Assembly (NCBI GenBank): GCA_037501455.1 | Contig: CM074858.1 | Span: forward strand, 76,048,501-76,112,500 | DNA length: 64,000 bases | DNA from: Lantana camara | Taxonomy: Eukaryota; Streptophyta; Magnoliopsida; Lamiales; Verbenaceae | Direction: 5' to 3' | Shown here: positions 1 to 64,000 of the stretch, piece after piece | Layout: the number at the start of each line of letters is the position of its first letter | Numbering within the stretch: position 1 is the first letter of the stretch | The notes under the pieces: generated by a model | Database searches by the model: none | Told to the model about the DNA's origin: nothing | What the model saw: the letters and a program-made list of their open reading frames with translations, nothing else | Made by a program: the position numbers and the translations under genes

Positions 1-1648
1 AACACATGTTTTCATATACGATTAGAATACATCTCGATCAACAAACCAACAATAACCAATTTATTTGCACTTAAAACAATTAATTCAAATAATCACAATT
101 ACGCAAAATAATTTGTAATAAATAAACCGAGTGTCCGATTAACGAACGTAAAGTGGCGTTGAACTCACCACAAAGAGACGAACATTCTGACCAAACGCCG
201 ACGGAACGCCACCACTGTAGCTACCGGAATTTGGCCGGACCGCCGACGGGCGCCGTCAAAAGTCGCCGGAAAAGTCCCAAAAAATCAGTCCTAAATGAAG
301 TCTTCGTGCCCGTTCCGAATCCTCGATCAATTTCTGGAAATTCCAAGCCGATTGTCCTAGATCTGAAATCTAAGAACACGAAAACCCTAAATCTTCAAAC
401 TCAAATTACTTCCAAACCGGTGAACCAAGATATGATCCGAAAGAGGTGTTGTCTTACCCATGACGAGCTCTTCGAAAGCCCTAAGGTAGCTTTCCGGAAA
501 AATCCTCGGAGCTAGTGCCGCAGTTGCACCGCCACTTTGCCGTCGTCGATCCACCGCCAAACCACCGAATCTGGAGTCGCCTGATCATAGGTCACTAGTT
601 CTCGTCGTTCCGAACAACTTTTGTGAATAGCCCGAGACCAAAAGATGTCCGGAAAAGGCCCCCGTTGGCCGCCGAAGTTTCTGCCGCCGCCGCTACAGTA
701 ACTCGCGCGTCCGCCGCGAGCTTTGGGCGGCGCGTGCAGCGCCGTCTCTGCTCCGATGGCCGCTCCGCCGACATCAGCCGCTGCGCCGGGAAGTCCTCTT
801 GCTGGGTCTTCGGCGCGTGTACCAAGGAAGTGGCCGGAAAACTCCACGAAACGCCGGCGAAGTGGCGGCGGTCTGACAGCTCCGCCACTGCTACTGAAAT
901 CCGGCCATAACTCTGCCACCGTTCATCGTTAGGCCGTGAAATTGGTACTCTTACGTCGGTCTCGCCGAGATAATCGAAATGGACTATTCGTTTGTTGAAT
1001 TCCGTCGAGAAACGATCGAGTTATGGGATCATAACCGAAGCCGCGATAGTAACCCGCGGGAGAGAGAAAGTGGGAGAGGAGAGAGAGAGAGAAAAAAAGG
1101 GATTGCGAGAAATGTGTCTTGTGCACAAGCTATATACAACCGGGTATCCTTATCGCGTAGCAAAGATAAATATCGCGTACAATTAATCGTAAATAAAATT
1201 GATAAAGTTATGAATAAACATTCAAGCTCCGAATTAATTTTACAAATAAAAGTGAAATAGAGATTTATCAATTAGAGTTTAATTCAATTTAATTTTTAGA
1301 AACTTTTCGTATAATTTAGCAGCACTTTGTAAACACATGATTGACAATTAATCTCAAGGAATTCAAGTAAACCGAAATTAAACAAGTTAAGTAACATGAT
1401 GGATTTAAAATCAATTTGACAATTATTTCATGGAATAAATTTGAATTAAATCAAATTAGATAGTTAGGGTTAAATATGCGCGTAATTAATCAAGTTGCAA
1501 TTAATCTTAGAATAATTCGAATGAACACATATTAAATTGGATTTACATTAAATCACATAATTCAAGAACTCTTAAATTAAACACACATAAGTGTAGAGAC
1601 TTACTTGTTGATGTCGTAAGAACGCCCTTCGAGAAAACGGGGCGTCAC
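1..1648 (-). mobile_element. Gypsy-type LTR, right part; left end outside window
   Basis: The segment ends in GGGGCGTCACA at 1648. Read on the minus strand it therefore starts TGTGACGCCCC, like the other gypsy-type LTR starts in this window. Right of 1648 the sequence changes to the 3' part of a different LTR on the plus strand, so this element inserted into that LTR. The interior holds a GC-rich stretch (about 500-930) and a GA-rich purine run (1061-1098). No coding sequence is convincing. The target-site duplication cannot be tested because the left end is missing. Whether this is a solo LTR or the end of a complete element is unknown. Confidence 0.6.
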
Positions 1649-2069
1649 AGGCTTTGGAGTTTCGAGCTAGGCGGAGTTTTGATGAGTTTGAGTCGGTCAA
1701 GTTAAGCTAGAAGTGTCTCTGCATTCATCTTATGTATTTAATTGTGAATGAAGTAACCTTGTAAGAATATTGGAGTTGAATCTTGTTTAAGTGCTATTGA
1801 ATTGCTTTTGTTGGCTTTGATTATGAGTTTAAAAGAGGCCTGAAGAGCCCAAGTCTGCTTATGGTTTGTGTGTTTGAATTTTAGTTTTCCTATGCATTAT
1901 ATTTTGTTGATTGGCTAGTATGTGCAGGGTGTAAGTTCCGCCTAGCTTAGGAAGGTATTTTGTTTGTCTCCCGTTCGCCATGGTTGGATACGGGTACGGA
2001 CTTTCCATTTCGTTACTCGTGTTGAGCCATAGTGCGGGGGATGTGGTGCCCCACGTGCGGGGTGCTACA
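1649..2069 (+). mobile_element. 3' end of a Tekay-like LTR (same family as LTR E)
   Basis: The sequence matches the reverse complement of the start of the 34776-42492 LTR along its length, for example GGAGTTT..GGCGGAGTTTTG, the GAGTCGGTCAAGTTAAG block, and the terminal blocks CCCGTTCGC, TTTCCATTTC and GTGCGGGGGATGTGG. It ends in GTGCTACA at 2069. It is cut at its left side by the LTR ending at 1648. It inserted into LTR K, which resumes at 2070. Confidence 0.7.
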
Positions 2070-3616
2070 GCGGCTGCAAGACCTGAAACCATGAGGCCAG
2101 AAAACAGGTAGAGGTATTAGTCAAAGTGACTAAGTGAGGGATCTCTTTAAAAGAAAGTACTTAAAGTAAACGTTTGAAGTAAAGTTCATAAGGTAAAACC
2201 TTTAATGCAAAGCTTTAATGAAGAACTTAAGAATAAGTTCAAGTGATAAAACCCTTTAATGCAATGCTATAAGAAATGAGAGTTTTCAAAACACTTTCAT
2301 GAATGCTATCACACGCACACACATATGCTTATGATTTGGTTCATATGATTTTCATAAAACGGGATAAGGGTAGGGAACAACTTTGCAAGATATGAACCAA
2401 CTTTATGAAAACATTGATGCCCGCAAGCTAGGCTTCTCCATCCTTACTCCAGAAAACATGACCATTAATAGGGTGTCGGACCGAGATCAACAACACCCTA
2501 ACACATACACACATGCACTATCCTCCACCAAGTTTCACTTCGGGGAGCGACCCCTAGATGACCATTAACCATTGATTTGGGAATAGATTTGCGGTCCATT
2601 CCCGACAATTGTCCTGACTTAACCAAACCTCCTGATTAAAGTCGGTATCAATCGCCTAGTGTGGCGGCCGGTATTAGTGATGTCGTTGGCGGTCACCTCC
2701 CGAGCATCACCTCTACACATAACCGCCGGGCCCATACCATTAACCAATGATGACATCCAGAATAAATCCGAATGTATGAACCATTGAACATATGCATTGA
2801 ACCATTAAACCATTGATGCAATACTTTGAAAACATAAACCATTGATGCATTACTTTGAAAACATGTGCCATTAATGCACTACTTTGAAAACATTGAACCA
2901 TTGATGCATTACTTTGAAACATGTGCCTTTGATCAAGGAATACGGATAGGTCTGGGTTCTTTGAAGAATCATCCCTTATAAAGGGTATTTCAAAACAAGA
3001 ATGGTAAAGCACTAGGCTTAGAGTTTCAAAACGATTGAATCATTAAGTATTCATGGTTCCAGTTGAAAATATTTTTAACCTCACCTATTAGTAACAGTAG
3101 GTAGGATAGATTATGCAGTGCCCTGGGGATTCCAGTGCTCAACCTTAACTCATGTAAGTGTGTACTAAGGTGAGCTTAAGAACTAAGACACACTTCTATC
3201 ACGATGCACATAAACATATAAAACAAGTACAGAACATGTAATGACAAGAGAGTAATACCATTTAAGGTATTAGAGAAGGATAACACACAAAGGAATCCTT
3301 AAAGTGAGTTATCGTTAACGTGGGACTATGATCTTACTATAATCGATTAGGAATTAATCAAATTATGAATCCTATCGTAAAACCTCAGGTTATAAAACAA
3401 GTCCTCGAAAGAAAACACATTTTGAAATCACATTTTAGACCCCGGATTTGAAAACCCTAAGTGTAAATGTCTATTAAGAAAGCACAAGTTTTAATTCACT
3501 TTTACTATTTAAAAGTACTATTCACAGTCACTATTCCAGATTACTATTCACGGATTACTATTCACTTGTCGGGTCAAAGGGTCGGGTCAAACCCACACAC
3601 TAAACACACACTTATG
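2070..3616 (-). mobile_element. LTR K, first visible part (minus), split by copia element
   Basis: Non-coding. It is the left part of an LTR that resumes at 16241 after the 3617-16240 copia insertion; ttatg is duplicated at 3612-3616 and 16241-16245. A diverged plus-strand copy lies at about 33900-34164 and 49733-50193: the stretch around 3051-3120 matches the reverse complement near 50000, and 3250-3470 matches 34164 back to about 33950. Four copies of ACTATTCAC or a close variant lie within 3516-3566. No gene is seen. Lineage uncertain, probably gypsy-type. Confidence 0.6.
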
Positions 3617-4326
3617 TGTTGGAAAACACGAATCAGAAAGCAGCGGAATTTAAAAATTTTTCCAACAAAAGGATCTTGAACTCGCAATTGTGTATCCAAA
3701 TTCGTAAAGATAGAAAACTTACTTTTCTTTTATTCTTTCTTGAAGCGTTTCAAGCCACCCAAGAACGCTCTTCTCGCGGCTTGACAACCCGTCCCTCGAA
3801 AGTCTCTTTCTACTTCAGAATCCATTGTCGGGATAGCAATCCACACCAACCTAGATTCAATTCATGTTAGAGATGTTCTTAACAATATAACATAAAGAAA
3901 GAAATATGAAACGAGAAAAGCAGGATTGAAACTCCCTTCGAAAACCAGTTTTGCAAAAGTAGAAAACTGCCAGTCACAAAACCCTCGTGAAAAAATTCAT
4001 CCTTCAGGATATGGACGAACGGTTTTCGCCATCTTCTTTGGTTCGATTTTTTCATTCGCTTCACGTCGGGTTCAGAATCGTTTCATCATCCCTTCTGATC
4101 GTTTTGCTTAGTCCCCACTTTTGGTAAAGCTCGAATCTTTAAAACTTCTAACTTGAAGTCTCTAGAGATAGTCCACCAACTTGGCTACAATCTAACTAGT
4201 AAGGATGCTAGTTCTCTAGTTAGTGTTTAGGCTTAACCTAGGGTTTCGTTTATCTTGGAGAAAGGATGGTGTTCAACATATGAACCAAAAGAATTCGATT
4301 AGCTCTAAAGGGGAGCATGAGCTCCC

Positions 4327-4337
4327 CTATATATAGG
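4327..4337 (-). promoter_or_regulatory. Probable LTR TATA box
   Basis: In sense the sequence is CCTATATATAG, flanked by GC-richer sequence, a good plant TATA box. Transcription would start about 30 bp further along the minus strand, near 4298. The same sequence is at 14691-14700 in the other LTR. Confidence 0.6.
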
Positions 4338-4654
4338 CAAGGGGGAGGGACGCCGAACCTAGTCCTTGTCGGGCAAGGATTTGGTCCCTCTCTCTCCTAT
4401 TTACTTGATCATCAAGTATTTTCCAACTTTGACTTTGAATTCTAATTCAAATCAACTTTCAAGAGAGCTAAAAATATCCAAACTATTTTTGGATAATTTT
4501 ATACTTTATTTATTTAAAATAAATAACTTATTTTATCTAATTAATTAATTCATAATTAATTAACTAGATTATTTTTCTCCAAAATAAGACTTTCTTTTTA
4601 ATTCAAAATTAAACCAGAGTCTTAATACATAAATAAATATACACATATATTTAT

Positions 4655-4726
4655 ACACGTGTGTGACACGTGTCACAATGACACGTGTCACTCACGTGAG
4701 CCACACGTGTGGTTTCACACGTGTGG
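4655..4726. promoter_or_regulatory. Cluster of six CACGTG G-boxes in copia LTR
   Basis: Six CACGTG hexamers occur in about 72 bp, each within a longer palindrome: TGTGACACGTGTCACA (4662-4677), TGACACGTGTCA (4679-4690), CTCACGTGAG (4691-4700), CCACACGTGTGG (4701-4712) and CACACGTGTG (4716-4725). G-boxes bind bZIP and bHLH factors in plants (abscisic acid, light and stress responses). The cluster lies upstream of the TATA box in sense, where an enhancer would sit. It is conserved at about 15019-15090 in the right LTR. Confidence 0.7.
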
Positions 4727-5876
4727 AACCCTCTTGGCTTGATTAACTCGTTTAATCATTTTAAAGCCTCAACTCATGTAACCAAGTTGTTGTGTGTGAC
4801 CCTCTAGGTTCTCAATTCAATTAGCAGTGACCCTAATTAATTAATTCACTAATTAATTAATCAGTCCACGGATTAAACAACCATAGTCTAGCAACAGGTG
4901 TTTAACCTCTAGCTGAATTGGAATGTTCGGATTCGACAGAACCTTTAAGTCATTGATTCATGTGAGATACAATCCTCCTACTTACTATCTCTCAACCAAG
5001 ATCTAGGGCAAGGGAATAATCAGAACCCTAATAATCCGGTCTTAAAGCTAAGTGCATTTCATATCCATTTGATCTCAATCGAAGAAGCCCTTTTCTTGAT
5101 GTCTTGATCTACTGCCTTGGCCAAGGACTCCATATGGCATATGAATGACTTACACAATAAGAGATCACCTTGCATATGCAAGTGTAGGTCCTTTCTTGAT
5201 TCTCATTCACTTTCATGAATCACTTGTGCAGCCCCAGCATAAGCCTTGAATCAGTTGTCTAAGGCGACACCCTTTAAAGCTTATACCAAAGACTACAGAG
5301 TTAATTCATAAAGTGACAAGGAACCTCAAGTCTAAGGATCAATTAATCACATCAATGACTCGTGAGATATTTCCTAATCTGGAAGTTTCCATTTCCTGAA
5401 ATAGAAACTTCCTTTCCCATTTAGGAATGTTCTCACACGGGGCACCTCAGTGAACTTACTTATTAAAGTAAGCACCCTCATGTATCACGCACGTATCAAC
5501 TATACACTTTGCACCTCCATGAAACAAGGTGGTCCTTCTTAAGGGCGTGATCCCACAAGCAAGCCTTAGAGGAGTCAGGTTGACACTCCCACTGTCTGTA
5601 GGACTCATCGGCTTGGAGTATTTTACTAATCATGACTTATGTGATATAGGGCTCGTTTCATGAACCATTTCACCTAAATGGTAGAGTCCTAAAGTCATCA
5701 GGATTAGGGGAGTTCTCATACATGCGCACGTAATGGAAACACACAAAACACGTATTGGCATATAAAGAAGTGTTTGCCTATAATCAATCGTATATTATTC
5801 AAAGATTGTCTGTGATACAAGAAAAGTCCCAAAGCAGATTACGTCGAATCGGCTTTCTAGGGCACTATTCCTAACA

Positions 5877-5890
5877 ATCTCCCACTTGCC
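5877..5890 (-). other. Polypurine tract of copia element
   Basis: In sense it reads GGGCAAGTGGGAGAT immediately before the 3' LTR start TGTTAGG. Copia elements of this type commonly end in such a tract, which primes plus-strand DNA synthesis. Confidence 0.75.
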
Positions 5891-8800
5891 CGTAAAAGCC
5901 ATCTAGGTATTCTAAGTCCCATCTTCTCAAGATGCACTTTGAGAGCCTATTGACTTTGGGCGTTTCCAAAGTGGATCTGCTATATTCTCTGCTGATGTGA
6001 CCCTCTTGTTTACACATCTCTTAGGAAACACCTTTTCCTTAAAAAGTGATCCGTAATCACGTGTTCAGTCTCTTGGTGAGGTCTTGGTTCTCTTACTTGA
6101 GCAACCATCCTTTTTATCATACAATATGATCAAGGAGTTGTTTTCATACTAGGAACTTCATCTAACAAGTTAGATGGAGTTTCTTACCCAAACACTTAAC
6201 TTAGTATTATATAATACGACTAAGTTCTCAACTACGATAGTTGAGTTTTGCAATGTCCGTCCTTGGAACCCCTTTCCAACACATTGCATTACCATTCTGG
6301 TAGAAGTTGTATCCTTTCAATGATTTCATAATCATCTATGTTTGATGAACGGTTACATCAAATATCCTTCTAACAATAAGATCTTTTGGGCTCTGTAAAC
6401 TAATACATATCCTCATTTCTTCTCAAGTACTCTGAGGACATCCTTTACAGAGATCTAATGACCTTCTCTAAGGTCATATTAGATTCGGCCTACTACGCTT
6501 AGTGTTGCGCCATATCTAATTTAGTACATAACTTTTCATACATTATGCACCCTTTCACTTAAAGGGATTTTGGACATTCTAACTTTCTCAAAGTTATCTT
6601 AGGACACATACTCTTCAAAAGAGATGTTCCATTGTCCATACTAAACTCCTTTTAGTACCGTGGTTATGTACTCGTTTTGTGATAATCCATCTATTCTCTT
6701 AGATCTATCTTCTATAGATCTTAATGTCGAGAATTTAGGATAATCACTAAGACCTTTCATGCCAAATTGTTTCTTAAACAAGAATTGGTAACCTTCACGT
6801 CATCCTTGACATTCCTAATGAGAAGGATATCGTCTTCTAAAGAACCAAAATTGACTCTTACATCACTAACTATCATATGTACACTTTTGAGACTTATTCG
6901 ACTTCTATCTGTGTCAAACGATTTGACTGTGGAATCGAATTGTCTAACTCCTAGAAGCCTTTATCAATCCCCAGATTGACTTAGGGATTTGCATACCTTA
7001 TGCATACTCCCACTGAATATGAGATTTATAGAAATACCTTATTTCAGTCTCTTTCAATCTCATATTGAACAAGATAGTTCTCATATTCATTTATCATATC
7101 TCATAGTCAGAATATGAGGATGCGGTAAACACAATCCAAATGGACTTTTGCATTTCAACCGTCAAGAAGGTTGTAATGCTTTCCATTTACTCGAAGCTCC
7201 ACGAGCTTGATCCTATCAGGTGGATCAACCAAGGTCAAAACTTGGTTTGAGTATATGGAATCCATATTGGATTTGCTTACACTACTCATATTCCAAATCT
7301 GACAGTGTCTCCTCTTGGCTATCTAGGAATACGTTCTAAACACATCTTAAGAGAATGGTTTCATACGTGTACATACTCTAAAATTTGGCTAAGTTTTATC
7401 AGATGGGCTCGTTTCTTCTATATGTGGCATGGATATTTTTTCTCAAATTTCTTTGAGGTCTGCTTGCTTGCCTTTCTTCTTCTATAGGAACGATTCCTTA
7501 AGAAAGGTACATTCCTTTGAGACAAACAACCTTTGTGCAAGGGAATCACAAAACTGATATCCAATATCGTTGTATAAACTTGAACTCGTTTCAAGCTTGT
7601 CTCCCACTATCCTCTTCAAGTAAGAGGATTCCATTGAATTCTTGGATAAGAATAATTAGGGAATTTAGTATGCCACTTTGCATAGTGCAACTGAAGGACT
7701 GATTTTGGAAGGTACTAAATTCAAAATCTCTAACTGCATATTCTGGGAGTTTATCCCTAGAATGATTATAAGTCAGTAAAGCTTGCTATGGAATGGACCA
7801 TGTTGCATTAGGTTTCATTCCCTCATTCAAAAACACTAAGGTGTTCTCGAATTAGTTTACTGAGAGATAATCCTATTATCTCTAAGATGACTAAGGAATT
7901 AGTTACTAAGATATTGGCTATCTCGATCATATCGATTTACCTATAACTTATGACTACTTCGGTTCCTAACCTCCTTTTGAAATTCCAAGAATTTCATATA
8001 AGTTTCGAATTTGTACTTTAACAAGTACATTCATTCATAATAATTAAACTGACGATTGTATCTAGTGCTTACATTAAGCATCTTACACTCATCAGCATGG
8101 ATCGAAATCCACTATAATTTTGGAACGTTCCATGTTTCTTATAAACGGGATTCAGGAACGCTTCCCTCATGACAGGATTCACAGGAAGTCAACACTATAG
8201 GTTCATTTTCATAGAATGAACTTAAGGTGTCCGACTTGCTAATCCTTTTATATCTCAACGTTCCAAAGTAATTCGAAGCTTTGTCATCTCACTTACTTTT
8301 GTTATCTCGTTGCATGTTCAGAACATTAGTACCTTGAGTCTTTGCACAACGGATTATGCAGAATTGACTCAAGACTACTGAATTCTATTCCTAGTAGAAT
8401 TGCTAAACGAGGTAACATTTCAGAGTACTCATACTCTTTGCAGTTCCCTTTCAAAGTCCTTATTTGCTACCATAGAAGCAAACGTCCAATTTGATCTCTA
8501 GTGTCTTTTGGGCGTACCCCTTACATGCCCCTCCATTGGGCTCTTAAGGGTTTCTTCTTCTTTAGGCCTTCAGGCCTTTAACTCAGTGAGTTTAGAAGAA
8601 GAATTAACCATCACAACCTTTTGTTCCTTCTTAAGGATGCTCTCAACCATTATCAACTTAAATGATTAACTATGCTACATTAGCATCATTCTAGTTGAGC
8701 ATAAAGGGTTTGAATGATGGTGGAAGCAATGTAAGCAATCAGTGCATAGAGAACTCTTTTCTCGGTTGATGATCGAGACCATAAGATCTTCAAGTAAGAT

Positions 8801-9150
8801 CTTTAGACCTTGTTCGTGTGCACTTGTTTCCTCATTTGGAATATTGAATAATTCCATAATGTTATACATTGTAACATTTTATGAGGTGGTTCAATTGCTC
8901 TTAAGTGGTTTGGAAAAATCCCATCACCTCAGGTTGCTTCTCTTTTGGCCCGGGTCGAATTTTCACAATTGAAAAACTTCGCCTTTTAGAGAACGCCTTT
9001 CTCTAGTCGGATTCTAAAATGAATTTTAGGATCCGAAGCCATTTAGAGTTAGTCAGTACTTAGTCAACTTATTTGACTTAAGGATGGATACGAATAGGTT
9101 TGCATTTCGTATTGTAGAGAATCACAGAACTACAACCTAAATGCTAAGCA
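5877..9150 (-). pseudogene. Decayed copia pol remnants
   Basis: No frame stays open, but scattered copia-like pieces can be read on the minus strand. From upstream to downstream these are DDILLI near 6840-6820 (the reverse-transcriptase YVDD region), a stretch near 6500 resembling the MYEKLCTKLDMA segment, ENIADPLW near 5970 (RNase H end), and HLEKMGLRIPRWL at about 5935-5895 (usual polyprotein C-terminus). Frameshifts and stops separate them. Integrase, protease and gag could not be recognised. The decay contrasts with the near-identical LTRs. Confidence 0.55.
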
Positions 9151-9308
9151 GAGAACTAGGTGAGCATGCTGAATAATAACGATATACATAAGATAAGGTC
9201 TTTAATCTAATGTAGCTCCCACTGTTTTTCAAAGATCTATAATTCCCAAAGATCTAAGAGGAACACGTTTCCCAACGGGTACTAAGATCCTAAGCATTTT
9301 ACCTCGAA

Positions 9309-9630
9309 CCCACGACTCGCGGACATTCTAAGTAAGAACCCTAGGTAGGTACAACTTACCAATTCTAACACCTTTAGAACTCTTAGTAATTGTTTTTACA
9401 TCACCTATCTTTCAATATGGACCCACGACTCGTGCGACATCCATATTTACTTAGGCGTTAAGCTAGACCCATCAATCATAAGATCATGACCAAAACTTAG
9501 TTCGAACAACCCACGACTCGCGGACATCGCCCTTGCTAAAATCGACCATGAAATATTGATCATTTAAAATGATCAATTAGGTAACTAAGAACTAATAAGC
9601 TCCACTAGCTATCCCACGACTCGCGGACAA
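9309..9630. repeat. Four dispersed copies of an 18-bp motif inside the copia element
   Basis: CCCACGACTCGCGGACAT or a close variant occurs at 9309-9326, 9422-9440 (with a one-base insertion), 9510-9527 and 9613-9630, roughly 90-115 bp apart. The second copy is flanked by the inverted pair AATATGGA/TCCATATT. The sequence between copies is unrelated. Function unknown. Confidence 0.7.
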
Positions 9631-9699
9631 TAACTCGCTTTACTTACTAAACTTAAAACCTATTGATGGAATGCTAGGAATTTAATTCAAAATTTACAT

Positions 9700-10796
9700 C
9701 TCGAATTAAACACCTATTTGTTCGAAATTAGCTTAAAATTTAAGGGGAATTTTCGAATCAACCGGAGAGTTGTCCGGTTCGACCTCACCAACATATATGT
9801 TATCCAATTTTATTAGTCTTGATTAATGCAAGTATACTTAAATGCATTTCAAACAAGCACATAAACAGATAACATGTCCTAGCATGATACTAACATGTAA
9901 TGATCATGGGTTCTACCTATCTTATGCGTGATATGTGGGAGCCACTCCACAATCACAAGTTCTAACATACATGCCACATAAACAGTTCAAATCACATAAG
10001 GGAAAGCTGTAACAAAATACGAGCCCTATCTCTATTACATTTAACAATTGAGATTCCCCTCCCTAACATTTTGAGGGGTCTTCACTTATGGCCTCCTTGT
10101 TACTTGAATGTGGTCCATCTTACTCCATGGGTGCATTGTCTCCAAAATGAAAATAAAACCTCACCACCTATCTCTACTCTCAAATTACAATAAAAAGAAA
10201 AAGACATAAAGTAATAAGGCTCAATCTTCATATTGGCCTTAGACAATTACACGGGGCATACCCCGGCCTCAAAAACAGTAATATGGAAAGCCACATAATA
10301 AATCACATAACAGTACGCACATAAGTGAGGCTCCAACCTCAATTGAAAAACGCAACTATAGGGCTCCAACCCCAATTTAAACCATCCATGTGCATAAAGT
10401 AAAACCATACATAGATCTAAACCCATGATCACCTAACATGTTTAAATTGCAAGAATTTAAATTTACCAATAAATTTAAAATTCCTTTAACTTTAAGTTCG
10501 ACTAACTCAAAGTAATCTGAAAAACAGTTCCTTGTTCAAGAATAATTTCAAAATCAAAAGCTAGAATTTGATAAAATTCAAGTTAATTCAAAAATTAACA
10601 ATTTTATTAAAATCATTATTTCAAAAAATAATAATTATACTTTTCCCGAAAAATTAAAATTGACTTTGATTCCCGAAATTCCCAAATTATAATTTTATTT
10701 CAAAATTAAAATTTTTCCAGAAAAAAAAGATTTTTAAAATAATTTTAAAATAAAATTTGGGCCAAAAACACGAAAAGTCGCATCGCGTCACAGGGG
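9700..10796. other. Non-coding internal region of copia element
   Basis: AT-rich internal sequence between the dispersed 18-bp motif and the GC-rich minisatellite. I see no open frame or recognisable domain. Gag would be expected on this side of the element, so it is either lost or decayed beyond recognition. Confidence 0.5.
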
Positions 10797-11119
10797 TGTG
10801 CGGGCAGTCCCGCACAGGGGCGTGCGGGCGATCCCGCACAGCCCCGCGCAGACGCGTGCGGGCAGTCCCGCACAGGGCTGGGCGGACGCGTGCGGGCAGT
10901 CCCGCACAGGAGTGTGCGGGCGATCCCGCACAGGCTGTTCCGGACGCGTGCGGGCAGTCCCGCACAGGGGTGTGCGGGCGATCCCGCACAGGCTGTTCCG
11001 GACGCGTGCGGGCAGTCCTGCACAGGGGTGTGCGGGCGATCCCGCACAGGGCTGGGCGGACGGTGCGGGCAGTCCCGCACATGGGTGTGCTGGCGATCCC
11101 GCACAGGCTGTTCCGGACC
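10797..11119. repeat. GC-rich minisatellite of tandem hairpins, unit about 58 bp
   Basis: About five units, each with two stem-4nt-stem palindromes: GTGCGGG-CAGT-CCCGCAC and GTGCGGG-CGAT-CCCGCAC, separated by AGGGGT or AGGCTGTTCCGGACGC. It lies in the leader-side internal part of the copia element, in otherwise AT-rich DNA, and is cut at 11119 by solo LTR A. GC-rich sequence resumes at 13657. Overlapping open frames on both strands here are by-products of the repeat. Confidence 0.85.
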
Positions 11120-13651
11120 TGTAACGCCCCGATTTTTCTAATTAACTTTTTACGCTTCATTATAATTTTATAAAATTCTTAAAGCATTATTTATATGAAT
11201 TACTTGAATTAATATCATCGAAAATATCATTTCATGACACGGAAAATATTTATTGCATGAAATCAATACCGAGAGTGTTTCAAATTACCAAAGTGTCCCT
11301 AAATATTCAATTTAAAACTTTGGGGACTTAATTGCATGATTCTTCAAGGATATGATTGATCACTTTCAAAACCTACCTATACCTTATTGCATGACTTAAA
11401 CAACCAAAGGATTGAATGGAAAATTAGCACAATTCACACAAATCAATGGGATGAATCACGTAACAACTTCATCTCCATTCTTCCTTGATCATTTTCATCC
11501 AAATCTCACAAGTATCTTCATTTTCTCTCTCTCGGTTCCAAGGAAAGAAAAGGAAGAATTGAATTTCATCCAAGATTTCAAGAAACCATCCAAGTTTTGG
11601 GAAATCGATTATCATTTTCATCTATCTTCTTCATTTCTTTCACTTTAAGGTTGGTTTTGCATGAAACCATGATTCTTGATCATGTTTGAGTTGGTTAGGG
11701 TTTGGAATTTATATGCTAGATGGATTGATTGGACATGGAAGCATGAATATGTGATCATATCATGAATTATGGCATGATTTATTCATGAATTCTTGAATAT
11801 TTGAGCTTGTATGATCAATAGGATCATGAACATGAAACCTTGAATTCTTGATCATAATTCATGTTTTGGGTGTTTAAAGTGTTATATTATCACCTTTGAA
11901 CATATATGCATCGTGCTTCCAGAAAATCATAGCTTTGTTGATTGAAATTGGGATTTTGGTTGCCTTGTTGATCATTCCCGTAGCTCTGCCCCTGTTCTGC
12001 TCTGTTTTTCTTCAGTTGCAGAACTGGGAACGACCGTTCCCAGCCTCCAGGCATTGTGGGAACGGGCGTTCCCACCTTTTCAAATAAAAGGGGCGGCCGA
12101 GACTGGGAACGGCCGTTCCCATTTTGGCCTGCGTCCCGGAAGGGCCGTTCCCAGCTCCAGCGGGTTTTAAATGGGAAAACGTTGGCGCGCTTTTGGGGAG
12201 GAACGGGAACGACCGTTCCCATTTACAAAGGGAACTCGGAACGGCCGTTCCCACCTGACATGCAGAACAAAATATTCTGCATAAAATTACGATTTCAGCC
12301 CCTCGATCCAACGACTTCTTTGACCCCGAATTGCTATAATATGTGCTAATATGTAGTGAAACAACATGTTATCATGCCACATTGTATTTTCGTGGTCGTC
12401 TCGATACATTTTGGCCGTTCGTCATATTTGATCCATTTTAGGTCATGTCTCATGTATACACGTCGCGTTTGCACAGGTCACGAGGTCGTGAACGAGGGAC
12501 AAGCTCCCTAGAACGTATCCTTGTCGCATTTCGCAAGAAAGGTGAGGTTTAGTTAATAATTGTATAACACCCTATAACCTTTATGTGAACTTTCCAGCCA
12601 AAAAGGTATTTACCTATTTTCTTAAATTCTTTCTAAACGTTTAAAACAATTTCAAGCAAATCGGACTCATGCAAAGCAATGCATGTGGTTCGATTAATAG
12701 CATAATCATGCAAAGCAATGCATGTATTGTACTATTCGTGATTATTTAGTGGCGAGTAGCATGATAGCACATTGGGCCCGAGGGTATGTGTACGAGTCAA
12801 CCGGGAAAGCATCGGGCTGACGGGTAGCTCTATACACACCCCTCAACACTGGGATGACCCCTGAATCCACCAGGAGGTTGGTGGAGGAAGGAATCCCGCA
12901 CGTGGGAGTCATGTTCCTGACGTGCGTAGCATGGATGGATAGGGCTTTGCAAACCCACCATCACCCGGAGTGAAGGAGTTCATGAAATGAATACGTGTAC
13001 ACCATAAATGAATTGCTTGTTCACTGAGACTTCAACTAGCCTGTAATATTTCACTATTGGTGTAAGGTTGGAAAAGCCCTCACTCGCCAGGGCCACGTAT
13101 CAATAATATGAATTTTAACTAATAAACTTGATAGTTGTAATCTCGGGCGATGGATATTGTATTTTAAACTTATGTTACTTTTATAACTAAAACATTACCC
13201 TAGGTCACAACGTGCATGTTATCTGTGCTATACATATATTTACTGCCTCACTCAGTCTTCCATGGACTGACACCCCACCTTTCAGGTACTTGAGAGCGGT
13301 CGTGTGCTAGGCGGGAGTCGAGTCAGGTTGCATTCCGCTGAGTCTAGCATTTCAATTTTGTGTATAGAATTTTTGGTATCATGTTCGGAACATTACTAGC
13401 ATATGATGGATATGTGTATTATGCAAGAGATGGTAACGTATTTATAGTTAAATACAGTACATATACATAGGAATTATTCGATGCTTCCGACTTATTTTAT
13501 TGCATGTATGGTTTAGTTCCCGCCTAGCTTGTTGGTATTGCATTGTCACCCGTTCGCTATAGTTTTGATTTATGTATGGACTTTCCATTTCATACGTGGA
13601 TCGAGGCTATAGTGCGGGGGTGTGGCACCTCCACGTGTAAGGGGTGCTACA
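11120..13651 (+). mobile_element. Solo gypsy-type LTR A (2532 bp)
   Basis: It starts TGTAACGCCCC and ends GGTGCTACA, with ggacc perfectly duplicated at 11115-11119 and 13652-13656. No internal region, primer site or pol is present, so it is a solo LTR. It carries the shared layout in sense: donor-like AAG|GTTGG at 11650, palindrome cluster 12024-12251, exon-like block 12477-12541 (after TTTGCACAG, before GTGAGGTTTAG), acceptor-like TTTCAG at 13285, and the conserved end block with GTGCGGGGG. The conserved covarying hairpin was not found in this copy. Confidence 0.9.
12024..12251. repeat. Palindrome cluster, LTR A (arms GGGAAC)
   Basis: CTGGGAACGACCGTTCCCAG at 12024-12043, GTGGGAACGGGCGTTCCCAC at 12056-12075, TGGGAACGGCCGTTCCCA at 12104-12121, a half-decayed copy at about 12134-12152, GGGAACGACCGTTCCC at 12205-12220 and GGAACGGCCGTTCC at 12238-12251. 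Arms are constant; the central four bases are GACC, GGGC or GGCC. The sequence between copies is unrelated, so this is not a simple tandem repeat. Confidence 0.9.
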
Positions 13652-13965
13652 GGACCCGTCCGCGTGCGGCGACGACGAGCGACAAACTTGCTTGGTCCTC
13701 GTCGTCCCGCACCGTTTTCCGTACAAAATTTTCAGAAAAATTTTCGTCTCGATTCGGGAATCAAAATCGCGATTTTAATAAATCTAAAATAAAACCCTTT
13801 TTTTTTTTTTTTCAGAAAACGATTTTCTCAATTTATCAGGAAACCTCTCAGATTCAAAAGCTCAAATTACGATACAAATTCAAGAATACCTAACTGTAAC
13901 TCAGATTCAAGAATTTCTCAAAATTCAGTTTAATTGAGACGAATCAAAAACACGATTAACGAGGT

Positions 13966-13978
13966 GGCTCTGATACCA
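13966..13978 (-). other. Primer-binding site of copia element
   Basis: In sense TGGTATCAGAGCC, two bases after the 5' LTR end. It is complementary to the 3' end of plant initiator methionine tRNA, the usual primer for these elements. Confidence 0.85.
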
Positions 13979-13980
13979 CT

Positions 13981-16240
13981 TGTTGGAAAACACGAATCAG
14001 AAAGCAGCGGAATTTAAAAATTTTTCCAACAAAAGGATCTTGAACTCGCAATCGTGTATCCAAATTCGTAAAGATAGAAAACTTACTTTTCTTTTATTCT
14101 TTCTTGAAGCGTTTCAAGCCACCCAAGAACGCTCTTCTCGCGGCTTGACAACCCGTCCCTCGAAAGTCTCTTTCTACTTCAGAATCCATTGTCGGGATAG
14201 CAATCCACACCAACCTAGATTCAATTCATGTTAGAGATGTTCTTAACAATATAACATAAAGAAAGAAATATGAAACGAGAAAAGCAGGATTGAAACTCCC
14301 TTCGAAAACCAGTTTTGCAAAAGTAGAAAACTGCCAGTCACAAAACCCTCGTGAAAAAATTCATCCTTCAGGATATGGACGAACGGTTTTCGCCATCTTC
14401 TTTGGTTCGATTTTTTCATTCGCTTCACGTCGGGTTCAGAATCGTTTCATCATCCCTTCTGATCGTTTTGCTTAGTCCCCACTTTTGGTAAAGCTCGAAT
14501 CTTTAAAACTTCTAACTTGAAGTCTCTAGAGATAGTCCACCAACTTGGCTACAATCTAACTAGTAAGGATGCTAGTTCTCTAGTTAGTGTTTAGGCTTAA
14601 CCTAGGGTTTCGTTTATCTTGGAGAAAGGATGGTGTTCAACATATGAACCAAAAGAATTCGATTAGCTCTAAAGGGGAGCATGAGCTCCCCTATATATAG
14701 GCAAGGGGGAGGGACGCCGAACCTAGTCCTTGTCGGGCAAGGATTTGGTCCCTCTCTCTCCTATTTACTTGATCATCAAGTATTTTCCAACTTTGACTTT
14801 GAATTCTAATTCAAATCAACTTTCAAGAGAGCTAAAAATATCCAAACTATTTTTGGATAATTTTATACTTTATTTATTTAAAATAAATAACTTATTTTAT
14901 CTAATTAATTAATTCATAATTAATTAACTAGATTATTTTTCTCCAAAATAAGACTTTCTTTTTAATTCAAAATTAAACCAGAGTCTTAATACATAAATAA
15001 ATATACACATATATTTATACACGTGTGTGACACGTGTCACAATGACACGTGTCACTCACGTGAGCCACACGTGTGGTTTCACACGTGTGGAACCCTCTTG
15101 GCTTGATTAACTCGTTTAATCATTTTAAAGCCTCAAGTCATGTAACCAAGTTGTTGTGTGTGACCCTCTTGGTTCTCAATTCAATTAGCAGTGACCCTAA
15201 TTAATTAATTCACTAATTAATTAATCAGTCCACGGATTAAACAACCATAGTCTAGCAACAGGTGTTTAACCCCTAGCTGAATTGGAATGTTCGGATTCGA
15301 CAGAACCTTTAAGTCATTGATTCATGTGAGATACAATCCTCCTACTTACTATCTCTCAACCAAGATCTAGGGCAAGGGAATAATCAGAACCCTAATAATC
15401 CGGTCTTAAAGCTAAGTGCATTTTATATCCATTTGATCTCAATCGAAGAAGCCCTTTTCTTGATGTCTTGATCTACTGCCTTGGCCAAGGACTCCATATG
15501 GCATATGAATGACTTACACAATAAGAGATCACCTTGCATATGCAAGTGTAGGTCCTTTCTTGATTCTCATTCACTTTCATGAATCACTTGTGCAGCCCCA
15601 GCATAAGCCTTGAATCAGTTGTCTAAGGCGACACCCTTTAAAGCTTATACCAAAGACTACAGAGTTAATTCATAAAGTGACAAGGAACCTCAAGTCTAAG
15701 GATCAATTAATCACATCAATGACTCGTGAGATATTTCCTAATCTGGAAGTTTCCATTTCCTGAAATAGAAACTTCCTTTCCCATTTAGGAATGTTCTCAC
15801 ACGGGGCACCTCAGTGAACTTACTTATTAAAGTAAGCACCCTCATGTATCACGCACGAATCAACTATACACTTTGCACCTCCATGAAACAAGGTGGTCCT
15901 TCTTAAGGGCGTGATCCCACAAGCAAGCCTTAGAGGAGTCAGGTTGACACTCCCACTGTCTGTAGGACTCATCGGCTTGGAGTATTTTACTAATCATGAC
16001 TTATGTGATATAGGGCTCGTTTCATGAACCATTTCACCTAAATGGTAGAGTCCTAAAGTCATCAGGATTAGGGGAGTTCTCATACATGCGCACGTAATGG
16101 AAACACACAAAACACGTATTGGCATATAAAGAAGTGTTTGCCTATAATCAATCGTATATTATTCAAAGATTGTCTGTGATACAAGAAAAGTCCCAAAGCA
16201 GATTACGTCGAATCGGCTTTCTAGGGCACTATTCCTAACA
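13981..16240 (-). repeat. 5' LTR of the copia element
   Basis: Partner of 3617-5876, same length. It keeps the TATA box (14691-14700) and the G-box cluster (about 15019-15090), so both proposed promoter elements are intact. Being the 5' copy, it would drive the element's RNA along the minus strand. Confidence 0.9.
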
Positions 16241-18184
16241 TTATGCACACACACTCACACACTCACACACACACGGCATGCGCACACACACCCTAATTCA
16301 ATTATGATCTCGATTATAATCTATAGTTCAAGTTCATGTTATTATAAGCAAGTGTGATCTAGGTTAAAGGCATAACCTATGGTTAAGAGGTCTAATTAAA
16401 GCATAACATCAAGTTATGAAACACTATTCTATCTTAGGTTATAACATGTGACACTATCAAAGTGTATAACATATGATCAAGGCACTATTCCATTAATCCA
16501 TATCATATCATAAGCTCAAGTCATAATATATGAGTCATGTAACATTATAACAATGTAATAACATATCATAGACATAAGTCATAGCACATCAAGACCATTA
16601 ATCATGTAACATTTATCAATTGAGACCATATAGTAACATGTAACAAGTTATAATATAATTGATCATAGGTTACTATTCCACTGCATAACATGCTTGAACA
16701 TAATTTAAATATCATAATCATGCATCAATTATCATCATATAATAGCTCCATAACAAGATCATACCATATACTAAAGCAATTCATAACATTTCATAGCATA
16801 TACTAAACAATTAAATCATAATTCACTACTAACAAACATATCATAAATACTATATAATAAATGCATAAAATAAAATCCTATATGGCTTAGGGAAGACCCT
16901 AAGACCCAACCTAAACATAATAAAAACATACCATAACATAAAAACATAAACTAAACTAAAACATAACATAAAAACCATAGCATAAAATAAATAAAACAAC
17001 TAACCTAGGGGGAGGGGAGGCTCACGGCCAAGGGAAGAAAGGAGGGAGAGAGGAGTGTTTGTTAACACAAGACTTTGAGCAAGGATTCTAATGGCATGAG
17101 GGGGGTATTTATAGGTGTTGGGAAACCTCTCACATTGGAAATAAACTTGAGGTAAGGGTATGAGAGCAAAAGTGGATGTCTTCTCTTGGAAGCTTCATCA
17201 TTCATGAAACAAAATAGGGGCGGCTGGAGGGTAATTCAGTAATTTCACTGCCAAAACGTGAGTTTAAGTAGCTGAAAGTACAACCATTCCGTCCGGACAA
17301 AAATTAGCTTCGAAACGCATATTCATCCGTTGAAATCGGATTTACCGTTTGAAAGATACATTAATTTTAGTGAATAAAAGTTTTGAGCCCGAAACTCAAC
17401 ACGAGTGAAAAATGACTTTCGAGAATGATTTTCAAGTCCGGATTGTTTCCAAAATTCAAGAAATAAATCGAGAAGCGTTTTGAGTCCAATATCGACTATA
17501 AAACATTTTACCGTTAAAAAGTTGAAAATGTAGAATGAATAGTGAATTCTTACGTACAAACGTACGCTTCAAAATTTCAACCTAGGGTTTGAATCAAGAG
17601 TTGTAAAACATTTCAAAAATCTTGAAATAGCTCAAGTAGTGCAAATCCTAAGAGAAAACATTTTGCGAATGAAAACCGTTCGTAGAAGGAATAGTGAATT
17701 AGGGTTTTTCATAAACATTTTCAATAAAACGAAGTTCGGAATAGATTTTCAAGTCAAGAATGATTTCAGTAGACTCGTTTCGACTCAAGGATCGATTTGA
17801 CTATAAACTTGGGTAGGAAAGATATCAGAATCAAAAGCTCATTTTTAGATAAATAGTAACTTTGGTCGGTAAGTTCCCAAAATGCCCTTATGGTTCAAGG
17901 AAGGTTTCCGGAGCTTGGAAAACAAGTTCAAAGGATAGGAAAACATGTGATATGAACCTCTAGGGTTCCATTGAAGCATTGGGTAATATAGGCTTGGGAA
18001 ATGAATAGTAAACTGTATCGAAGGTCAAGAATTCCCCCTTAAAACATGTCAGATCACATATGAGCACAAAGTTCATGTAAGAATGCAATGCATGAAGGTT
18101 TATAAAGTTGAATCACGGTCTATAAACGCTTTACCAATGCCCTTAGTTTACCATTTTCTTCCAGACCCTGTTTGGGCTGTTACA
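16241..18184 (-). mobile_element. LTR K, second part
   Basis: It continues the LTR interrupted at 3616. It starts with the repeated ttatg and an AC-rich run (16246-16288), then long AT-rich non-coding DNA. It ends GGGCTGTTACA at 18184, giving a sense start of TGTAACAGCCC. Minus-strand GTGAATAGT-type motifs recur near 17530 and 17690, as in the 3500 region. No gene is seen. The sequence to the right is low-copy in character and leads to the GRAS gene. Confidence 0.65.
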
Positions 18185-19284
18185 AAAGAAAATTTCAGTT
18201 TTTGTGATAAAGCTAGTAGCGTGGTAAACGATTTACACTAGAATTACTATCTTTGAAAAATACCATAGTATTACAATTTATAATACTTGGGAAAAAGTGT
18301 CATATATATATATTTTCAATTTAACACACATCCAATTAGGATTTAAACCGAAATCGTTATTCTAAAAAATAAATTTATTAATCACTTAGATCAATCCTAC
18401 TGGTTCAGGAAAAAGTGTCACAATTTCTTTTGTAAAATGCGCGATCATGTGCATAACTATTATTATTTAACTTTTTTTCATTGTGATTTTTTTTTTTTTT
18501 TTTACTTTTACACATAATACGTAATTCAGGCCCATAACAAAAGAGACTGATCTGTTTGGATTCATAATTGACTTCGTACCAAGACCTTTACAGAAATTTA
18601 AAGAAATAATTAAAAATAAATAGAGAGGGTTATTACCGTTATACCAACCCTCTATTCTTTTTTTTCTTTTTAAGTTCTTTATAACCTTTTTCTTTCTTTA
18701 ATTTGTTAAAAAATTCACTGAGGCATCGGTTAATTTATTAGTAGTACCATTACTTTTTAGAAATGATTTTATTCCGTCGGGTTATAAAGGGAAGTCAAAG
18801 TATTTGTTTTAGACGACAGTGCATATAAAAGAACATTTTCCAATCTCCATTATGGAAGGTTACAAATGCTTCTAATTGGTTCTATGATTATTTACAAGTT
18901 GTACCATATTTGGAAATTTTGGATAATATTGGGAAAAGTTAGAATAATGGATGCAATTAAAAGAATTAAAATTAATAAAAAACAAAGACAGGCTCTGTAA
19001 AAAAACAAAGATTTTTTTTTTTCAGTTACACTGTTAATATTTTTGTAAATATATTACAAATTGCAACACAAAATGAATCATTTAATTTGAAATCCAATTT
19101 TGCGTCATAAAATAATGTGCCAGTATTTTTTATTATAAAGCATTAACTTTAGAAAAAAATAAGTAAATAAATAAAAAGAGTCATTAAGCCAGTGTGAGTT
19201 GCAAGTGCCATAATCAGCCCCTTATTTCTAGCACTATCGACCTCAATTTCAATTTCCCCTTCTCTCTCTCCTCTCTCCTCCACC

Positions 19285-19318
<34 letters not shown>

Positions 19319-19448
19319 GTCAGTCTTTCCTTCACACTAGGTTAGTGAGTTGAGTTCATTGTGGCTTTTGCTTGGATTTCACAGTACTCTTTAACAGTAT
19401 TAAGTGTCTGCTTTAGTATGTGAGGATTTAGATTGGAGCAGTACATCA
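18185..19448 (+). promoter_or_regulatory. Upstream region and 5' leader of the GRAS gene
   Basis: AT-rich DNA with several poly-A/T runs and no recognisable transposon. TTATAAAGC near 19133 could be a TATA box. A long CT-microsatellite (about 19258-19312) is typical of plant 5' leaders. The reading frame stays open upstream to 19404, but that position is GTG and no in-frame ATG precedes 19449. Transcript start and any leader intron cannot be fixed from sequence. Confidence 0.45.
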
Positions 19449-21245
19449 ATGGCGTACATGTGTACAGACAGTGGAAATCTAATGGCGATTGCCCAGCAAG
19501 TTATCAAGCAGAAGCAGCAGCAGGAGCAACAGCACCAGCAGCACCAGCAGCACCAGCAGCAGCTTCTCACCATTAACCCTTTCTGCCTCACTTCTTGGCC
19601 CGCCGCCGCAGCCAACCAACAAAACCCCACCTCCACCGCCCTAAGCTATGGCCTCACGGCCGGATTCGCCGACCCGTTTCAGGTTCCTGCAGGAGCTGAA
19701 ACCTCTGAACCGGGGTTTCAGTTCCCCAATCTCGACAACCATTCGAGTGGGTTTCGGTTCTCCGATTTGTGCGGCGGTGCCGGCGCCGAGTTCGATTCGG
19801 ACGAGTGGATGGAGAGCTTGATGGGTGGCGGAGATTCAACGGAGAGCTCCAATCTCCAGACCGATTGGCAGACGAGTGCTGAGTTAAGCCACCTCTATCC
19901 TGCCGATCCTTTCCCGAGTCGGCTCAGCATTAGCTCTTCTACGCCCTCCGATCTCAACCGTGTCATCTACTCAGATCCTCCGCCGCCCTCCGCCTGGGTC
20001 CCACCTTCCTCAGCTCCCTTACCAGCAGCAACGCCAACCTCACTGCAAGATTCTAAGCCGGTAATTTCCAAAGACGATCTCTTACCAACAACTGGTGCTT
20101 CGACAAGCTCTCCGGAAGCTTCGCCAAAAGCAAAGCCAATTCTAAAAGCCTTAGTCGAGTGCGCTCGGCTCTCTGAGTCCGACTCAGAAAACGCTGTGGA
20201 ATCACTTATCCGACTCAGAGAGTCCGTTTCCCAAAACGGAGATCCTCTAGAGCGAGTTTCGTACTATTTCTCAGAAGCGCTTTACAGCCGAGTGTCGCGT
20301 CAGGCAGAGAAAACTGCCACCATTTACGATACTACCTCTGAAGAGTTCACTTTATCGTACAAGGCCCTCAACGACGCCTGTCCATACTCTAAATTTGCTC
20401 ATTTAACAGCAAACCAAGCGATTTTAGAAGCCACGGACAAAGCCCAGAAGATTCACATAGTAGATTTCGGGATTGTTCAAGGAATCCAATGGGCTGCTTT
20501 TCTGCAAGCTTTGGCAACCCGCCCCTCCGGAAAACCCGAAAGGATTCGGGTTTCGGGCATACCCGCCCCGGCTCTCGGAGATTCTCCGGCAGCATCACTT
20601 CTGGCTACGGGCAATCGATTGCGGGACTTCGCCAAGCTTCTGGATCTGAATTTCGAATTCGAATTCGTGCTAACCCCGATTCAGGAACTATCTGGGACCA
20701 GTTTCCGGGTCGACCCGGATGAGGTTTTGGCAGTGAATTTCATGCTTCAGCTGTACAATTTGCTGGACGAGACTGACGAAGCCGTTGAGTCTGCTCTCAA
20801 ACTTGCAAAATCATTGAATCCGTGCGTGGTCACTTTGGGTGAGTATGAAGTGAGTCTAACCCGGGTTGGGTTCTTGCACCGCTTCAAAAACGCTCTCAAA
20901 TACTACACAGCTATCTTCGAATCACTCGAACCCAACTTAGCTCAGGACTCGTCGGAGCGCCTCCAGGTGGAAAGGTTGTTGTTTGGCCGTAGAATAGCCG
21001 GAGTTGTAGGCCCGGAGGAGCTAAAACGTGAACGAATGGCAGATAAGGATAGCTGGAGGCATTTGATGGAAGGTGCCGGTTTCCAGCCGTTGATCTTCAG
21101 CCATTACGCTGTGAGTCAAGCCAAAATACTTCTTTGGAACTACAGTTACAGCTCAATGTACAAACTCGTTGATTCTTCCCCACCTGGATTTCTATCTTTG
21201 GCTTGGAATGAAGTTCCTCTTCTCACCGTCTCTTCGTGGCGTTGA
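19449..21245 (+). CDS. SCL4/SCL7-like: GRAS transcription factor, SCARECROW-LIKE 4/7 type
   Basis: Intronless coding sequence of 598 residues. GRAS proteins are nuclear transcription regulators; the SCL4/SCL7 branch has been linked to stress responses. The start is the ATG at 19449 ([17 protein letters not shown]), which matches the conserved N-terminus of this branch as I know it. A Gln/His-rich run follows (about 20-39) and then a disordered Ser/Pro-rich region to about 225. The GRAS domain follows in normal order: LHR I (about 229-283, ALVECARL), VHIID ([14 protein letters not shown], about 335-348), LHR II (about 380-407), PFYRE region (about 427-496, [11 protein letters not shown]) and SAW (about 514-598, ending VSSWR). 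No frameshift or missing block is seen, so the gene is probably functional. The CAG/CAC-rich tract (19508-19563) may vary in length. Family certain; branch very likely. Confidence 0.95.
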
Positions 21246-22427
21246 TACGAATTGAATTGAATATGGTTGGTGTTCTATTCCACAATTTAGTTAATTCTTA
21301 TTCTTGAACTCTGATGTGGAAACTGAAAATTGGTTGATGAACTATACTTTCTTGATCCTAAGTATGAACCTAAAATTTTAGTTGTAGCAGTAGTTGAAGG
21401 CGTAAGTACATAAATTGATAGTCTTTTTGAAAGCTTTTTGGCTTATTACCTATTTTGTTTAACTCTTTCAAGGTATGGTTTTTCTAGTCGTTTGTTGATA
21501 TCACTGGTGTTTTTCTTTCAACTTTTAAGGTTATGGTATCCTTTGTTTTTAATTTAGCTTGGGAATTACCTGGCCTCTGTTTTGGTCCGTGCTAGAAGGG
21601 GTACATATTGCTTATGAAGGGGGAAGATCAACAAAAGACTGCATATGACTGAATTTTATTGGTGTTTAATTACTGGTTGTGTTGTCCATTATTGTTGTTG
21701 TGAAATCCAGCATTTTCGCCAAGTTATAGTTTCTTGCGAGTTTGGTATTCCATCATTTGATTCATGTATTGTGTCATAACATGTAGCAGTTTGATTTACT
21801 GGGAGTGCCATATGATGATTTGAAGACTGGTTTGGAGGGGGAAAGATACATATGTCTCAAAAAATTTTGAATTTATTTGTGAAAATATAAACTTATATGA
21901 TTTGACTTAAGCACAATAGTTTGAGTCATGCAAGTGCGCGAACTCATATCCATGTGCAGGTTACAAGGAAAATGTCATTTTCGCTAAGGTTTTGCATTAG
22001 AGTTGTGGGGATGTATGATGATTAATAACTTGTTTGGGGGTTTTGTTTAGAGTGATGGGGTGGCTCTTGGCTTGCAAAATTGCTAGCGGCATAAGCTAAA
22101 AGCTAAGAGCTATGGGTTCGGCTGGTTGCTTATATTGGTAATGACTGAAGTTGTTGATGAAATGTATTTACGGTCGTCTCTTTCATTCTGAACACGTGAA
22201 AGGCTCTTCTCACTATTCTCATCTGGTGAGGAAGCAGAAGACTGGGGGAACATATCCTGTCATTTCTTGAGTACAACAATGTGCAAGATGATGGATGGAT
22301 TCTGCAAGTCTGCTACTGTTGCATTGAGTGATGTGACCCAATAGACCGCTTATTTGGCTTTAAAAGATTATGGGAATTAGATTTTTTAATATTTGAATTT
22401 CGCTTCCTTTTTCAACTTACCATTCCA
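21246..22427 (+). other. 3' flank and probable 3' UTR of the GRAS gene
   Basis: T-rich sequence without a frame of note or a transposon signature. It probably contains the 3' UTR. AATAAA occurs at 22427-22432, right at the edge of a MITE-like element, and several weaker poly-A motifs occur earlier. The true end cannot be decided. Confidence 0.4.
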
Positions 22428-22732
22428 ATAAATTTTCGTTGCAAACCGTCATTCAAGTTTTGTATTTGTAACATAACATCATTAAAAAAAATTTTGGTAG
22501 TTTTGGTGAAACTATAACTAATGTGTATGTTTTATAAACATATCAAGTGTCATTTTTTTTTTTTTTTTGTGTTAGTTTTGATGAAAATATAACTAATGTA
22601 TATGTTTTATAAATATATCAAGTATCATATTTTTTAATCAAAATTACAAAAATAAATAAATAAATAAATAAAATTAGATAGCCGTATGTTTCAAATAAAA
22701 ATATTGGATGACGGTTTGTAACGAAAATTTAT
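22428..22732. mobile_element. MITE-like inverted-repeat element (305 bp)
   Basis: The left end ATAAATTTTCGTTGCAAACC and the reverse complement of the right end match over about 28 bp (continuing GTCATNCAA, two mismatches). The interior holds two copies of a roughly 58-bp direct repeat (about 22499-22556 and 22574-22632) separated by poly-T, then an (AAAT) run. No coding capacity. The target duplication is unclear, so the superfamily is undetermined. Confidence 0.6.
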
Positions 22733-23648
22733 GTCTATAGTAAATTGTAGAACGGGGCAAAATTCAGATGACAATTCATTTTTGGCCAAAAATTATTATG
22801 GTAGGTCGATACAAACAACAACTCTTTTTCTTTAAATTTTATGAATTTGATCTTGAACTTATGTAACAAAAAGTTCAAAACATCAAATAAGTTTTGCTTT
22901 TTTCACACAATATATTTTTCTCTATATAAATTAAATATATGATATGATTTGAGTAGTGTGATGGATTATGAGCCTAGGAATCTAGAATTGTAGTTCGGAC
23001 TGACTTAATTCAAATAATTGTAATGAGGGTGGAGTTTGATTTGTGTGATGCTAAAAAAAATAGTAACTTATCAAATAACAAGCATAATAAATTTTTCCAT
23101 ATAATTATTTGCGTTAAAATTGAATAAAGGTTAGAATTTAGAGTTTTCCCTCTAATTTGTTTAAAAAACGGAAGAAGTAGTACTACTAGCAACTTTACCT
23201 CCTTTTTCTCAGAAGATCATGTTTAATTGTAAAAATATCACACACCAAACATCGGTTAGTGTGGTGGATGAGGTACTAAAGCCGTATTTATTTTGGTGAA
23301 AATGATAAAAGAGGTCATGATATTAAAGTTTGTGTAGTTATACTACAGGTTAATAACGCTTATTTACTTCTAACTTATTCCTAATTATATTTGGGCAGTT
23401 TCAGAATTTTGTTGTTTAACTTTTAGACTAAATAATGGCTGTTTATGTCTAATTACCATGTTGCCTTCAAATTGTTAATTGGTTTTGTCTGTTCATCTAT
23501 ACCCAAAAACAACAAAAATTTATCATTGCCATTCTCAGACATGGCGTGCCATTGGATTAGGGTTTGCTCCTCTCTCAGTATGGACCTTTTCTCCGACCAT
23601 CTCTCATGTCGTCGACACACTTAGCAATCACCGGTAAGGACATGTAGT
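22733..23648. other. AT-rich spacer with a possible first exon at its right end
   Basis: Mostly AT-rich, without a recognisable element. At 23540-23640 the composition turns leader-like (TTAGGGTTTGCTCCTCTCTC). An ATG at 23606 opens MSSTHLAIT, followed at 23634 by GTAAGG, a good plant splice donor. The hAT element starts 15 bp later. No downstream exon was found in the window. It could be the start of a host gene broken or greatly stretched by the insertions, or coincidence. Confidence 0.3.
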
Positions 23649-23893
23649 TAGGGATGTATATGAACCGAATCGAACCGAATTTTGTTGTTTTTTTTTTGGC
23701 TCGAGGTTCGGCTCGAACTTATTTTGCTCGGTTCGGGCTCGTGTTCGAGTTCGACGAACTATATTTTTCTGATTCGAAGTTCGGTTCGTCCAATGATTCG
23801 AGTTCGGTTCGGCTCAGTCTTGAATTCGAACCCAAAATATAATTTATCAAAAAAATAAAAAATAAAACATTATATATATATATATATTCATGT

Positions 23894-23938
<45 letters not shown>

Positions 23939-25818
23939 ATTTTTTTTAAATATAATAGGTCTGTAACACCCCGGAGCGAAGCAAAAATAAACAAAACTTT
24001 ACAATTTCGAATTTAACGTCAAAACTTATACATATATCATAACTCAGCAAAATGCATAAATAAACAAAATACAATGCATGTGACTCAAGCTCTCCCAAAA
24101 TAAAGGCTCAAAGACAACCGCCTAGCTCCAACTCCTCAGAACGAAAACCTGCAAATTCAAATCAAAGGGGGAAAAAGATAGAAATAACGAGGGTCAGTCC
24201 TACAGACTGGTGAGGGGGCTAACACACGCACCCATATATATATATACATAAGAGCAAAGCAAAAACAAAGCTGAAAGGATTCATGAACCGGGCACGATTT
24301 TTGCATTCTAAAACATTTAACCCGTGGTAATATATATAAAGAAAGAAGTTTGGGGCCGAAGGCCAAATCAAGACAAGTTTTAGAGTTTAGAAATTCGCCC
24401 CCGTTTCACAACCATAAACGAAACATAACGAACCGAAAGCTTAAATCCATCCCACTTACTCCAGAAGCAAAGGCGAAGCGAATTACAAAACAAATCATAA
24501 ATCATTCCCACCCCAACATTGTTTGGGGAAAAGAGGTGCCCCTCTCAACCCCCACATATACACGAAATGAGACGGGGGATCCACCCGCTCCTTCGACGGG
24601 TCACGAAGCACACCGTCGGCTCAAGAAGACCCGCTTTCCTCTCGACCTCCCGAGGATGAGCTAAGTCTCCCTTTTGTGGAGAAGTGCACAGGGGTCGTAA
24701 CCGGCGACCCCATGGTCGTCCCGGGTCTCCCTTACCCACAACTCCGGGGCCCATCACACAAACACATATACTTCCGCTGATCATACTTATCAAGCTTACC
24801 ATTCGAAACTTATCCACAAATCTTATCACGCTTACACACACACACTTTTATCAAAGCTTGTCAAAACAAACGAAAATAGAGCTTATATACTTATAAAAGC
24901 GTTTTCAAATTCTCAAAACAAACGGGATAAATCCCACAAAATACGTATCCAAACACATATCTATATATATACATATATAAGTCGCATGCGGGTTCGAAAT
25001 TCAATTAAGGTTTTAGGTCATCATAGCTAAAAGGAAAGAAAACCTCACCTTGTCGACCAAACCGAACAAAACGGGCCAAAAGGAGTCAAACGAACCACTT
25101 CCTCACATCGGAACGAACCTAAGAGCAAAGCAATGAGCAAGAGGCAAACTTAGACTCAAAGTGAACCATATTGACGCTCGGCAATTGCATATGAATGTAA
25201 GTGATGCAATGCATTTCATATAAATTTATACTTAAGCATATCAAACCAAATATTGAGTCATCATTTAACTAATTCAGGAATTAATTACATAACAGGTCAA
25301 ATATATTTATAACATATCATATTGTATCCTATCGCAAGTATTCATCAAATTAAAGTTCATATAAAAGGTAAAGGATACATAAGAAGTGAAATAAAGTAGC
25401 ATATTAGGCATATAAAAGCATAGGAGTTCATATTAAATCACAAGTCATATATATCACATTAAACGAATCCATAATTTTCATATAACAAGCATACCCTATC
25501 ATACAACATGTTATCAAAGCATTCATATCATAGAAGGAGCAAAGAATGATCATGCAAGGCATATAAATGAGACATGAAGTCATAAATGCACATTAAGGTA
25601 GCATACGTCGCATAAGAGATCATGATTCGAAAACGAGCAATTAAATCAAGCCACAAATTCATAAAACATAAGTTAACACATAATATATCAAGTTAGCAAT
25701 GCATACGAGTCATAAACGGGACAAGAGAAAGTAATTAAAAGCAACGAAACGACGAAAGAATTTCCCCCGGGCTGCCACCGTGAGACATGACACGACTATG
25801 TCCAAAAAGCAAAGGAAA

Positions 25819-25920
25819 CGGACACGGCCGTGTCCGAATTTATAAAAATCTGATGCCCAAGTCGAGGCCTTGACACGGTCGTGTCATGCTGCAGTTCATT
25901 CTTGACACGGCCGTGTCAAG
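25819..25920. repeat. Palindrome cluster, LTR I (arms GACAC)
   Basis: CGGACACGGCCGTGTCCG at 25819-25836, TGACACGGTCGTGTCA at 25871-25886 and CTTGACACGGCCGTGTCAAG at 25901-25920, plus a weaker copy near 25785. The flanking bases extend each stem differently (CG, T, CTT), so every copy has its own matched outer arms around a constant GACAC core. Confidence 0.9.
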
Positions 25921-27179
25921 CATTTCTCCAAAACAAAAATGTGGAGCAGCAGTTCGGTTTTGAGGAGGAAAAACAGGGCAATATACAGCAGCTCTTGGAG
26001 GCTTTCTTCTGACATTTCAACACATATATCATGCATGAAATGAACCCTAAATAACCACATTAACATGCCATAATATGCAGCAACAAAGGTCCCTTCAATC
26101 ATGCAAGAAACGAAGCAAAGAGAGGCATGAATTCAAGCAGGCTGTACTCTCAGATTTGCAGCAGCAATGACACATGAAAACAGGGCAAAACAGGGCATAA
26201 AAGCTTAAGGAAACTTAGCTAACATGTAGAACAACTCATATACTTCATGTCCATGCAATTTCACACAAAAATAAGCACAAGAGATCATCAAACCAAACCA
26301 AAAATCCTGACAGCAGTTCATACGGGCGAGCAGATTTGTGCAGCAGTTTTGAAGCTCAAAACTCATCATGTAAACCAAGGTTTTCAAGGTAAAACCGAGC
26401 ATATTCATAAAGCAACATGTGTAACACATAACCAAGCATTAACACACGAAATTGGATGCAAGAATCCATCAAAGAAAGCTCAAAAACATGACAGCAGTTC
26501 GGTTAAAAAGGAGCTGACAGCAGCAGTTCGAAATTCCATTTTCAGGGCCAAAAACTCAAGCTTTCAATCATGTTATCAATGGAGAATCAACCCTAACACA
26601 TCTATCATGAAGTATAGATCAAGAATGGAAGCAAAGAAGCTCATATAATCAACAAGGAAACACCAAATCAGCCATAAACTTAAGCTAAGCCATGGATTCA
26701 AAAATATAAGCTAACCCTAACTATTCATGCAAGCTTTCAAACCCTTATTAAATCTGAATTAAATCATGGATTTCAAGGATCAAACGAAGCATATAAGAGA
26801 GGAGAATACATAAATATACTTACCTTTAAGATGTGAAGAAGTATGGAGAAGATTGTCTTCAAAAATCTCAAGATATGGAAAAGGGCTTCTTCTTCTCTTC
26901 TCTTCTCTTCATGGATCAGCTGCTCTTCCTCCTCTTGTGGGTGTGTTGGACGAATTGAAAGGGTAGGGAAGATATAGGGCTGACTTAATATCATATAAAC
27001 CAAGGTTAAAGGCTTGAGCATGGTTAAATTGGCCCCACAAGTGTAAGACTAGTCAAAGATGGTGGCTTTAGCGCAAGCTGTTCATTCCGGGCGAAAAACG
27101 AGGGTCCAAATGGGCTTAGAAAAATACCAAATCAGGTTCCTTGGCTTCATCTCTTCGTTACGAGTCCAACGCATCTTCC

Positions 27180-27199
27180 GGAATTCGAATGCGAATTCC
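27180..27199 (-). promoter_or_regulatory. Conserved covarying hairpin, LTR I
   Basis: GGAATTCG-AATG-CGAATTCC as read on plus: 8-bp perfect arms and a 4-nt loop. It lies 375 bp before the putative exon-1 donor. Confidence 0.6.
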
Positions 27200-27772
27200 C
27201 TAGCTCAAGTTATGGCCTCCGGAACACAAGGCGCGCTAAAACTAGTTAGACCCTCATGTCCCTCGTCAAATACCAAAGGTTTAAAACCTCGACAAATGAA
27301 CACGAAAACTTAAAACGAGCATGCAAACACATTCATAACTCACATATATCACGCATACCAAAATTTCACAAAAAAAATCGGAATTGAATTCCGGCACATA
27401 ACGAGCAAATTACGAGCATACGTAACTTAAACGTTTAAAATTCAAAGTTCATAAATATAAACAATTAATTTCATATAAATTCAAATAATCATAAAAGCAT
27501 TAAAATAACATTCAAATATGTAACAAAATAATTTAAAGCACATAAAACCCTCTCGTTACGACGTACCTGGAAATCCGAACGATCGGGATGTTACAAGGTC
27601 GGCTCGTGAACCGGCTCGCGAGCCACGAACAAGAATAAAAAGGTTCGGGTTCGAGTTCAGTTCGAACCTTGGTTCTGTTCGACATTAGCTCGAACTTTTC
27701 AAATTTGAATTCGAACTTTAACCAGCTCGGTTCGGTCAGCTCGCGAACTGGCTCGGTTCGTATACATCCCTA

Positions 27773-27907
27773 CATGTGGTGCCCAAGTCACTGAACAGCC
27801 ACATCCCCGCACTAGAACCTAGTCCGTATGCGAAATGGACGATTTATATGCAGACCAAGCAATAGCGAACGAGAGACTGACAGACTCACACTTAAGGTAG
27901 GCAGTAC
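27773..27907 (-). mobile_element. Fragment of another Tekay-like LTR (J)
   Basis: It begins TGTGGTGCCC at 27776 and shows in order the blocks CCACATCCCCGCAC, GAAATGGAC and AGCGAACGAGAG that mark the 3' ends of these LTRs read backwards. It is cut at 27907 by LTR B. The hAT element lies at its very edge. The rest of this LTR was not found. Confidence 0.6.
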
Positions 27908-28883
27908 TGTGACACCCCGATTTCTCGGCAGTATTGTACGCGCGCCACGCGTGTGAATTTTGAGATTTAGGATTTATTTAATTCCTTTCGTTGATTTAAT
28001 TGCCCTATTTAATTTATTTTAATTTGAACTCTTGTGACTTATATGATTTTTAATTCCTTCCTTCGTGAATTTAATTATGTGAATTATATGTTTAATTTTC
28101 TTGAGCATGATTAAGTGTTTAATTATTCGTATTTGTGCCTAATTGATCCTAATTGCAACTTTATTTAATTTGTGGACTTAATTGTTTATAACTTGGGGAC
28201 TTAATTGTAGCATTCATGAATTGGGTACCTAATTGAATAACTTTAAATTCTTGGAGGACTATGTGGCAAATTTTCCTTTTTCTTCACCTACATTACACGA
28301 TACAAACACATATAGACACATACTTACACATTTCTCTTCATTTCTTATACAAGTGCAAGGCACAACATTTCCATCTCTTTCCCTCACCATTTCGGTTGAA
28401 ACAAGAAAGCTTGGCCAAGGATTTTCTTTCATTTTTCATCAAGAATTCAAGCACATGATCATCCCTTCCCCTTTCCCTTCATTTTCTTCCATTTTCAAGG
28501 TATGGTATGGATTGTATGTTGAAGTTTTCATAAGTGATGTTAGGGTTTTATGTTATATGATGAATCCATGAACTTATATGAAGTATATGTGATGATTATG
28601 AGTTAATATATGCATCCATAACTTGAGTTTCATGAAGTTTGAGCATGAGTGATCATTTTCTTATTGAGGGTTTCTTGGATGAATTTTGATTAGATTGGGG
28701 CATGGATTCTTGGTTATTTTGATGCCTAATCGTGTATTAAGTGTTTATATGTGTGTTCTTGTTGATTTCTTCCCTTTGAGACGTGTAGTTTTGGCTTGTG
28801 GATGAATTTTTCACCATCCCCTGTTTTGTTCTTCTCAGAACTGAACTGCTGTAGGCCGCGACACCTTTTGAACTGTTTTCTGG

Positions 28884-29290
28884 CGCGGCCGCGACACTAG
28901 TACAGATTTGGCTTTTGGGAGTTCGTCGCGCCCGTGACGCTTTTGAACTAAAAACCAAGGGCTGCCGTGACAACAGGTCAGTAGGTGCTTCTGGACCACT
29001 ATCGCGACCGTGACCGTGTATCATAGGCCGTCGCGGCCGCGCCCAGAGAACAACTAAAACACGTCGCGGGCACGACGGACTTACAGAATAGACGTATTCT
29101 GTAACAACTAAAACACATCGCGGGCGCGATGGACTTACAGAATAGACGTATTCTATAAGTTCGTCGCGCCCGCGACGTGTTTTAGTTGTTCTCTGGGCGC
29201 TGTTGCGACGGGCGACGACATGTCAGCGAGTTCCTTTGCTAGTCCATCGCGCCCGTGACGTGGCCTAGCGTGCCCGCGACCGCTTCTGGC
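28884..29290. repeat. Palindrome cluster, LTR B (arms GTCGC)
   Basis: Examples: CGCGGCCGCG at 28884-28893, CGTCGC-GCCC-GTGACG at 28924-28939 (one mismatch), GCGGCCGC near 29033-29040 and CGTCGCGCCCGCGACG at 29162-29177, with several half-decayed copies to 29290. Embedded is a longer fold: arms 29039-29083 and 29157-29200 are inverted copies enclosing two copies of a 54-bp unit, each containing TTACAGAATA-GACG-TATTCTGTAA or a close variant. Confidence 0.8.
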
Positions 29291-29757
29291 ACGGTAGCGA
29301 CGCACCCCTGTTTTCCAATTTAGTTTTCCTGTGACACCCCGCTCATTCGATCGTACAGGTTTATGCCACGTGTGAGCTTATTTTTCGTAATTGTATTTAT
29401 TTTCATTTTTTTATTTGATGCATTCATATTTTACTTTTATTGTTTTCTATATGAATTATTTGAAATTATATGAAATATGTGATTTAAATGTCAAGAAAAT
29501 GCCCTAAGTGAAATTATGATGTGAATTCTTGAGAATTATGAATTTATGATATATGAATTTTATTCCCGAGCATGTTAATTTAGTAAATTGTGTGATATAA
29601 GTGATTTAAGGATGTAATTGCATGATTTTAAAATATGTGGACTTAATTGAAAATTTGGTTTTGGACTTATTTGTAACTTTTTGAAAGTTTTGGACTTGTT
29701 TGGAAAATAAGTCATTTTAGTACACTTGTGTACGTTTTAATTTATATCTTGAGCTCC

Positions 29758-29777
29758 GGCACTCGGATTCAAGTGCC
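29758..29777 (+). promoter_or_regulatory. Conserved covarying hairpin, LTR C
   Basis: GGCACTCG-GATT-CAAGTGCC. Relative to LTR D the third base A is C and its partner T is G, so pairing is kept. One pair near the loop (G..C to G..A) is lost. Confidence 0.6.
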
Positions 29778-30620
29778 GTCTTCGGCGTTTAACTCCTTTT
29801 GACGACCCGGACATAATGGAATATGTTTCGTAATTTTTCGATGTCGTTTCGACCCCCGACGAAACAGATTTCAGCCACTCGTTCCCTATTACGCCCCTAT
29901 AACCTATTTTTGAACTTTGAGAGCTAATCCTTGTACTTTATTTGACTTAATCTCACCTAAAACCACCCCTCATCTCCTTTTTTGCTGCTGAATCTCGAAC
30001 CAAACCTGCAAGAAAGAAAGAAAAGAGAGCAACAAGAAACCATCTCCATTTTTTTGTCCATTTTGAGCTCATCCGTATACCTCTTCTCCTCCAAGCTTCA
30101 AGGTGAGTTTAGATCCTTTTTCTCCGGATTCTTGTGCATATATTGATCCATAAGAATCATGTTTTTATGTTGAGAAGTTATGGTTATGGAGTTCTTGATG
30201 AATAGTTAGGGTTTAAATGAAATATGTTGAGTTTTTCCTTCAATGTTGCTGTCACGATTTTGCCGCTGTTGTGTATGAATTATGAATTGAATTTGCATCG
30301 TTTTACTGCTATGTTGTTGCTTTATCCTTGCTGTTTTCATGCTTTTTTTGCTGCTGCACATGCTTTGTTTTTCCCCTGCCTAAATTACAGCTGCTGCGTG
30401 GTGTTTTTATTTGACAAATAACTACTCTTTTTCTTCCATTTCTTGCCGGTTTGCTGCGTGAGTTTAGGGGCTGAATTGTGTTCATTTTTGTGCCGTTTTG
30501 CTGCCTTATTTTGCTGCATTTCGTACCTGCTTTACTGCTGCTACTCCCTGCGTTTGTGAGCTGCTGCTATTGTGTTTGAGATGGAAAGGGGGGCTGTAAT
30601 TAGAAGAAAATTGATTTTCG

Positions 30621-30744
30621 AGTCGCGGCCACGACTTTGGATGAACTGGAGATCTTCATGACCGCGACTCACACCTTGAAGCTGCCTGAAATTTGAGTCG
30701 CGACCCCGACGTGCTGGGGGAGAAATTTGGTCGCGCCCGCGACC
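30621..30744. repeat. Palindrome cluster, LTR C (arms GTCGC)
   Basis: AGTCG-CGGCCA-CGACT at 30621-30636, GTCG-CGACCC-CGAC near 30697-30710 and the perfect-arm GGTCGCGCCCGCGACC at 30729-30744. They follow a stretch rich in TGCTGC words (30240-30570). Confidence 0.75.
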
Positions 30745-31497
30745 TTGTTCTGCATGCATTTCGTTGCACCTGATCTATTTTCCCATGCATTTTTCCTTCT
30801 TTTAATTGTTCTATACGTGGGCTTGCAAGTATGTGTATATATATTATATATGTCTAATGTTTGAAATTGAATTTGCATGCATGTTTGTATGTACGTGTGT
30901 GCATGTATATATATATATGTGTATGTGTGTGTGTGTGTGTGTGATTATGTATATATATATATGTTATATTATATGTTGTATATATAATATAATGTATGTT
31001 TTATATTATAATTTTGATTATGGAATTTGTTTTGTTAAGTTTATATATGTTATGACATTGAATAATTCGATCTCGCGTACATGATTTTCGTATTTTATTT
31101 CATGCTCTTTAAATGCCTTCTTTTAATTGTTTATGACTTATATGTTAATGTAAACATGTTATATTGTATGTTAAATGTCTTGAATTAATTTTATGGAGTC
31201 ATTTTATACGAATTTTACGTGATATGAACTTGAACGTTTTAAATGACACCTTCTTGAACTTTATTTGCATGCATCACCATGCGTCTATATGGTACATAAT
31301 TGAGTCTAAGTCTTTAGTGTTACGTTTTTTTGTCACAGGGGTGCTTCCGGGAGGAGTCGTACTCGAAGTTTAAAGTTGTTCGGGGTTGTTTTCTCGCACC
31401 ACATTACACTTTTGTTCAAAGGTGAGGTTTAGGTTATTTTCTTTTTAGTTAAGCAACCTAAAACCCTTAAATCCTCGTTTTCTATCCCGCATGTGAC

Positions 31498-31560
<63 letters not shown>

Positions 31561-33727
31561 AATATGTGTAATGTACGATATGTTTATGATCTTGTGATCA
31601 AGTTTCGGCTTTCAAAAGGGCTATAACTACGAGCATTTATGAGCTCATGTTTTAATGAAAGTTTAATGTTTATGAAAGTTTAATACTTATGTACGTATTG
31701 TTAATGGTTCGTTTTGAGCGAGAATGATTGGTAAAGGTAATGTAATGGTAATGTTGGATCTATGGAGATTACGGGTTAGGACGCCCGGTACGGTAGATGG
31801 CCGTCTGGTTAAGCCTAAACGTGGTTTCCCTCCAAGGTCTTACGCGCGACCGCGGGAGGTTGGGAAGCCGTAGTGCTCTTGCTGCCTTCGATATGAAGTT
31901 GGGGAGGACTCGTGTAGGTTAGCTACCTCTCGAGGAATTTACAATGGCACTCGTATGGTTTAACTGCCCTGTAGGAATATACTAATGGATGGTTAGGGTT
32001 GACGGACCCTTCCATCACCGAAGTAGGGGATTGAATGTGATTTTGTTTTATGTAATGTAACGTATTGAGAAGTAACGGTGGATGCTCGTACTCGCCGAGC
32101 TTAATGAAATGGATTGGATTATGGAACGAGAATAGAGTCTTTATTAATGTAATGTATGCGTATTTGATATGTATTGTTTTATGAAAATATTTTGGTATGC
32201 AAAACCTATTCCCGATTCATAACCTTTATCTTTTTACGTGTTTTGCTCTATATATGTATAGTGTGTGGGTGTGCGTTAGCCCCCTCACTCAGTCGAGATA
32301 TGACTGACACCTCTCCTTTCCCACTTTTAGTTTGCAGGTCCTTTGAGCACGAGCTAGGCGGAGAAGTGGGTCGTTCGAGTCTCACTTTTGGGTGTAGGTC
32401 GTGCTAGGTGCATCACATATCATTTTGGCTTTGTACTTAATGAATTGATCATGTTATGGCTATGTATATTTGATCACTTGATGTATATGTTGATTTTGGA
32501 ATTTTATATTATTAGAACTCCTTGCTTCCGCTATTTGATTATTTGTTGCCTGCTCTGATTTAGTTTTAGCTCCGCCTAACCTAGTGAGTGTATGGTCTCC
32601 CGTTCTCTTAGACTTGGGCTCGTGTATGGATTTTCCATTTCATATGCTGGTTCGGGTTTAGGTGCGGGGGATGTGGTGGCCCGCGCTCCGGGTGCTACAT
32701 TTCCTGTCTCGTTTTATGCTTTAATTTCCCTCCGTTGCTTCCTCTAATGCATGATTGAGACTTATAAGACTTTATCATGATTGAATTCTCGTTAAAACAT
32801 GCGTGGGACATTAATTGTGCACAAGAACTTGTTCATGATATATCTTGACTTCATAATCATACCATTTCATTCTTATTTCATCACCGTGCATCGTACTTGG
32901 TTCATATTGAGTTGAGTCTTACTAGTATCCTGTTTTTCTTGTCCAGAGGGTTCTCAGGAGGGCGACGAGCTAGCCGTGTAGGGTCCGGGGAGTCTGTTTG
33001 CTTCTTTTGGTTTCGGTATAGGTGAGGAATTGATAGGTTATATAATATAAACCCTACAACCCTCTTATGTGATAATTTGGTCAAAAACCTATTATATTGT
33101 ATTTGGTTTAAAAGGTAAATGTTTTCAAATGAACCCTTGATCTATTCCTGTCCTTTTTTGGCGAGAATCTTACACTTCTTGGGACCCAGGGGCTTGTATA
33201 TTGAGAGGACCGAGAAAGCATGGGCTGACAACTATCTCTTGCATAAGTCTCAACCAAATTCGGACTTCCCGGACATTCACCAGGAGGTTTGGTGAATCGA
33301 AGGGGCTCCGATCAATGGGATTCTTGTACCCATTGATCATTCTGTCCTGGGTGGTAAGGACTAGCTACCCGAACCACAAACCCGGAGGAAAAAGGAGTAT
33401 TTGTGCACCGGAACTGAATCCTGTATTAAGTGAAACCTAAATCTTGCATGATCACTTAATAACTTTAGCCGGTACAGTAAAGGAGTAAGGTTGGAGACTG
33501 CTCACTCGCCGAGCCACTGATCACTTATCCTGAATAAATCTTGATAGTTGTAATTCCATACATTGATATGCCGTGTTTTACTTGTCTCCTTGAAAATATT
33601 GTATGGAATTATGGCTTGCATGATCTTTACTGCTTTCTATATACTACTTATGCCATTCACTCAGTTTTGTAGAGACTGACTCACTTAGTTTTGTAGAGAC
33701 TGACCCCTCCCTTCTTTATCCCTCAGG

Positions 33728-34164
33728 TACTTCAATCAAATATCAAATGACGGGTTCAACTAACATAGATACCTAATCCCGAAATTCATAATTCAACACT
33801 AACACAATTTCACAAAATAAATACGGGTTCAACTGGGCCCTAGAAACCCGTCCTATAATTAGCCATAACACGTAAATGCAATTACAACTTGAAATTCTTC
33901 CAAAAGAACTACAAAATCTTAAAGGATTAAATGCAAGATATAATAATACTGAGAGGACACAATTGAACTGGGGATTTCTAATTAGACGTTTTCACTTAGG
34001 GTTTTCAAAGAGAGATCTAAAATATATTTTCAAATCGTATTTTCTTTTGTGGACTTATTTTATAACCTTACGGCTACGATTAGGTTTCATAATTTGATTA
34101 ATACCTAATTGGTTATAATAAAATCATAGTCCCATGTTTAAGGACAACTCACTTTAATCGTTTC
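33728..34164 (+). mobile_element. LTR K-like fragment (plus), part 1
   Basis: From about 33940 this matches the reverse complement of 3470-3300 (CACTTAGGGTTTTCAAA block and the CATAATTTGATTAATACCTAATTGG region), so it is a plus-oriented relative of LTR K. The first 200 bp are unassigned AT-rich DNA. It joins the truncated LTR B without a clean boundary. It is the target of the copia insertion at 34165. Confidence 0.5.
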
Positions 34165-34347
34165 TGTTAGAAGATACGTCTAATTAGGGTAGTTATATTG
34201 TTACCTTAATTAACGGAGATAATCAATCCCTGGCTTGTAGGGATCCTTTTCTATTTATCTTAAGAGTTGTTCTCGTTCCTCTGTATTCAGAATCAAAATG
34301 ATAAATAATATTTTTCCTTCTCCCATCTTCATATCTATATTTCAACA
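34165..34347 (+). repeat. 5' LTR of copia element
   Basis: 183 bp, nearly identical to 49550-49732 (three differences noticed: ATACG/ATATG, ATCCTT/ATCATT, GATAAA/GACGAA). Confidence 0.92.
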
Positions 34348-34360
34348 TGGTATTAAGAGC
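34348..34360 (+). other. Primer-binding site (degenerate)
   Basis: TGGTATTAAGAGC directly follows the 5' LTR. It resembles the methionine-tRNA site TGGTATCAGAGC with small changes. Confidence 0.6.
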
Positions 34361-34426
34361 GGTGTTGAAATCCTTGGGACTCAGCTTTAAACCATCATCG
34401 TCCCATATCCAAACCAACAACCAAAC

Positions 34427-34770
34427 ATGTCAAAAATCCAAGAAATCAAACCCAACCCTCAAGAACTTACCCCAAAATTGGCATCTCAGATCACAAATCT
34501 GATGTGTACAAACCTGCAAACCCAACCAAACATGTCCAATTCGGAAAACCTCTCAACTAGACTCAAACTCAACAATGATAATTACCCGCTATGGGCGAGA
34601 TTGACGCGTATGGCAATCGGCGGAAGGGGATGTCATTCCCATCTAACAGGAACACCACCCGCGCCACAAGCAACAGACCCAAAATACGATCTGTGGGAAC
34701 AAACTGACCAACTAGTGTTCACATGGATCGTCCAAAACATCAAGATCAGCCTAGTTAGCAACGTGTTATA
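34427..34770 (+). pseudogene. gag: copia gag, N-terminal segment
   Basis: 114 codons from an ATG 79 bp after the LTR (MSKIQEIKPNPQ). It contains the copia gag signature NNDNYPLWARLTRMAIGG and DPKYDLWEQTDQLVFTWI. The frame ends at a TAG at the junction with solo LTR E. With E removed the reading continues (SNVL, stop, FPTAKALWDG), and the stop fits a CAG-to-TAG change. Gag forms the particle that holds the RNA. Confidence 0.85.
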
Positions 34771-36186
34771 GTTCCTGTAGCACCCCGCACGTGAGGTACC
34801 ACATCCCCGCACTATGGCTCAACACGAGTAACGAAATAGGAAGTCCGCACCCGCATCAAACCATAGCGAACGGGAGACAAACAAAACAACCCTCCTAGGC
34901 TAGGCGGAACTTAGACCCTGCAATCAAACCATTCAACCAAACATAATGCGTCGGGAAACTAAAATCCAAACACATGCTTTGGCCACAGGCCTGCAGAAAT
35001 TAAACACACGAACCACAAACAGACTTGGGCTCCTCAGGCCTCTTTTAGCCCATAACAAAGTCCTAACAAGGCAATTCAATAACAAATGCATAATCTTACA
35101 GAGTCGAATCATACACAATTTAAATATAGATGCGAGTGCAGAGACTCTTCTAACTTAACTTGACCGACTCAAAGACTCAACCAAAACTCCGCCTTGCTCA
35201 AAACTCCAACGCGAAACCTGCGCACTAAAAGGTTGGGGAGGGAGAGGGTCAGTCTCTAAAAGACTGAGTGACCAGGAGCGATATACGTATATATAAAACA
35301 TGCACATGTAAGTCATAAATCCCGAGCAAGGTTTTATCTAAAATTAGTTCCCAAAAAGGGCAAGAAATGACTAAGCAATGCTCGAACTTTACGACTAATT
35401 ATATTAAATTTATTAAGTTTATAATTCATTCATAAACATAAAGGCTCGGCGAGTGAGCGTGCATTATCTCTGTAACGCCCCAGTTCTTTTATTAGTACAG
35501 CATGACGTATATGTTTACTAAATTGCGCAAATTAATTGGTTTTTAGTGTTTTCTATAATTAAATTTCATTGTTTAATTGTTAAATAAGTGATTAATTGAA
35601 ATATACGCAATATTTGAATTTGAATTTATGTGAATAACTTGTGTGTTCCTTAATTGCGCGAAATAATTAATTATACGTGTCTTATATATTTAATTTTGCT
35701 TTAATTATATTAAATGTTAATTATTTTATCTAGTGTTATTAATATTAAATATATTTATATAATATAAATATAAATATATATATTATTGTGTACGTGTGCA
35801 TGAGAATAATTATGCATGCATTTTATGTTTATATATTATATATGAATGCATGTATTATAAGTTATATATATACGTATGCATGCATTATTATATATAATAT
35901 ATTATATATGAATTGAATTGTTTATTAATGTTAATGTTATGAATTTTATTGTTACTTTGCGTATAAGTGACATTTACGTGCTTCGTTTCTATTTGAATTG
36001 ATACCGGAATTTTGTGCGAATTTAATATGTTGAACTTATACGTATCTTGTATATGAATATTTGTTCGTTTCGTATTTTTGGATTCATTTGCATGTGGTTT
36101 GGATTTAATTTTAATTTTGGAATCCAAGTCGGGGGCTAACGAGCACTTAGCGCACCCTTGGTTCCGTATTTAATATCTTGAGCTCG

Positions 36187-36206
36187 GGAACTCGGATTCG
36201 AGTTCC
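36187..36206 (+). promoter_or_regulatory. Conserved covarying hairpin, LTR D
   Basis: GGAACTCGGATTCGAGTTCC: 8-bp perfect arms around GATT. It lies 68 bp before the TATA-like block and 374 bp before the putative exon-1 donor. Confidence 0.65.
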
Positions 36207-37174
36207 GTCAACTTCGCTGAACTCGTAACGAAAATTTGAGTTTAGTAAACTTAGCCTTATATTTTTCTAACGTCATTTGAAACCCCGAAATTCAACCGAA
36301 AAACGAAACGGCGACGAAGCTGACCTTGTTGCACTAAAATGGCCATAACTTATTCATTTGTTGACCAAATTAACTATGGTTAGACTTTTTGGAACCCTAA
36401 CTCAACCCTTTATTCAGCCATTAGCCCCTCAAACCGAGATAACCCTTCCCAATTGCTGAAAATTGGCCAAACATCACCTGCTTCCCAGTTTTTCCCGTAA
36501 CTCAAGCTTTACCAAGAGATTCAAGCTCAAATCTCCTTTCAAACCTCCATTAATCCACAAGGTAAGCTTGGATATGTTATGTACATTCAATATGAGTCAT
36601 TTTCATTCATTCATCCCCAAATTTGAGCATGGTTTCATGGATTTCTTGGCTGATTTCGAAATTAATAGGTTTTGAGCATTCATGATGATCTCTTTCGTTT
36701 CTTGATGTTTTGATTGATTCCAAGCCTGAAGATGATTGTTTTAACATCCTCTTTTCATTTATGATCATTGATTACATGGTAATTGAAGTATTCATGAGTT
36801 ATCATTAAGGACACTTTGAGGAAATTCATGAAATAAACTCACATATATTCATCTCATGTCTGAGATTCCTTGGGGCTGACTTGTATGATAATTTGGAGTT
36901 GTTTTGCTGCATATTTGATAGCTTAATTGGCCTGAACTTGTTGGGAATAAACGAGATCAGTTATACCCTGTTTTTTCGTAAATTTTGGCCCTATTTCTGG
37001 ACTGATTTTAGCTGCTATCTCCTGCTGCGTCTCCTTGCTTTTGCTGTCAGTTTTGGGGGTTGTTTTGGACTGAATTCTTGTTGCATTTCATGCCATTTAT
37101 TGCTACATATGTTGCCTATTTGTTGCTTGAGATGTTGCTGTATTTGAGCTAGAAAAACAGGGGATGTGCAGGCG

Positions 37175-37300
37175 AGACACGGGTGTGTCTTTTCCTTTCT
37201 TTCCAGCGTGAACGGGGGTGCAGATTTTGGCCTGAAACTTCTGTACCGAGACACGGGGGTGTCTCGGTTTGAGCTTTGAAGGTGACACGGGGGTGTCACC
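37175..37300. repeat. Palindrome cluster, LTR D (arms GACAC, centre GGGG)
   Basis: AGACACGGGTGTGTCT at 37175-37190; CCGAGACAC-GGGG-GTGTCTCGG at 37246-37267 with 9-bp arms; and GGTGACACGGGGGTGTCACC at 37281-37300. The outer arm bases differ between copies yet remain matched. Confidence 0.92.
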
Positions 37301-37345
37301 CTATTTTCCCCAAACTTTTACCTACGTTGCTGTGTGTGTTTACTG

Positions 37346-37411
<66 letters not shown>

Positions 37412-37612
37412 GTACTGTGTGTGTGGTGTTGTGCATGCATGAGTTGCATGTATAATGTTTGCATGCATATATGTATATAATTATACCTAAACTATTGCAT
37501 GCATGTATTTTAATTGCATGAAAATTTCATGAATTGGTTTTGCATGCATTGGTAATGCTGCATGCATTTTAAGATTTGCATGAATTGTTATTGCATGTTG
37601 TACGTAGCAAGC

Positions 37613-37657
<45 letters not shown>

Positions 37658-40420
37658 TATATTTATATATATATTTATAAAATATTAATTGTTATTTGAT
37701 TTAATTGAATTATAGAATTTAATTGTTACCTATTTCATGTTTTATTTAATTCTCAATTTTAAATTGAATGTATTTAATTGTTTATTCTCTAAATGTAAAT
37801 GCAATTGAATATGTTTAATTGTTTATGTTCTAATTTGAATGTGATTTAACTTGTGCTATGATTTTATTTGAATTTCTTGAATGAAATTGATTGAAAATGT
37901 GGAATTATGACTTGAATGAATATGAACTCGTTGAGTACGAATGCTTCATTGAATGAATGAATTGAATGTTTATATGTCTTTAAGACTTTAATAGTGCACA
38001 TGAACGTGCTCATTACATTATATCATCTCTTATACATTCATATCATAATCATTTCATTGCCGAGCGTCTTATTTGGTCGTATTGAGTCTCACCTCACCTC
38101 TCTTGCACAGATTTTGAGTCCGTTGGAGATGAGGCCGGTCTGTGAGGCTCGTGTGTTCTCCTTGTTGCTGTTAAAGGTGGGTTTCTCTTCTACTTAGATA
38201 AAACGACCCGGTATATCTCCCTACGTGAAAAGTATTAAGCCAAAGTAATATGATATATATATTGAGTCTTTTATCGAGTAAATGATTGCAAACGTAAAGC
38301 CCTGATTTCATGAATCCTACCTAATGTTTTGGCGAGAATGATTGAATGTTCACAATGAATGGGGCCCAGAGGCTTGGTGTGAGTGGGGACCCGAGGAGGT
38401 AAGGGCTGACGGTAAACCCTCACACTAGTCCTACCAATGAACGGCGTAACCGGACCTCGTTAGGAGTTAGCGAGGAATGGACACTGAGTGCCATTTGGGG
38501 AGTCATGTTCCCCTTTTGGTCATTGAATGGGTGGATGGGCCTTGCAAACCCGCCACTAACCCGGAGGAAGAAGGTGTAAATGTTATTGAATGCGCACGAA
38601 AGAATAATTGCATGAAAAGAATGAATGAATGTTAAAGAATGAATGAATGTTAATGAATGTTAATGAATTACACGAGGTGTTGGTTGGAGATAATGTACGC
38701 CCACTCGCCGGCCCACTAATGACCTTGATCTAATGTAAATGAATCGTTATAATCCCTTTTGATGATTTCTATTTGCCCACTTGGGAAATCCTTTAAAAAC
38801 CTCACTTGGGATTATAGCTTGCATGTGATTGTTAAATACTGTTGTATATTATACTTATGCCCCGTTTTTATACCCACCAGTCCCTTTTGGACTGAACCCG
38901 TTTGGCTTTCAGTTGTGTTGTGCAGGTGTCGAGGGAGCTAGGCGGGATTTCGAGTCGTAGGTCTTGCATTCTCTTTTAGCCCTTGTATTTCGGGTCTTAC
39001 ACTCACCTATTGCACTTTTGAGCATTGTATATGAACTATATCGGAGCGTACCTAGTTGAGCCTTGATGGCATTTGAGGGTGTTTATGACTTAAAATTTGA
39101 AACTGTGATGGTCATTGCTTATATACTTGATGTATGTCCGTTTATTGCTTCCGCATTTATATTTACGCTGATTTTATGGTTCAAGGGTTAGTCCCGCCTA
39201 GCATAGAGTGTGTGTATGTCCCCGTTCGCCGTGATTTGGCTTGGGTATGGATCGTCTATTTCGTATTCGGGTCGGGTCTCGGTGCGGGGGATGTGACACC
39301 TTGCGCTCGGGTGTTACAATCTCCAACCAAACTCCGACCGTGTACGACAAATATCATTAATACATTAAATAGGTGATCATGCAATATATCATAATACATA
39401 CAGATCATATATTATATCATAAGACATATTCGTTTGGGCAATCCGTGTCCCGAACTTCCCGCACGGTGCATATCAATTATAGACATAATCATAATCATAA
39501 AATAAGTTCCAACCTTCTTCCTCCGGGCGGTGGACGGGTTAGCAAGACCCGACCACCTCATACATAGGCCAATGGGGTTTCATGACTCCCCCAAGGGCAC
39601 TCAGCTCCCATTCCCCGCTAAACCTCCTAGCGAGGGCCAGTATCATTGTAAATGTGGTGGGACTAGTACAAGGGATCACCGTCGGCCCTTGCCTCCCCGG
39701 ATAGCCACTTGTACTAAGTCCCTGGGCCCGTGCAATCATAACATACATACATAATCTCGCCAAAACATTTGATTCATAAGAAACATAACATATTTCATAA
39801 TTCATTAGAAAAGGGTTTACTCGATCAATATTTACTCGATGACTCTACTTTGAAAGTAACATATGTATATATATAAGGTTTTGGCCAAACTTGTCACATA
39901 AGGTTGTAGGGTTTAGTATGTAACTTGAACGAAAACACCCTCACCTGGAACATGGCGGTACAAAGGTACGAGTTACCGAGTGCCTAGTTGATCAAGATTT
40001 CTCCACCCTGGAGAAAAACTGTACAAAAGACAATGGAACGTGTTCGTGAGACTCAAGACTCCAAATGAACCATATACGACGCACGGAAATGTATGATCAT
40101 GATGTGAATGCATAAGAATTGATATTAAGTAATGAACACGTTCATGTGCACTATTAATGCATTTAAATCTCATAAACAAGTCATTCATTCATTCAAGGAA
40201 GCTTTCATAATCATTTAAGTCATGAATTTCATATTTCATATCAAATCAATCCAAGGAATTTACATAACGATCATGGCACGTACTATAGCACATTAACACT
40301 TAGAAAATAACCATTTACTTACATTTAAATCATAATCGGGAATTAAATAACATGAAATAGATAACAATTTAATTTCCATAATTCAATTAAATCAAATAAT
40401 ATTTAATATGTAATAAACAT

Positions 40421-40501
<81 letters not shown>

Positions 40502-40836
40502 CATAGCATGCAAAATACTCATGCATGCAATTTAACAATTAACACCAAATTACATGCAAAATATAATATCTTTATATTATAGATCATGCCTAATATATTG
40601 TCTATATAATATAAATATAATATACATAATAAACATGTAATTGTAATAACATTACCCATGCATGCAGATTACTGTCTATACTTACACGTACACATTGTAT
40701 CACAATTCAACTGAAAGAACACCTCATGCCGGCAACATTTATAATTAACCATATGCATGCATAAGTCATATACAGCACAAACATCACATGCAAGAAAGAA
40801 AGGAAGACAGCAGCGCACACAACAGTCCCCAAATCC

Positions 40837-40961
40837 AATCTCCCCGCCCGGGGAGATTTTGTACACAGCAGTCCCCGTCCGGGGACTCTCACGTAGCAGG
40901 TTCTGCAAAAGGTGGTGCCCGGCCAGGTAATTTCATGTATAAAATCTCCCCGGCCGGGGAG
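40837..40961. repeat. Palindrome cluster, LTR E (arms TCCCC)
   Basis: AATCTCCCC-GCCC-GGGGAGATT at 40837-40858, AGTCCCCGTCCGGGGACT at 40870-40887 and CTCCCCGGCCGGGGAG at 40946-40961, with a decayed copy near 40917-40928. The arms are unrelated to those of LTR D although the two LTRs belong to one family. Confidence 0.92.
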
Positions 40962-41950
40962 TTACAGTACAGAAGCAACGTAGCAGATCAAGACCAAACT
41001 TTCCCCTGTTTTTTTGGTATAAAAACACAGCAGCACTATCCCACAAGTAAGACGTTAGATTAAGCAGCAAAATGACACCAACTACTCCCCCAATGACTGA
41101 TAATTTGCAGCAGTTAAGCAAGGGAAATGGCAGCAACGAACAGCAGCAAAAACAGGCCCAAAAACAGGGTAAAACCATTTAAAAAACAGAGCAGTAGCTG
41201 TTCGATTTCAACCCCACATGTTCAGTTATGATAACACAGCAAAAGAACAAGATTTCAGTCCCAATTAACATCCAAACATGCAACCAAGGCAAGATATACG
41301 TGAGAAATAGATGTTAAAGATCATTTCATGAATTTTCCTCAAAGTGCCATTAATGATATCTCATTAATACTTCAACTACCATGTAATCAATGATCATAAA
41401 TGCAAAGAAGATGTCAAAACAATCATATTCAAGCTTTGAGTCAACCAAAACCAACAAGAAACGAAGGAGATCAACATAAATGCTCAAAACCTACTATTTC
41501 TCAAATTCAGCCATAAACTCATGAAACCATGATCAAAATTGGGGATGCATAGCTTAAAATGACACATATTAAATTTATATTACAACCCTAAGCTTACCTT
41601 TTGGATTAATGGAGGTTTGGAGGAGATTTGAGCTTTGAATCTCCAAAGTGCACAAGGGTTACGGGAAAAACTAGAAGTCAGGAGCTTTGGCTGAGATTTC
41701 TTGCTTGTGTCAGGGTTGGTGCGGTTAAGGGATGGTATGAAAGGTTTGATGGTTGAGTTAGGGTTCCATAGGCTCCAACTATGGTTAATTTGGTCAAGAA
41801 TTGAAAGAGTTATGGTCATTTTAGTAAAACATGGCAGTTTAGGCGCCGATTCATTTTTCGGTTGGATTTCGGAGGTTCAAATGATTTTGGAAAAATATAA
41901 GGCTAGGTTTATTAAACCCGAATCTTCGATACGAGTTCAACGAAGTTGAC

Positions 41951-41970
41951 GGAACTCGAATCCGAGTTCC
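41951..41970 (-). promoter_or_regulatory. Conserved covarying hairpin, LTR E
   Basis: In sense GGAACTCGGATTCGAGTTCC, identical to LTR D. It lies 372 bp before the putative donor. Confidence 0.65.
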
Positions 41971-42497
41971 CGAGCTCAAGATATCACATACGGAAGCAAG
42001 GGTGCGCTAATTGCTCGTTAGCCCCCGACTTGGATTCCAAAATCAAAATAAATTCGAAACTCATGCAAATGAACCCAAAAATCATATTCAAGACACGCAT
42101 ATCTTCGACATATTAAATTTGCACGAAATTTCGGTATCAATTCATATAAAAACGAAGCACGTATATGTCACTCATAAGCAATGCAATAAGAAAATCCATA
42201 ACATTTACAAATAATTATAAAGTTGAATTCGTAAATAAAAAAAAAATGAAATTAAAGTCAACAAAATTGGAATGACATTTAATATCAATTAACAAAATTG
42301 AATTCATAATTAATTAATACAATTCAGCGCATTAACATATAAAATTAATATTAATAAAACTTAAGATATAATAATTAACATTTTTAATATTTAAAATAAA
42401 ATTAAATATATAAAATGCGTATAAACAATTAATTAACGCAATTTGATAAACATATACGTCATACTAAACGACTGAAAAACTGGGGTGTTACAGTTCC

Positions 42498-42915
42498 CAA
42501 CCGCTAAAGCCCTGTGGGATGGTCTCGCGACCACCTACGGGAGCGGCACAAACCCGCTGCAACTTTTTGATCTTAATCGGAGGGCAAATTCACAACGACA
42601 AGGACATAGCTCGCTTGAAGAATTCTGGAACAAACTCCAGGTGATATGGATGGCGATTGATCGGCGGTAACCCAACCCCATGAAATGTATAGAGGACATC
42701 AACCTGCTCAACCAAATCATACAGGAACAAAGGCTCTATCAATTCCTTACCGGAATTGATGAGAAATACGACCACACCCGTCGAGATCTGTTGAAACTCG
42801 ATCCACGTCCCTCAGTTGAATCGGCCTAAGCCACTATCCGAAGGGAGGCTGCTCGAATCCAAATCTTGAATCCGGCAACCGGTGGCGAAGGCGATGTATC
42901 ATCACAGGGAATCGG
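42498..42915 (+). pseudogene. gag: copia gag, middle segment
   Basis: It continues from 34770: FPTAKALWDGLATTYGSG, then SSLEEFWNKLQVIWMAIDRR, a stop, and LLNQIIQEQRLYQFLTGIDEKYDHTR, a typical copia gag core. In-frame stops occur at about 42668 and 42828. It is cut by solo LTR F, whose target duplication is ggctg (42916-42920). Confidence 0.85.
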
Positions 42916-42920
42916 GGCTG

Positions 42921-45765
42921 TGTGACGCCCTAGCGTGGGCCCCACATCTCCCGCACTAAGACCAAGCTCATATACGAATATAGTCCGCACACAAACCCAA
43001 TCCTAGCGAACGGGGACACGACGCGGACCCTAGCTAGGCGGGCTAACCCTGTACCAAATAATCGATGCAACCAAGCGACAGAAATAAGAGTATAAACCAT
43101 AAATATAAACCAGTAGTTCATAACAACAGGATCACTCATCAAGAGCTTACATAATTTACAAGTGAAAGTATTTGGTCCTCACAGACTCACAAAATATATA
43201 CATAACAAGAGGTAATATGAGTGTGTGGTACAACAACCGTGTGACACGAGCTAGACATAAAATTACAATAAATAAAGCAATTTCCCGCTTAGCTACACCT
43301 GCAAGGCACCTGAGGGACAAAGAAGGGAGGGGTCAGTCTCTACAAGACTGAGTGAAAGGCATATATATAATATAGAAAGCGATAAAGTTCATGCAAGCCA
43401 TAATTCCATACAAGGTTTTTAAGAAGGTAAGTAAAACACAGGTTATCATTGTATGGAATTACAACTATCAAATTAAATTCAGGACAAGTGATCAGTGGCT
43501 CGGCGAGTGAGCAATCTCCAACCTTACTCCTTTAGTGTACCGGGTAGTTGTTAAGTGATCATGTAATATTTTAAGTTTCACTTTGTTACAGAATCAGTTT
43601 CAAGTGCACAAGTACCCTTTTTTCTCCAGTTTGGTGGTTCGGGTAGCTAACCCTCACCACCCAGGACAGGATGATCAATGGGTACATGAATCCCATTGAC
43701 CGGGAGCCCCTTCGATTCACCAAACCTCCTGGTGAATGTCAGGGTAGTCCGAGTTTGGTTGGGACTTATGCAAGAGATAGCCGTCAGCCCATGTTTCCCC
43801 AGTTCTCTCAATACATAAGCCCCTGGGCCCCAGGAAGTGTAATAGTCTCGCCAAAACAGGACAGGATCAAGATTGGTTTCATTTTCCAAAATCATTTATT
43901 CATTTGAAACCAAGATATAAGTATAATATATGTTTTGGCCAAATCAACATATAAGAGGGTTGTAGGGTTTATATTATATCCTAACAATTCCTCACCTGTA
44001 CCGGACAAAAAGAGAAGAACGAGGACTCCTCAAACCCTACTCGACGTGCTCAACGTCCTCCTGAGAACTCTCTGGACAAAGGAAACAAGACACGAGTGAA
44101 ACTCGACTCAATATGAACCAGGTATGACGCACGACAAGTGAATTAAATACATAAGGCATGAATATGAAATCATATTATATTAATGACATGTTCAAGTGCA
44201 CCATTTAATGCATAATATAACATTTAAATGCCTAACAAGGCGCACATGAAATTTGTGAAACTAATTCACGTCATTCAAGCGATACAAATGCATATAAGAA
44301 CAAGTATAAGCATATAATCAATAAATAATGAGTTATAAACAAGTTTGGAGATGGAAACATGCGAGAAAAAGGAAATGAAAACACAAAAAGAGCTCCCGAG
44401 TGAAAATAGGCGAAAGTTGACAGATTTCCAAAACGGACAAGCTGTAGTAAAACTGGAATATATTGAGTTTGAGGAAAGGGAGTTGTATTTTGTTTGTTGG
44501 GAATGAAACTAGACACACATACCATTAAAATGATATATGGCACGAAATTTGGTTCAAAGCGAGGAGAAAATGGCGTAAGCTTAAAGTTGGGTGAAAGTAG
44601 ATTTCCGGCCAATTGGCGACACCAAAAAGAATTGATTATATCTCACAAATGACAAAAGATATTGAGATGATTACAATTGGAGGTTGTTCTAGACTTCAAG
44701 ATGTTTCCAACGGTTTAAAAATCATGTCAATCGGAGTTCGGACGAGGGAGTAACTGGCTGGGTAAAAACAAGGCAGAAATTTACCCGGCCAGGGAGAGCA
44801 GGTGCAGAAAACCTTCTGTAACAAACTACCCGCCCGGGTACTTTTGTGGGCAAAAACTACCCGGCCGGGTAGTCCTCCAGAACAGCAAAAACGTCAAATC
44901 ACCCCAAACCTCAACCATAAGCACCCAAAACACCAAACAACATGCATACAATCATAATATCTCATCTATGCATCATTTAATTCAAGGAAACATCCAAGGA
45001 AACATGTATGAATCCAACAAAGTTCAAAACAAAACCCTTAAATATGAAATGTGTTCACTCATGCTTCAACTCATCCAAGCCAAGGTATAATTGCACCAAA
45101 ACATTCCCTAAATCAACTCTCATGCACCATATACACTTAGGACAACCATAAACCAAAAAGCCCTAGATTTACTTCAAGTTTCAAAACATAAATACACATA
45201 CTCTTACCTTGATGATGGATGGAATGAAGAGAAAGGATGAAGATGGGTCTTGGAGCTTAAACCTTTGATAAAAAGGAGGAAATCTTGGTCTTCCTTGTCT
45301 CTTGGTGGTTCAAACTTGAAGGGAAGAAAGGGGAGAATGGAATGCTCTTGCTCTTGTGTGAAGGGATGAAGAAGAAATGAAATGTGTGTGTATAGGTGTA
45401 TATATCGGTATATGTAAGTGTAGAGGAAGGGAAATTGCCACTTAGTCCCTCAAGAATTTAAATGTATGCGATTAAGTATGAAATGTTATATATATGACAA
45501 ATCAATTCTCATCAAATTATCAATCAAGTACCAAACTTTTCCAAGAGGGCAATTAAAGACAATTAAGAAAAATTCTTACAAATACAAAATAATTAAACAC
45601 TTAGGCATGCCCGGAAAATTAAATAACATAAACCACGAAAACAAATTGCAAAAGAAAGGTTTAAATCACACAATTAAATCAATAAAATGAATTAAATAAG
45701 CCTAATCCTCAAAACTCTCACGCGTGGCGCGCGTACCTGTACAGTCGAGAAGTCGGGGTGTCACA
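42921..45765 (-). mobile_element. Solo gypsy-type LTR F (2845 bp)
   Basis: It starts TGTGACGCCCT and ends GGGGTGTCACA, with ggctg duplicated at 42916-42920 and 45766-45770 in copia gag. In sense (minus): donor ATCAAG|GTAAGAG with last exon base 45208, palindromes 44873-44827, exon-like block 44071-43996 (76 bp, after TTGTCCAG, before GTGAGGAATTG), the CTCGCCGAGCC block near 43505, and an acceptor near 43310 or 43299. It aligns with LTR B but has a different palindrome cassette. The covarying hairpin was not found. Confidence 0.92.
44827..44873. repeat. Palindrome cluster, LTR F (arms TACCC)
   Basis: TACCCGCCCGGGTA at 44827-44840 and the perfect ACTACCCGGCCGGGTAGT at 44856-44873. A decayed copy (TTACCCGGCCAGGGAG) lies near 44781. 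Confidence 0.88.
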
Positions 45766-45770
45766 GGCTG

Positions 45771-46420
45771 GGTTGGCTGCGAGGAGAGAAAAGAACAGCC
45801 GAAGCAAATCGGACAAGGGATCTCGCACAGACGGCCGGCGCCGACCACCACCAAAGGAGGATAGATCCGATTTGGAATGCTCCCACTGCGGCAAGCCTAG
45901 ACACACCAAATAGGGCTGTTTTGAACTCATCGGTTACCCCGATTGGTGGGAGGGTAACCGGAAAACAGGGGCACCAACAAATACCAAAAATAGGCGAGCT
46001 CACGTAGCCGTCGGAGGAACTCAAACCCGGGCAACAACCGACGGTGGACGTGAGAATTCCGCCGCCAGCGCCACCACCTCAGGGCCTCACGATGATGTGG
46101 AAATTCGGCGAACGGATGGCCACGCAGCCGCTGCAATCTCAAAGGGGAAAACAGCCGATTTCAGTGGAGGTAACGAGTTTGGGGGTAATGACCCAAACCC
46201 TGATTTTTTTCCCCATTTATTGCCCAAGAGTTACTTTTTTGCAAATAAAACCCCAACTTTAAACAAATCTCACATTAGCCCCCATAGTTTAAATGATTCA
46301 CACATTGACCCCCACAATTCATCACAATGGATCTTTGACTGTGGGGCGACAGACACAATGACATGTGATTCCACTGATATAATTGATCCCAGAACACCAA
46401 AGATATCTAGTATTCAATAG
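45771..46420 (+). pseudogene. copia gag C-terminus, zinc knuckle and protease start
   Basis: The zinc knuckle near 45876-45920 reads CSHCGKPRHTK, stop, GC, so a stop lies inside the CX2CX4HX4C motif. ELIGYPDWW follows, as is usual for copia gag. Further on, SSQWIFDCGATDTMT (about 46317-46360) is the protease active-site region (usual form DSGAT; here the Ser is Cys). A stop follows shortly after. Confidence 0.8.
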
Positions 46421-46434
46421 CGAATGGGGACTTA

Positions 46435-49400
46435 GTGGAAGTCAAACAAGAAGGGTCAATTGCCATATCTCCAAAGCTAAAATTGAGAAACTGCCTCTAT
46501 ATTCCCTCGTTATCATGCAAACTTTTTTCACTCAGTCATGTTACGAATGAACTGAACTGTGTTGTCCTGATTTATCCTCGGTTTTGCTTGATACAGGATA
46601 TTCATACGAAGGAGATAGTTGGGCATGGTACTGAGCGGGATGGACTCTATTACTTGGATGAGCTGCTATTACTTGTCAAAAGGGATTGCTGATACTCAAA
46701 TTTGACTCTGGCACAGGCGTCTCGGTCACCCATCTGTGGGGTATTTACGGATGTTGTTTCCTACTTTATTTCAGAATAAAAGGACTTTGGATTTATGTTG
46801 TCAAACTTGTTCAGTTGCAAAAAGCCATAGGGCTACTTTTAAACCCACAAACACTCGGGTTGAATGTGTTTTTGATTTAGTTCATTCAGATGTTTGGGGA
46901 CCCGCCCCTGTTACTAATCAAAGCCGTTTTCGATATTTTGTGTTGTTTATTGATGATTTCTCTCGCATGACGTGGATTTACTTCCTTTAGAATAAGTCAG
47001 ATGTTTTTGACACCTTTACAACATTCTTTGACATGGTTCATACCCAGTTTGACAAAAAGATCAAGGTCCTTCGCTCGGACAATGGGCGAGAATATGTGAA
47101 TCAACCAATGAGGGGCTTTGCACAAAAACACGGCCTCATTCACCAAACTACTTGCCCAAATACCTCGCAACAAAATGGCAGTGCTGAACGCAAAAACCGT
47201 ACCCTACTTGAAATGATCGAGCCCTCATGACAGAATCCAATGTGCCATCTCATTTTTCGCCAGAGGCCGTTGCCACCGCAGCCTATCTTACAAACCGACT
47301 ACCTACCAAAATACTTGCTCACAAAACACCCCTATCCGTCTTCCAAACACAATCCCCTATACCACAGGCTCTTACCTTACCCCCTCATATATTCGGGTGC
47401 TCCGTGTTTGTCCATGTTCCCAAGTCCGAACGGTCAAAACTTGACCCTTGTGCTATCAAGTGTGTGTTTGTAGGATATGCACCTCATAAGAAGGGGTATC
47501 GATGCTTTAATCCAGTGACCCGACGAGTTCATGTCACGATGGATTGTGAGTTCCTGGAAACTGAATACTTCTTTCTCTCCCAACATAGCTCTCAGGGGGA
47601 GACTCTCAGTGACTCCCTATGTTGGCTCAACGATTTTGACAACACTGGTCTTCCATCTGAGTCCAGCACTGATCATCTTAGCAGCAAAAAGCTCAGTACC
47701 ACCGTCACCAACTCTCCTCCTTCGCATGATGTCCAGAATGAGGTAACAGAACTTGTAAGTTCCCCTTACCCTCCTACAGTTCACTTTGATGAAAGTACTG
47801 CAGTTACAGTTAACCACTCTACTTTAGATGCTGCAGTAATTGACAGGCATATCTTACCAAGAAGAAGTAACAGAGGGGTACCTCCTGTCCGATATTCACC
47901 TGAACTCAAATCCCCGGTCCTCCAAGTACCCAATAGCAAATATGGTCAGGGGGAGTATGTCTAAAACTGCAAAGGTGTTTTTTGGGAGTATCTGTAAGGA
48001 AGATATTCCTAGGACAGTACAGGAGGTGGTAGAAAGTGATGAATGGTGGAGAGCTAGGCAAGTGGAAATGGATGCCTTAGAAAAAAATGAAACGTGGGAA
48101 AAGTGCTCGCTACCTCAAGGCAAGAAACCAGTGGGGTGCAAATGGGTGTTTACTATTAAACACAAGGAAGATGGGACAATCGAAAGATACAAAGCACGAC
48201 TAGTGGCTAAGGGGTACACTCGGACATATGGAATAGATTACTCCGAGACCTTCTCCCCGGTTGCTAAGATTAACACAGTTCGGGTTTTACTCTCAGTTGT
48301 AGCAAACAAGGACTGGCCCCTTCACCAGTTCGATCTAAAGAACGCCTTTTTGCATGGGGATCTGACAGAAGAGGTATACATGGAAGCTCCACCTGGTTTT
48401 TCTAATCACTTTAGAAGTAACGAGGTCTGTCGGCTCAGGAAAGCTCTATATGGACTCAAGCAGTCCCCATGAGTATGGTTTGGAAGGTTTACAATGGCAA
48501 TGCAACAGTATAGGTATAAACAGAGTAACTCTGACCACACTCTGTTCTTAAAAACCCGAGGGAATCTCATCACTTGTTTGATTATTTATGTTGATGACAT
48601 GATAATTACGGGAAGTGATAAAGAGGAGATGGAGAGGCTTTGGGAAAGTTTGTTCAAGGAATTTGAGATGAAGGATTTGGGAGGACTGAAGTACTTCCTG
48701 GGGATCGAAGTACTACGATCCAAGCAGGGAATCTTTATTTCACAGAAGAAGTACGTCCTTGATCTTCTTGCTGAAACTGGACTACTAGATTGTAAAGCAA
48801 CCGAGACCCCACTTCACGTGAATCACAAGCTCAGGATAGAGGAAAATGGAGAGCCCGCTGAGAAAGAAAGATATCAGAAACTAGTAGGGAAGTTGATCTA
48901 CCTATCTCACACCAAGCCTGACATTGCATATGCAGTAGGAGTGGTTAGTCAGCTCATGCATCAACCTCAGAAAAAGCACATGGAGGCTGTAACTACAGTG
49001 ATTCGATACTTGAAAGGTACGGTGGGAACTGGGATCATGTTTGGCAGACACGGCCATTTGAATGTAGAGGCCTATACTGATGCAGATTGGGCTTGAAACC
49101 CAAATGACAGGAGGTCCACTTCCGGATTCTTCACCTTGGTTGGAGGAAATATAGTGTCATGGAGAAGTAAAAAACAGAAAGTGGTGGCTCTCTCCAGTGC
49201 AGAAGCCGAGTTTAGAGGGATTGCAAAAGCTGTTACTGAGATTGTTTGGGTAAGGAAGCTACTGACTGAGATTGGTATGGCTCCAGAAGGACCGGTTCGG
49301 ATAAAGTGTGATAACAAGGCCGTGATCAGCATTTCAGATAATCCCGTGCAACATGATAGGACCAAGCATGTTGAAGTTGATCGGCACTTCATAAAAGAGA

Positions 49401-49537
49401 AACTAGAGGATGGTACCATCAAACTCCCATTTGTTAGATCAGAAGAGCAACTTTCTGACATCTTGACCAAGGCAGTGTCTCGACAGAATTTTCAAGAAGC
49501 GTTAGTCAAGTTAAGCATTGGCGACTCCATTCCTTAA
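46435..49537 (+). pseudogene. pol: copia pol: protease end, integrase, reverse transcriptase, RNase H
   Basis: Order as in Ty1/copia. The gag-pre-integrase part is WHRRLGHPS near 46707, then CQTC. The integrase core shows DLVHSDVWGP, DNGREY and QQNGSAERKNRTLLE (46870-47210). Reverse transcriptase starts [14 protein letters not shown] (about 48135), with [22 protein letters not shown] and YVDDMIITG (48588 onward). RNase H shows EAYTDADWA and ALSSAEAEF (49065-49220). The frame changes near 46430, 46700, 47225 and 47950, and stops occur at about 46987, 47217, 48471 and 49094. Many stops fit C-to-T changes of CGA, CAG or CAA codons. Not functional. Confidence 0.9.
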
Positions 49538-49540
49538 CTT

Positions 49541-49549
49541 GAGGGGGAG
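49541..49549 (+). other. Polypurine tract of copia element
   Basis: GAGGGGGAG directly before the 3' LTR start TGTTAG. Confidence 0.8.
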
Positions 49550-49732
49550 TGTTAGAAGATATGTCTAATTAGGGTAGTTATATTGTTACCTTAATTAACG
49601 GAGATAATCAATCCCTGGCTTGTAGGGATCATTTTCTATTTATCTTAAGAGTTGTTCTCGTTCCTCTGTATTCAGAATCAAAATGACGAATAATATTTTT
49701 CCTTCTCCCATCTTCATATCTATATTTCAACA
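49550..49732 (+). repeat. 3' LTR of copia element
   Basis: 183-bp partner of 34165-34347, followed by atttc, the slightly altered target duplication. Confidence 0.92.
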
Positions 49733-50193
49733 ATTTCACTTATGGGACACGTTTCTCTAATAACTTAAATGGTATTACTCTCCTATGAACTCAATCATGC
49801 AAATATGATATTGGATAATTGTTTTATGATCTCGTTATGTGTTACAACATGCTTTAATAATGTTCCGTATTATTCATGAGATTTCACTATTTGCTATTGT
49901 ATGCTTTGAGGTTCTTACAATTTGATTATGTGACTATGTGATTTAAGAATAGACTTATAGTTAATCACCATTTATAGGTGAAGATCGGATTTACTAGGAT
50001 GTCGGTACTACTACGTAATACCTGGTTACTGTAACTGAGGTTAAATTATTTCAATTGGAACCATGATTATACTATAGTATCAAATGTTTTCAAAATGTAA
50101 ACTCATAAACTCTCAAACCCTTGTTTAACTATTCCCTTAACGGGACAATCCTTTCAATGATCAAACTATGCATCAATCTATTTCAGTGATCAA
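49733..50193 (+). mobile_element. LTR K-like fragment (plus), part 2
   Basis: It continues 33728-34164 after the copia element. It matches the reverse complement of about 3250-3040 (GTATTACTCTCCTATG and GGAACCATGATTA.. regions). Non-coding. Cut at 50193 by LTR H. Confidence 0.5.
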
Positions 50194-51835
50194 TGTAGCA
50201 CCCGAGCGCAAGGTACCACATCCCCCGCACCGAGACCCCACCCGAATATGAAATAGATAATCCATACTCAAGCTAGATCACGGCGAACGGGGACATACAC
50301 ACACTCTATGCTAGGCGGGACTAACCCTTAAACCAAGAAATACAAGAATAGACAATAAAACGGACGCATAAATAACATATAAGCTGTACATTGAGCATCA
50401 CGCTCCAAAAGAATATATCATATGTAGCGCCCAGAACGGTGGGCCACCACATCCCCCGCACTTAAACCCGAACCCACATGTGAAATGGATTTCCATACAT
50501 GAGTCCAAGCCTAAGCGAACGGGAACCTACACTCACACGCTAGGCTAAGCGGGGCTATAACACGAAAAGAGCGCGCAGACAGACAATAAGAATGCGGAAG
50601 CAATATCATAAGGATCGCAAAGAAGCTCTATACTAACATATACATCATATACAACGGCCTGACGGCCCAAAAATAGGTCAAGTATTAACATAAATCTCCG
50701 AATACATATTTAGGATTCAAAACAGTTTATAAAAGTAATTAAAATGCAGCAGGTAAAAATGCCGACTCGACCTAAACTCGAAAGTACGACACGACTGACG
50801 CACTTCCCCGCCTAGCTCGAGCAACCTGCAACTAAAGTGTTAAAAGGAAGGGGTCAGTCAAACTTGACTGAGTGAGGGGGCTAACGCACACCCACACCAT
50901 AACTACATATAGAGCATCACAAATAGTCAAAGGGGTCGATCATGAACCGAGCTAGGGTTTTTCATACCAAATCATTTTTAAAACATACATATAATACCAA
51001 GGAAATCCTAACTCGTTTCACAACCACCAAAGCATAAAATAATCATAAACGTCCGGCGAGTACGGACCTCCTCAACTCCTCATACAAATCATAAATACAT
51101 AACAATTCATAAATTCATAACTCCTCAACGCCTTGGTGATCGGGAATCAAACCTTTCCACCCATATGGATTCTATATACATACGGGGTAGCTAACCCACA
51201 ATATGCCTTCCCCGGTTATTCACCGAGGGCTCAAGGTAAGAGCGCCTTCTCAACCTCCAAGAGTCGCACGCCACCACCTCAAATGGGATGTGCACAGGCT
51301 TAACCCCGACGGCCCTTGCCGTACCGGGGGTCCTTACCCACAATCCCTGGGCCCGGATTCATAAGAAACATACCAATAATCCCATCTTTCAGGGCACATC
51401 TCGCGGAATCATAAAGGAAACGTACAAGGGATTCAAAATCATAAGCTCATATACGCCCATACTTATACCATTTTCATAAATTCGAAAAGGGATACATAAA
51501 ATCATAAACGTATCATAAGCATTCGTATTTAACCATATAATACATATATAGCCACATGCAGGATACGAAATCAATAACATAAAGGCCATAGGTCGTTTAT
51601 CTATAAGAAAAGATCCTAACCCTCACCTTGAAGTGGAAGCGGAGTGAAAATCGGACAAAAGAAGCAACCGAACACCTAAACCTCGGGCTCTTTAACTTCG
51701 TGAAGAGGCTCTGAAACAAAAGAACGCAAGACCCGTGACTTAGACTCAAATATGTACCAATTAGACGCTCGAAAATGCTTAGGGATGCAATTAAAGCAAA
51801 TGAAATACATAAACATGACAAATGAACCCTACCAA

Positions 51836-52831
51836 ATCATATTCACACAATTCATAGAAAATGAGATCATAAGTTCAAAACAAGGCACATAATGCGTAAT
51901 ATAAGAAGCTAACATTGCATACACGTCATAAACGAAGAAAGAAAACACAAAGAAAAACAACGAAGCGATAAAACGAGCAATTATCGCCGCCATGTTTTCA
52001 AATGACACGGCCGTGTTGGGTTTTAGTTCAAAATGGACACGGCCGTGTCCGGTTAAAATAAATTCAGGAGCTTAATTCGAGAGGCTGACACGGCCGTGTT
52101 GAGTTTTAGTTCAAAATGGACACGACCGTATCCGGTTTTATAAAAATAAATTGCTCCAAGTCGAGAGGCTGACACGGCCGTGTCCAAAACATGCATAAAG
52201 ATGACACGACCGTGTTGGCCTATCGTCTTCGAAAAAAAATAGCAGCAGACAGTAACTCTACGTGAAAAAACAGAGCAAGGAAAAAATTCATAGAAAAAAT
52301 CATAAGTTCATTTTCTATGAATTGTGTGAAAAAATCATATTCACACAATTCATAGAAAATGAGATCATAAGTTCAAAACAAGGCACATAATGCGTAATAT
52401 AACAAGCTAACATTGCATACACGTCATAAACGAAGAAAGAAAACACAAAGAAAAGCAACGAAGCGATAAAACGAGCAATTGTCGCCGCCATATTTTCAAA
52501 TGACACGGCCGTGTTGGGTTTTAGTTCAAAATGGACACGGCCGTGTCCGGTTAAAATAAATTCAGGAGCTTAATTCGAGAGGCTGACACGGCCGTGTTGA
52601 GTTTTAGTTCAAAATGGACACGACCGTATCCGGTTTTATAAAAATAAATTGCTCCAAGTCGAGAGGCTGACACGGCCGTGTCCAAAACATGCATAAAGAT
52701 GACACGGCCATGTTGGCCTATCGTCTTCGAAAAAAAATAGCAGCAGCAACAGTAACTCTGCGTGAAAAAACAGAGCAAGGAAGCAAGGGAGCACGCAGCA
52801 ACATCAAGCAACAACCTCAAGCTACAAAACT
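51836..52831. repeat. 498-bp tandem duplication in the 3' LTR only
   Basis: The stretch starting ATCATATTCACACAATTC at 51836 recurs at 52334. The period, 498, equals the LTR length difference exactly. The junction contains a perfect 23-bp inverted repeat (52308-52330 and 52340-52362) with a 9-bp spacer, absent from the 5' LTR. This fits template switching during reverse transcription or repair. The duplication doubles the palindrome cluster. Confidence 0.88.
52003..52715. repeat. Palindrome cluster, 3' LTR G (arms GACAC)
   Basis: About a dozen copies of GACACGGCCGTGTC or decayed forms (GACACGACCGTATCC, GACACGGCCATGTT), in two sets created by the 498-bp duplication. The best copies are GGACACGGCCGTGTCC. 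Same core as LTR I and, apart from the centre, LTR D. Confidence 0.9.
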
Positions 52832-53532
52832 CATGCAAATGAAGGAAAATCACTCCCTAATTAACATACAATCATCCAATCATCCCAAAAGCTCAAAAAT
52901 TATCATATATATCAAGAACTCTCATGCAAGAATTCAAATTTCATCAATGGCAACTTCCACCACACTCATCCATATTGAAAAGGGAGACCATATAAGCATA
53001 TTAGAGTCATAAGAGATCATATATATAACTTCAAACTAAAGCTTAAGTCCAAGAAACCAAGGTGATCATCAAACCCTTAAAATTCATGTCATGTTCCATA
53101 TGTGTATCAAACATAGCCCAAAGCATGGAATTAATAGCTCAAAATGACCATATAATCATGTACATATCGAATAATATCTTACCCCTTGAAGATGTTGGAA
53201 GAAAATGGAGATTAGAGCTCAAAACCTCCTTGAGATGAATAGTGACGGGTTGAAGGGTTTAGCTCCAAAGTGCTGCACTTTTCTTCCTTTTTCTTGCTTG
53301 TACCGATTAAGAGAGGGAGAGAGATGGTTATGCATTGTTTTGGTGGAGTGTGGGGCCAAGCTTGAGGGTAATATGTCAAGAGTTGAGGGACTAAGGTGCA
53401 ATTAAGTGTAAGGTAGTCATATAAGAGCGAGGTAAGTTTCCGGTCAGATTTCGGATTATCAAATGAGCTTAAAAGGTTATGAGGCTTAGTCCATCGAACC
53501 CGAATCGTCGAAACGAGTTCCACGGTGGTGAC

Positions 53533-53552
53533 GGAATTCGAATCCGAATTCC
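53533..53552 (-). promoter_or_regulatory. Conserved covarying hairpin, 3' LTR G
   Basis: In sense GGAATTCGGATTCGAATTCC: perfect arms around GATT. Compared with D and E the fifth base is T instead of C and its partner A instead of G. The 5' LTR copy at 61090-61109 has one broken pair. Confidence 0.6.
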
Positions 53553-53790
53553 CGAGCTCAAATTACACATATTGGAACCCAAGGTGCGCTAAAAGCGTTT
53601 TAACCTCCTTTAGGTTCCGAACGTAACAACTAATTCAAAAGCTCAACAATTAGATTCGAAAACATGTAACGAGCATATATCCAAGTTCATAACACGTAAT
53701 TCTCTATCATACCAAAACAACAGGAAATTCCGGATTCAATTCAAGCATGAACGAATCAAATCTGTACGGTCTGAAAGTCGGGGTGTCACA

Positions 53791-53805
53791 ATCCTTCCCC
53801 CTTAA
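53791..53805 (-). other. Polypurine tract of Tekay element
   Basis: In sense TTTTAAGGGGGAAGGAT, directly before the 3' LTR start TGTGACACC. Confidence 0.85.
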
Positions 53806-53818
53806 AAAGGACTTGTCC

Positions 53819-56800
53819 TCAAGTCCGAACCGAGTTCTCAAACAACTCCGGATATAACCTTCTCATTTTGTCCTCAGTTTCCCAAGTCGATTCCTCGGAT
53901 TTCTGATCCCTCCAAAGTACCCTAACCAAAGGAATCCGCCGGTTTATCAGTTCTTGCATCTTCCTATCCTGAATTGCAACCGGATGCTTTTCTATGGTTA
54001 AATCCGGCTCTAACTGAACCTCTTCAACTGGGAGAATTGTTGACTCATCGGGATAATACTTACGGAGTTGAGAGGCATGAAACACATTGTGTATCCCGGT
54101 CATACTCGGCGGTAAATCCAATCTATACGTTGTTGCTCCGATTCTTTCCAAAATTTCAAACGGCCCAAGGTAACGAGGACTGAGCTTTCCACCTTTACCT
54201 ATATGAGTGAAGCCTTTTCTAGGAGACGCCTTCAAAAAGACTCTATCTCCGACTTCGAACTCTAAGGGCCTTCTTCTCTTATCGGCGTAACTCTTTTGAC
54301 GGGCTTGAGCTGCTCTCATCCTCTGTCGAATCTTATGAACTTTTTCAATGGTATCGACAATCTTTCCCTTAGACTCAGCTCTCTCGAGCTTATTCTCTTC
54401 GGTCCACCTCCAATCCTCAATATCCCAAAATAGAGGAGACCTGCACTTTCTTCCATAAAGTGCCTCGTACGGAGCCATCTTAATCGAACCCTGATAGCTG
54501 TTGTTATAAGCAAACTCAACCAATGGTAGGTGCTCATCCCACTTATCTTGGAAGTCCAAAGCACATGCTCTAAGCATATCCTCTAAGTATTGAATTAGCC
54601 TTTCAGATTGGCCGTCCGTCTGAGGATGCGAAGCTGTGCTAAACTTGAGCTTAGTGCCCAAACACTTCTGAAGATTCTGCCAAAAGATCGAAGTAAACCG
54701 TGGATCCCGATCCGAAACAATACTAGCCGGAACTCCATGTAACCTTACAATCTCCCGAACATACAATTCGGCTAGCTTAGGAACTTTCTCAGACATCCGA
54801 ACCTTGAGGAAATGGGCAGACTTAGTCAATCTGTCCACAATTACCCATATTCCATCAAACCCTCCTTTAACTCTAGGTAAGCCGGACACAAAGTCCATCG
54901 TCACTTGCTCCCACTTCCACTCGGGAATAGGAAGTGGTTGGAGAGTTCCTCCCGGCTTCTGGTGCTCTGCCTTCACCTTTTGACACGTTAGACATCGCTT
55001 CACGAAGTTCGCGACGTCCCTTTTCATGCCATTCCACCAGAATTTCTCTTTCATGTCCCGATACATCTTAGTACCTCCCGGATGAATCGAGTACCTCGAG
55101 CGATGTGCCTCCTTAAGTATAATCCTCTTGAGCTCTTCTGGGACACATATTCTCGCTTCGAACCTTAACAAACCGAAATCATCAATCCCAAACTTAGAAT
55201 TCGGATCATCCTTAGAAGGAGTTACCAACTTCTGAATCTCGGCATCCATAGCCTGAGCTTCTAACAACTGCTGTTTCAAATCCGGTATTATCGTGAGATT
55301 CGCCAACCAAGTTCCTGAAACCAAGATCTCTGAACCCAAACTTGAAGAACCTGCTTCCAAATTAGCCACATTCGCCTTTCTACTCAAGGCATCGACAACC
55401 ACGTTTGCTTTACCTGGATGGTACTGAATGGTGCAATCGTAATCCTCTAATAACTCTATCCAACGCCTCTGTCTTACATTCAGATCTTTCTGAGAAAAGA
55501 GATACTTGAGGCTTTGGTGATCCGTAAACACCTCGAACGTTGCACCGTAGAGATAGCGTCGCCACTTCATCAAAGCGAACACAACCGCAGCTAATTCAAG
55601 ATCGTGGGTAGGGTAATTCTTCTCATGCTCCTTCAACTTTCTTGAAGCATAAGCCACCACTCTACCGTGTTGCATCAAAACACAACCAAGACCCTCTTTC
55701 GAGGCATCTGTATAAACTGCATAACCCTCTGTACCCTCGGGTAGGGTAAGAACTGGTGCTGAAGTTAACTTCACCTTCAAAGTCTGAAAACTCGCCTCAC
55801 ACTTATCATCCCAGTCAAATTTCACTTCCTTCTTAGTTAGGCGAGTCAACGGGGCGGCAATTTTAGAGAAATCCTTAACAAATCTGCGGTAATAACCGGC
55901 CAACCCAAGAAAACTCCGAATCTCTGAGACATTTCTCGGTCTCTCCCAATGAAGCACGGACTCAACCTTAGATGGATCAACTTCAATCCCATCACCTGAA
56001 ATTATATATCCCAAAAACATAACTCGGTCGATCCAAAATTCACAGTTGCTGAACTTTGCATACAACTTATGTTCCCTCAAAGTTTCCAAGACGATCCGTA
56101 GATGTTGAGCATGCTCTTCAGCCGACCTAGAATACACCAGAATGTCGTCTATAAAGATCACCACGAACTTGTCAAGAAAAGGCCTGAACACTCGGTGCAT
56201 CATATCCATAAATACAGCTGGAGCATTAGTTAACCCAAACGGCATGACAACGAATTCAAAGTGCCCATATCTGGTATTAAAACCAGTCTTCGGAATATTC
56301 TCCTCCCTAATTCGCAGCTGATAGTAGCCCTGCCTCAAATCTAACTTGGAGTAGACTTTCGAGCCTTGTAAAATATCAAATAACTCCTCGATGTGAGGCA
56401 AAGGGTATTTGTTCTTCACAGTCATCCTGTTCAACTCACGGTAGTCTATACACATTCGTAGCGTTCCGTCCTTCTTCTTTACAAATAGAACGGGAGCACC
56501 CCACGGAGAAATGCTCGGACGAATGTAACCGCAAGCTAGAAGCTCATCAAGCTGCGTTTTTAATTCCTTTAACTCTGCGGGAGCCATTCTGTAGGGAGTC
56601 TTCGAAAAAGGCTCTGCTCCAGGATAAAGGTCGATTACGAACTCGATGTCCCTGTCGGGTGGTAAAGAACCCAATGTCTTAGGGAATACATCGGCATACT
56701 CTCGTACGACCTCCGTCTCCTCAAGTTTAGCCTGATCCTTCGGTCTATTCAAAAGATAGGCTACGAAACCTGTCGCACCGTCCCGGACCAGTTTACTCGC

Positions 56801-58282
56801 CTCAACGAAAGAAATAAACGGGCTTGACTTCACCTTCTCGCCCTTAAACACCACTGAACCAAAAGAAACCTTCTTTTCCCGACAATCCATCCGAGCCCCA
56901 TGTTCAGACAACCAATCCATTCCAAGGATTACATCATATCTCTTCATCGGCATTTCAATCAAATCGGCGAGGAAAACCCTATCTTCAAAACTCACTGGAC
57001 AACCCCGATAAATCCTGCAAGTAACAAGACTACCGCCAAGAGGCGAACTAACCACATAATCATGCGCACAGAGGGTAACAGGCAAGCACAACGAAGAAGC
57101 AAGATCCCGAGAAATAAAGGAATGAGATGCCCCGGGATCGAACAATGCATGAAATGTAGTGCCATGAATGCTTACGGTACCTTCAATCACGGCATTAGGA
57201 TCAAGATCTGCAACTTCCTCTTCCTCGGCCCCGAGTGCATAAGCTCTAGCCTGAATTGCGGGCCTCTGATTGTTCCCCACTGCCTGTCCTGGCCTTTTGT
57301 TGGGGCATTGATTAAGCATGTGATCCGGCGAACCACAACCGTAGCACCTCTTGTGAAGTTTGAAGCAATTTTCAACAAGATGGTTACCCTTACAATATTT
57401 GCACTGGACTTGAGGTGGTGCCGGTAGTGCTAGAGGTTGAGCCTTTTGTCCTGCCGGCTTGAATTGCTTGTTTTGAGGCTTTACCGGTGCAAAAGCTTGG
57501 TAAGCTGGCCTTTTTCCATATTTATTCTGACCTCCCGAGCTAGAACCCTGTACAGCCTGAGAAGTCCTCCTCCTCCTAGCAATCACTCGATCCTCCACTT
57601 TCAAAGCCTTCTCGGTAACTAACGCCCAAGTGTCGGTATCAACAGCTTCTAGTGCATCCTTCATATCTTCTCTTAAACCTCGAAGAAACTTCAAAGGCTT
57701 GTGGCGGTCATCGTTGGAAATATTGGGAGCATATCTTGACAAACGGTAGAACTCATCAATGTATTCGGTGACTGTCTTCTCACCTTGTTTCAAGTCCATG
57801 AACTCTTGGAGTCTTCGGTCCCTAGCGGCGATTGGAATGTACTTGTTACGAAACTCCCGAGTGAATGTTTCCCAATTAATCTCATCACCGGCAGCATCCA
57901 AACGGGCTCGGATGCTAGTCCACCAACTATAAGCTTGGCCTTGCACCATTGTGAGGGTGCACCTTGCCTTCTCAACGGTTTCACACGGTATCAACTCCCA
58001 AATTCTTTCTATTTGGATTAGCCACTCCTCAGCTTGAGTATCATTTCCACCTTCAAACTTGGGGGGATTCTGATTCCTGAACTCCCGTAAAATATGAGTG
58101 ACTTGCCCTCCTTCATGATTGACAACCGGAGGTGTATTCTGGCGATATCGGGTATCCAAATATGCACATAATCTCGCCATGAATCCCTCAGGTTCCATGT
58201 TGTTCTCGGCTTGTGGGGAACGATCCCGGTGATGTCTATGGCCCGGAGACCTGTCACAATGATGATCTCTTCTCGGAGGCAT
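53819..58282 (-). CDS. Ty3/gypsy gag-pol polyprotein (Tekay/Del type, intact)
   Basis: One uninterrupted frame of 1487 residues from the ATG at 58282 ([16 protein letters not shown]). The frame is open to 58306, but no ATG lies further upstream. Numbering from 58306 (subtract 8 for the ATG): gag about 70-260; zinc knuckles 302-314 and 321-334 ([14 protein letters not shown]); protease D390 ([10 protein letters not shown]); reverse transcriptase about 575-760 with FIDDILVYS at 718-726; RNase H from D867 (YTDASKEG) to DALSRKA; integrase H1068, H1075, C1105, C1108 and D1138, D1199, E1235; a short chromodomain-like tail at about 1454-1485 ([16 protein letters not shown]). Chromodomains of this clade steer integration toward heterochromatin. 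All catalytic residues are present. Codes for the element's own replication proteins, not a host function. Confidence 0.96.
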
Positions 58283-58457
58283 ACAATAACATCCAAAGAA
58301 TTCCAATACACATGCGTGCGGTTAGTACATGATCATGTGCACAATTCATAGAAATTCAAGTAAATGAGGCACATAAATGCACATAACCACATTGTCCTAA
58401 TCCGAACGACCTAGACAAACTCAACACGACTCAAGAGCTTCGGTTTTGCAACCGAAA

Positions 58458-58469
58458 GCTCTGATACCA
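58458..58469 (-). other. Primer-binding site of Tekay element
   Basis: In sense TGGTATCAGAGC, eight bases after the 5' LTR end. Complementary to initiator methionine tRNA. Confidence 0.9.
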
Positions 58470-58477
58470 CTTTAAGA

Positions 58478-61347
58478 TGTAGCGCCCAGAACGGTGGGCC
58501 ACCACATCCCCCGCACTTAAACCCGAACCCACATGTGAAATGGATTTCCATACATGAGTCCAAGCCTAAGCGAACGGGAACCTACACTCACACGCTAGGC
58601 TAAGCGGGGCTGTAACACGAACAGACCGCGCAGACAGACAATAAGAATGCGGAAGCAATATCATAAGGATCGCAAAGAAGCTCTATACTAACATATACAT
58701 CATATACAACGGCCTGACGGCCCAAAAATAGGTCAAGTATTAACATAAATCTCCGAATACGTATTTAGGATTCAAAATAGTTTATAAAAGTAATTAAAAT
58801 GCAGCAGGTAAAAATGCCGACTCGACCTAAACTCGAAAGTACGACACGACCGACGCACTTCCCCGCCTAGCTCGAGCAACCTGCAACTAAAGTGTTAAAA
58901 GGAAGGGGTCAGTCAAACTTGACTGAGTGAGGGGGCTAACGCACACCCACACCATAACTACATATAGAGCATCACAAATAGTCAAAGGGGTCGATCATGA
59001 ACCGAGCTAGGGTTTTTCATACCAAATCATTTTTAAAACATACATATAATACCAAGAAAATCCTAACTCGTTTCACAACCACCAAAGCATAAAAGAATCA
59101 TAAACGTCCGGCGAGTACGGACCTCCTCAACTCCTCATACAAATCATAAATACATAACAATTCATAAATTCATAACTCCTCAACGCCTTGGTGATCGGGA
59201 ATCAAACCCTTTCCACCCATATGGATTCTATATACATACGGGGTAGCTAACCCACGATATGCCTTCCCCGGTTATTCACCGAGGGCTCAAGCTAAGAGCG
59301 CCTTCTCAACCTCCAAGAGTCGCACGCCACCACCTCAAATGGGATGTGCACAGGCTTAACCCGACGGCCCTTGCCGTACCGGGGGTCCTTACCCACAATC
59401 CCTGGGCCCGGATTCATAAGAAACATACCAATAATCCCATCTTTCAGGGCACATCTCGCGGAATCATAAAGGAAACGTACAAGGGATTCAAAATCATAAG
59501 CTCATATACGCCCATACTTATACCATTTTCATAAATTCGAAAAGGGATTCATAAAATCATAAACGTATCATAAGCATTCGTATTTAACCATATAATACAT
59601 ATATAGCCACATGCGGGATACGAAATCAATAACATAAAGGCCATAGGTCGTTTATCTATAAGAAAAGATCCTAACCCTCACCTTGAAGTGGAAGCGGAGT
59701 GAAAATCGGACAAAAGAAGCAACCGAACACCTAAACCTCAGGCTCTTTAACTTCGTAAAGAGGCTCTGAAACAAAAGAACGCAAGACCCGAGACTTAGAC
59801 TCAAATATGTACCAATTAGACGCTCGGAAATGCTTAGGGATGCAATTAAAGCAAATGAAATACATAAACATGACAAATGAACCCTACCAAATCATATTCA
59901 CACAATTCATAGAAAATGTGATCATAAGTTCAAAACAAGGCACATAATGCGTAATATAACAAGCTAACATTGCATACACGTCATAAACGAAGAAAGAAAA
60001 CACAAAGAAAAGCAACGAAGCGATAAAACGAGCAATTGTCGTCGCCATATTTTCAAATGACACGGCCATGTTGGGTTTTAGTTCAAAATGGACACGGCCG
60101 TGTCCGGTTAAAATAAATTCAGGAGCTTAATTCGAGAGGCTGACACGGCCGTGTTGAATTTTAGTTCAAAATGGACACGGTCGTGTCCGGTTTTATAAAA
60201 CTAAATTGCTCCAAGTCGAGAGGCTGACACGGCCGTGTCCAAAACATGCATAAAGATGACTCGGCCATGTTGGCCTATCGTCTTCGAAAAAAAATAGCAG
60301 CAGCAACAGTAACTCTGCGTGAAAAAACAGAGCAAGGAAGCAGGGGAGCACGCAGCAACATCAAGCAACAACCTCAAGCCACAAAACTCATGCAAATGAA
60401 GGAAAATCACTCCCTAATTAACATACAATCATCCAATCATCCCAAAAGCTCAAAAATTATCATATATATCAAGAACTCTCATGCAAGAATTCAAATTTCA
60501 TCAATGGCAACTTCCACCACACTCATCCATATTGAAAAGGGAGATCATATAAGCATATTAGGGTCATAAGAGATCATATATATAACTTCAAACTAAAGCT
60601 TAAGTCCAAGAAACCAAGGTGATCATCAAACCCTTAAAATTCATGTCATGTTCCATATGTGTATCAAACATAGCCCAAAGCATGGAATTAATAGCTCAAA
60701 ATGACCATATAATCATGTACATATCAAATAATATCTTACCCCTTGAAGATGTTGGAAGAAAATGGAGATTAGAGCTCAAAACCTCCTTGGGATGAATAGT
60801 GACGGGTTGAAGGGTTTAGCTCCAAAGTGCTGCACTTTTCTTCCTTTTTCTTGCTTGTACCGATTAAGAGAGGGAGAGAGATGGTTATGCATTGTTTTGG
60901 TGGAGTGTGGGGCCAAGCTTGAGGGTAATATGTCAAGAGTTGAGGGACTAAGGTGCAATTAAGTGTAAGGTAGTCATATAAGAGCGGGGTAAGTTTCCGG
61001 TCAGATTTCGGATTATCAAATGAGCTTAAAAGGTTATGAGGCTTAGTCCATCGAACCCGAATCTTCGAAACGAGTTCCACGGTGATGACGAAATTCGAAT
61101 CCGAATTCCCGAGCTCAAATTACACATATTGGAACCCAAGGTGCGCTAAAAGCGTTTTAACCTCCTTTAGGTTCCGAACGTAACAACTAATTCAAAAGCT
61201 CAACAATTAGATTCGAAAACATGTAACGAGCATATATCCAAGTTCATAACACGTAATTCTCTATCATACCAAAACAATAGGAAATTCCGGATTCAATTCA
61301 AGCATGAACGAATCAAATCTGTATGGTCTGAAAGTCGGGGTGTCACA
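58478..61347 (-). repeat. 5' LTR of Tekay element (LTR G, 2870 bp)
   Basis: Unduplicated copy. In sense: hairpin 61109-61090 (one broken pair), donor-like site with last exon base 60740, exon-like block 59765-59682 (84 bp), acceptor TTGCAG just before 58880, then the end block. As the 5' LTR it would drive the gag-pol RNA. Several ATGs remain between the acceptor and the gag ATG. Confidence 0.92.
60058..60273. repeat. Palindrome cluster, 5' LTR G (arms GACAC)
   Basis: Six copies: a decayed GACACGGCCATGTT, GGACACGGCCGTGTCC at 60090-60105, GACACGGCCGTGTT, GGACACGGTCGTGTCC, GACACGGCCGTGTCC and a decayed GACTCGGCCATGTT. They alternate at about 30 and 55 bp, with similar spacer sentences (TTTTAGTTCAAAATG). 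Confidence 0.9.
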
Positions 61348-62823
61348 TCTTAAGTCACATGCCTAAATGGCCCAAAATATACAATTCCCCAAGTCATAGA
61401 TAAAATACCAAGACCATAAGTATGAGTATGCAAGTGTAAACAAAATATACAAGAGCTAGAAGCAAATGCAAGACTCTAGACTCGAATTCCCGCCTAGCTC
61501 CCCTTACACCTACACAACAAAACTGAGAACAATCCGGGTTTAGTCCAAAGGGGACTGGTGGGTATAAAACAGGGCATAAATATAGATAAAACGATAATTA
61601 AACAAGTACATTCAAGCCATAATCCCAAATGAGGTTTTCAAAACATTTCTCAAGTGAGTGAAATAAGGAAATCATCAATCGCGATTATAACACTCAAATT
61701 CATTAGGTCTTTAGTGGCCCGGTGAGTGGGCGTGCATTATCTCCACCCAACACCTTGTGTATTTCAATAAAACATTCATTCAATCATTCTTTTCATGCAT
61801 ACTATTCTTTTGTGCACATACATAACATATACTCCTTCTTCCACCGGGTTGGTGGACGGGTTTGCAAGACCCGGCCACCCATGCATTGACCAAAAGGGGT
61901 TACATGACTCCCCGGATGGCACTCAACGTCCATTCCTCGCTAACTCCTAACGAGGTCCGGTTATGTCGTTAGATTGGTGGGACTAGTGAAAGGGATCACC
62001 GTCGGCCCATGCCTCCCCGGATAGCCTCTAGCACTAAGTCCCTGGGCCCCATTCTGTGCATTCGATCATTTCTCGCCAAAACATTTAGGTAGGGTTCAAA
62101 AAGAAGGGCTTTACGTTCAAAATCATATACTCGATAAAAAGGACTCTATATATATATAATTTTAGGCCGAAATCTTTACACATAAGAGGTATATAAGGTA
62201 ATTTAACTAAGTAGAAGAGAAACCCACCTTCAAAGATAAAATAAAAGGAGTAGAAGCTTCAAGGATCGCCTTCACCTTCAACTGGACCCGGATCTGTGCG
62301 AACAAAGTGGTGTGAGACTCAAAATGACCAAATAAGACGCTCGGCAATAAAATGATCATGATATGAATGCATAAAAGATGATATTATGTAATGGACACGT
62401 TCATGTGCACTATTAATGTCTTAAAGACATATAAACATTCATTCCATTCTTTTCATGAAGCGTTCAAATTTGTTAAAGTTCAACATCTCTATAAATCATA
62501 CTAAATTAGTCCAAGAAATTCAAATAACGATCATAACACGTAGTATAACATGTATACGTATCACACAAGTCATTAAATAAGGAATAAATAGCAATTAGGG
62601 TTCAAACTTAAGAGCAAAGTCCATGCATGCGCACTTTAGGAGCAAAGAAGACATATTGAAGCATAACTCGTAAAATATTCCACGAAAAATCATAAAATTT
62701 CATAACACTCAAGATAATACATGTTAGCATAGCATAGAAGTCATAAAAGAGGTGGAGGGATATAAAACAAGCGAAGAAAAACAAGAAAAAATGAAACCGG
62801 AGCAATAAAAAAAAACTGGACAG

Positions 62824-62926
62824 AATCCACCCCCATGGATTTTTCCAAAAGGAAAAATCCACCCCCATGGATTTGGTCCAGACCTACTGACTCAAATCCA
62901 CCCCCGTGGATTTGAGTTTGTAGCCA
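62824..62926. repeat. Palindrome cluster, LTR H (arms AAATCCA)
   Basis: AATCCACCCCCATGGATT at 62824-62841, AAATCCACCCCCATGGATTT at 62865-62884 and CTCAAATCCA-CCCCCG-TGGATTTGAG at 62901-62926. The centre is six bases here (CCCCCA/G) and the arms are AT-richer than in the other clusters. Confidence 0.9.
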
Positions 62927-63718
62927 AAAAAAAGAAAGAAACGCAGCAGAAAAACAGAGCAACACCATTCAATCTCCAACCAACATACTCAGGTAAGTTA
63001 AGATCACCAATATGCAAGAAAACCACTCCACAACAACACATAAACATGCTCCCAAAGTGTTGAAACATGATATGGAGGTAAGGATGATCATTTCATGTAA
63101 AAACTTCAAATATACATTAATGGTAACTCATGAATGCTTCAACTACCATCTAATACTTCCCCATAAATGCAAAGAAGGTGTCATGGCAACCATATTCAAG
63201 CTTGGAATCAACCAAAACAACCAAGGAATGAAAGAGATCAACAAATTGGCATATAACCTACCTATTCATCCATATATCCAAAACCCCATCAATACATGAG
63301 CAAAATTGGGGATGCAAAGCTTAAAATGACCCATATTGAATTTATAACATGATCCTAAACTCACCTTGTGGATTGAATGGAGGAAAAATGGAGATTTGAG
63401 CTTGAATCTCCAAAGAGGGCAAGGGTTACGGGATTTTCTGGAGAGCAGGGCAAGTTTGGTTGATTTTGGCTTAGTTACTGAGGTTGGTTCGGTATGGGGG
63501 TGTATGGGGAGATAGTGGGGTTAACTAGGGTCACATAGGTTCAAACCATGGTTAATTTGGTCAAGGTATGAGGGAGTTATGGCATTTTTGGCAATGTGTG
63601 GTAGATTTGGCTCCCGTTGCGAGTTTCGGTTGAATTTCGGGGGTTCAATTGATATTAGAAAAATATAAGGCTAAGTTCATTGAACTCAAATTTTTGATAC
63701 GAGTTCAACGAAGTTGAC

Positions 63719-63738
63719 GAAACTCAAATCCGAGTTTC
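63719..63738 (-). promoter_or_regulatory. Conserved covarying hairpin, LTR H
   Basis: In sense GAAACTCGGATTTGAGTTTC: seven paired bases with a six-base loop. It lies 373 bp before the putative donor. Confidence 0.55.
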
Positions 63739-64000
63739 CTAGCTCAAGATATCACGTACGGAACCAAAGGTGCGCTAATTTCTCGTTAGCCCCGCTTTGG
63801 TTCCAAATGCACAAAATAAATTCAAAACACAATCAAATAAATCCGAAAACATAAAACGAGCATATATTCATATTCAAGACACACATAAATCCAACATATT
63901 AAAATTCCACAAAGTTTCGAATTCATTAAATACGGAAACGGCACGTAACATTTAACGCATGCGCAAATATTCAAGAAATTCATATAATTTCAATTCAAAT

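Follow-up and report, generated by a model that had tools for sequence, protein, structure and literature searches.

Paired arrays of palindromes in the LTRs of Tekay-like Ty3/gypsy elements of Lantana camara

Why should neighboring retrotransposon LTRs in one stretch of plant DNA each carry a cluster of short GC-rich palindromes, with arms that are shared within an LTR and differ between LTRs? The question arises in a 64,000-nt window of Lantana camara (Lamiales) contig CM074858.1, the single stretch from which all the sequence evidence below is drawn. We find nine Tekay-like (Ty3/gypsy chromovirus) LTR lineages with palindrome arrays, which make ten LTRs because G and I belong to one element (Table 1; our LTR letters correspond only inexactly to those of the initial annotation of this DNA). 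The arrays occupy a zone about 0.9–1.8 kb from the LTR start and are found nowhere else in the LTR. All six arm types claimed in the initial annotation were located where it had placed them, and GACAC arms are present in four LTRs, namely D, X (37.2 kb), G and I. Its statement that every long Tekay-like LTR has a cluster is true of these ten and fails at LTR K (minus strand, 1649 to the window edge), where an array is absent from the visible 1.65 kb. LTR C lies inside LTR B, flanked by TTTCC at 29325–29329 and 32700–32704, and the continuation of B from 32705 is 82% identical to LTR F across 888 nt.

Table 1 LTRs, palindrome arrays and the gag-pol ORF in the window (distances, in nt, are between neighboring sites)
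Feature	Coordinates	Strand	Description
LTR A	11120..13651	+	End motifs (TGTAACGCCCC...GTGCTACA); 3′ end 73–74% to C, G, I
Array A	12024..12252	+	Six sites, arms GGGAACG/CGTTCCC; distances 32, 47, 32, 68, 32
LTR D	23962..27595	-	Start 27595, end 23962; end motifs and LTR comparison
Array D	25789..25917	-	Four sites, arms GACACG/CGTGTC; distances 32, 51, 32
LTR B, 5′ part	27908..29329	+	Split by LTR C; resumes at 32705
Array B	28849..29301	+	About eleven to twelve sites, arms GTCGCG/CGCGAC, partly decayed; contains inverted duplication 29028–29211
LTR C	29330..32699	+	End motifs
Array C	30622..30743	+	Four sites (one perfect), arms GTCGCG/CGCGAC; distances 33, 42, 33
LTR X	35900..39318	+	Start approximate; end GTGTTACA at about 39318
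Array X	37176..37297	+	Arms GACAC/GTGTC, centre GGGG or GGGT; sites at LTR positions 1277, 1351, 1385, degenerate site at 1311
LTR E	39400..42450	-	Ends approximate; blocks 73–80% to X and H
Array E	40841..40960	-	Four sites (three perfect), arms TCCCCG/CGGGGA; distances 31, 44, 31
LTR F	42700..45765	-	Start 45765, 3′ end approximate
Array F	44751..44871	-	Four sites (two perfect), arms TACCCG/CGGGTA; distances 31, 45, 31
LTR G	50422..53790	-	3′ LTR of intact element; end motifs
Array G	52004..52714	-	Twelve sites, arms GACACG/CGTGTC; 498-bp tandem duplication doubles six sites
gag-pol ORF	53819..58321	-	Intact element; gag, protease, RT, RNase H, integrase; weak chromodomain
LTR I	58477..61347	-	5′ LTR of intact element; PBS TGGTATCAGAGC at 58469
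Array I	60059..60271	-	Six sites, arms GACACG/CGTGTC; distances 32, 52, 32, 51, 32
LTR H	61350..64000	-	Truncated by window edge and intact element; likely tail 50194–50341
Array H	62824..62912	-	Three sites, arms AATCCAY/RTGGATT, centre GGGG; distances 39, 32

The intact element has the domain order gag-protease-RT-RNaseH-integrase, with domains of Ty3 type, and the chromodomain match behind the integrase (Chromo PF00385, E 3.5e-4) scores 20.9 bits, below the curated 25.1. The LTR ends are TGTGACACCCC...TACA and the PBS is of the initiator-Met type, a combination that we take to be a mark of Tekay; the name itself is our working assumption and follows the initial annotation. Between the LTRs, the same strand holds no ORF of at least 180 aa besides gag-pol, a cutoff that would pass over small or spliced genes. 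Since no extra protein of that size is seen in the 4.7 kb between the LTRs, any factor that reads the arrays is probably host-encoded, or is Gag or integrase. The integrase stretch used as a query against other genomes found no relative, and pattern matches elsewhere (viral contigs, 4 and 102 stretches; one Alishewanella) are not used as evidence.

The palindrome clusters are real and not a product of chance. A general scan with 5-nt arms and centres of 2–10 found 22 same-arm clusters of at least three copies, while 20 dinucleotide shuffles had none in nineteen and one in the other. By manual count 13 of the 22 come from these arrays, eight from a plain tandem repeat at 10.8–11.1 kb and one from a GTTCG cluster at 27.65 kb (nested centre definitions give several counts per array). 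Under a strict test, which required an identical 5-nt arm with a 4-nt centre and ran 500 shuffles per stretch, 0/500 matched A, D, X, E, F, G and I; the result was non-significant for B, C and H (281, 360 and 373 of 500), and also for an unrelated LTR family in the window (376/500), K (500/500) and four control stretches (455–489 of 500). A relaxed test, which allowed up to two mismatches to the 14-mer frame nnnnCGnnCGnnnn, gave six sites in A, eight in B, three in C, four in D, three in E, three in F, seven in G and five in I, each at 0/300 shuffles. X and H, whose centre differs, have no seed for it (300/300); the unrelated LTR family has two sites (0/300), K has zero and the control stretches are non-significant. 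Support for the H array comes from its three copies in the general scan. When GC-rich dyads around a 2-nt centre were sought irrespective of arm sequence, a search that misses X and H (centre GGGG/GGGT), 34 sites emerged, of which 23 are in the arrays, six in G-box clusters of the unrelated LTR family and five elsewhere. The shuffles rule out chance in AT-rich LTRs except for B, C and H by the strict test and X and H by the relaxed one, and the enrichment over shuffled LTRs that the initial annotation proposed as a check is found in seven of the ten LTRs (strict) or eight of the ten (relaxed).

The initial annotation overlooked the pairing of sites 31–34 nt apart, a conserved inner CG..CG, and the homology of some spacers between LTRs. 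Under a fixed rule (up to three mismatches; G omitted as a copy of I; overlapping and distant matches removed), 18 of 36 neighbor distances are 31–34 nt against a null mean of 2.8, and 0/20,000 random placements reach this number in any 4-nt bin. Without B the figure is 16/26, and with hand-picked sites it is 19/34. The centre-to-centre distance within pairs is near-constant in each LTR, at 32 nt three times each in A and I and twice each at 33 in C, 32 in D, 31 in E and 31 in F; helical phase is absent from the longer distances (P about 0.3–0.7). Despite their steady length, spacers compared within A, C, D, F or X are not similar to one another at p 0.01, and here the original statement that the sequence between copies is not repeated stands. 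It does not stand for I, B and E, which have directly or inversely related spacers (I1/I2 are related and E1/E2 inverted), and some spacers are shared between LTRs. Ordinary tandem duplication, which the initial annotation had dismissed as the general cause, fits the 498-bp repeat of G and parts of I, B and E, and fails on unlike spacers of equal length. The geometry could be partly inherited from one ancestral array, given the related spacers of I1/I2, B and E.

Spacers also link arrays whose arms differ. With arm bases trimmed, spacers B3 and I2 have 15 matching bases (2/100,000 shuffles) and A2 and I2 match at 10/16 (7/100,000, about 0.03 after 380 tests); we prefer these figures to the untrimmed 0/100,000 for both. 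Spacer A2 has the changed arm at both neighboring sites, and B3 only at its left site because the right neighbor is decayed (five mismatches to the B core). The matches C1/D1, A3/I1 and E2/F1 were lost after correction for 380 tests. As spacers are common to arrays with different arms (B3/I2, A2/I2), the arms appear to have changed in concert with dyad symmetry kept. The arm changes are dyad-compensated at two pairs between GTCGCG and GACACG, two between GGAACG and GACACG, and one between TCCCCG and TACCCG. Arm and spacing co-occur across backbones (B/C GTCGCG, 33; D/I GACACG, 32; E/F TmCCCG, 31), and the backbones disagree with the arm groups, B being nearest F, and E nearest X and H.

Counts of mismatches, centres and extensions refer to 44 sites hand-picked from motif matches (B 1088, 1339, 1360, 1366 and 1381 and all out-of-array matches excluded; X 1311 added). 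Matched extension past the shared core, with core extents set by eye, totals 43, whereas flanks drawn at random from the same LTR give 14.6 (0/5000), and six sites have at least three extra matched pairs where 0.76 are expected (P 0.0002). The claim that outer stem bases stay matched is borne out against such random flanks and less clearly within arrays, where permuting the 3′ flanks gives only P 0.055. That dyad symmetry is retained while the arm sequence turns over, also claimed originally, is upheld by the shuffle tests, the stem extension and the shared spacers with unlike arms. Short spacers are themselves partly self-complementary (58/194 mirror pairs, 44.5 expected, P 0.009). The inner pair is G:C in 34/44 sites and the centre is GC (giving CGGCCG) in 19/44; X and H have GGGG or GGGT and are missing the second CG. 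Centres are strand-asymmetric, with 20 purine-first (GG, AC, GA) versus five CC or GT, or 13 versus five without X and H. In A, B, C, D and I the array exceeds the remaining LTR sequence in CpG observed/expected; in X, E, F and H it falls below.

From the dyads, the arms shared within each array, the paired spacing and the homologous spacers with different arms we infer a protein that binds cooperatively, a switch of partner and a regulatory role. On this reading, to which we give about even confidence on the strength of the sequence, the arrays may be cis-regulatory LTR modules made of paired dyad sites for a homodimeric, cooperatively binding DNA-binding factor that would differ between element families. 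Paired sites about three helical turns apart would permit cooperative binding on one face of the DNA. In the frame nnCnCG-NN-CGnGnn the inner CG..CG would be common and the outer positions would hold each family's own specificity. If a family changed its partner, be it a transcription factor of the host or a factor for silencing or anti-silencing, the whole array would switch, both half-sites together; such a concerted switch would let the palindromes and spacing survive but not the letters. Same-arm arrays far above shuffles, the 31–34-nt pairs, the linkage of arm type with spacing, the spacer matches with unlike arms and the dyad-compensated arm changes argue for protein sites on DNA. Copy-specific symmetry similar to that of the arrays also occurs at a known dimer-bound core: in the unrelated LTR family, six G-boxes lie within 68 bp and all are symmetrically flanked, with extensions of 2, 3, 2, 3, 5 and 1. 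Several features speak against a protein that reads sequence: it would have no use for matched outer pairs or self-complementary spacers, strand-asymmetric centres sit oddly with a symmetric DNA site, phase is absent from the longer distances, the geometry may be partly ancestral, and X and H are without the second CG.

Outer stem extension, self-complementary spacers and sense-strand centre asymmetry would suit RNA hairpins, by which unspliced leader RNA could mark or dimerize kin RNA via the arm sequence; we consider this possible, though rather unlikely. A donor AAG/GTRAG is predicted in C, D, X, E, F and H, and GG/GTAAG at the aligned place in I, 336–906 nt upstream of the array in these seven LTRs. 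An acceptor TGCAG/GT, followed by AGCTAGGCG(G) or AGCTAAGCG, is predicted in C, D, X, F, G and I. These conserved signals place the arrays in the predicted first intron of the leader, so that they would be retained only in unspliced genomic RNA. Seven of the ten arrays fold with z of -3.2 to -6.7 (shuffles folding equally well: 0/200 in six, 1/200 in D), and the available text of PMC5874298 offers retroviral palindromic and GACG-tetraloop dimerization hairpins as a precedent. However, the favored folds often join neighboring sites rather than forming single hairpins, and RNA has no need of one arm throughout an LTR. RNA wobble on the sense strand is rejected by the lack of a G-T excess among non-Watson-Crick pairs (G-T 12, A-C 12, other 22), which is consistent with protein sites, as is the fixed distance between dyad axes despite differing stem lengths, expected on DNA and not for separate RNA hairpins. 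Another idea, in our opinion improbable, treats the arms as a code for lineage recognition: each would be a self-complementary word, repeated in the leader intron at fixed spacing and replaced wholesale at a family split, and its reader would be either a co-evolving factor or the self-pairing of RNA, which would select same-family unspliced genomic RNA.

The palindromes might instead have no function: during reverse transcription or replication, hairpin-templated strand switching, small tandem or inverted duplications and local conversion would mend both arms at once and let short perfect palindromes persist and spread. The inverted duplication in B, the inverted E1/E2 spacers and the copy-specific stem extension speak for such a process. 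Between G and I the array diverges faster than the rest, with 7/213 versus 14/1246 and 9/213 versus 23/1647 differences (Fisher P 0.024 and 0.008; both comparisons use the same LTR I), and at one site the loop is exactly inverted, a single case in which the two G copies have centre GGTC where I has GACC. However, the faster change may be C-to-T decay (CpG transitions are 3/21 and 7/32 of the differences), and a mutational origin predicts neither 31–34-nt pairing across unlike arms and backbones, nor dissimilar spacers with almost no length change, nor the limitation of arrays to one LTR zone. We think this account possible, though rather unlikely.

Very improbable, in our judgment, is that the arrays are mainly structures that feed small RNAs and silencing, kept as a by-product. 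A silencing target has no reason to preserve symmetry and spacing, and single stems here are well below the length of small-RNA precursors, the known ones being far longer. The arrays do fold strongly, as such a role would have it, and palindromic clusters in the LTRs of maize Sireviruses draw mapped small RNAs (Bousios 2016, as cited in the available text of PMC10760457).

The paired-site proposal has relatives among known systems, which we compare here as far as the available texts of the cited papers go. Although the initial annotation knew of no description, the RM boxes of Sirevirus (Ty1/copia) LTRs are a close published parallel: multi-copy palindromes whose arms are specific to the element and whose core, CGG-CCG, is shared. 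They number 8–32 copies per element, lie upstream of the TATA box, form CpG islands and have more copies before env, and different DNA-binding factors were suspected for them (PMC2829016). Both systems have clustered GC-rich dyads, arms near-constant per element, a CG-containing core and diverging flanks. Here, in contrast, the elements are Ty3/gypsy chromoviruses with 3–12 sites per LTR in a predicted intron, and the core is CGnnCG, with literal CGGCCG in 19/44 sites and GGGG or GGGT in X and H. Ordered pairs 31–34 nt apart and array-wide arm exchange, found here, are unreported for RM boxes in the available text of PMC2829016. Maize Sirevirus LTRs likewise have palindromic motif clusters with strong predicted secondary structure, and maize Ty3/RLG elements are generally without an obvious structure peak along the element (PMC10760457). 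Targets of VANC in Arabidopsis VANDAL elements are also family-specific, jointly diverging short-motif arrays in non-coding, sometimes intronic regions, but their motif YAGTATTAY is non-palindromic and these DNA transposons encode their own binder (PMC5735166, PMC10398659); no such protein is seen among ORFs of at least 180 aa between the LTRs here. Tnt1 BII boxes are repeated LTR boxes bound by nuclear factors, though in a copia U3 (PMC3316501, PMC3601003), and retroviral dimer-initiation hairpins are palindromes in the leader whose sequence is free if self-complementary, but are few per genome and not in equally spaced arrays (PMC5874298). By analogy, the proposed workings would resemble those of RM boxes, BII boxes and VANC target arrays.

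The initial annotation is thus confirmed in part: non-chance clusters, retained symmetry, and protein-binding or hairpin-forming sites as candidates hold, and presence in every LTR and lack of any description do not. Our literature search, thin on subscription papers, turned up no account of Ty3/gypsy LTRs with arrays of this kind. What this window adds is a Ty3/gypsy lineage as carrier, sites spaced in pairs, arms exchanged in concert and a location in a predicted leader intron. As the arrays are short and modular, with natural arm variants on related backbones, what reads such palindromes becomes testable. If the pattern is genome-wide, palindrome arrays would be a device common to LTRs of the copia and gypsy classes, and the exchange of arms across whole arrays, with spacing unchanged, would be a direct and countable record of families switching regulatory partners or escaping recognition.

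Besides LTR K, the window holds ten Tekay-like Ty3/gypsy LTRs, in which short arm-centre-arm dyads (sites) are clustered into arrays (Table). LTRs G and I, 98.1–98.6% identical, belong to one intact element whose insertion site is LTR H; the related LTRs A, B, C, D, X, E, F and K (its start) were located by end motifs and BLAST, and C is nested inside B. The exact arms listed in the initial annotation are present where it placed them, and its claim of palindromes in every LTR fails for K, which has no array in its visible part (1–1649). With a relaxed shuffle test (14-mer frame, ≤2 mismatches, 300 shuffles) eight of the ten LTRs passed, and with a strict one (same 5-nt arm, 4-nt centre, 500 shuffles) seven; H passed neither, its support being three copies in a general scan. 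All counts come from one window of one genome, and the sites are related by descent, so that counts are not independent. The window is of plant origin: its GRAS gene has matches of 85% in proteins of Paulownia fortunei, a member of the Lamiales, and of Sesamum indicum.

Coordinates, arms and neighbour distances (nt) of features in the window
Feature	Position	Strand	Arm	Distances	Remarks
LTR A			GGAACG	32-47-32-68-32	
LTR B			GTCGCG		
LTR C			GTCGCG	33-42-33	
LTR D			GACACG	32-51-32	
LTR X			GACAC	74-34	GGGG/GGGT centre
LTR E			TCCCCG	31-44-31	
LTR F			TACCCG	31-45-31	
LTR G			GACACG		
LTR H			TCCACG	39-32	
LTR I			GACACG	32-52-32-51-32	
LTR K	1-1649	minus			GC-rich
Donor- and acceptor-like words, LTR I	60740, 59680, 58881				conserved at the corresponding positions of other LTRs
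Intact Ty3/gypsy element	50422-61347	minus			one gag-pol ORF, weak chromodomain
Unrelated LTR family, TGTTAG...CAACA	13981-16240, 3617-5876				99.7% alike
Its G-box clusters	15020-15092, 4656-4723				
GRAS gene	19404-21245				
Broken integrase and reverse transcriptase frames	47212-49096				copia-type, judged by eye
GC-rich tandem repeat	10789-11118				unit ~58 bp, adjoins LTR A
Inverted duplication, large	29028-29211				in array B

Most sites fit the frame nnCnCG-NN-CGnGnn (element orientation). Of the 264 pairs in a hand-picked set of 44 sites, 218 are Watson-Crick, against a mean of 144.8 and a maximum of 167 when 3′ halves were re-dealt. Outer pairs are indeed exchangeable, as the arm replacement first proposed would have it, but the arms share a core: among six distinct arms positions 1, 2 and 4 vary freely, and since positions 5 and 6 are invariant and position 3 varies once, the variation is less total than that first list suggested.

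Short and long distances alternate between neighbouring sites, less regularly in array B. Half of the neighbour distances (18/36) are 31–34 nt, a number reached in any 4-nt bin by none of 20,000 random placements; several site lists were hand-picked, all before this final count. Measured to the next site but one, the distance is 75–84 nt in C, D, E, F and I; in A it is 79 or 100 nt. No helical phase was found in the longer inter-site distances.

Backbones remain alike despite unlike arms (73–80% identity among X, E and H; 82% over 888 nt between B and F), as do some of the spacers between sites: B3, whose right-hand flanking site has decayed, matches I2 at 15 bases (2/100,000 shuffles), and A2, with both flanking sites present, matches it at 10/16 (7/100,000). 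Arm and spacing also travel jointly from one backbone to another (B agrees with C, D with I and E almost with F). Arms therefore change in concert, throughout an array and in both halves of every dyad. Between G and I the arrays differ about three times as much as the remaining LTR, and one palindrome centre is exactly inverted (GGTC in both G copies, GACC in I; 52131 and 60186 region).

Splice-donor-like AAG|GTRAG (GG|GTAAG in I) lies 336–906 nt before the array in seven LTRs. Eight LTRs (A, B, C, D, E, F, G and I) have a second donor-like site further on (X has one elsewhere), and six (C, D, X, F, G and I) have an acceptor-like TGCAG|GT. These sites account for all 14 AGGTRAG words that the ten LTRs contain. 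We predict from these words an LTR leader with introns, the array lying in intron 1.

Because axis-to-axis spacing is constant and a single arm word runs throughout each array, we favour paired sites of a putative dimeric DNA-binding factor. Hairpins are instead suited by the strand-asymmetric centres, self-complementary short spacers and stem extension, all of which count against such a factor, and seven arrays gave stable folds; the predicted folds, however, often link neighbouring sites. In an unrelated LTR family six CACGTG words (G-boxes) lie within 68 bp, all of them symmetrically flanked. G-boxes are bound by bZIP and bHLH factors, and this cluster shows that such copy-specific symmetry can occur around a known dimer-bound core. 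Between that family's two LTRs (5877–13980) no stop-free stretch among those listed exceeds 163 aa; this is perhaps a non-autonomous element carrying the LTR A insertion.

The arrays were initially thought undescribed, but Sirevirus RMs are a published parallel: Bousios 2010 (PMC2829016) describes 13 palindromic RMs that share a CGG-CCG core but have arms particular to each element; they cluster in LTRs, and different factors may bind them. As set out there, RMs resemble the present arrays in being palindromic, LTR-clustered and element-specific in their arms; two features that define RMs are absent, the arrays having a host that is not copia and no constant CGG-CCG core. Because they work like RMs while lacking that host and core, the arrays are a variant of an RM-like kind, not RMs proper.
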